A stretch of DNA of 31,763 nucleotides from a virus, in IMG/VR virus record IMGVR_UViG_3300034012_000302, positions 1-31,763 of that record; one strand, written 5' to 3'. Within the stretch, counting starts at the first letter, position 1; each line of letters opens with the position of its first letter. Below, piece after piece: positions 1 through 31,763 of this stretch. The translations under genes and the position numbers were made by a program. The notes below the pieces were generated by a model. It worked only from the letters and a program-made list of their open reading frames with translations, had not been told where the DNA came from and ran no database searches.

Positions 1-177
1 GGCTACGCTCGGGTGTGTGGCAACGCTTGGGTGTCCGGCAAAGCTCAGGTGTACGGCAACGCTCGGGTGTTCGACAACGTTTGGGTGTTTGGCGAGGCTC
101 GGGTGTGCGACATCGCTCGGGTGTCTGGCTTCGCTAGGGTGTCTGGCGAGGCTCGGGTGACTGGAGACGCACGATGA
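1..177 (+). CDS. Hexapeptide-repeat protein, 3' end (partial)
   Basis: The reading frame is open from the first base and ends at TGA 175-177. It encodes about 58 residues of a very regular six-residue repeat, roughly G-x-A-x-V-x, nine full copies plus a short end (for example GNARVF, GEARVC, GEARVT). Each copy is 18 nt. This spacing is typical of left-handed parallel beta-helix (hexapeptide) proteins of the kind common in phage and bacterial genomes as long uncharacterised repeats. The start and N-terminus lie outside the window, so no enzymatic domain can be seen and function is unknown. It sits just upstream of a membrane peptide and the integrase, in the early region. The window may begin here because short repeats break assemblies. 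Frame and repeat are clear; the role is not. Confidence 0.7.
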   Translation, partial: GYARVCGNAWVSGKAQVYGNARVFDNVWVFGEARVCDIARVSGFARVSGEARVTGDAR

Positions 178-208
178 GTTCCACGAACGAAAGGTGGGTG
201 TTCTGACC

Positions 209-307
209 ATGCGTTACATTGAGATTCTCGTCCAGAGCTACATCCTGCTCGGGGTGTTTTTCGTGGTGTTCTCCGGGCTGATCTTGAAGGACAAAGATGA
301 AGGCTGA
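209..307 (+). CDS. Small single-span membrane peptide
   Basis: A 32-residue ORF starting MRYIEILVQSY and ending at TGA 305-307. Residues 4 to 26 form one hydrophobic stretch (ILLGVFFVVFSGLIL at its core) followed by a charged tail KDKDEG, so a single transmembrane helix with a polar C-terminus is likely. It overlaps the integrase start (297) by 11 nt. A 10-codon ORF (174-206, MSSTNERWVF) overlaps the stop of the preceding gene as ATGA and ends 2 nt before this start, so it could pass ribosomes along. A weak purine run (AAAGGTGGG, 190-198) lies 10 nt upstream. Small early membrane peptides in phages often interfere with host functions, but nothing here shows a specific role. Confidence 0.5.
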   Translation: MRYIEILVQSYILLGVFFVVFSGLILKDKDEG

Positions 308-1253
308 CCGCAACGGCCGTGTGGCCGTGATCGTTCAACACGAAGGCAAGCGTGTGAAGCGCACCTTTGATTCCCGCCAGGAGGCGAAGGCCTGGAAAGC
401 TGAGGCCAAGGAAGCCCTCGCTTGTGGGATGCCCCTGGAAGCTGCGACGCTGCAGCCCACCATGGAGGACCTGCTCAAGGACTGTGCCCGTGACGTCTGG
501 GATTCAGCCAAGGATTGGGAAGGGCTGTATTCCCGCGGCCGCAAGGTGGTCGACCTAGTTGGTCCCAAGACCCTGGTCGAGTCCATCGGGGCCGTCCACG
601 TCGACCGCGTCCGCGCTGGGATCAAGGCGATGGGGTCCTCCCCCGCCACGATCAACCGCTACCTGTCTGCCTTGAGTCGCCTCCTGACCTATGCTCATGG
701 CCGGGGATGGCTGAGCCGCATTCCCAAGATCGAGAAGGACCGTGAGCCTGAGCCCCGGTCCTACGTGTTCTCGAAGGCACAGGAGCAGGCGCTAATCCAG
801 CAGCTCAGCCCTGATGTCTGCTGCAACATCGTTCGATTCCTGCTGTACACGGGCCTGCGTTTGGGTGAGCTGTACGCTCTCCAGCCTGACGACTTCGGCT
901 ACGACTGTGTGGTTGTCCGTGGAACCAAGACCTCCAAACCCCGCACCGTCCCCATCCCTCGCCAGCATCTGGCGACGGACTGCAGCGTGATCGCCACCCT
1001 GATCACCAGCGGGAAGGGCCTTCCGTCGATCAGCTACCTACGTCGCAAGTTCAACGCGGCCCTGGCTGCAATTGGATTGGGCAAGGGCTACTGCATCCAC
1101 ACGCTTCGACACACGTATGCCACCCGCCTGATCCAGGCTCGTGTTAACATCGTGCTGGTCCAAGCTCTTCTGGGGCACTCGTCCATCACGACCACCCAGC
1201 GGTATGTCCACACTGACCTCAGCGATCTGACCTCGGCAGTCCAGAACCTATGA
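297..1253 (+). CDS. int: Tyrosine site-specific integrase
   Basis: A 318-residue tyrosine recombinase that would join phage and host attachment sites through a 3'-phosphotyrosine intermediate. The N-terminus (about 1-50) looks like an arm-binding domain, about 55-140 is the core-binding (SAM-like) domain, and 155-318 is the catalytic domain. Catalytic residues visible are R188 (TGLRLGEL), K211, H268 and R271 (HTLRHTYATRL), H294 (LLGHSS) and Y303 (TTTQRYVH), a complete set. The stop overlaps the RNA polymerase start as ATGA, so the two are probably cotranslated. This int-then-RNA-polymerase order is known in integrase-bearing marine T7-like phages. No excisionase or obvious attP core was recognised; attP may be outside the window or in one of the few non-coding gaps. 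Confidence 0.93.
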   Translation: MKADRNGRVAVIVQHEGKRVKRTFDSRQEAKAWKAEAKEALACGMPLEAATLQPTMEDLLKDCARDVWDSAKDWEGLYSRGRKVVDLVGPKTLVESIGAVHVDRVRAGIKAMGSSPATINRYLSALSRLLTYAHGRGWLSRIPKIEKDREPEPRSYVFSKAQEQALIQQLSPDVCCNIVRFLLYTGLRLGELYALQPDDFGYDCVVVRGTKTSKPRTVPIPRQHLATDCSVIATLITSGKGLPSISYLRRKFNAALAAIGLGKGYCIHTLRHTYATRLIQARVNIVLVQALLGHSSITTTQRYVHTDLSDLTSAVQNL

Positions 1254-3691
1254 GCGATCTCTCCAAGTCCACTCGAGCACGGGAAAAGCGGTCACGGGCC
1301 CTCGGCCTGTCCCGCTACCACGCCAACCAAGCGGCTGCCTATGGACTCAAGGGAGCATCGGGCACGTCCCTGCCCACGTACTTCGGCCCTGAGCGGCTGC
1401 TCATGGCTGAGGCCACGCGGCGAATGGAAGTGCGCCTCAAGGAACTGATCGAGGAGTACAAGGACGGCAAGGCAGGCAAATACTGCGGGGCCGTCCGCTA
1501 CCTGTCTGAGCTGGTTCCCGCGGTGTGCTGCGTGATCACGGCCAAGCACGTGCTGGACAACCTGGCCCGTGACGGGGACTGGCAGCGGACTGTCGGTGCT
1601 GTCGGCAACGCCCTCCACCACGAGCACTGCCTGCGTGCGATGAAGAAGCTGAGCCGGGGCCACTGGGACCAGTACGACAAGACCGTCCTACGTCGTCGTA
1701 CTCGCTCGCGCATTCCAGTGATCGAAAAGACCCTGGCCAAGGCGGCAACCCACGCTGGCGTGTCCCTGTGGTCACACCGTGGACGAGCTGAGGTCGGGGC
1801 CTTCATGGTCCAGATCATGATGGAGGTCGGCGGGTGCATCACCTTCGAGGTCAAGCCTGACCACCTGGTCAAAGCGAAGGGCTTTAAGAACCGTCGGAAG
1901 AAGATCATCCCGCTGCCCGAGACGGTCGATTGGTTGAAGAAGGCGCATGAGAACGTGGCCGCCATGGCACCGTTCTGGCTGCCAATTCCCCAGCCCCCCA
2001 AGGACTGGGCCAGCCCGTGGGATGGGGGCTACTGGACCGACGAGCTGCCCCGCCTGTGCCTGTTCAAGGACTACGACGAGGACACGGGGAACACGAAGGA
2101 CTCCTGCCCTGAGGTGTACTCGGCAATCAGCCACCTCCAGCGGGTACCCTACCTGGTCAACCGCCCCGTGTACGACATTGCGCTGGTCCTGTGGGAGCGC
2201 GACCTTGACGCCCCGGCCATGCCCAAGCGGACGGACTTCGACATTCCCCCTCGGCCCAAGGACCGGGAGAGCGAGGAGTACAAGGTCTGGGCCCGCACCT
2301 GCGCTCAGACCCTGAGCCGTGAGGAGGAGTGTCGTGCTCAGCGCATCCTGATCTCCCGCACCTTCACTGTGTGCAAGGAGGTGGGCATCGACCCGTTCTT
2401 CTACCCTCATCAGGTCGACTTCCGTGGACGGGCCTACCCCGTCGTGAGCTTCCTCCAGCCCCAGGGGCCCGACTTCGCCCGCGGTCTCCTGATGTTCCGT
2501 GACGGCGAAGTCCTCACTGCGACGGGTGTCCGCTGGCTGCGTCGCCACCTGGCCAACACCTGGGGCTTCGACAAGGCCACCTGGGCCGAGCGCGAGAAGT
2601 GGTCCGTGGACAATGAGGAGCTGATCCTTGCCACGGCCGCCAATGCGGTCGAGCACCACAAGTGGATGGAGGCGAGCAAGCCCTGGCAGTTCCTGGCAGC
2701 GTGCTTGGAGTACGTGGCCTGGAAGGCCAACCCTACGACCTTCCTGTCGCGCCTCCCTGTGAACATCGACGGCTCGAACAATGGGCTGCAGCTCTTCTCC
2801 CTCATGCTCAGGGACCCCTTGGGAGCGGGTGCTACCAACTGTGGAACTGGGAACCCCCAGGACATCTACACCCTGGTTGGCAAGGACACTTGGCAGCGTC
2901 TGCTGGACGACTACGAGAACCCCATGGCCAAGGCCTGGCTGGAGTTCTTCGGCACTGCCATCCCCCGTGACTACACCAAGCGCGTCGTGATGGTCCTGCC
3001 CTACGGGGCGACCTACCGCGGCTGCCTGGAGTACGTGCGGTCAGCCTACATGGACAGCATCAGTGGTCGGAAGAAGCAGCCGATTGCCAGCCCTGGGATG
3101 GTGTTCAGGTACTTGACCTACCTGACGGACAAGATGTTCGAGGCCGTGGACTCCCGCTTGGTGGGTGCCCGCAAGGCCATGTCGTGGATCCAGACTGTGG
3201 CCGACGCCTACAACGCTGAGGGTATGTCCTTTGGCTGGACGGCCCCCAGTGGGATGCGCATCGAGCACGCCTACAAGGACATGAGGTCGGCCTTCGTGCG
3301 AACCCACGTGGGCCAGAAGTTCTTGATCTTCCGAACCAAGGTCCCGACGGACAAGCTGTCCAGGCGCCGTCAGAAGTCGGCTGCCAGCCCCAACTTTGTC
3401 CACTCGGTGGACGCTTCGATCATGATGCGGACGATGAACCTGCTGGCCGCGGAGGGCATTTACCAAGTGACTGCCGTCCACGACAGCTTTGGTACACTCG
3501 CAAACAACGTAGACAAGCTCGGTGCTGCTGTGCGTCGAGCTGCGATGGAGATCTTCCAGGGCAACCTGTTGGACGACCTGTATCAGGAAGCACAGCACCT
3601 ACTCAAAGATCCGTCGAAGCTGCCCCCGCCGCCTGAGCAGGGAACCTTCGACATCAACACACTCCAACAAAGCGAATACTTCTTCTCATGA
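1250..3691 (+). CDS. gp1: T7-type single-subunit DNA-directed RNA polymerase
   Basis: An 813-residue homologue of T7 gp1 (883 residues), expected to transcribe the phage middle and late genes from phage promoters. Conserved motifs are DFRGRAYP at residue 390, motif A with catalytic D507 (NIDGSNNGLQ), motif B with K577 and Y585 eight residues apart as in T7 K631 and Y639, PNFVHSVDAS near 730, and motif C with catalytic D745 (VHDSFGT). The C-terminus ends in an aromatic FFS, like the T7 FAFA foot. Translation is coupled to int upstream (ATGA) and to the ssDNA-binding protein downstream (ATGA). All polymerase-critical residues are present, so it should be active. The promoter it recognises is not certain; one weak candidate is listed at 14108. 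Confidence 0.97.
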   Translation: MSDLSKSTRAREKRSRALGLSRYHANQAAAYGLKGASGTSLPTYFGPERLLMAEATRRMEVRLKELIEEYKDGKAGKYCGAVRYLSELVPAVCCVITAKHVLDNLARDGDWQRTVGAVGNALHHEHCLRAMKKLSRGHWDQYDKTVLRRRTRSRIPVIEKTLAKAATHAGVSLWSHRGRAEVGAFMVQIMMEVGGCITFEVKPDHLVKAKGFKNRRKKIIPLPETVDWLKKAHENVAAMAPFWLPIPQPPKDWASPWDGGYWTDELPRLCLFKDYDEDTGNTKDSCPEVYSAISHLQRVPYLVNRPVYDIALVLWERDLDAPAMPKRTDFDIPPRPKDRESEEYKVWARTCAQTLSREEECRAQRILISRTFTVCKEVGIDPFFYPHQVDFRGRAYPVVSFLQPQGPDFARGLLMFRDGEVLTATGVRWLRRHLANTWGFDKATWAEREKWSVDNEELILATAANAVEHHKWMEASKPWQFLAACLEYVAWKANPTTFLSRLPVNIDGSNNGLQLFSLMLRDPLGAGATNCGTGNPQDIYTLVGKDTWQRLLDDYENPMAKAWLEFFGTAIPRDYTKRVVMVLPYGATYRGCLEYVRSAYMDSISGRKKQPIASPGMVFRYLTYLTDKMFEAVDSRLVGARKAMSWIQTVADAYNAEGMSFGWTAPSGMRIEHAYKDMRSAFVRTHVGQKFLIFRTKVPTDKLSRRRQKSAASPNFVHSVDASIMMRTMNLLAAEGIYQVTAVHDSFGTLANNVDKLGAAVRRAAMEIFQGNLLDDLYQEAQHLLKDPSKLPPPPEQGTFDINTLQQSEYFFS

Positions 3692-4293
3692 AGTCCACCA
3701 AGAAGACCAATCTGGTTACCCCTGTCTGTGTCGCCCTTTGGCCCAAGCTGACCATCCCAACCACCAAGTTCGCCAAGCCGGGAACCAAGGGCAGCTACGA
3801 GGTCCAGATCGTTCTGGATCCCAGCAACGAGAAGCACGCCCCGTTCATCGACCGCGTCAATGAGCTGTACGAGGAGGCGATTGCCGAGATGGCGATGCTC
3901 GAGAAGAAGCCCAAGATCAAGCGGTGCGATCCCCCGATCCGTCCGCTGACCGACAAGGAAGGTAACGAGACGGGCCTGTTCGCTCTCCGTGCGAAGGCCA
4001 CGGCTGGCGGCACCCGTGACGACGGCACCGACTGGTCGTTCAAGCCCCGCGGGTTCACCCCGAAGGGCGAGCCCTACACTGGGCAGGTCAACCACAACGC
4101 CAAGCTGGCCCTGGCCATCACTGCCCGCCCGTTCTATGTGGCGTCGGTTGGTGCTGGTCTCACGCTGGCCCTGGACGCTTACCAGGTGTACGAGGCTGGC
4201 GTTGGTGGCCGCGAGACCGCTACCGAGTTCGGCTTCGAGGTCGACCCTGAAGCTGAGGCTGAAGGCGAGCAGGGCGAGGAACGCCCGTTCTGA
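3688..4293 (+). CDS. gp2.5: Single-stranded DNA-binding protein, gp2.5-like
   Basis: A 201-residue protein in the T7 gene 2.5 position. It would coat single-stranded DNA at the fork and organise polymerase and helicase. It has an OB-fold-sized body followed by a strongly acidic tail (EVDPEAEAEGEQGEERPF) ending in phenylalanine. An acidic tail with a terminal aromatic residue is the hallmark of gp2.5, where it contacts gp4 and gp5. The start overlaps the RNA polymerase stop (ATGA) and the stop overlaps the next start (TGATG). The assignment rests on tail, size and synteny; sequence similarity in the body is modest, as is normal for this family. Confidence 0.88.
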   Translation: MKSTKKTNLVTPVCVALWPKLTIPTTKFAKPGTKGSYEVQIVLDPSNEKHAPFIDRVNELYEEAIAEMAMLEKKPKIKRCDPPIRPLTDKEGNETGLFALRAKATAGGTRDDGTDWSFKPRGFTPKGEPYTGQVNHNAKLALAITARPFYVASVGAGLTLALDAYQVYEAGVGGRETATEFGFEVDPEAEAEGEQGEERPF

Positions 4294-4694
4294 TGGACTC
4301 AAGGGAAAAGGGCAAGCGTGGAGAGCGGGAGGCGAGGGACCATGTGCGCGAACACTGGTCATCACCCAACTGCATCCGCGCTGCCCAATCCAATGGCAAG
4401 CACTCCGCTGACCTCTTAGAGGCTGGGAAAGATCTTCACGTAGAGGTCAAGCGGATTGCTTCCATCGGGGCCATGGCGTTCTTGGCTCAGGCCGAGAGGG
4501 ACCGAAAGCTGGGGGAAATACCAGTCGTCCTCATGAAGCACAACAACGGCTTCCAGGGACAGGGCCGTAAGATGTCTGGCTGGGTGGTAGCCTTTCCCAT
4601 CGAAGACACTTCCAAGTTCATCGAGTCGATCTTAGCCAACAAGAACTCCATCAATGAAATCAGGTCGAACCTCGGACTCATTCCCGACGACTGA
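4293..4694 (+). CDS. PD-(D/E)XK nuclease, probable junction-resolving endonuclease
   Basis: A 133-residue protein that begins with KGKRGERE and carries D40 (HSADLLEAG) and E51-x-K53 (HVEVKRI), the E...D...ExK pattern of PD-(D/E)XK nucleases. The layout, a KGxxxER N-terminus followed by D and EVK, is that of small phage Holliday-junction-resolvase-like nucleases. It occupies the position of T7 gene 3 endonuclease I, which is also a PD-(D/E)XK enzyme but does not look directly similar. The probable role is resolution of branched replication intermediates and possibly host DNA breakdown. The start overlaps the gp2.5 stop (TGATG). Its last 41 nt overlap the primase-helicase start. Confidence 0.72.
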   Translation: MDSREKGKRGEREARDHVREHWSSPNCIRAAQSNGKHSADLLEAGKDLHVEVKRIASIGAMAFLAQAERDRKLGEIPVVLMKHNNGFQGQGRKMSGWVVAFPIEDTSKFIESILANKNSINEIRSNLGLIPDD

Positions 4695-6324
4695 TCGAGC
4701 GTTTCTATACCACGCGCCCTGTCCGGCGTGCGGTTCATCTGATGCGGTTGCTGTCTACACGGATGGCAGCCGCTTCTGTTTCAAGTGCAAAGCAAGAGGA
4801 AGGGGAGCCGTGGAAGCAGTCAAGGTCGCTAAGCCCAAGGCGTGGACGCCAGTCGAGATCACCGAGTTTGGCTGCACAGCCAGAGGGATCACGCAAGACA
4901 CAGGTCGAAAGTTTGGGTATGGTTACGGGACCGATTCGGCAGGAACCAAAGTCCATGTTGCCAACTACTACGACGACCAGGGGCAGCTCTGCGGTCAGAA
5001 GCTGCGCTACCCCAACAAGGAATTCAAAGTGCTCGGGACCGTCAGCAAGCGGTTCTTCGGAGGCAACCTCTGGCCCGCGACTGGTCGGAAGATTTGCATC
5101 ACGGAAGGGGAGCTGGACGCGCTCTCCCTCAGTCAAGTCCAACAGAACAAGTGGCCCGTCGTGTCCATCCCGAATGGGGCGGACAGTGCTGTCGCCACGC
5201 TCAAGGCCAACCTGTCGATGCTCGAGGGGTACGACCAAGTCGTGCTCATGTTCGACAACGACGAGCCCGGCAAAGCTGCTGCGGTCAAGGCTGCCGAGGT
5301 CCTGACTCCAGGCAAGGCTTGCATCGCTGTCCTCCCTGAGAAGGACGCCAACGATATGCTCTTGAAGGGCAAGAGCGTCCAACTGGTGGAGGCCATGTGG
5401 TCGGCCAAGGTCTACCGCCCTGACGGGGTGGTGTCTGGCGAGGCCGTGTGGGAGAAGGTGGCCGTCGAGGACAAGCGCCTGTCGGTCGCCTATCCCTGGG
5501 AAGGGTTGACCCGCCTGACCCACGGGATGCGCATGGGTGAGCTGGTGACATTCACCGCGGGAACTGGGGTGGGCAAGTCACTCATTTGCCGCACGCTCGC
5601 TCACGACCTGCTCAGGCGTGGGTACAAGGTCGGCTACATCGCTCTTGAGGAGTCAGTCCGACGATCCGTGCTGGGCATCCTGAGCATCGAGATGCAGCGG
5701 CCCCTGCACCTGACTGACTTCAAGCCTGAGGAGCTGCGGCCAGCGTTCGACAAGCTGATGGGCGAGGAACGCTTCTTCGCCTACGACCACTTCGGTTCTG
5801 TGGACAGCACCAATCTCCTCAACCGCATCCGCTACCTGCAAAAGGCCTGTGGCTGTCAATGGATCGTGCTGGATCACCTGAGCATCGTGGTCTCTGGACT
5901 GGACCCAGGCGAGGACGAGCGTCGTAGCATCGACCGCACAATGACGTTGCTCAGGTCAATGGTCGAGGAGACAGGCATGGGCCTGTTCGTCGTGTCCCAC
6001 CTTCGTCGTGTTGGGGAGGGGCCTGCCCATGAGAACGGCAGTGAGGTCTCCCTGTCTCACCTACGTGGATCCCAGTCGATTGCCCAGTTGTCGGACATGG
6101 TGATCGCCCTGGAGCGAAACCAGCAGTCTGACGATGAACGCAACTTCACCACTGTCCGCGTTCTCAAGAATCGGTACAGTGGAGACACGGGGATTGCGTG
6201 TACTCTCAAGTACGACCCAGTCACTGGCACCGTTGCCGAGTGCCATCACGTGGCCAAACCGAAGAAGCAGAAGGACAAGAGGGCGACAGCTAAGGACCAT
6301 GGATTCACACATCAATCTTTCTAA
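4654..6324 (+). CDS. gp4: DNA primase-helicase, gp4-like
   Basis: A 556-residue bifunctional replisome protein. The N-terminal zinc finger has C23, C26, C42 and C45, and the context FLYHAPCPACGSSD closely resembles T7 gp4A. The TOPRIM primase core shows E151 (ITEGELDALSL) and the D201-x-D203 pair (FDNDEPG). The RecA-like helicase domain has a Walker A with K308 (AGTGVGKS), Walker B IVLDHLSIVV, then LFVVSHLRR, LRGSQSIAQLSD, ALERNQQ and a final RYSGDTGIA. The chosen start lies inside the nuclease gene and gives a short leader before the zinc finger, as in T7. The end overlaps the DNA polymerase start by 26 nt. It would unwind DNA 5' to 3' and lay down RNA primers for gp5. Confidence 0.96.
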   Translation: MKSGRTSDSFPTTDRAFLYHAPCPACGSSDAVAVYTDGSRFCFKCKARGRGAVEAVKVAKPKAWTPVEITEFGCTARGITQDTGRKFGYGYGTDSAGTKVHVANYYDDQGQLCGQKLRYPNKEFKVLGTVSKRFFGGNLWPATGRKICITEGELDALSLSQVQQNKWPVVSIPNGADSAVATLKANLSMLEGYDQVVLMFDNDEPGKAAAVKAAEVLTPGKACIAVLPEKDANDMLLKGKSVQLVEAMWSAKVYRPDGVVSGEAVWEKVAVEDKRLSVAYPWEGLTRLTHGMRMGELVTFTAGTGVGKSLICRTLAHDLLRRGYKVGYIALEESVRRSVLGILSIEMQRPLHLTDFKPEELRPAFDKLMGEERFFAYDHFGSVDSTNLLNRIRYLQKACGCQWIVLDHLSIVVSGLDPGEDERRSIDRTMTLLRSMVEETGMGLFVVSHLRRVGEGPAHENGSEVSLSHLRGSQSIAQLSDMVIALERNQQSDDERNFTTVRVLKNRYSGDTGIACTLKYDPVTGTVAECHHVAKPKKQKDKRATAKDHGFTHQSF

Positions 6325-8035
6325 GTGCGTAGTGTTGGACCTGGAAACGGACAACCTCCTGGAGGCTGTCACCAAGGTCCACTGCGCCGTGATCCGCTCT
6401 TCAAGTGAGGAGCCTCTGGCCTTCCTGCCGGGGGACACGTCCTTCTTGGACCTGCTCAGGTCCTACGAAGCGATGGGCATCACCCTGGTGGGGCACAACC
6501 TGGTGAACTACGACCTGGCTGTCCTGGAGAAACTGTTTGGGTACGTCCACAAGGGGCCAGTCCTGGACACGCTGGTGATGTCCCGCCTGGTCTACCCAGA
6601 CATCAAGCCCAGGGACTTCGGCCTGCAGAAGAAGGGACGCATCCCCGCGCCGATGATGGGCAAGCACAGCTTGGAGGCCTGGGGCTACCGCCTGGGATTC
6701 CACAAGGGCAGCTTCGCCAAGACCACTGACTGGAAAGAGTTCAGCCAGGAGATGCTGGACTACTGTGTCCGCGACACGGAGGTCACCTTCCGGCTGCTCA
6801 GGCACCTGGCAGAGACGGGGCCCAGCAAGAAGGCAGTCGAGATCGAGCACGCTTTTGCTCGGAACATCGACTTGTGTACGCGGCGAGGAGTTAGGTTTGA
6901 TGTCCCCGAGGGCCTAGCTTTGGCGAAGGAGCTGTCAATCGAGCGAGCCAAGCTCGAGGCTGAGCTGATGGCGCTGATCCCCCCGTTCGTGGACAGCTAC
7001 GTCACTCCGGCGAAGAAGCTCCAGCGAACCAAGACCACCCCATTCAACCCTGGGTCCCGTGCCCACGCCGCCCGAGCCCTGGGCATCAAGTATGGGTGGA
7101 AGCCCACTGAGTTCACCGACACTGGTGAGCCGAAGGTCGACGAAGAAGTGCTGGCTGGGTTGGAGTGGCCCGAGGCCAAGCTGATCCTCAACTACCTGAC
7201 CATCCAGAAGCAGTTGGGTCAGCTCTCTGAGGGGGCCAAGAACTGGCTGCAGGCGGTCAAGGACGACGGCCACATCCACGCCTTCATCAACCACTGTGGA
7301 GCTGTGACAGCCCGCTGTACGCACTCTGGGCCCAACCTGGCTCAGGTGCCCAAGGGTCCCCGCTTCCGCAAGCTGTTCCGTCCCACAGAGGGGCTGGTCA
7401 TGGTTGGCTGCGATGCCAGCGGTCTGGAGCTGCGATGCTTTGGGCACTACCTGGCGAAGTACGACGCCGGGGCCTATGCGACGGTGGTGATCTCTGGGGA
7501 CATCCACACTGCCAATCAACAGGCCGCGGGTCTGCCCACTCGAGACAATGCCAAGACGTTCATCTACGGCCTGCTCTACGGTGCAGGTGACGCCAAGCTG
7601 GGGGCCATCACTGGGAAGGGCCGTGCGGCTGGAGCTGAGCTGCGAGACAGGTTCATGTCCGCCATCCCGGCCTACGCCCAGCTCATCAGCGACATTGGGG
7701 AGGCCGCCCAGCGGCGCAACGGCATCCTCTACGGCATCGACGGACGGCGTCTGGAGATCCGTCACAAGCACGCTGCGCTGAACACGCTACTGCAATCGGC
7801 CGGGGCCATCGCCATGAAGGTGGCGACGAACCTGGCTTGTGAACGGCTGGCAGGCAAGGCCCACTTGATCCTCCACGTCCACGATGAGATGCAGTTCGAG
7901 TGTCGCCCCGAGCACGCCCAAGAGGTTGGCAAGGTGGCGGCAGGGTCTATCGCTGAGGCAGGGCAGATCCTGGGTTTCCAGTGTCCTCTGGCTGGCGAGT
8001 TCCGAGTGGGTAACAACTGGGCTGAGACACACTGA
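6299..8035 (+). CDS. gp5: T7-type family A DNA polymerase with 3'-5' exonuclease
   Basis: A 578-residue replicative polymerase. The exonuclease motifs are D14-x-E16 (DLETDN), VGHNLVNYD, and YCVRDTEV with D159. Polymerase motif A is DASGLELR with D372, motif B is in the segment PTRDNAKTFIYGLLYGAGD, and motif C is VHDEMQ with D529. The frame is open back to 6134, but the start at 6299 is chosen because it places the exonuclease motif 14 residues in, as in T7 gp5. T7 gp5 has 704 residues. The D159 to D372 interval is about 90 residues shorter than the equivalent in T7, matching loss of the roughly 76-residue thioredoxin-binding insertion in the thumb. The stop overlaps the next gene (TGATG). Confidence 0.95.
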   Translation: MDSHINLSKCVVLDLETDNLLEAVTKVHCAVIRSSSEEPLAFLPGDTSFLDLLRSYEAMGITLVGHNLVNYDLAVLEKLFGYVHKGPVLDTLVMSRLVYPDIKPRDFGLQKKGRIPAPMMGKHSLEAWGYRLGFHKGSFAKTTDWKEFSQEMLDYCVRDTEVTFRLLRHLAETGPSKKAVEIEHAFARNIDLCTRRGVRFDVPEGLALAKELSIERAKLEAELMALIPPFVDSYVTPAKKLQRTKTTPFNPGSRAHAARALGIKYGWKPTEFTDTGEPKVDEEVLAGLEWPEAKLILNYLTIQKQLGQLSEGAKNWLQAVKDDGHIHAFINHCGAVTARCTHSGPNLAQVPKGPRFRKLFRPTEGLVMVGCDASGLELRCFGHYLAKYDAGAYATVVISGDIHTANQQAAGLPTRDNAKTFIYGLLYGAGDAKLGAITGKGRAAGAELRDRFMSAIPAYAQLISDIGEAAQRRNGILYGIDGRRLEIRHKHAALNTLLQSAGAIAMKVATNLACERLAGKAHLILHVHDEMQFECRPEHAQEVGKVAAGSIAEAGQILGFQCPLAGEFRVGNNWAETH

Positions 8036-8385
8036 TGAGGCACAACGTAGCGTACTGGGCAGGACTGTTCGACGGTGAGGGTTGCGTGTGGTGGGGGAAT
8101 ACACCGCGGGTCTCGATAACGAACACCTACTTACCAATCTTGCGGGTCTTGAAAGAGGACTACGGTGGGGCTCTCCGTCTTAACTCGAATAAGGGTCGAC
8201 GGTGCTATGTATGGACGGCCAGCGGGGACGAGGCCATGAGGTTCCTCAACTTCATCAAGCCTCATCTTGTAATCAAACGCGCACAGGTAGACCTAGTTGA
8301 GAAGATGCGCTATTGTGAGAAAGCAGAGCGCCCCATGTACGACGGTGTACTGCGGGGCCTCAAGAAAGTCACCTATGAGCAGTAA
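8035..8385 (+). CDS. Free-standing LAGLIDADG-type homing endonuclease
   Basis: A 116-residue protein whose N-terminus reads AYWAGLFDGEGCVW, a good LAGLIDADG helix with the acidic residues needed for metal binding. There is one such motif, so it would act as a homodimer. The rest fits one alpha-beta-beta-alpha-beta-beta-alpha unit. It is wedged between DNA polymerase and exonuclease with a TGATG junction on one side and an 11-nt overlap on the other. No intron or intein is visible in the neighbouring genes, so it is free-standing; polymerase is a common neighbour of such genes. A and T are more frequent than in the flanking genes, consistent with later acquisition. Confidence 0.78.
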   Translation: MRHNVAYWAGLFDGEGCVWWGNTPRVSITNTYLPILRVLKEDYGGALRLNSNKGRRCYVWTASGDEAMRFLNFIKPHLVIKRAQVDLVEKMRYCEKAERPMYDGVLRGLKKVTYEQ

Positions 8386-9166
8386 GCCCCATCTCCTGAT
8401 CGACGGCGACCTGATCGTCTACCGCTTCTCTGCGGCCCAAGCCAAAGAGATCCAATGGGCCGACGGCCTGGTCACTGTCCACGCGGACACCGCTCTTGCT
8501 CGCAGCGACATCCAGTCGGAGGTCTGCCGCCTGCTCAAGAAGTTTCGGACGGATCGGTTCACGTTCTGCCTGTCCGATGCGGTCAACTTCCGCAAGGGGC
8601 TGCATCCGTCGTACAAGTCGGCCCGTGGAGCCAAGCCTGTTGGATTCAAACCGATCAAGGAGTGGGCCCATGAGCACTTCAACGCTGTTGTCTACCTCGG
8701 CCTCGAGGCCGACGACACGCTGGGCCTCCTGTCCGCGGACATGGACAACGCGATCATCGTGAGCTGGGACAAGGATATGTGCCAGATCCCTGGACGGCAC
8801 TACGATCCCCGGCAGAACAAGACCTTCTCCGTCACTCCCGAGCAGGGGTGGGAATGGTTCCTGACCCAGGTCCTGACTGGTGACCGTGTAGACGGTTACA
8901 CTGGACTGCCTGGGTGCGGACCCAAGACCGCAGAGAAGATCCTGGACGGCAACTGCACTTGGGCAGCGGTCGTCGAGGCGTACGAGCAGGAGGGGCTTAC
9001 TGAGAAGGACGCATTGGTCCAGGCCCGTCTCGCTTACATCCTCAAGAACCCGTCTGACTACTCAATCGAAACTGGAAGGATCACACTATGGACACCCCCG
9101 AAAAGCGCGTCGACATCCACCCCCTCGACATCCACTCCGACGTCACCAAAAAGGCGAAAGACCTGA
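8375..9166 (+). CDS. gp6: 5'-3' exonuclease, gp6-like (FEN/PIN fold)
   Basis: A 263-residue homologue of T7 gp6, which degrades DNA 5' to 3', removes RNA primers and helps recycle host DNA. Acidic metal-binding clusters are visible: D10-x-D12 (LLIDGDLIVYR), SDAVNFRK, LEADDTLG and SWDKDM. TGLPGCGPKTAEKIL is the helix-three-turn-helix DNA-binding element. The start at 8375 follows the homology; the frame is open further upstream, but that stretch lies in the homing endonuclease gene. T7 gp6 ends just after the equivalent of ITLWTPP. Here the protein continues for about 20 Ser/Thr/Pro-rich and basic residues, entirely within the 79-nt overlap with the next gene. Confidence 0.92.
   Translation: MSSKPHLLIDGDLIVYRFSAAQAKEIQWADGLVTVHADTALARSDIQSEVCRLLKKFRTDRFTFCLSDAVNFRKGLHPSYKSARGAKPVGFKPIKEWAHEHFNAVVYLGLEADDTLGLLSADMDNAIIVSWDKDMCQIPGRHYDPRQNKTFSVTPEQGWEWFLTQVLTGDRVDGYTGLPGCGPKTAEKILDGNCTWAAVVEAYEQEGLTEKDALVQARLAYILKNPSDYSIETGRITLWTPPKSASTSTPSTSTPTSPKRRKT
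9076..9080 (+). promoter_or_regulatory. Ribosome binding site for the MazG-like gene
   Basis: AAGGA sits 7 nt before ATG 9088, one of the few clear Shine-Dalgarno sequences in the window. It decides between the start at 9088 and a coupled TGATG start at 9166. The 9088 start also retains the first helix of the domain. Confidence 0.6.
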
Positions 9167-9513
9167 TGGTTCGCAAAGCCCACGACTACGCGGGCAAGGT
9201 CGACCCGTACCGTAACTTCCGTCAATGCCAGTCGCTGGGCTTGTGCTCTGTTGAGCAGGGCATCCTGGTTCGCATGAGCGACAAGGTCAGCCGCCTTGCG
9301 ACCTTCGCATCGGGCGGTGAGTTCAAGGTGAAGGACGAGGCCTTGGAGGACACGGTGGTCGACGTGATCAACTACGCGATCATCCTCATGGCCTACGTGG
9401 CTGAGAAGAAGCGGTTGGAGTTTGAAGCCAACCGCACCAATGACAACTTCAATGACAACTTCATCGTCCCTTGTGACGCTCAGTCCAAGGCCTACCACCG
9501 CGGTGGCATCTAA
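9088..9513 (+). CDS. MazG-like all-alpha nucleotide-associated protein (DUF1599/Nmad1 type)
   Basis: A 141-residue helical protein with KAHDYAGKVDPYRNFRQC, then GILVRMSDKVSRLATF, then EDTVVDVINYAIILMAYV. The order of KxxDY, KxxR and a final E-D-x-x-D-x-x-NY helix matches the MazG-like nucleotide-modification-associated domain (DUF1599), related to all-alpha NTP pyrophosphatases. A role in handling nucleotides, for example hydrolysing an unwanted dNTP or supporting base modification, is an inference from the family. No other base-modification gene is seen. The first 79 nt overlap the exonuclease gene, and the stop overlaps the next start (TAATG). The C-terminal 30 residues are probably disordered. 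Confidence 0.68.
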   Translation: MDTPEKRVDIHPLDIHSDVTKKAKDLMVRKAHDYAGKVDPYRNFRQCQSLGLCSVEQGILVRMSDKVSRLATFASGGEFKVKDEALEDTVVDVINYAIILMAYVAEKKRLEFEANRTNDNFNDNFIVPCDAQSKAYHRGGI

Positions 9514-9773
9514 TGTCGCTGCGGACGCAAGCTCAGATCACTGGAGGCCGTGAACCGCGCCGTCCAGTGATCCCTAAAGTGGTTCTAGAGTACCTAGAAC
9601 AGGTGTTTATCTACCGATTCCCAAAACCGGGAGATACCGAGGCGGCAATTTTTTACATGGCAGGACAACAGTCCGTCATTTCACTATTGAAAGACGCCTA
9701 CAAGGAACAACAATCGAATGTGCTTGGCACCGAAGATGCCGAAGATGCCCCCCTCGGCCCCCCCGACTCCTGA
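9513..9773 (+). CDS. Hypothetical protein, 86 residues
   Basis: Not recognised. The start overlaps the previous stop (TAATG). The protein has a basic N-terminus (TQAQITGGREPRRP), a mixed middle with KVVLEYLEQVF and FYMAGQQSVISLLKDAYKEQ that could form two helices, and an acidic, Pro-rich tail. The middle of the gene (about 9565-9720) is clearly richer in A and T than its neighbours. Its last 56 nt overlap the next small gene. Position just ahead of the portal suggests a small virion or assembly factor, but no homology supports this. Confidence 0.6.
   Translation: MSLRTQAQITGGREPRRPVIPKVVLEYLEQVFIYRFPKPGDTEAAIFYMAGQQSVISLLKDAYKEQQSNVLGTEDAEDAPLGPPDS
9582..9600. repeat. Short perfect inverted repeat in an A+T-rich patch
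   Basis: GTTCTAG and CTAGAAC face each other across 5 nt inside the 86-residue gene, in an A+T-rich patch at the boundary between replication and structural genes. It could be an RNA hairpin or a dyad operator, or coincidental coding sequence. Confidence 0.3.
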
Positions 9774-9897
9774 GGCACCTAAGCCGTACATTCCTGAGTT
9801 GTCCAAAGACCCAGCGGCTGATTCCATGCGGAAGGCCGCTGGTCGTCTTGGGACCAACCAACTGGTGATTCCGCTCAACCCGATCAATCCGCTCTAA
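9718..9897 (+). CDS. Small Pro-rich virion/tail-assembly protein, gp7.3-like
   Basis: A 59-residue ORF beginning MCLAPKMPKMPPSAPPTP and ending near GTNQLVIPLNPINPL. AAGGA at 9702-9706 lies 11 nt upstream and the stop overlaps the portal start (TAATG). A short protein with a proline-rich N-terminus, a central basic KAAGR segment and a hydrophobic C-terminus just before the portal gene is a recurring feature of T7-like and marine podoviruses. T7 gp7.3, a tail-assembly and ejected protein, sits in the same place and also carries a GRKKA-type segment. The assignment is by position and architecture, not by alignment. It overlaps the 86-residue gene by 56 nt and is easily missed because of its length. 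Confidence 0.6.
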   Translation: MCLAPKMPKMPPSAPPTPEAPKPYIPELSKDPAADSMRKAAGRLGTNQLVIPLNPINPL

Positions 9898-11438
9898 TGG
9901 ACTTCACCCGCTCGGCCCGAAACATCTACCAGGAACTGGAACAGGACCGTGAGCCCTTCCTGGAGCGTGCTCGGGACGCGGCCAAGCTGACGATTCCCGG
10001 CCTACTTCCTCCAGACGACCACGACAGCCACAGCCGCCTACCCACGCCCTTCCAGGGTCTCGGTGCCCGCGGTGTGAACAACCTCGCTAGTAAGTTCCTG
10101 CTGGCCCTGCTCCCGCCCAATCAGTCGTTCTTCCGCATGAGCCTGTCTGAGGCGCACGCTGAGCTGGTCCGCAGCCAGAACGCTGCCACCCAAGCCGAGA
10201 TCGACGCCAGCCTGGTCAAGATCGAGAAGGCCGTGTCCAGCGAGATCGAACGCCGGGGCCACCGAGTCAAGGTGTTCGAGGCGTTCAAGCACATGATCGT
10301 GGCGGGCAACGCCCTGCTGTACATGGACGACGAGTCCCGCCTGCGGGTGTTTCACCTGGACAACTACGTCGTTCGCCGTGACCCCATGGACACCGTCCTG
10401 GTGCTGGTCACCAAAGAGTGCATCGCTGAGGCGGCCCTTACGCCTGCCCAGCAGGAGCTTGTCAAGTCGAGCACCGTCCCCCACCGCAGTGACAAGGTCC
10501 ACGACCTGTTCACCCTGGTCTACCTGGAGGACGGCAAGTACCACGTTCGCCAAGAGCTGTCCGACGTGATCATCCCTGAGAGCCAGGGCACGTTCTCCAA
10601 GGACGAGCTGCCCTACCTCCCGCTGCGCCTCGAGGCTGTTGCCGACGAGGACTACGGCCGGGGCCGTGTCGAAGAGTTCATGGGTGACCTGATCTCCCTC
10701 GAAGGCCTGACCCAGGCCATCGTGGAAGGCTCTGCCGCCGCTGCCAAGATCCTGTTCATGGTGGCCCCCAACGGCACCACCCGCATCAAGGACATGGCGA
10801 AGGCCCCCAATGGGGGCTTCATCTCTGGCAACGGCACGGACGTCACTGTCCTGCAGAGCCAGAAGCAGGCTGACCTGTCCATCGCTTCCCAGACGGCCAA
10901 CTCCATCGAGCAGCGCCTGGGCTTTGCCTTCCTCCTGAACACGTCGATCCAGCGTCAAGCTGAGCGCGTGACTGCCGAGGAGGTCCGCTTCATGGCTCAG
11001 GAGCTGGAGACCGCCCTGGGTGGTGTGTACTCCGTCCTGGCTCAGGAGTTCCAACTGCCTCTCGTCCGCATCCTCATGCGTAAGATGGTGGCCGTTGGTA
11101 AGCTGCCCAAGATCGACAAGAAGGTCCTGGAGCCTGTGATCATCACGGGCATCGAAGCCCTCGGCCGGGGCAACGACCTGACCCGCCTGGACATCTTCAT
11201 CCAAGGGGCTGCCCAAGCGGCTGGCCCGCAGGTCCTCGCTCAGTACATCAACTGGTCCGACTACTTCACTCGCCGTGCTGCGGCCCTCGGCATTGACGCC
11301 GCTGACCTGGTGAAGACCCAAGACCAGATCCAAGCTGAAATGCAGCAAGCACAGGCGGCGCAGATGGCTCAAGCCCTGGGTCCTAAGGCCCTGGAAATGG
11401 GCGGCCAGGCGCTGACTGCCCCACAATCGCAGGAGTAA
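9897..11438 (+). CDS. gp8: Portal (head-tail connector) protein, gp8-like
   Basis: A 513-residue portal. Twelve copies would form the ring at the head vertex through which DNA is packaged and ejected. The N-terminus (ARNIYQELEQDREPFLERARDAAKLTIPGLLPP) and the following GLGARGVNNLASKFLLALLPP match the T7 gp8 pattern. A later segment RVTAEEVRFMAQELETALGGVYSVLAQEF is the conserved stem and wing region. The C-terminus is Gln/Ala-rich. Length is close to T7 gp8 (536). It starts in a TAATG overlap with the small gene upstream and is followed by the scaffold 3 nt after its stop, in one operon. Confidence 0.95.
   Translation: MDFTRSARNIYQELEQDREPFLERARDAAKLTIPGLLPPDDHDSHSRLPTPFQGLGARGVNNLASKFLLALLPPNQSFFRMSLSEAHAELVRSQNAATQAEIDASLVKIEKAVSSEIERRGHRVKVFEAFKHMIVAGNALLYMDDESRLRVFHLDNYVVRRDPMDTVLVLVTKECIAEAALTPAQQELVKSSTVPHRSDKVHDLFTLVYLEDGKYHVRQELSDVIIPESQGTFSKDELPYLPLRLEAVADEDYGRGRVEEFMGDLISLEGLTQAIVEGSAAAAKILFMVAPNGTTRIKDMAKAPNGGFISGNGTDVTVLQSQKQADLSIASQTANSIEQRLGFAFLLNTSIQRQAERVTAEEVRFMAQELETALGGVYSVLAQEFQLPLVRILMRKMVAVGKLPKIDKKVLEPVIITGIEALGRGNDLTRLDIFIQGAAQAAGPQVLAQYINWSDYFTRRAAALGIDAADLVKTQDQIQAEMQQAQAAQMAQALGPKALEMGGQALTAPQSQE
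11431..11435 (+). promoter_or_regulatory. Ribosome binding site for the scaffold gene
   Basis: AGGAG lies 6 nt before ATG 11442 and is directly followed by the portal stop codon. It is a strong Shine-Dalgarno sequence, unusual in this window, and fits the high scaffold output needed for capsid assembly. Confidence 0.65.
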
Positions 11439-11441
11439 CCA

Positions 11442-12179
11442 ATGATCGAGATCCAAATCCCGGCTCAACCCACGAACACCCAACAACCGAACACCGCTCC
11501 CCCGGCTCCCCCGGCTGGTGCCCCCACTCCTGCTCCCTCTTCTACGGCAAATCAGCCGAGCGGCGGGCCAGGGGAGCGGCCTTCTTGGCTCCCCGAGAAG
11601 TTCAAGAGCCCTGAGGACCTGGCAAAGGCCTACGCGGAGGCTGAGAAGAAGCTCGGCGGCAAGCCGCTGGAGTCCACCCAGATCCCTGAGCCTTTGAACT
11701 TCGAGTCCTACACCAAGGAGTTCACTGAGAAGGGCGAACTGAGCCCTGAGTCCTTCAAGGCCTTGGCTGACCGCGGCATCCCGGCAGACCTGGTCAACCA
11801 GTACATGGCTGGCGTGCAGGCCCTGGCCAAGCAGCAGGTGGCTGAGGTCACTGCGGCGGTCGGTGGCCAAGAGGCCTACGGCCAGATGGTCCAGTGGGCC
11901 GCCAACAACCTGCCCAAGGAGCAGATCGAAGCCTTCAACAAGGCCGTCTCCTCAGGCGATGCGGGAATCCGCGATCTCGCCATCCAAGGCCTCCATGCTC
12001 AGTATGCCAAAACGGCAGGTCCCGCTCTTACCCAGGGCCGTGGGACTGCGGGTTCGGCAGTTCAGCCGTACGAAAACTGGATCGCCGTTCAAAAGGACAT
12101 GGCGACCATCCAGTACCGCGACAGCGAAGAGTTCCGCAACCAGGTCCGCGAGCGCATCCGCGTCAGCAAGAACCTGTAG
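11442..12179 (+). CDS. gp9: Capsid assembly scaffolding protein, gp9-like
   Basis: A 245-residue scaffold that would direct prohead assembly and then leave the particle. The first 45 residues are Pro/Ala/Thr-rich and probably disordered. Next comes the family signature PSWLPEKFKSPEDLAKAYAE, then a helical, acidic body and a basic C-terminus (RVRERIRVSKNL is its approximate character) that would bind capsid subunits. It is preceded by a strong RBS and by the portal gene. In T7 the capsid gene follows directly; here the next 2 kb hold two secreted-protein genes and terminators. The stop lies 1 nt before the GTACACTCGC box. Confidence 0.9.
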   Translation: MIEIQIPAQPTNTQQPNTAPPAPPAGAPTPAPSSTANQPSGGPGERPSWLPEKFKSPEDLAKAYAEAEKKLGGKPLESTQIPEPLNFESYTKEFTEKGELSPESFKALADRGIPADLVNQYMAGVQALAKQQVAEVTAAVGGQEAYGQMVQWAANNLPKEQIEAFNKAVSSGDAGIRDLAIQGLHAQYAKTAGPALTQGRGTAGSAVQPYENWIAVQKDMATIQYRDSEEFRNQVRERIRVSKNL

Positions 12180-12189
12180 GTACACTCGC
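12180..12189 (+). promoter_or_regulatory. Accessory-gene box GTACACTCGC, copy A
   Basis: GTACACTCGC begins right after the scaffold stop and lies exactly 14 nt before ATGACC of the secreted propeller gene. The same ten bases at the same distance precede both minus-strand zinc-ribbon genes. The core TACACT fits a bacterial -10 hexamer (TAnnnT). If so, the transcript would start only about 10 nt before the ATG. No convincing -35 element or Shine-Dalgarno sequence is seen. The alternative is a site for a dedicated activator or repressor. Confidence 0.6.
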
Positions 12190-12203
12190 TGTCCTACCCC
12201 AGC

Positions 12204-13526
12204 ATGACCAAATCTTTCCTCTCTGTTCTTCTTCTGACCGCGACGGCTACCGCACAGTCGTCGTTCGGTCCCATCTTCACCTACTACCAGCAGGGCCGTG
12301 TCACTGACCATGCGGTTGGTGATGCGGGCGCTTCGATGTTCCTGGCCTTCCCCAACGTGGGCGGCACGGGTTCGTCTGCTGGCAAGGTGACTCTGCTGGA
12401 CAACCTGGCCTCTGGCAGTGTTGTCTGGTCGAAGCAGGCGGGCTACGAGATGCTCGCCGCTGAGGTTGATGCTGCTGCGAACACGGCTGCCCTGGTGGCC
12501 GTGACTGCGGAGCGCACTGTCAGCGGTGGTGCCATTCGTACCCGAATGTTCGCCTGGTCGGATGCGGGCGCTTCCTCGAGCACCCCGTCCTACACCGTCA
12601 CGATGGACGCTGGTGACAAGCTCGGCGCTCACATGAGTGAGAACGGCATCGCTGTTGGTTGGTGTTGGACCAGCACTAATGGCCTGACCGTCTACACTTG
12701 TGATACCGCGACTGGCCTCATTGGCGGCGAGAAGTTCACCCAGGTGACTTCGCAGCCGTTGCAGTCGGTCCTCTCGGCTGACGGCACCACCCTGTACGTG
12801 GAGGCCATGGACTACAACTACGTGTTCCACATCGACGATGATTCGAGCACGGCGATCTCGCAAAGCTCGATGTACCCCACCCTGTTCGAGGGCTTCACGG
12901 CGGGCCAGAGCTTCGCTTCGGCTGGCTTGGCTAGTTCTGCCCGTGACGTGTCGGTGCGTATGTCGGTGATTGGCAGCAATGCCACGATCTACGCCAACCA
13001 CTCGAACTTCTACGACTGGAACTACAACCCCTCTGCTCCCACCGAGCATGGTTTGTGGAAGACCCAGGGCTTCACCACTGGCGGCACCTACCCCGTGGCT
13101 TTGGCGATCAGCCCCGACGGTAATACGCTGTTCACGGGTCTGTTGAGCCCTCTGGTTGACCTCGGCGGCTTCGGTACGATTGACCTGAGCAACCAGACCT
13201 TGCCGTTGACCACCAGTGGCATGACGTTGGTCCAGTACCCGATCACGGGTCTGGCCGCCTACACGTTCTACTCGGACATCAAGTTCATGAACGACACCAC
13301 GGTGGTTGCCATGTCCCGTATCGCGGGCACTCACGGCAAGCTCACCTGCTGGACCAAGCAGGGTTCGACCTGGGGTCCCGCTTACACCACGGACTGGTCG
13401 ATCAGCGATCACTTCAACAACCGCTTGGCAGTCAACCCTGCCAACCGTGCTGCGGCATTGCGTTACGGGAATCCTCCCGGAGGCAACCTGGGCACGTACA
13501 TCACCCTCTACAACATCACGCCCTGA
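12204..13526 (+). CDS. Secreted beta-propeller-like accessory protein
   Basis: A 440-residue protein with no T7 counterpart, inserted between scaffold and capsid. Residues 1-17 are a Sec signal peptide (K3, hydrophobic LSVLLLTATATA, cleavage after A-T-A before Q18). The mature part is rich in Ser, Thr, Gly and aromatics and all-beta in appearance. Repeated segments such as VLSADGTTLYVEA (near 190) and AISPDGNTLFTG (near 300) are typical of WD40/NHL/PQQ-like propeller blades. The DNA has an exact 14-nt direct repeat (12321 and 12561), 240 nt apart. TTG Leu and TCG Ser codons look commoner than in neighbours (by eye). It is preceded by the GTACACTCGC box and followed after 3 nt by a lipoprotein gene. 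Export is well supported; the role is unknown. Possibilities are a surface-altering moron, a superinfection-exclusion factor, or a virion decoration. Confidence 0.65.
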   Translation: MTKSFLSVLLLTATATAQSSFGPIFTYYQQGRVTDHAVGDAGASMFLAFPNVGGTGSSAGKVTLLDNLASGSVVWSKQAGYEMLAAEVDAAANTAALVAVTAERTVSGGAIRTRMFAWSDAGASSSTPSYTVTMDAGDKLGAHMSENGIAVGWCWTSTNGLTVYTCDTATGLIGGEKFTQVTSQPLQSVLSADGTTLYVEAMDYNYVFHIDDDSSTAISQSSMYPTLFEGFTAGQSFASAGLASSARDVSVRMSVIGSNATIYANHSNFYDWNYNPSAPTEHGLWKTQGFTTGGTYPVALAISPDGNTLFTGLLSPLVDLGGFGTIDLSNQTLPLTTSGMTLVQYPITGLAAYTFYSDIKFMNDTTVVAMSRIAGTHGKLTCWTKQGSTWGPAYTTDWSISDHFNNRLAVNPANRAAALRYGNPPGGNLGTYITLYNITP

Positions 13527-13529
13527 TCT

Positions 13530-13913
13530 ATGAAGAACATCCTGATCTCCCTCTTGTGTCTGACCTCCCTGACTGCCTGCATCACCTCAGGCGACCTCCG
13601 AGCACTGGCTGACGTCCAAGAGACGTACCACCAGAAGACCGAAGCGGCTCTCGAAAAGATTGCCGACTCGACTGCCACGAAGGAGCAGGTGGACGAGGCC
13701 AAGGGTGAGATCAAGGATGCGTCGACCGAGTTCAAGGAGGCGGTCGAAGCCATTGCGAAAGAGGTTGAGGAGCGAACCGAAGCCACTCTCACGGGTCTCC
13801 CTGAGTCTGCTGAGGGTGGTCTTGTGGGCATTCTCGCAGCCGTCGCTTTGAACTTCTACCGCAACTCGACTCGCAAGAAGGACTTGGAGAAGTCCAAGGG
13901 TAAGACGGCGTAG
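13530..13913 (+). CDS. Lipoprotein with coiled coil and C-terminal hydrophobic segment (u-spanin-like)
   Basis: A 127-residue protein. The N-terminus MKNILISLLCLTSLTAC is a lipoprotein signal with lipobox L14-T15-A16-C17. Residues 25-85 are charged and helical, likely a coiled coil. Residues 96-110 (GGLVGILAAVALNFY) are hydrophobic, then a basic tail (RKKDLEKSKGK) that would stay in the cytoplasm. Outer-membrane lipid anchor, periplasmic helix and inner-membrane anchor in one chain is the design of unimolecular spanins such as T1 gp11 (131 residues), which fuse the two membranes at lysis. The hydrophobic stretch is short for a membrane span, and the location beside the propeller rather than the holin is unusual. 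A prophage-expressed lipoprotein moron is the main alternative. It starts 3 nt after the propeller stop and is followed by terminators. Confidence 0.6.
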   Translation: MKNILISLLCLTSLTACITSGDLRALADVQETYHQKTEAALEKIADSTATKEQVDEAKGEIKDASTEFKEAVEAIAKEVEERTEATLTGLPESAEGGLVGILAAVALNFYRNSTRKKDLEKSKGKTA

Positions 13914-13934
13914 TCAAACGCCTGAGACAACAAC

Positions 13935-13967
13935 AAGGCCGTGCTGGGGGCTCCCCGGTGCGGCCTT
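13935..13967 (+). terminator. Hairpin terminator after the lipoprotein gene
   Basis: AAGGCCG pairs with CGGCCTT, and within that loop CTGGGG pairs with CCCCGG, giving a long G+C-rich stem 22 nt after the lipoprotein stop. The following bases (CTGCATTGG) are only weakly T-rich, so termination may be partial. Confidence 0.6.
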
Positions 13968-14025
13968 CTGCATTGGTACAAGCTGACCCGACGAGATTCG
14001 CTACCTTAGGACCAGCTTTTGTGAG

Positions 14026-14065
14026 GCCTGCACGGGATGGTTCCCCGTGCGGGCTTCACTGTTTT
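14026..14065 (+). terminator. Strong intrinsic terminator upstream of capsid
   Basis: GCCTGCACGGG pairs with CCCGTGCGGGC (11 bp, one G-U pair) around a 7-base loop and is followed by TTCACTGTTTT. This is a textbook rho-independent shape, 58 nt beyond the first hairpin, so the accessory pair is closed off from the capsid gene. Confidence 0.75.
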
Positions 14066-14107
14066 AGATCATCGGAGACGCGCCCAACTGGCAGCACTCC
14101 CACACGC

Positions 14108-14123
14108 ATACGACTGATTGCTA
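14108..14123 (+). promoter_or_regulatory. Possible phage-polymerase promoter for the capsid gene
   Basis: ATACGACT at 14108-14115 equals positions -15 to -8 of the T7 promoter, followed by GATTGCTA where T7 has CACTATAG; only a few of the later bases agree. It is well placed, after two terminators and 110 nt before the capsid ATG. No second copy was found elsewhere, and T7-like polymerases of other genera use different promoters, so this is weak. Confidence 0.25.
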
Positions 14124-14225
14124 ATCCGCGAGACCTGGCCGCTTACGAGCGACAACCTTGTGTGAACGGACGGCTGATCTGATCGCTTCTGTTCGTTTCA
14201 ACCTGTTCGATTTCTAGTTACTCAA

Positions 14226-15344
14226 ATGAGTTACAACCCTACTCTGTCCAACCCCGGCCAGGCAAACGCTGGCGGTGCAACGGACGCACTCTTCCTCAAG
14301 CAGTACGCTGGCGAGGTCATGACGGCCTTCAACCAGTCCAACCAAATGATCGAGCTTGGCAAGGTCAAGACGATCTCCAATGGCAAGGTTACCACGATGC
14401 CTCAGATCGGCATCGCGTCGGCCAAGTACCACACCCCTGGTCAGTCGCTGCTCGACGACAACAACGCCTACGGCACCGCCTTCAAGCACGCCGAAGCCAA
14501 GCTCACCGTCGACGACATCCTGCTGGCCTCGACCTTCATTCCTGACATTCAGGAATGGATGATCCACTACGAGACCCGTGCTGAGTACGCCAAGCAGATG
14601 GGCGAAGTGCTGGCCCGCCAAGCGGATCGTCGCTTGATCGCTTGTGCGGCTCTGGCCAGCGGGGCTCTGACCGCCTTCGATGGAGCCACCTTCAACACCG
14701 ACTACGCGGCTCTGCCTGATGTTACTTTCAACAGCGGCACCGTTGGCTCTACGGCGGGCTCGTGGCTGGTTGACCTCAACCTCCAGAACTCGGCCACCGC
14801 CACGGTGAGTGCGGCCCTCTTCAACGCCATCTGGGCCACGGCGCGTGTCTTTGACGAGGCCAAGATCCCGACCTCTGATCGCTACATCATCTGCCGCCCC
14901 GAGTTGTTCTACCGTCTGTACAACCAGACGAACACCGCGGGCTTGATCATTCTCAACAACGACGTCAATGCAGGCACCAACGGTAATGCGTTGGAGCCGA
15001 AGATGATGATCAAGTACGCGGGCTTCACCATCATCCCGGTCCAGCAGGCTGCGCAGTCAGACTCGAAGCTCTGCACGTTGGGCGTTAGCACCGGCGACGG
15101 CACCAACATCTCTGGCATCGGTCCCTCTGGGAACACGACCAAGTACAACGTGAACCTGACTCAAATCTGTGCGGTCGCCTTCCACAAGTCGGCCATCGGT
15201 ACTGTCAAGCTCAAGGACTTGAGCATCCAGACTGAGTACAGCGTTGAGCGTCAGGGCACCCTGCTCGTCGCTCGCTACGCCATGGGTCACGCGGTGCTGC
15301 GTCCTGACGCCGCCATGCGCTGGACTTCGATCAACGTGGCCTAG
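14226..15344 (+). CDS. gp10: Major capsid protein, gp10-like
   Basis: A 372-residue HK97-fold capsid protein. The N-terminus MSYNPTLSNPGQANAGGATDALFLKQYAGEV, trimmed of its first residues, matches the T7 gp10 pattern of a short flexible arm leading to LFLKxxxGEV. It continues with FIPDIQEWMIHYETRAEYAKQ as in the family. T7 gp10A has 345 residues. The gene has its own non-coding upstream region with terminators and a hairpin terminator after the stop, so it can be transcribed as an isolated, highly expressed unit. No Shine-Dalgarno sequence is visible before the ATG (CTAGTTACTCAA). No slippery site with an extended gp10B-like frame was recognised; the terminator follows within 20 nt. Confidence 0.95.
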   Translation: MSYNPTLSNPGQANAGGATDALFLKQYAGEVMTAFNQSNQMIELGKVKTISNGKVTTMPQIGIASAKYHTPGQSLLDDNNAYGTAFKHAEAKLTVDDILLASTFIPDIQEWMIHYETRAEYAKQMGEVLARQADRRLIACAALASGALTAFDGATFNTDYAALPDVTFNSGTVGSTAGSWLVDLNLQNSATATVSAALFNAIWATARVFDEAKIPTSDRYIICRPELFYRLYNQTNTAGLIILNNDVNAGTNGNALEPKMMIKYAGFTIIPVQQAAQSDSKLCTLGVSTGDGTNISGIGPSGNTTKYNVNLTQICAVAFHKSAIGTVKLKDLSIQTEYSVERQGTLLVARYAMGHAVLRPDAAMRWTSINVA

Positions 15345-15361
15345 TCCTGATCTGACCTGAC

Positions 15362-15390
15362 AAGGAGGGGGACACCCCGTCCTCCTCCTT
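15362..15390 (+). terminator. Intrinsic terminator after capsid
   Basis: AAGGAGGGGGAC pairs with GTCCTCCTCCTT (12 bp, one G-U pair) around a five-base loop, starting 17 nt after the capsid stop. A pyrimidine-rich tail (ATTCCCTTCTCTCTC) follows. It occupies the place of the T7 terminator T-phi, which lies just downstream of gene 10. Confidence 0.8.
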
Positions 15391-15428
15391 ATTCCCTTCT
15401 CTCTCTCTCCACACAGACCACTCAACCA

Positions 15429-16040
15429 ATGGCAGTCGTAACCTCCACCACCCGCCTCCAGGCAGTCAACAAGATCCTGGCCGCGGTGAACGAAGCTCCC
15501 GTAGCCTCCCTCCCGGCAACTCGCCGTGACGCAGTGTTAGCTGAGGCCGTGCTGGACGAGGTTACTCGGGAAGTCCTCAGCCGTGGTTGGCACTTCAATA
15601 CCGAGACGATCACCGTCACTCCGAACGTGTCGAACGAGATCCCCGTCCAGGCTACCTGGGCAAAGGTCGACCTCAATGACCCCAGCTACTACCGCGGCGA
15701 CTACGACATCGTTGTCCGCGATGCGAAGCTGTACAACACGGTGACCAACTCGAGCACGTTCACCACGTCCATGAAGGTGGAGGTCGTGCTATTCCAGGAC
15801 TTCGAGAAGATCCCTGAGGCGGCCCGCCGCTACATCATGGTTCGAGCTGCTCGCATCTTTCAGGACACTGCGGCCGGTGCTCCCAACATCCACCAGTTCC
15901 AAGAGCGTGACGAGATGATGGCCCTGCTCGACCTGCGTGATCAGGAGGCCACCGACGCCGACTACACTGTGTTCGACTCCTGGGCCGTCCAGCGTGTCGT
16001 GAACCGCCTGTCCCCGCTGTCTGGCATCGGTCCCTACTAA
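15429..16040 (+). CDS. gp11: Tail tubular protein A (adaptor), gp11-like
   Basis: A 203-residue homologue of T7 gp11, which forms the dodecameric adaptor between portal and nozzle. The N-terminus TTRLQAVNKILAAVNEAPVASL and the following EVTREVLSRGWHFNTE are the family signature. Length is close to T7 gp11 (196). The region before it carries the capsid terminator and then a C/A-rich stretch without a Shine-Dalgarno sequence. Its stop overlaps the gp12 start (TAATG), so the two tail-tube proteins are probably made together. Confidence 0.94.
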   Translation: MAVVTSTTRLQAVNKILAAVNEAPVASLPATRRDAVLAEAVLDEVTREVLSRGWHFNTETITVTPNVSNEIPVQATWAKVDLNDPSYYRGDYDIVVRDAKLYNTVTNSSTFTTSMKVEVVLFQDFEKIPEAARRYIMVRAARIFQDTAAGAPNIHQFQERDEMMALLDLRDQEATDADYTVFDSWAVQRVVNRLSPLSGIGPY

Positions 16041-18850
16041 TGCTCCTAGCTAAGTCTCAGCCCAACCTGGTTGGCGGCGTGTCTCAGCAGCCTGACGACC
16101 TCCGCCTTGAGAGCCAGTGTCGCATCCAAGAGAACGCCTACGGAACGATTGAGGAAGGCCTCAAGAAGCGCCCCGGCACGCTCTGGTTGAACGGCCTGGA
16201 GACCAACCCCAGCGACGACTTCGTTGGAGGCTCCTACCACTGGGTCAATCGAGACGCGGCTGAGCGTTACTTGTTCGGAGTCGTTAGCACCAGCAGTGGG
16301 GCCTCCGCGACCATCCGGGCATGGGACCTGGAAGGCAATGCCATCCCCATCATTGACACGGGTGGGCCGGGGCTTACTGCCCTGATCAACACCTACGTGG
16401 TGCCTAGCTTTGACTCGCTGGCTGACTTCAAGTGGACCACGGTGAACGACTACACCTTCCTGGTGAACACGTCGATTGTCCCAGAGGTCGACTCTGGCAA
16501 CCCCTCCCCTACCCAGGATGCTCGGACTGCGTACCTGTACGTGCGTCAGGGCAACTACAAGACCAACTACCGTGTGGAAGTGTCGACGGCCTCTGCAAGC
16601 AAGACCGCTGAAGTGGCCACCTGGAACGGCACTGCGGCTGGTCCTGTCCAGGAAGAGTGGAACGTCTCTCTAAGCGCGGCGGGACCCAACGGCTCCGTCT
16701 GGACGGTCACTGTCCTGGGCTACACCAAGTCCTACACCGTCACTGGCAGCCCCACCGCGCTTCAGGCGGCGGCCGCCATCGCCTCAGCGATTAACTCCGC
16801 AGTCGGCGGGGACTCGATGGAGGACATTGTCACGGCTACCAATCCTAGCACCACGCCTGCGTTTCGCATCAAGGCCGACGTGGCGGGCGTGTCCTTCACC
16901 CCGACTGTGGTCAACAACAGTACTGGTTCGGCTACGGTCACCGTCGTCACTGAGTCCACTGGCACCGAGTACAACTCGATCAAGACCGACGACATCGCTG
17001 AGCAGCTTCGGACGCAGCTCGATGGTGGCGGCTGGACGGTTACCCGCTCGGGCAGCGTGCTCAAGATCACCAATGGTACGGCCAACATCACCCGCATCTT
17101 CACGTCGGACTCAGTTGGGGACACCGCCCTCAAGGGCTACCACCTGACCGTGGACAACTTTGATGAGCTGCCTCCTCGATGCTTGGACGGCACCGTCCTG
17201 CAAGTGCAGGGAGCCGTGGAAGCGAACGAGGATGACTTCTATGTTCGCTTCGTGACCCCCGTACCCAACACCTTCGGGGAGGGCGAGTGGCGTGAGGCCG
17301 TTGGGCCTGACCGCCCCGTTGCTCTCAAGAAGATGCCGCTGGTCCTGATCCGTAAGCAGGACGATGCACTGGGAACCGTCACCACTGTCCCCTTCGCCAT
17401 CTACTTCTCGCTCGAGGAGTACCCCTGGCTGGAGTGCCAGACCGGTGACATTGAGACCAACCCCGCCCCCAGCTTCGTTGGCAAGCCGATCACCGACATC
17501 TTCTTCCACAAGAACCGCTTTGGCATCCTGACGGAAAGCTCCGTCTGCATGAGCGAAGCAGGCATCTACGGCAACTTCTTCCGCACGACCGTACGGCAGT
17601 TGCTCGACAGCGACGTGATCGACATCCAGGCGGCCCACACTGAGGTTGCCAAGCTCCAGCACGCGGTGCCCCTCAATGAGCGCCTGCTGGTGTTCGCTGA
17701 GCAGGCCCAGTTCGTCGTGAGCGGGGACCCGATCTTGACCCCCAAGACGGCGAGCATCCAGTTCGTGACGAGCTACCCGATCAACACGGCTGTCGCCCCG
17801 ATTGTCGTGGGCAAGAACGCCTACTTCGTGTCAGACCGACAGGAGTGGGCCTCGCTGATGGAGTACCAGCAGATCGCTGACCCCAGCGACATTGCCAAGG
17901 GAAGCTACATCGCCCAGAACATCAGCCTGCAGATCCCGCGGTACATCCCCCAGGGTGTCACCACGATCACTGCCTGCGAGAGCGAGCGTGTGATCGTTGT
18001 GCTCAGCTCGGCAGAGCCGACGTCACTGTTCATCTACAAATACTTCATCGACGGGGACCGCGTGCTCCAAGCGGCCTGGTCGAAGTACACGTTCGACCGG
18101 GATGTCCTGAGCTGCCAGTTCTACGGTGACAAGCTGTACATCATGGCGGGCCTGGACAGCGCCAGTGCCTTGGAGGTCATGGACTTCAAGTTTGGCACTG
18201 ACGACTTCAGCACGATCACGGCTCCCCTGATGGACCGCCAGATTAGTCTGAACAGCGCAACCAAAACGTACTACCCTGCCGGAAACAAAACCTTCATAAC
18301 GCTGCCTGCGTCGTACAACCTGGATGCCCCGTTCGTCCCTGTGATCACGTTCGCCATCGGGAGCTACACCTCCCCGACCATCGAGACGACCGACCCTGTG
18401 TCTGGCCTACCGTTCGCCAACCCTACGGTCAGCCTACCTAACAACCAGACGGCCACCACGGGCATGATCCTTGGTAGCCTCTACACCATGCGTTACCAGT
18501 TTGGTAAAGCCGACCTCCGTGAGGAAGCTACCAACGGTGGTCGAATCCCCATCGCTGAAGGACGCTACCAGGTTAAGTGGGGCACCATCCGCTACGTCAA
18601 CACCAACCACTTCACTGTGGACGTCCAGATTGACAGCGAGACGGCATCAACTATGCTGTTCTCTGGAACGCTGGGGAACAGCGGCGGCAACGCCCTGGTC
18701 AAGTTGGACCAAGGTCAGTACAGGTTCCCGGTCTTTGCCAGGAACGACGAATTCACCGTAACCATCACCAACAACACCCCATGGCCGAGCACACTGATTG
18801 GAGCCGAATGGATCGCGGAGTTTACTACCCGGTTCCCTCGGGCTCAATAG
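16040..18850 (+). CDS. gp12: Tail tubular protein B (nozzle), gp12-like
   Basis: A 936-residue homologue of T7 gp12 (794), the hexameric nozzle that closes the tail tip. The N-terminus SQPNLVGGVSQQPDDLRLESQC and EGLKKRPGT are diagnostic. Residues about 180-320 form a Ser/Thr/Val-rich insertion (SVWTVTVLGYTKSYTVTG and similar), probably a beta-rich domain on the nozzle that accounts for much of the extra length. The segment KPITDIFFHKNRFGILTE near 480 is conserved in the family. Nozzle insertions can contact the host surface, which matters here because no tail-fibre gene is seen. Its 3' end overlaps the gp13-like gene by 43 nt. Confidence 0.95.
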   Translation: MLLAKSQPNLVGGVSQQPDDLRLESQCRIQENAYGTIEEGLKKRPGTLWLNGLETNPSDDFVGGSYHWVNRDAAERYLFGVVSTSSGASATIRAWDLEGNAIPIIDTGGPGLTALINTYVVPSFDSLADFKWTTVNDYTFLVNTSIVPEVDSGNPSPTQDARTAYLYVRQGNYKTNYRVEVSTASASKTAEVATWNGTAAGPVQEEWNVSLSAAGPNGSVWTVTVLGYTKSYTVTGSPTALQAAAAIASAINSAVGGDSMEDIVTATNPSTTPAFRIKADVAGVSFTPTVVNNSTGSATVTVVTESTGTEYNSIKTDDIAEQLRTQLDGGGWTVTRSGSVLKITNGTANITRIFTSDSVGDTALKGYHLTVDNFDELPPRCLDGTVLQVQGAVEANEDDFYVRFVTPVPNTFGEGEWREAVGPDRPVALKKMPLVLIRKQDDALGTVTTVPFAIYFSLEEYPWLECQTGDIETNPAPSFVGKPITDIFFHKNRFGILTESSVCMSEAGIYGNFFRTTVRQLLDSDVIDIQAAHTEVAKLQHAVPLNERLLVFAEQAQFVVSGDPILTPKTASIQFVTSYPINTAVAPIVVGKNAYFVSDRQEWASLMEYQQIADPSDIAKGSYIAQNISLQIPRYIPQGVTTITACESERVIVVLSSAEPTSLFIYKYFIDGDRVLQAAWSKYTFDRDVLSCQFYGDKLYIMAGLDSASALEVMDFKFGTDDFSTITAPLMDRQISLNSATKTYYPAGNKTFITLPASYNLDAPFVPVITFAIGSYTSPTIETTDPVSGLPFANPTVSLPNNQTATTGMILGSLYTMRYQFGKADLREEATNGGRIPIAEGRYQVKWGTIRYVNTNHFTVDVQIDSETASTMLFSGTLGNSGGNALVKLDQGQYRFPVFARNDEFTVTITNNTPWPSTLIGAEWIAEFTTRFPRAQ

Positions 18851-19281
18851 CGATCTCGGTGCCCACCGACGAGGACTTGGACTTCCTGGCCGCTAACCTG
18901 CGTACTGAGGATGCGCGGGAGGTGGCTGAGAGCCCGTTCAATCCGCATGGTCTGCCTGCTCGCCAGATCTTCGAGGGAGTCAAGGACCTTCCTGGGACGC
19001 GTGTGGTCAAGCACAAGGGCGTCCCGTTCATGATCGTAGGTGTCCTCTTCCAGGGCGGCACAGCGTTCCCCTGGATGCTCGGCACCCCGGCTATGAAGTC
19101 CTTCCACAAGTCGATCTTCATTGAGTCCAAGAAGTGGCTCGGGCAGATCAAGCAGCACAGCCCTGTGGTCTTCAACTACTTCGACATCAGGAACACCACC
19201 CACATCAAGTGGGCACTCCGAATGGGATTCCGCCCAACCAAAGTTCTCCTCAACAACTACTACCTAGGAATGATCCTCTAA
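18808..19281 (+). CDS. gp13: gp13-like protein with acetyltransferase (GNAT) fold
   Basis: A 157-residue protein in the T7 gp13 position. The central VVKHKGVPFMIVGVLFQGG and the C-terminal NYFDIRNTTHIKWALRMGFRP resemble the GNAT-like core shared by T7 gp13 and many podovirus internal proteins. The last motif (N-x-x-H-I-x-x-x-x-x-x-GF) is the GNAT acceptor-side strand and helix. Starts at 18781 or at GTG 18859 are possible; 18808 is chosen because GGAG lies 4 nt upstream. Catalytic acetyl transfer has not been shown for this group and may be lost. Confidence 0.8.
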   Translation: MDRGVYYPVPSGSIAISVPTDEDLDFLAANLRTEDAREVAESPFNPHGLPARQIFEGVKDLPGTRVVKHKGVPFMIVGVLFQGGTAFPWMLGTPAMKSFHKSIFIESKKWLGQIKQHSPVVFNYFDIRNTTHIKWALRMGFRPTKVLLNNYYLGMIL

Positions 19282-19283
19282 CC

Positions 19284-19868
19284 ATGTGCGTCCCGGCTCT
19301 AATCACCGCCCTCGGGGCTATGGCCCCTGCCACGGCGGCAGCTACGCAGCTTGGAATCTCAACGCTGGGCACCGTCTACGGTGTCGTCCAGCAACAGCAG
19401 AACGCCGCTGCTCAGGCCAAGTGGCAGCAGCAGCAGTCCGCGGCAGTCCAGGCCAACGCCACTGCGGCGGCTGTCAGCCAGTACAGCGCACTGCTCAATC
19501 GCCAGAACCAAGAGAACGCTGCGGCGTCCCAAGCCATTGACGCCAACAGTCGGAAGGCTGCGGCGGCCGCGGCGGCTGCCCGTGTGTCCGCTGGAGAGGT
19601 TGGCACGGCTGGTAACAGTGTGTCGGCCCTGCTCGACGAGTACCGTCAGCAAGAGCTGGGGTTCCGTCAGACGCAGATCCGCAACGCCACCTGGGCGAGT
19701 GCTCAGTTGAAGCTGGACATGGACGCCGTTCGGGCCAACCAACAGGCCGCCATCGCTGCCTCGGCTCCCAAGCCCGTGCAGGCTCCTGACTACCTGGGCG
19801 CGCTGTTGCGCATCGGGGAGGCATCCATGGACGCCACCACCTACTACGTGAAGAACAAGGTTCAATAG
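19284..19868 (+). CDS. gp14: Internal virion protein B, gp14-like
   Basis: A 194-residue homologue of T7 gp14 (196), an ejected core protein that makes the pore in the outer membrane. It begins MCVPALITALGAM, like the MCWAAAIPIA start of T7 gp14, a hydrophobic N-terminal segment. It continues as a long Ala/Gln-rich helix (QQQQNAAAQAKWQQQQSA, then AAAAAAAARVSAGEVGTAGNSV). EYRQQELGFRQTQIRNA is the conserved middle. The frame is open further upstream, but the start at 19284 gives the expected N-terminus. It follows gp13 by 2 nt and is 1 nt from gp15. Confidence 0.9.
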   Translation: MCVPALITALGAMAPATAAATQLGISTLGTVYGVVQQQQNAAAQAKWQQQQSAAVQANATAAAVSQYSALLNRQNQENAAASQAIDANSRKAAAAAAAARVSAGEVGTAGNSVSALLDEYRQQELGFRQTQIRNATWASAQLKLDMDAVRANQQAAIAASAPKPVQAPDYLGALLRIGEASMDATTYYVKNKVQ

Positions 19869-19869
19869 A

Positions 19870-22515
19870 ATGGCTCGTCGCTTCGTGATCCAAGGACCTC
19901 AGGATGAGGGCCAGTTGCGTCCGCAGGCAACCCCTGTGGACAGCTTCATGACGCCCATCATCCAGGGCCCTGCCATGCAGCAGATCTTGGATCTGTCGCC
20001 CCTGTCGAACTCCTTTGCCAACATGGCCCAGGCCATCGGGCAGGAGGTCTCCACGGATGCACAGCAGAAGGGCGCGAGTACGTTTGCTACGGACCCTGCG
20101 GGTACTGTCGGTGCTTTGCAGGACAAGGACTCCCGCGACAAGATCGCTGCGATGGCCAGGAAGAAGGAGATCCCCGAGTGGGCGATCCCTCACTTCTATC
20201 GGCAGATCTCTGAGCTGGCTGCTGAGGGCCAGTTGGCGAAGTACCGGGATGCCCTCAACCTCCGCATGGAGGAGTACACGCGGATCGAGGACGACGAGGG
20301 CAACCTGCTCGCCGACCCCGCCAAGGACGCTGACGAGATCGCCAACGAGGTGTGGTCTGAGCAGATCGCGGGCAACCCGATCTTCACTGACTTCTATGCT
20401 CAGCAAGTGGCTGCGGCCAACCGCAACAACATCACGGACAACTGGCGGTCTCAGGCTGTCATTGCCCGAGCTGAGAAGCTCAAGCAGTGGCGTCTCACTC
20501 AGATCCAGAACAAGTTTGGGACCCTGCTCGAAGACCTCACTGTCAATGAAGGTCAGAACTCTGAGCTGCTCGACCGCGAGATCCAGAGTGCCCGTGAAGC
20601 GGGTATGCCTGATGTCCAGGCCGCTGTGGCCCGAGCTGCCATCACCCGAGCCCAGGTGATTGTGATGGAGGCCCGTCGTAGCACGGACCCCCTGAGCCGT
20701 CAGCGGATGTTTGAGAAGGCCCGAGCGATCATCGAGACGGCCGGGGAGGTCAGGTTCGGGAAGACGACGCTCGAGCAGAACCAAGAGCTGGCATTGAGCC
20801 TGGAGGGTGCCCTCGCTGATATTGAACAGCAAGCCGACCACGCTGATCGGGAGAACTCTGTTGACCGCAGGCAGCTCATCGAGAAGAAGGGCTTTACCTT
20901 GATCGATGAAGCCAGGGCCTCTGGAATTGAAATCCAGTCCCTCGGTCAGTGGTTCCAACAACGTGCAGCTCAGGAGAAGATGCCTGCCGAGGAGATGATC
21001 ATCATCGGTGGGATAATCGCGAACCTCCAGCAACTGAGCACGACCTTGAGCGGTGACGACCAGACGGTGGCCAGAAACCTGTACGTGGGCATCCTCAATG
21101 GCACTACCACCCGCGGGGAGATCATCGCGGCGATGGCCAATGGGAGTGTCACCCTTGATCAGGGCCCGATGCTCATCCGCACTCACAACGACTATGAGTC
21201 GAAGCAGCAGGCGTTGGAGGACCACGACCCCGGTGTGAACAAGGCGGTGGAGCCGTTGACTACCCTGATCCAGAGCATCGGCCGCAACACCGCGGGTGTC
21301 GATGAGCTGGAGTCGCGTCTCCTGTCCATTCGCAACGACCTGTCTGTCGAGCTGCAGGCGGCCGACAAGCTGCCCGCTGATCGACGCCAAGCCGCTGTGA
21401 AACTCGCCCTGGAGGCCAGCAAGAAGGCCGCCACGGAAGCTACGGTGACCTGGTCGGCCAACGTGGAGAAGTCCCGCAAGACCCTGCTCGACCTGGTTGT
21501 CAACCCGTCGTCCACGGCGTCACCTGAGCAGAGGGCTGAGGCTGAGAAGTACCTCAGTCGGAGCGAGTTGGTTGGGTTTGAAGACCTCCGTAGCAACTAC
21601 AACCGGTTTGAGAAGAACCTACAGACTGCCACGCTTGAAGGGCGCACGACCTTTACGGCGATTGAGAGCCTCGGGCAGCTCCTGCGAGAAGAAGGCGACA
21701 TGGAGGCTGCCCCCGAATTCGGTGCATTCCAAACGGAGCTGTACGTGCTTGGAGACAAGAAGTACAAAGAGGCCATGCTCGCTGGGTACTCCCCTGAGGA
21801 GGCTACTAAGCAGGCTGCTGCTGAGATGAATGCTGTCGCCCTGCGGGACCTACGCTTCTCTGAGCAGTTGCGTCCCTTCCTGGAGGCGCGTAAGAACAAG
21901 TCCTCGAAGGACGTCGACACGATGTCTCGGCTGGGAGAGCACGTCAGTGAGAAGCTCTCTGATGGTCTCGATAGCTGGCTTGGAATCAACAATGAAGAGG
22001 TCGAGGTGGTTCTCGCCACCATGTCTCTTCTTCCACTTGATGGTCATGGGGGCATCAAGCAAGCAGACATGATTGAAGCCTACACCAGGGGCCTAAACGA
22101 AGTCCGCAAGAGTTGGGACTTCAGTCGGGCCCAAGCGGTGAAAGACGTCCTTGACTCAAATCCCAAAGCCACGATCAGGGTCAAAAGGGAGGCCGCAACT
22201 CGGGCCGCAGCGTTGTTTGGGGTGACGACCAGTGAAGTGCTGCGAGGTGCTATCGGGATTGAAGGTAAGGCTGGGTACGCCCCATTCAACCCGAGCGCCT
22301 TAAACCCCATGACCACGCCTCTATTCATGGACTACGGTGGCACCAGCGAGCTGATAAAGACGCAGTTACTGGATCGCTACGACGTAGATCCTGAAGTCCG
22401 CGCCACAATCGCTTCGGTCATGAGGGCCGTTGGCCTGGACCCTGAAAGTGAACAAGTACGCACCCAATTCTTTGAGGCACAACTCGCTGCCGTGAAAGCT
22501 CGCATAGGTCGCTAA
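19870..22515 (+). CDS. gp15: Internal virion protein C, gp15-like
   Basis: An 881-residue protein in the T7 gp15 place (747). In T7, gp15 and gp16 form the periplasmic and inner-membrane conduit for DNA ejection. The sequence is almost entirely helical and charged, with no signal peptide, as expected of an alpha-solenoid tube protein. The N-terminal PVDSFMTPIIQGPAMQQILD and AQAIGQEVSTDAQQKG resemble the conserved start of the family. The last 150 residues include VKREAATRAAALFGVT and a C-terminal TQFFEAQLAAVKARIGR. Assignment is by order, size and character. The next gene follows after 1 nt. Confidence 0.88.
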   Translation: MARRFVIQGPQDEGQLRPQATPVDSFMTPIIQGPAMQQILDLSPLSNSFANMAQAIGQEVSTDAQQKGASTFATDPAGTVGALQDKDSRDKIAAMARKKEIPEWAIPHFYRQISELAAEGQLAKYRDALNLRMEEYTRIEDDEGNLLADPAKDADEIANEVWSEQIAGNPIFTDFYAQQVAAANRNNITDNWRSQAVIARAEKLKQWRLTQIQNKFGTLLEDLTVNEGQNSELLDREIQSAREAGMPDVQAAVARAAITRAQVIVMEARRSTDPLSRQRMFEKARAIIETAGEVRFGKTTLEQNQELALSLEGALADIEQQADHADRENSVDRRQLIEKKGFTLIDEARASGIEIQSLGQWFQQRAAQEKMPAEEMIIIGGIIANLQQLSTTLSGDDQTVARNLYVGILNGTTTRGEIIAAMANGSVTLDQGPMLIRTHNDYESKQQALEDHDPGVNKAVEPLTTLIQSIGRNTAGVDELESRLLSIRNDLSVELQAADKLPADRRQAAVKLALEASKKAATEATVTWSANVEKSRKTLLDLVVNPSSTASPEQRAEAEKYLSRSELVGFEDLRSNYNRFEKNLQTATLEGRTTFTAIESLGQLLREEGDMEAAPEFGAFQTELYVLGDKKYKEAMLAGYSPEEATKQAAAEMNAVALRDLRFSEQLRPFLEARKNKSSKDVDTMSRLGEHVSEKLSDGLDSWLGINNEEVEVVLATMSLLPLDGHGGIKQADMIEAYTRGLNEVRKSWDFSRAQAVKDVLDSNPKATIRVKREAATRAAALFGVTTSEVLRGAIGIEGKAGYAPFNPSALNPMTTPLFMDYGGTSELIKTQLLDRYDVDPEVRATIASVMRAVGLDPESEQVRTQFFEAQLAAVKARIGR

Positions 22516-22516
22516 G

Positions 22517-25500
22517 ATGCAAGACAACACTACTGGACGGACCATGTGGATCACCGGGACCTATCCTTACCAAGAGGCTCCGAGTGCCCCCGAGACGGGT
22601 GGAGGCTTCAGCACCAAAGACTACACCGACCTGACTCTAGACAACCTCTTTGCTCCTGTTCGGGGCCTCGAGGGGGCGATCAAGTCTGTCTACGGTCTGG
22701 CTGACACTGTCGTTGGCGATGCTCTGCCCAACTACGACAAGCGCCTGCTCGGGGAAAGCTCCACGATCAGTGGCGGCCTGATCGAGGGCCTGACCCAGTT
22801 CGTCGTACCGTACGTTGGCCTGACTCGCCTTGGAAAGATCGGTCAGCTCGGCAAGGTTGGCCGCTTCCTTGGCAGCGGTTCCATCGCTGGAGACGTGGCC
22901 GCGGGAGCACTTGTCGACTTCACCGTGTTCGAGGGATCGAGCGGCCGCCTGAGCGACCTGGTCAAGGGCACTGCCTTTGAGAACGACGTCAGCCGCTACC
23001 TCGAGACCGACGAGGACGACAGCGAGTTCGAGGGCCGCCTCAAGAACCTGGCTGAGGGTGGTATCATCGGTGTCCCTCTGGACCTCCTGTTCCATGCGAG
23101 CAAGGTCACCAAGACGTACAACAAGCTCCGTCGCAGCGGCGTCACTCAGGCTGAGGCTGCCAAGGCCGCCACGACCTACTACGAGGAGGCCATTGACGGC
23201 CTGCTCACGAAGCAGATGCACCGTAAGGCTCACGACCTGCGCGTCGCTGAGGGCCGTGCTCCGCGCTTCGAGCAGGTGTACGGCAACACCAAGCTGTCGG
23301 ACATTGTCTCCAAGACGGGTGCCCTGACCCAGCTCGAGGGAGCCGACCGCGAGATGTTCGAGACCTTCATCACGAAAGTCGGACCGAAGCTGTTTGACGA
23401 CATCTCTGTTCGCTTCGAGCCCACCACTCCTGGTGCCTCCAACTTCGACTACCGCTACAAGACCATCAGCCTGCTCAGCGAGAGCTTCCAGCTCGGGAGG
23501 ATCCGCAAGGACCTGATGCACGAAGTCTGGCACAGCTTGGAAGGACGCCTCACCCCGGCTGAGTCCAAGAAGATCACGACCCAGTTCGTCGAAGCCAGGA
23601 AGGCTCACTTTGAGAACTCTCCTGGGGCGGTTCGTCGCTTCGAGCAATTGAAGGCGGCAATGACCCCTGCTCAGACCGAGGACGCGATTGACGAGATCGT
23701 CGAAGCTGGCGAGTATGAGTTCATCTCCCCGGCCGAGTGGTTCGCCACCAACGCCACTGACCTGACCGAGTCCCGCCTGGCCAAGCTCAAGGCGATGCAG
23801 GGGGGCGGCATCAAGAACACCCTACTCCGCATCCGTGAGGTCTTCTCGGACTTCGTGTCCATGATGCGGTCCCGCTTTGGCGGCAAGAATCTGGACACGA
23901 TTGTTGGGGACTTCCTCGGCGGTCGGAAGAGCCAAGCTGCCTCCTCGATCTCCCGCCTCAAGGGCCGTGGGGACCTGGCTTACGCCCGCTCCTTCAAGGT
24001 CACCCAAGAAGAGTTCGACGCGATCTCCCAGGCCGCTGAGCAAGCCAATGGCCAGGGTCTCCGCGGTGCTGACTTCGCTGCGAGCATCCCCTACCCCCGC
24101 ACCCTCAATGGGCAGCAGCGCGTTACGGGTTTTCCGCTGGAGTACCCCAAGTACGGCAGCGGCGACAACGCCGTCGACGTGAAGGTGCCCAACGACCCGC
24201 CTGGTGCCAACGTGATCTACGCCATGGTTGTCGCCATAAACAACCGCGGTGCCAAGGCTGAGGCCGTTGAGAATTACCTCCGCCGTCTGGGTGTGACTGT
24301 CACGGAAGACGCCGAGAAGCTGCTCACGGCGCGCCTGGATGCTGAACGGAAGGCTGTTAAAGAACTCCTGGTTGGTGAGGCCAAGGGCCCCTCTCAGCCG
24401 TCCAGGGAATCGCTGTCCCTCGGTGAAGTGATCGTCGACGAGGACGGTAGCAGGACGTTCATCCGCAACGCCAGTGAGGACGATGGTGGCGGCTCTGCTA
24501 CTCTGTCTTCCAGGCGGCGCAAGGAGATGCTCAGCGATATGGCGGAGGCCGACAAGAGCATTGTTGGGCTTGGCCTGGACAAGCAGGAAGAGATGAACCA
24601 GCGTGCCCTGTCACGCCTCCAGCTTGGTGAGACCTCTGGCTGGTCGTTCGTGGAGGACTTCCTCGAGAACGAACCCCGCGAAGTCCAGGACAAGGTCTAC
24701 GCCTACCTGGATGCGCTGGTCGCTGAGGCTGGTGAGGCTGGTGATTTCCCTACTCGGAAGCCCCGCCCCGGTGAGGTTGTCGCCAAGGCTAAGCGTACGG
24801 AAGCTGGAGCGGGCATGTCGAAGGGCGGCCGCGGGTCCTCCCTGGCAGGCGCGGACATCCAGCTCACTGAGCAGGACGTGAAGGCCGTGCTCGCCAAGCT
24901 GGAGTACAGCAAGCCTGAGCTTGTCCTGCAGGTCAAGCGGAGCCGTGAGGCTTCGGCCAAGGTCACCCTTGAGTCGATCGCTGAGCGTCGGAAGGCCCTG
25001 ATGGAAGAGGGCATGGAGATCCAGGCCAAGGTCGAAGCGGGTGAGTTGAACGATACCGACATGGATGCGTTCGCCGGGCGTGCTCGTCGTCAGTTTGACG
25101 AACTCCAGCGGGCGGAAGAGCGCCTGCTCGCTGCCCAGGCTGAGGAGGGTGCTGAGGTCTCTGCGAAGGCTAAGACCCCGAAGGCTGAGGCCACGGAAGC
25201 CCCTGTTTCTACTCAGGAGGCCGGGGGGAACAGCGAAACTAAGGGTCCCGATGAGCCCCCGAGCACGCCTCCTGAGGCCACGGAAGCCCCTGTTTCTACT
25301 CAGGAGGCCGGGGGGAACAGCGAAACTAAGGGTCCCGATGGGCCCCCGAGCACGCCTCCTGCGGCCGCAGCGGTTGAGGAGCCCGCTCCTGTGAAAGAGC
25401 CTGAGCCTGAACTTCCTCCCATGGAAGACAAGGTTGAGGACTTCCTGCCGCCCGAACCGCCCAAGGTGGAGGCACCCGAAGCTCCGAGTGAACCTCGGAA

Positions 25501-28483
25501 GCCCAAGCGCCTGGTCGAACTGGGCTCTGAGAAAGGTACACTCACTAGCGAGGACCTGCTTGATCTGCGTCGTGCCGTCAATGAACGGAGCGAGCAGGAG
25601 TGGCAAGAGCTGAACATCAACCCTCGCGACCTCAATGAGGACGAGCTGGTTAGCCTGTTCCTCCACCACCGCGGGATCAACCTCAACCGGATGAACCTGA
25701 ACGCCGCCGAAGAGGTTGGTGTCTTCCGTCTGCTCGAAGAGTTCGGGTTCGGAAAGCGCCTCCGCGACCAGGGCATTACCGCCCTGGACAAGGTGGGCTT
25801 CCCACAACTGGAGAGCATGATCGGCGAGCACGCTGCCATGACTGGCCAGAACCTCTACGACACGGCGGTCGAACTTATTCGAGGTGCGGACAGCCTGGCC
25901 GAGTTGAAGGTTACGCTGGGTGTCGCCCGTATTCGCCTGGTGCAGGCTAACGCTGAGCTGACTCCCAAGCTGCATGACCTGTTCAAGATGGCGGATGAGG
26001 TTGGAGCGGAGAACCTCCCCGATGAGGTCGTCCTGGACGTCCTGCTCGAAGTGGATGAAGTGGCTAACCTGGCTCAGGCTGTCTCTGGAGCGGCCTCGGA
26101 AGGTGGCCGCTACCTGCAGGCCCTGAATCTGCCGGTCGACTCCAAGGGCGTGTCTCTGAGCCTGGACAAGGGTCTGGAGAAGGTCCGTGAGAAGATCCGC
26201 AGCGGCACTGTGGACGTTGCTACCAAGAAGGCCATGCTCGAAGGCGTGGGGGGCAAGGAGCAGGCGGTCAAGTTCATCGTCAAGCTGAGCGAGACCCTGG
26301 ATGCCAACACGGGCCCCCTGGCAGGCAAGTCCTACATGAAGATGGCCAACCTGGTGAAGATTGCCAATGACGCCAAGAAGGTGGGCTTCTGGGACATCCA
26401 CAACACCTACTTCATCAACAACCTGGTGTCGTCCAGTCAGACGATCATCGGTGTCCAGATGATCTCGAACATCCTGACGACCGCCCTGGCTCCTCTGGAG
26501 CGAGCGGCGGGTGGTCGGTTCGGGGACGCCCTCAAGCTCTACAAGCACTACATCACCAGCTTCGCGGAGTCGGTGAACATCGCCAAGTCGGCCCTCAAGG
26601 AGAACCGCCCGATTGGTCTTGGTCGCCGCTACGACGGCCTGCAGACCCCGACGATCAGCCGCAAAACGATCCCGGCATTGCAAAAGCTGGCGAACAAGGT
26701 GGGTGAAAAGCCCGTCGACTTTGCCACTTCTGCTCTGGGGTTCCCGTTGCGGGGCATCCAGGCTGGCGACGAGTTCTTCAAGCAGTTGAACTATCGTGCC
26801 CAGCTCAAGACGGCCGTGGAAGCCAGCCTTGCTCGTCAGGGAATCAGCGGCACCGCGGCCTCGGCTGAGATGCAGAAGGCCATGGACATTGCCATCGTCA
26901 ACGGCGAATTCGCGACGAACGAGCGCCTGATTCAGGAGGGCTGGCAGGAAGCTGCAAAGACTACCGACCCCAAGGACGTCAAGGCCATGATGAGGAAGGC
27001 CCTGGCGTATCGCAAGACCAAGTGGGATGAGCTGGAGGGCGTTGTCCCCACCTTCACCAACCACGCTGACCGTGCCACCTTCCTGGCTAAGGAGGTCACT
27101 CTGCAGGCTGATAGTCGGGGTGGAATGTTTGGCGACGCCGCTGAAGTGATCAAGTCGGGGGTCAAGCGTTTCCCGCCTGCCCGTCTGTTCCTGCCGTTCG
27201 TGAGCACGCCGATCAATGCGCTGTTCTATGCGGGCGACCGACTGGTGGCCCCTGCTCAGGCAATCTCCTACCTGATTGGGGAGGTCACCAACTCCCATGG
27301 GGCGATGGTCAAGGTGGGAGAGAAGCTCGGCTTCCCGGCCAAGACCATGGACTGGTTGAAGAACAATCACTCCCGTATGTACAAGGACCTGTCCAGCGGG
27401 GACCCCGCAATCGTGGCCGACGCCAAGGGCCGTGCTGCCACTGGAGCCGCCATGATCGGTCTGGGCTACACCCTGGCGATGGGCGGTATCGTCACTGGCC
27501 ACGGTCCCAAGAACCGCGAGGAGCGCATCACGTGGATCGCCGCGGGCAACCAGCCATACTCGGTGAGGGTTGGGGACACTTGGTTCTCGTACTCGCGCCT
27601 GGACCCCCTGAGCACGATGCTCGGGTCGGTGGCCGACCTGTTCATGGCTGCCCAGTACACCCGCGACGACGAGGAAGCTCTGGATCAACTGACGTACGCG
27701 ATGAACGCTCTGTGGTTCTCCACGACTAACAACCTGACCAACAAGAGCTACCTGCAGGGCTTCAAGTCCTTCCTGGAAATGATCACTGGGCAGGACCCGT
27801 CGCGGTTCCAGAAGTGGACCAAGCAACAGGTGGCTGGCGGCTGGATGCCGTTTGGATCGGCTGTTGGCACCCTTGCCAATACGATCGACCCCACCCGTCG
27901 CAGTGTGGACGCGGACTTCATGGATGGCATCCTTGACTCTGTGGTCAACCGCATCCCAGGCCTGTCGACCAATGAGCCCGTCCGCGATGCGTTCGGTAAG
28001 CCCATCCTCCGTGCTGACCAGCTCGGTCCTGACGTGCTGTCCCCGATTGCCACGACGGCAGTCAAGAACGACATCATCTCTAAGGAGTTCGAGGCTTTGG
28101 GCCGCTCGTTCAATGCTCCGAGCAAGATGCAGCAGGGCTTGGACCTGACGAAGATCGACATCGGACCCAACCGCACGGCTTACGGCCGCTTCCAGGAGCT
28201 GGCCGGGGAAGTCAGGATTGGCGGCCGCAACCTCGAGGAGGCCATGCAGGAGTTGCTGACCTCTGCTCGCTACCAGCAGGCCTCAGCCTACTCGACCGAC
28301 ATGGTTGAGTCCCCGCGGGTCTACATGGTGCGGGCTCTGTTTTCCAAGTACCGTCAACGGGCCTTCCGTCAACTCAAGAAGGAGAGCCCGGTTCTCAATG
28401 CGGCCCTGATGCAGTTGGACAGCCAAGCACGGGCGTCCAAGTACGGTGTCGCACCCTCTATTGTTGATTTGACCGCACGCTAA
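22517..28483 (+). CDS. gp16: Giant internal virion protein D, gp16-like, with zincin-type HExxH motif
   Basis: A 1,988-residue ejection protein, about 670 longer than T7 gp16. The T7 N-terminal transglycosylase is not recognisable. Instead residues 300-430 carry LMHEVWHSLEG with H335-E336-x-x-H339 and a downstream EWFA (E407), the zinc-site arrangement of zincin metallopeptidases seen in phage polyvalent and virion proteins. Around 890-1010 is a Pro/Glu-rich linker including two copies of an 87-nt repeat. The C-terminal 700 residues carry the conserved virion-core region: IHNTYFINNLVSSSQTIIG, RLFLPFVSTPINALFYAGDR, a hydrophobic GAAMIGLGYTLAMGGIVTG near 1640, and WIAAGNQPYSVRVG. A peptidase acting in the host envelope during DNA entry is the inference. 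Other starts are possible; ATG 22517 lies 1 nt after the gp15 stop. Confidence 0.9.
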   Translation: MQDNTTGRTMWITGTYPYQEAPSAPETGGGFSTKDYTDLTLDNLFAPVRGLEGAIKSVYGLADTVVGDALPNYDKRLLGESSTISGGLIEGLTQFVVPYVGLTRLGKIGQLGKVGRFLGSGSIAGDVAAGALVDFTVFEGSSGRLSDLVKGTAFENDVSRYLETDEDDSEFEGRLKNLAEGGIIGVPLDLLFHASKVTKTYNKLRRSGVTQAEAAKAATTYYEEAIDGLLTKQMHRKAHDLRVAEGRAPRFEQVYGNTKLSDIVSKTGALTQLEGADREMFETFITKVGPKLFDDISVRFEPTTPGASNFDYRYKTISLLSESFQLGRIRKDLMHEVWHSLEGRLTPAESKKITTQFVEARKAHFENSPGAVRRFEQLKAAMTPAQTEDAIDEIVEAGEYEFISPAEWFATNATDLTESRLAKLKAMQGGGIKNTLLRIREVFSDFVSMMRSRFGGKNLDTIVGDFLGGRKSQAASSISRLKGRGDLAYARSFKVTQEEFDAISQAAEQANGQGLRGADFAASIPYPRTLNGQQRVTGFPLEYPKYGSGDNAVDVKVPNDPPGANVIYAMVVAINNRGAKAEAVENYLRRLGVTVTEDAEKLLTARLDAERKAVKELLVGEAKGPSQPSRESLSLGEVIVDEDGSRTFIRNASEDDGGGSATLSSRRRKEMLSDMAEADKSIVGLGLDKQEEMNQRALSRLQLGETSGWSFVEDFLENEPREVQDKVYAYLDALVAEAGEAGDFPTRKPRPGEVVAKAKRTEAGAGMSKGGRGSSLAGADIQLTEQDVKAVLAKLEYSKPELVLQVKRSREASAKVTLESIAERRKALMEEGMEIQAKVEAGELNDTDMDAFAGRARRQFDELQRAEERLLAAQAEEGAEVSAKAKTPKAEATEAPVSTQEAGGNSETKGPDEPPSTPPEATEAPVSTQEAGGNSETKGPDGPPSTPPAAAAVEEPAPVKEPEPELPPMEDKVEDFLPPEPPKVEAPEAPSEPRKPKRLVELGSEKGTLTSEDLLDLRRAVNERSEQEWQELNINPRDLNEDELVSLFLHHRGINLNRMNLNAAEEVGVFRLLEEFGFGKRLRDQGITALDKVGFPQLESMIGEHAAMTGQNLYDTAVELIRGADSLAELKVTLGVARIRLVQANAELTPKLHDLFKMADEVGAENLPDEVVLDVLLEVDEVANLAQAVSGAASEGGRYLQALNLPVDSKGVSLSLDKGLEKVREKIRSGTVDVATKKAMLEGVGGKEQAVKFIVKLSETLDANTGPLAGKSYMKMANLVKIANDAKKVGFWDIHNTYFINNLVSSSQTIIGVQMISNILTTALAPLERAAGGRFGDALKLYKHYITSFAESVNIAKSALKENRPIGLGRRYDGLQTPTISRKTIPALQKLANKVGEKPVDFATSALGFPLRGIQAGDEFFKQLNYRAQLKTAVEASLARQGISGTAASAEMQKAMDIAIVNGEFATNERLIQEGWQEAAKTTDPKDVKAMMRKALAYRKTKWDELEGVVPTFTNHADRATFLAKEVTLQADSRGGMFGDAAEVIKSGVKRFPPARLFLPFVSTPINALFYAGDRLVAPAQAISYLIGEVTNSHGAMVKVGEKLGFPAKTMDWLKNNHSRMYKDLSSGDPAIVADAKGRAATGAAMIGLGYTLAMGGIVTGHGPKNREERITWIAAGNQPYSVRVGDTWFSYSRLDPLSTMLGSVADLFMAAQYTRDDEEALDQLTYAMNALWFSTTNNLTNKSYLQGFKSFLEMITGQDPSRFQKWTKQQVAGGWMPFGSAVGTLANTIDPTRRSVDADFMDGILDSVVNRIPGLSTNEPVRDAFGKPILRADQLGPDVLSPIATTAVKNDIISKEFEALGRSFNAPSKMQQGLDLTKIDIGPNRTAYGRFQELAGEVRIGGRNLEEAMQELLTSARYQQASAYSTDMVESPRVYMVRALFSKYRQRAFRQLKKESPVLNAALMQLDSQARASKYGVAPSIVDLTAR
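25187..25360 (+). repeat. 87-nt tandem repeat, two copies, in the gp16-like gene
   Basis: Two in-frame 29-codon units (25187-25273 and 25274-25360) that differ at one base, changing DEPP to DGPP. Each encodes E-A-T-E-A-P-V-S-T-Q-E-A-G-G-N followed by S-E-T-K-G-P-D and P-P-S-T-P-P. They lie in a disordered linker. Near identity, including third positions, means the duplication is recent or kept by recombination. Confidence 0.95.
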
Positions 28484-28485
28484 TC

Positions 28486-28713
28486 ATGGACGAAAAGAAC
28501 GACCACACGATCCAAGCACTCGTCGCCATCGGCCGTATCGAAGGGAAGCTGGATGCAATGGCTGCTCAGCAGCACAAGCTCCTGGAGACCGACGAAAAGC
28601 ACGATGGTAGGATTGGCTCGCTCGAGCAGGACCGCTCCAAGCTAATTGGCATTGGGATCGCCGCGGGAGCCTTCTCGAGTTGGATCACGAACCTCATCAT
28701 GGGGAAACACTAA
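28486..28713 (+). CDS. Holin candidate with coiled coil and C-terminal membrane span
   Basis: A 75-residue protein: charged, helical N-terminal part (1-50, likely coiled coil with IGRIEGKLDAM and GRIGSLEQDR) and one C-terminal hydrophobic segment, about 52-72 (KLIGIGIAAGAFSSWITNLIM), then GKH. This resembles XhlA-type membrane lysis proteins. It lies between gp16 and the small terminase, where T7 has tail fibre 17 followed by holin 17.5. No endolysin is seen nearby or elsewhere in the window. The stop overlaps the next start (TAATG). The holin role is inferred from topology and position. Confidence 0.55.
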   Translation: MDEKNDHTIQALVAIGRIEGKLDAMAAQQHKLLETDEKHDGRIGSLEQDRSKLIGIGIAAGAFSSWITNLIMGKH

Positions 28714-28967
28714 TGGGTAAGAAAGAAGTCGCAGACACGCTCAGCAACATCCAGGAAGCTCTCACCAAGGAGCTGCTCCGACGGATCGCGGAAGGCACGG
28801 CTACCAGTGCCGACCTGAACATCGCCCGCCAGTTGCTCAAGGACAACAACATCGACGCCACGATCACCCCTGACAGCAGCCTGGCGACGTTGGGCAAGAT
28901 CCTCCCGTTCGACCGGGAGAACGTCCAGATGCACAGTACGAACTTTGCAGAGAAGCACGCTAAGTAG
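28713..28967 (+). CDS. terS: Terminase small subunit, gp18-like
   Basis: An 84-residue protein just before the large terminase, in the position and size of T7 gp18 (89). The sequence is helical (EALTKELLRRIAEGTATSAD, then NIARQLLKDNNID) and acidic, ending in a conserved PFDRENVQM-type tail. It would recognise concatemeric DNA and load gp19. The ATG at 28713 overlaps the holin stop (TAATG); the frame is open for 11 codons upstream inside the holin gene. Its stop overlaps the large terminase GTG start (TAGTG). Confidence 0.82.
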   Translation: MGKKEVADTLSNIQEALTKELLRRIAEGTATSADLNIARQLLKDNNIDATITPDSSLATLGKILPFDRENVQMHSTNFAEKHAK

Positions 28968-30691
28968 TGGTCCAGAACGAGAAGCTCAAGGACTTCCGCA
29001 ACTTCCTCTACCTTGTGTGGAAGGAGTTGGGATTGCCCGATCCCACGCCCGTCCAGTACGACATTGCATATGCGATGCAGCACGGGACCAAGCGCCAAGT
29101 GATCGAAGCGTACCGCGGTGTGGGCAAGAGCTGGATCGCTTCGGCCTTCGTGGTGTTCAACCTGTACTGGAATCCAGCGTTGAACATCCTGGTCGTGTCC
29201 GCGAGCAAGCAGCGGGCTGACGACTTCACGACGTTCACCCTGCGCCTCCTGACCGAGATCGCGTGGTTGAACCACCTGTACCCTCAGGGTGAGCAGCGGT
29301 GCAGCAAGGTAGCCTTCGACGTGTTCGGGGCACCGCCTGCTCACGCCCCCTCAGTGCGGTCTGTGGGCATCACTGGTCAGATCACGGGTAGCCGTGCTGA
29401 CCTGATCATCCCGGACGACATCGAGGTGGCGAACAACTCCTGGACTCCTGGGATGCGCGAGAAGCTCCTGGAGTCGATCAAGGAGTTCGACGCCGTCCTC
29501 AAGCCGGGAGAGACCTCCCGCATCTGCTTCCTGGGAACCCCACAGAGTGGGGAGTCCATCTACACTGTGCTCGGAGACCGTGGCTACACGATCCGCATCT
29601 GGCCTGCTCGGATGCCCAACGAGAAGCAGCGTCGTGCATACGGCAACAAGCTGGCTCCGTACATCTCTGAGCTGCCGCTGGAGGTAGGTGAGCCTGTCGA
29701 CCCCGACCGCTTCGACGACCTCGACCTGCAGGAGCGTGAGCTGTCCTATGGACGCTCGGGCTTCAATCTGCAGTTCATGCTCGACACGTCGATCAGTGAC
29801 TCCAATCGCTATCCCCTCAAGCTGAGCGAGCTGATCGTGGACGACCTGGACGTCACGACCTGCTTCGAGAAGTACATCTACAGCACGGACAAGTCCCTGG
29901 CTTGGGACATCGAGACGGTAGGCTTCTCGGGGGACAGGTACTACCGCCCCCTGGAGCGCATCGGTAAGCCCGTTGCCCACGACGGCAGGGTGCTCGCCAT
30001 CGACCCCTCTGGCCGGGGCAAGGACGAGCTGGGCTACACCGTGCTCGGCAAGAGCGCCCACAACATGGTTTTACTGGCGAACGGTGGACTCCGTGGAGGC
30101 TACGCCGTTGAAAACCTGACCAAGCTCGCCCAGTTGGCCAAGGACTACCAGGTCAATGAGATCATCTACGAGGCCAACTTCGGGGACGGTATGTGGGCTC
30201 AGATCTTCACCCCGATCCTCAAGGAGATCTACCCCTGCACCCTGACCGAGGTCAAGCACTCGGTCCAGAAGGAGCGTCGGATCATCGAGACGCTCGAGCC
30301 AATCATCAACCGCCACCACCTGATCGTCGACCGCCGTCTGATCGAGAAGGACCTGGCGTTTGTCCGTGACGACCACCCTGAGCTGGGTGTTGAACAGCGC
30401 CTCAAGTACAGCCTAATGTACCAGCTTTCGCACATCACGCTGGATCGCGGGTCGCTCATTCACGACGACCGCCTGGACTCCCTGGCCATCGCAGTCAACT
30501 ACTGGGTGGAGCGAATGGGAGCATCAGTTGATGAGGCTCTTGCACGTCGAAAGGCAGAGTTGTGGGAGAAGGAGCTGGAGCAGTTCCTTGAGCACGCGAT
30601 TGATCCAACGGGGAAGCCTCCTGAGCCTCAGCCGTCGTGGTTGCAGTCAAGTCGGGGGTCTCAGCGACTGCCCGGTCTACGTCCTCGTTAG
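28967..30691 (+). CDS. terL: Terminase large subunit, gp19-like
   Basis: A 574-residue DNA-packaging motor. Walker A is EAYRGVGKSW with K54, Walker B is ADLIIPDDIE with D150 and D151, and the coupling motif ICFLGTPQSGESI follows. The nuclease domain shows LAIDPSGRGKDE with D346, YEANFGDGM, and DDRLDSLAIAVNYW. The N-terminus (NFLYLVWKELGLPDPTPVQ) closely resembles T7 gp19. The start is GTG in a TAGTG overlap with the small subunit. The last 33 codons include a segment duplicated after the stop (HAIDPTGKPP), and the last 197 nt are overlapped antisense by a zinc-ribbon gene. T7-like terminases resolve concatemers into unit genomes with terminal repeats. Confidence 0.95.
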   Translation: MVQNEKLKDFRNFLYLVWKELGLPDPTPVQYDIAYAMQHGTKRQVIEAYRGVGKSWIASAFVVFNLYWNPALNILVVSASKQRADDFTTFTLRLLTEIAWLNHLYPQGEQRCSKVAFDVFGAPPAHAPSVRSVGITGQITGSRADLIIPDDIEVANNSWTPGMREKLLESIKEFDAVLKPGETSRICFLGTPQSGESIYTVLGDRGYTIRIWPARMPNEKQRRAYGNKLAPYISELPLEVGEPVDPDRFDDLDLQERELSYGRSGFNLQFMLDTSISDSNRYPLKLSELIVDDLDVTTCFEKYIYSTDKSLAWDIETVGFSGDRYYRPLERIGKPVAHDGRVLAIDPSGRGKDELGYTVLGKSAHNMVLLANGGLRGGYAVENLTKLAQLAKDYQVNEIIYEANFGDGMWAQIFTPILKEIYPCTLTEVKHSVQKERRIIETLEPIINRHHLIVDRRLIEKDLAFVRDDHPELGVEQRLKYSLMYQLSHITLDRGSLIHDDRLDSLAIAVNYWVERMGASVDEALARRKAELWEKELEQFLEHAIDPTGKPPEPQPSWLQSSRGSQRLPGLRPR

Positions 30692-31178
30692 CACGCGATT
30701 GATCCGACGGGGAAGCCTCCCGGTCTGCGGCCGCTGTAGCCCTCGCCGCAACCATCTTGAGGATGGCTTTGGTGCCCGCGGGGAGGCCCAACATGGGGTC
30801 GTTCAGGACAGTCTCAACCGCCTTGATCGTCTTGGCAGAGAGTGTTTTGGACTTGGCGGCCATCTTTTGGCGTCGACTTTCGCGTAAGTTGCCGATGTGG
30901 CACCGTTGACATAACCTAGTGGTAACACTGGACTTAGGACCGTTGCACTGGGTACAGTTGCCCGCCTTAGCCCTTTGCGACTTTGTAGATCTGACCGACT
31001 TACACATACGGCAGTAACCGCTGCGGTTGTTGAAGTCCTGCAAGGGCAAAACATGTCTGCAATCCGAGCATCGACGGTGCGTCGTTGAGCAGATGTTGCA
31101 CAGGACTTGGTTGGCGGTTGCGAAGCCGCCGCCTGTGCTTCCAGAGCACTTGAGGCAGGTACGGGTGGGCGTGGTCAT
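30495..31178 (-). CDS. Zinc-ribbon protein with extended tail, overlaps terminase antisense
   Basis: A 227-residue protein beginning MTTPTRTCLKCSGSTGGG. Three zinc-binding units are visible in the first 95 residues: CLKC with CNIC, CSDC with CRMC, and CTQC with CQRC. The middle CxDCxxVLPLxxF form is like ribbons that precede HNH or endonuclease VII domains, but no HNH catalytic motif follows. After about residue 105 comes a helical basic part (AAKSKTLSAKTIKAVETVL) and a low-complexity acidic tail with EASPSDQSRA and EASPLDQSRA. The tail lies opposite the terminase 3' end. Its start overlaps the stop of the upstream paralogue (ATGA), and a GTACACTCGC box lies 14 nt before the ATG. DNA or RNA binding is likely; the role is unknown. 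Confidence 0.65.
   Translation of the reverse strand: MTTPTRTCLKCSGSTGGGFATANQVLCNICSTTHRRCSDCRHVLPLQDFNNRSGYCRMCKSVRSTKSQRAKAGNCTQCNGPKSSVTTRLCQRCHIGNLRESRRQKMAAKSKTLSAKTIKAVETVLNDPMLGLPAGTKAILKMVAARATAAADREASPSDQSRANEDVDRAVAETPDLTATTTAEAQEASPLDQSRAQGTAPAPSPTTLPFDVQEPHQLMLPFAPPSS
30591..30720. repeat. 99-nt spaced direct repeat at the terminase 3' end
   Basis: A 31-nt sequence at 30591-30621 recurs at 30690-30720 with one mismatch. The spacing is 99 nt, 33 codons, so the terminase frame is kept: HAIDPTGKPP occurs inside terminase and again directly after its TAG. In the minus-strand gene the copies encode EASPLDQSRA and EASPSDQSRA. The mismatch is silent in the terminase frame but changes Leu to Ser in the zinc-ribbon frame. 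Confidence 0.9.
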
Positions 31179-31465
31179 GATTGTCCGGGGGTGCGAGTGT
31201 ACTTTGTTGGGGAGCCTGGAACGGGGGTCTGAACTCCGCTACGGGCACGCCCTTCAGCTCGAAGTCTTCGCAAGCTCTTCTCTCTCACCTTACTGCACGT
31301 AGTGCAGTAGATGCCGAGGTTTGAGAAGCTCCGTTGTCGCAGAATCCGTCCGCAGTCTGGGCATCGACGGTGCGTCTTGCGGCAAGTGTTGCACAGCACT
31401 TGGTTGGCAGTTACGAAGCCCCCACCCGTACTACCAGAACACTTAGGGCAGACATGAATGGTCAT
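31175..31465 (-). CDS. Zinc-ribbon protein, paralogue of its downstream neighbour
   Basis: A 96-residue protein starting MTIHVCPKCSGSTGGGF. Its first 55 residues are closely similar to the adjacent gene: CPKC, NQVLCNTC, THRRCPDC, then YCTTC, giving two zinc-binding units. The third unit and the long tail are absent; the C-terminus is basic then Pro/Thr-rich. The frame is open upstream to 31519, but this start is chosen because the homology begins here and the GTACACTCGC box is placed identically to that of the paralogue. The two genes form a minus-strand operon with ATGA overlap. They are the only genes I accept on the minus strand. Confidence 0.68.
   Translation of the reverse strand: MTIHVCPKCSGSTGGGFVTANQVLCNTCRKTHRRCPDCGRILRQRSFSNLGIYCTTCSKVREKSLRRLRAEGRARSGVQTPVPGSPTKYTRTPGQS
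31193..31202 (-). promoter_or_regulatory. Accessory-gene box GTACACTCGC, copy C
   Basis: Read on the minus strand, GTACACTCGC lies 14 nt before ATGACC of the 227-residue zinc-ribbon gene. It falls inside the 3' end of the upstream paralogue, so it would allow separate expression of the second gene. The core TACACT could be a -10 element. Confidence 0.55.
31291..31309. repeat. Perfect inverted repeat TACTGCAC / GTGCAGTA
   Basis: Eight-base arms separated by 3 nt, inside the 96-residue zinc-ribbon gene (around its YCTTC codons). It could be a dyad operator or RNA hairpin; coding constraint on the cysteine codons is an alternative explanation. Confidence 0.3.
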
Positions 31466-31595
31466 GCTTACCCCAAAGTGCGAGTGTACCCGCCCTAGAA
31501 TGGGCCCAAACAGGGGCACCCTCTGTAACGCTCCAGGATCGCGTATAAACGATTTCGGGCGGAAAAGGTCCTAGGGTAGCCACCCACCCCTCAAA
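31466..31595. other. Intergenic region upstream of the minus-strand operon
   Basis: About 130 nt between the minus-strand zinc-ribbon operon and a possible plus-strand gene. Apart from box B it contains CGTATAAACG (near 31535), which could be a -10-like element in either direction. No terminator, tRNA or att-like repeat was recognised. Confidence 0.4.
31480..31489 (-). promoter_or_regulatory. Accessory-gene box GTACACTCGC, copy B
   Basis: Read on the minus strand, GTACACTCGC lies 14 nt before ATGACC of the 96-residue zinc-ribbon gene. GGGG in the spacer (ending 5 nt before the ATG) may help ribosome binding. This copy lies in true intergenic DNA, which supports a promoter rather than a coding explanation. 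Confidence 0.6.
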
Positions 31596-31763
31596 GTGCA
31601 GCCTGCGCAAGCCCACGCAGCCACAGAGGACGCTGGCCCGGTACCGCCCCCTGCAGTTGCGGAAGTGGTGGGGTCCGCACCCAGCCAGTGGGCCCAACCA
31701 GTCGACCGCGTGCTCGGAGTGGACAACGGACAGACAGGTCCGAAACCCGGAGACAGAGTCGAC
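31596..31763 (+). CDS. Possible gene entering at the right edge (partial)
   Basis: From GTG 31596 a frame is open to the last base (56 codons). It reads VQPAQAHAATEDAGPVPPPA and later SQWAQPVDRVLGVDNG, Ala/Pro-rich then mixed. There is no ATG in frame after the stop at 31572, no Shine-Dalgarno sequence and no recognised homology. In G+C-rich DNA an open frame of this length can be accidental. If real it would begin a gene beyond the terminase, where accessory or tail genes can lie. Confidence 0.2.
   Translation, partial: MQPAQAHAATEDAGPVPPPAVAEVVGSAPSQWAQPVDRVLGVDNGQTGPKPGDRVD

Follow-up and report, generated by a model that had tools for sequence, protein, structure and literature searches.

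How integrase-bearing T7-like phages silence their genes as prophages is still an open question; for the phage LUZ100, the available text of its description only proposes a MarR-type switch (PMC10134795). The locus analysed here, a single virus record of 31,763 bases (hereafter the window), carries a short, direction-sensitive box that recurs across the genome and provides a concrete site at which to test for prophage silencing, one that may allow added genes to be controlled independently of the phage polymerase. What kind of element, then, is this box?

The gene content of the phage comprises an integrase, a T7-like polymerase, a portal, a scaffold, a capsid and a terminase, and the family matches of the integrase (PF00589) and the polymerase (PF00940) bear out the description of an integrase-bearing T7-like phage given in a previous sequence-only reading. 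The presence of an integrase in turn suggests a need for silencing. Two near-identical IMG/VR contigs prolong the window, L010 beyond its right end and L097 by the 8751 nt preceding its left end, giving a whole genome of ~42 kb when the overlaps are added up; the early region, missing from the window, is supplied by L097, a contig of the same phage. The left end of the window falls within a GNAxV-type repeat-rich frame (window 1-180), and other frames of this type lie at about 6050-7000 and 8330-8900 of L097. A LAGLIDADG-like protein is encoded downstream of the DNA polymerase gene (window 8035-8385; PF14528, E 8.6e-5).

The box was originally noticed as GTACACTCGC at 12180-12189 (+), 31193-31202 (-) and 31480-31489 (-), in each case exactly 14 nt ahead of ATGACC, in front of a gene labelled 'propeller' and two zinc-ribbon genes, and our analysis confirmed these positions. 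The accompanying claim that no core phage gene has the box fails, as the exact 10-mer is found within the RNA-polymerase gene at 3492-3501 (+) and GTACACTCAC within the gp16-like gene at 25536-25545 (+). Nor is the box limited to three accessory genes, given that early genes and gene interiors carry sites too: the early region has four GGTACACTC sites (L097 976, 3007, 3774 and 8046), all on the + strand of the window. The element, with the consensus GGTACACTCRCW, thus has nine sites per ~42 kb. Over these nine sites the conserved part forms a sharp asymmetric 12-bp block, and nothing is conserved in the 45 nt upstream except one 0.8-bit position.

Table. Copies of the box and genes discussed in the text, in positions of the window
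Feature	Position	Strand	Remarks
Box GGTACACTCGCT	12179..12190	+	Precedes propeller gene
Box GGTACACTCGCA	31479..31490	-	Precedes zinc-ribbon gene 1
Box AGTACACTCGCA	31192..31203	-	Precedes zinc-ribbon gene 2; overlaps 3' end of gene 1
Box GGTACACTCGCA	3491..3502	+	In RNA-polymerase gene, in frame (Gly-Thr-Leu), ~190 nt before next gene
Box GGTACACTCACT	25535..25546	+	In 1988-aa gp16-like gene, in frame (Gly-Thr-Leu)
Tyrosine integrase	297..1253	+	PF00589, E 3.2e-19
Single-subunit phage RNA polymerase	1250..3691	+	PF00940, E 4.8e-85
Accessory gene ('propeller' not confirmed)	12204..13526	+	Signal-peptide-like start by eye
Zinc-ribbon-like gene 1	31175..31465	-	Cys pairs, sub-threshold Pfam match
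Zinc-ribbon-like gene 2	30495..31178	-	Paralog of gene 1; start overlaps gene 1 end

With repeats masked, no one-strand 9-mer of the window and early region exceeds its expected count as strongly as GGTACACTC, which has seven copies on the + strand compared with a null mean of 0.083 and a maximum of 2 in 2000 shuffles, in which codons were kept within genes and swapped among synonymous places. The best 9-mer reaches a p-value of 1e-10 in the real sequence and 5e-8 in the best of 200 shuffles. At eight letters GCCGGGGC outranks the box word, so that the lead belongs to the 9-mer; GGTA+CACTC tops the list of 4+5 dyads. The 33 reading frames examined, of which two have approximate starts, contain eight Gly-Thr-Leu triplets; three of these are spelled GGT-ACA-CTC, against 0.02 expected, and this excess makes chance an unlikely source of the gene-internal copies as well. 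As an empirical background, 261 other loci that partly overlap one another (3.02 Mb) held 18 copies of GGTACACTC, counting both strands. On the basis of the codon-keeping shuffles and this background we rejected a chance origin of the box, as the sequence-only reading had anticipated. Shuffles of start regions (25 window starts, 60 nt each, one zinc-ribbon gene kept) yielded a 10-mer common to two starts at one offset in 4 of 300 cases; this test was devised after the match had been seen, and the genome-wide enrichment is the stronger evidence. Duplication alone was likewise rejected, accounting for the zinc-ribbon pair and not for the remaining sites. In the literature the letters of the box turn up in 66 papers, among them a phage paper in which an excerpt shows them in a primer (PMC10269466).

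Six sites are not buried in genes (L097 976, 3007 and 3774; window 12179, 31490 (-) and 31203 (-)) and all six are oriented with the gene that they precede, while the three gene-internal sites also read in the direction of their host gene. Five of the nine lie in gaps or leaders, one over a gene 3' end and three inside genes. Two sites (12179 and L097 3007) begin inside the stop codon of the gene before them; at 12179 the stop of the scaffold gene ends with the first G of the box. L097 3774 comes after the stop of a 9-codon frame (read by eye). In the early region, L097 976, 3007 and 3774 precede early genes and the site at 8046 is inside a gene. From the end of GGTACACTC the next start is 16 nt away at 12179, 28 nt at L097 3007 and 79 nt at L097 3774, and at L097 976 a long leader of several hundred nt separates the site from the next mapped gene; the fixed 14-nt spacing is true of three sites only (3/9 at a short fixed distance). 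The unburied sites lead into early genes, one of them encoding DUF932 (TIGR03299), as well as into the propeller gene and the zinc-ribbon pair.

The propeller gene and both zinc-ribbon genes look accessory, as had been suggested, because they have no match (E <= 1e-4) in the genus-level relative G036, nor in the partial genome G034. In G036 the scaffold gene continues directly to the homolog of window 13530-13913, with no propeller gene between them. The name 'propeller' itself found no backing, as no family was detected at cut-off and the structure model was unusable (mean pLDDT 30); the zinc-ribbon label is based on Cys pairs together with a Pfam match below threshold. The zinc-ribbon genes are paralogs, so this pair shares its box through duplication, a route that the first reading had allowed for. 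The two boxes are identical at 12/12 positions and the spacers at only 5/12; the box has been retained while the spacer diverged.

A separate hairpin is located at window 13970-14025, upstream of the capsid gene. Its minus strand carries GGTCCTAAGGTAGCGAA...GTCGGGT and matches a stretch of 23S rRNA, GGTCCTAAGGTAGCGAAATTCCTTGTCGGGT, that two bacterial genomes contain. Counterparts are present at L006 7825 and in G036 (L266 15508-15521, minus strand), where the 15-nt core TCGCTACCTTAGGAC is identical despite 42% capsid protein identity, and the 14-mer CGCTACCTTAGGAC occurs in 8 of 274 loci, every one from this clade. A 13/15 copy of the 23S-like word is also found on the minus strand at window 31568-31582, ~100 nt ahead of zinc-ribbon gene 1.

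The sequence-only reading interpreted the box as a host sigma70-type -10 element that provides accessory genes with near-leaderless host promoters. TACACT retains the T, A and T of the -10 hexamer, yet at all nine sites it matches only 4/6 positions of the sigma70 consensus, which may not be the type used by the host, and conservation extends over 12 bp, taking in GG before and CRC after the hexamer. The start codons of three genes do come 14 nt after the 10-mer, but the best -35 element at 15-19 nt scores 2-3/6 at each of the nine sites (again, the host promoter type may differ), where a sigma70 promoter would have its two hexamers 16-18 nt apart; no upstream word is common to the nine sites, and in the stretches covered by the sigma70 scans, which hold six of the boxes, no box was called. 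Divergent sigma70-like pairs are found elsewhere, at L010 8976-9003 and 9049-9022 (4 found, 2.3 expected in the stretch). Service of both early and accessory genes would agree with LUZ100, whose early genes have host promoters according to the portion of its description at hand (PMC10134795). Overall, host promoters of this kind are not borne out and we regard them as very unlikely; the box looks more like a regulator binding site.

A promoter core of the phage's own single-subunit RNA polymerase would account for a box that recurs on the gene strand above chance, with seven of the eight exact GGTACACTC sites on the gene-rich strand. The same word count applied to LUZ100 returned leading words that belong to its mapped phage promoter; those of TRX32-1 and CRP-113, other T7-like phages with like leading words, assemble 15-17 bp promoter-like words. 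Applied to 16 partial loci, the count mostly returned nothing strong, so the value of the controls rests on these three complete genomes, among which only LUZ100 has mapped promoters. SP6/K11 promoters contain ACACT, as does the box. Measured against the controls, however, the conserved block is short: it spans 12 bp, where ~14-18 bp or more would be expected, and 13 positions, one standing apart from the rest, exceed 0.8 bit; the corresponding number of positions is 19 in TRX32-1, 16 in CRP-113 and 21 in LUZ100. The KP34 polymerase, in the accessible part of its description, has only four promoters, which are 14-16 nt long and of two unrelated kinds (PMC6834552), so exceptions to these expectations exist. 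By eye, none of the nine sites has an A/T-rich stretch right after CACTC, and the VSW-3 promoter ends in TATA, unlike the box; such a stretch is not universal, since the KP34 promoter end (GAGTA) is less A/T-rich in the same excerpt (PMC6834552). Two sites fall close to LUZ100 promoter places, namely 3491, where the polymerase gene ends, and 12179, in the interval from the scaffold to the capsid gene, and L097 8046, ~2 kb upstream of the polymerase gene, has a LUZ100 promoter within 150 nt of the equivalent place. On the other hand, three box sites are in the early region, where the control promoter words have no match in their own genomes, and two are on the minus strand, where matches in the controls are weak (none in TRX32-1; one at 5 mismatches in LUZ100; four in CRP-113, the best at 2 mismatches and the others at 3). 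With its early region masked, G036, whose polymerase is 48% identical, has no comparable word, and a dyad scan of the present genome detected no other phage-promoter word as strong. Relative to the LUZ100 promoters, which share a leading one-strand word, an integrase-bearing T7-like genome and partly matching places in the portions of the sources consulted (PMC10134795; OP329100), the box has a shorter block, lacks the A/T stretch ahead of the start, and is also present in the early region and on the minus strand. On balance, we find it improbable that the box is a promoter core of this polymerase.

The box might instead work in RNA, as a 5' leader element in processing or translation, or mark the edge of a mobile gene cassette. 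In two relatives, G036 and G034, the same early region holds recurring hairpins whose loop has GGACACTCTC; one of these begins 86 nt before a DUF932 match, just as L097 3774 begins 88 nt before the DUF932 gene, and the box and propeller gene together occupy a space for which G036 has no counterpart. The top word of both relatives is GGACACTCTC, in the loop and upper stem of these strong hairpins, and G036 has one more copy within its DUF932 gene. But whereas two G036 hairpins fold with z-scores of -5.0 and -4.7, three boxes folded no better than shuffles (z -0.5, -0.7 and +1.2), and RNA structure at the boxes was rejected on this ground; the ACACTC common to box and hairpins may thus be chance. 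Copies within reading frames fit neither a leader element nor a cassette edge, and both possibilities appear distinctly unlikely. By eye, most of the G036/G034 hairpins are type II hammerhead-like, including repeated elements between early genes of G036 (L267 14535-14610 and 15615-15700, minus strand; the two with fold z-scores of -5.0 and -4.7), and Rfam named none of the hairpins in the stretches of G036/G034 searched. The early leader of the present phage contains a type III hammerhead ribozyme candidate (L097 1289-1345; fold z -2.1) with a score of 32.4 bits, under the gathering score of 48.5 (E 3.7e-4). Between the integrase and polymerase genes of G036, ARAGORN detected a tRNA with a TTA (stop) anticodon (L267 11766-11840, minus strand), which may be a suppressor tRNA or an attachment-site remnant.

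The asymmetry of the box, its direction relative to genes, its placement in gaps and the sharp 12-bp block are best fitted by a one-way regulator site working like the stoperators of mycobacteriophage L5, which we put forward tentatively, as the reading we favour. On this model GGTACACTCRCW would be an asymmetric DNA control site that this temperate-looking T7-like phage employs at several genomic positions, a phage-specified DNA-binding protein would bind it, and the bound box would switch or block transcription on its way into early and accessory genes, much as the L5 operator/stoperator sites do, in the service of lysogeny or of timing. No repressor or regulator emerged when a set of early proteins that included part of the small frames was scanned against Pfam and PHROGs. 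Sites with other single mismatches are almost absent in this genome, where more variation is usual among natural regulator sites.

Between strains of 93-95% identity two sites are comparable: 12179 is retained in L006 (93% identical), which speaks for a regulator site, and the copy at 3491, within a conserved protein motif, is altered to GGTACGCTC in L096, which speaks against one. Neither G036, with a terminase 69% identical to that of this phage, nor the partial G034 contains GTACACTC, so that a function of the box is without support from deep conservation. Polymerase relatives of 33%-98% identity were not found among the best 80 of 588 matches or by genome scans; those at 47-48% were reached through the terminase, among the matches listed. 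The genome scans identified 13 terminase relatives at 44-59%, the box word being absent from the stretches examined, and GGTACACTCRCW occurs three times in all across five host genomes of terminase relatives.

To our knowledge, stoperator-like silencing sites are known from mycobacteriophages only. On a speculative view, which we consider rather doubtful, a one-way silencing code of 12 bp would let a temperate T7-like phage control its early and added genes apart from its own polymerase. The regulator-site reading draws on the L5-like cluster A operator/stoperators, which in the available text are likewise asymmetric (12-13 bp; 13-mers in L5), present in many copies per genome and oriented with transcription; they are located in promoters, leaders and short gaps (PMC9283540), where five of the nine boxes lie in gaps or leaders. 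The resemblance is a likeness and not membership, because no regulator was found, the sites are fewer (nine here and, in that text, >20 in L5) and three of the nine are inside genes; the sequence is also different and the phage is T7-like. The start-associated sequences of cluster K phages, as far as the consulted excerpt describes them, offer a second parallel, being asymmetric 13-bp words just upstream of starts, mostly in one orientation and of unsettled function (PMC3203893), whereas the box described here keeps a fixed distance to the start at three of nine sites and also has gene-internal copies.
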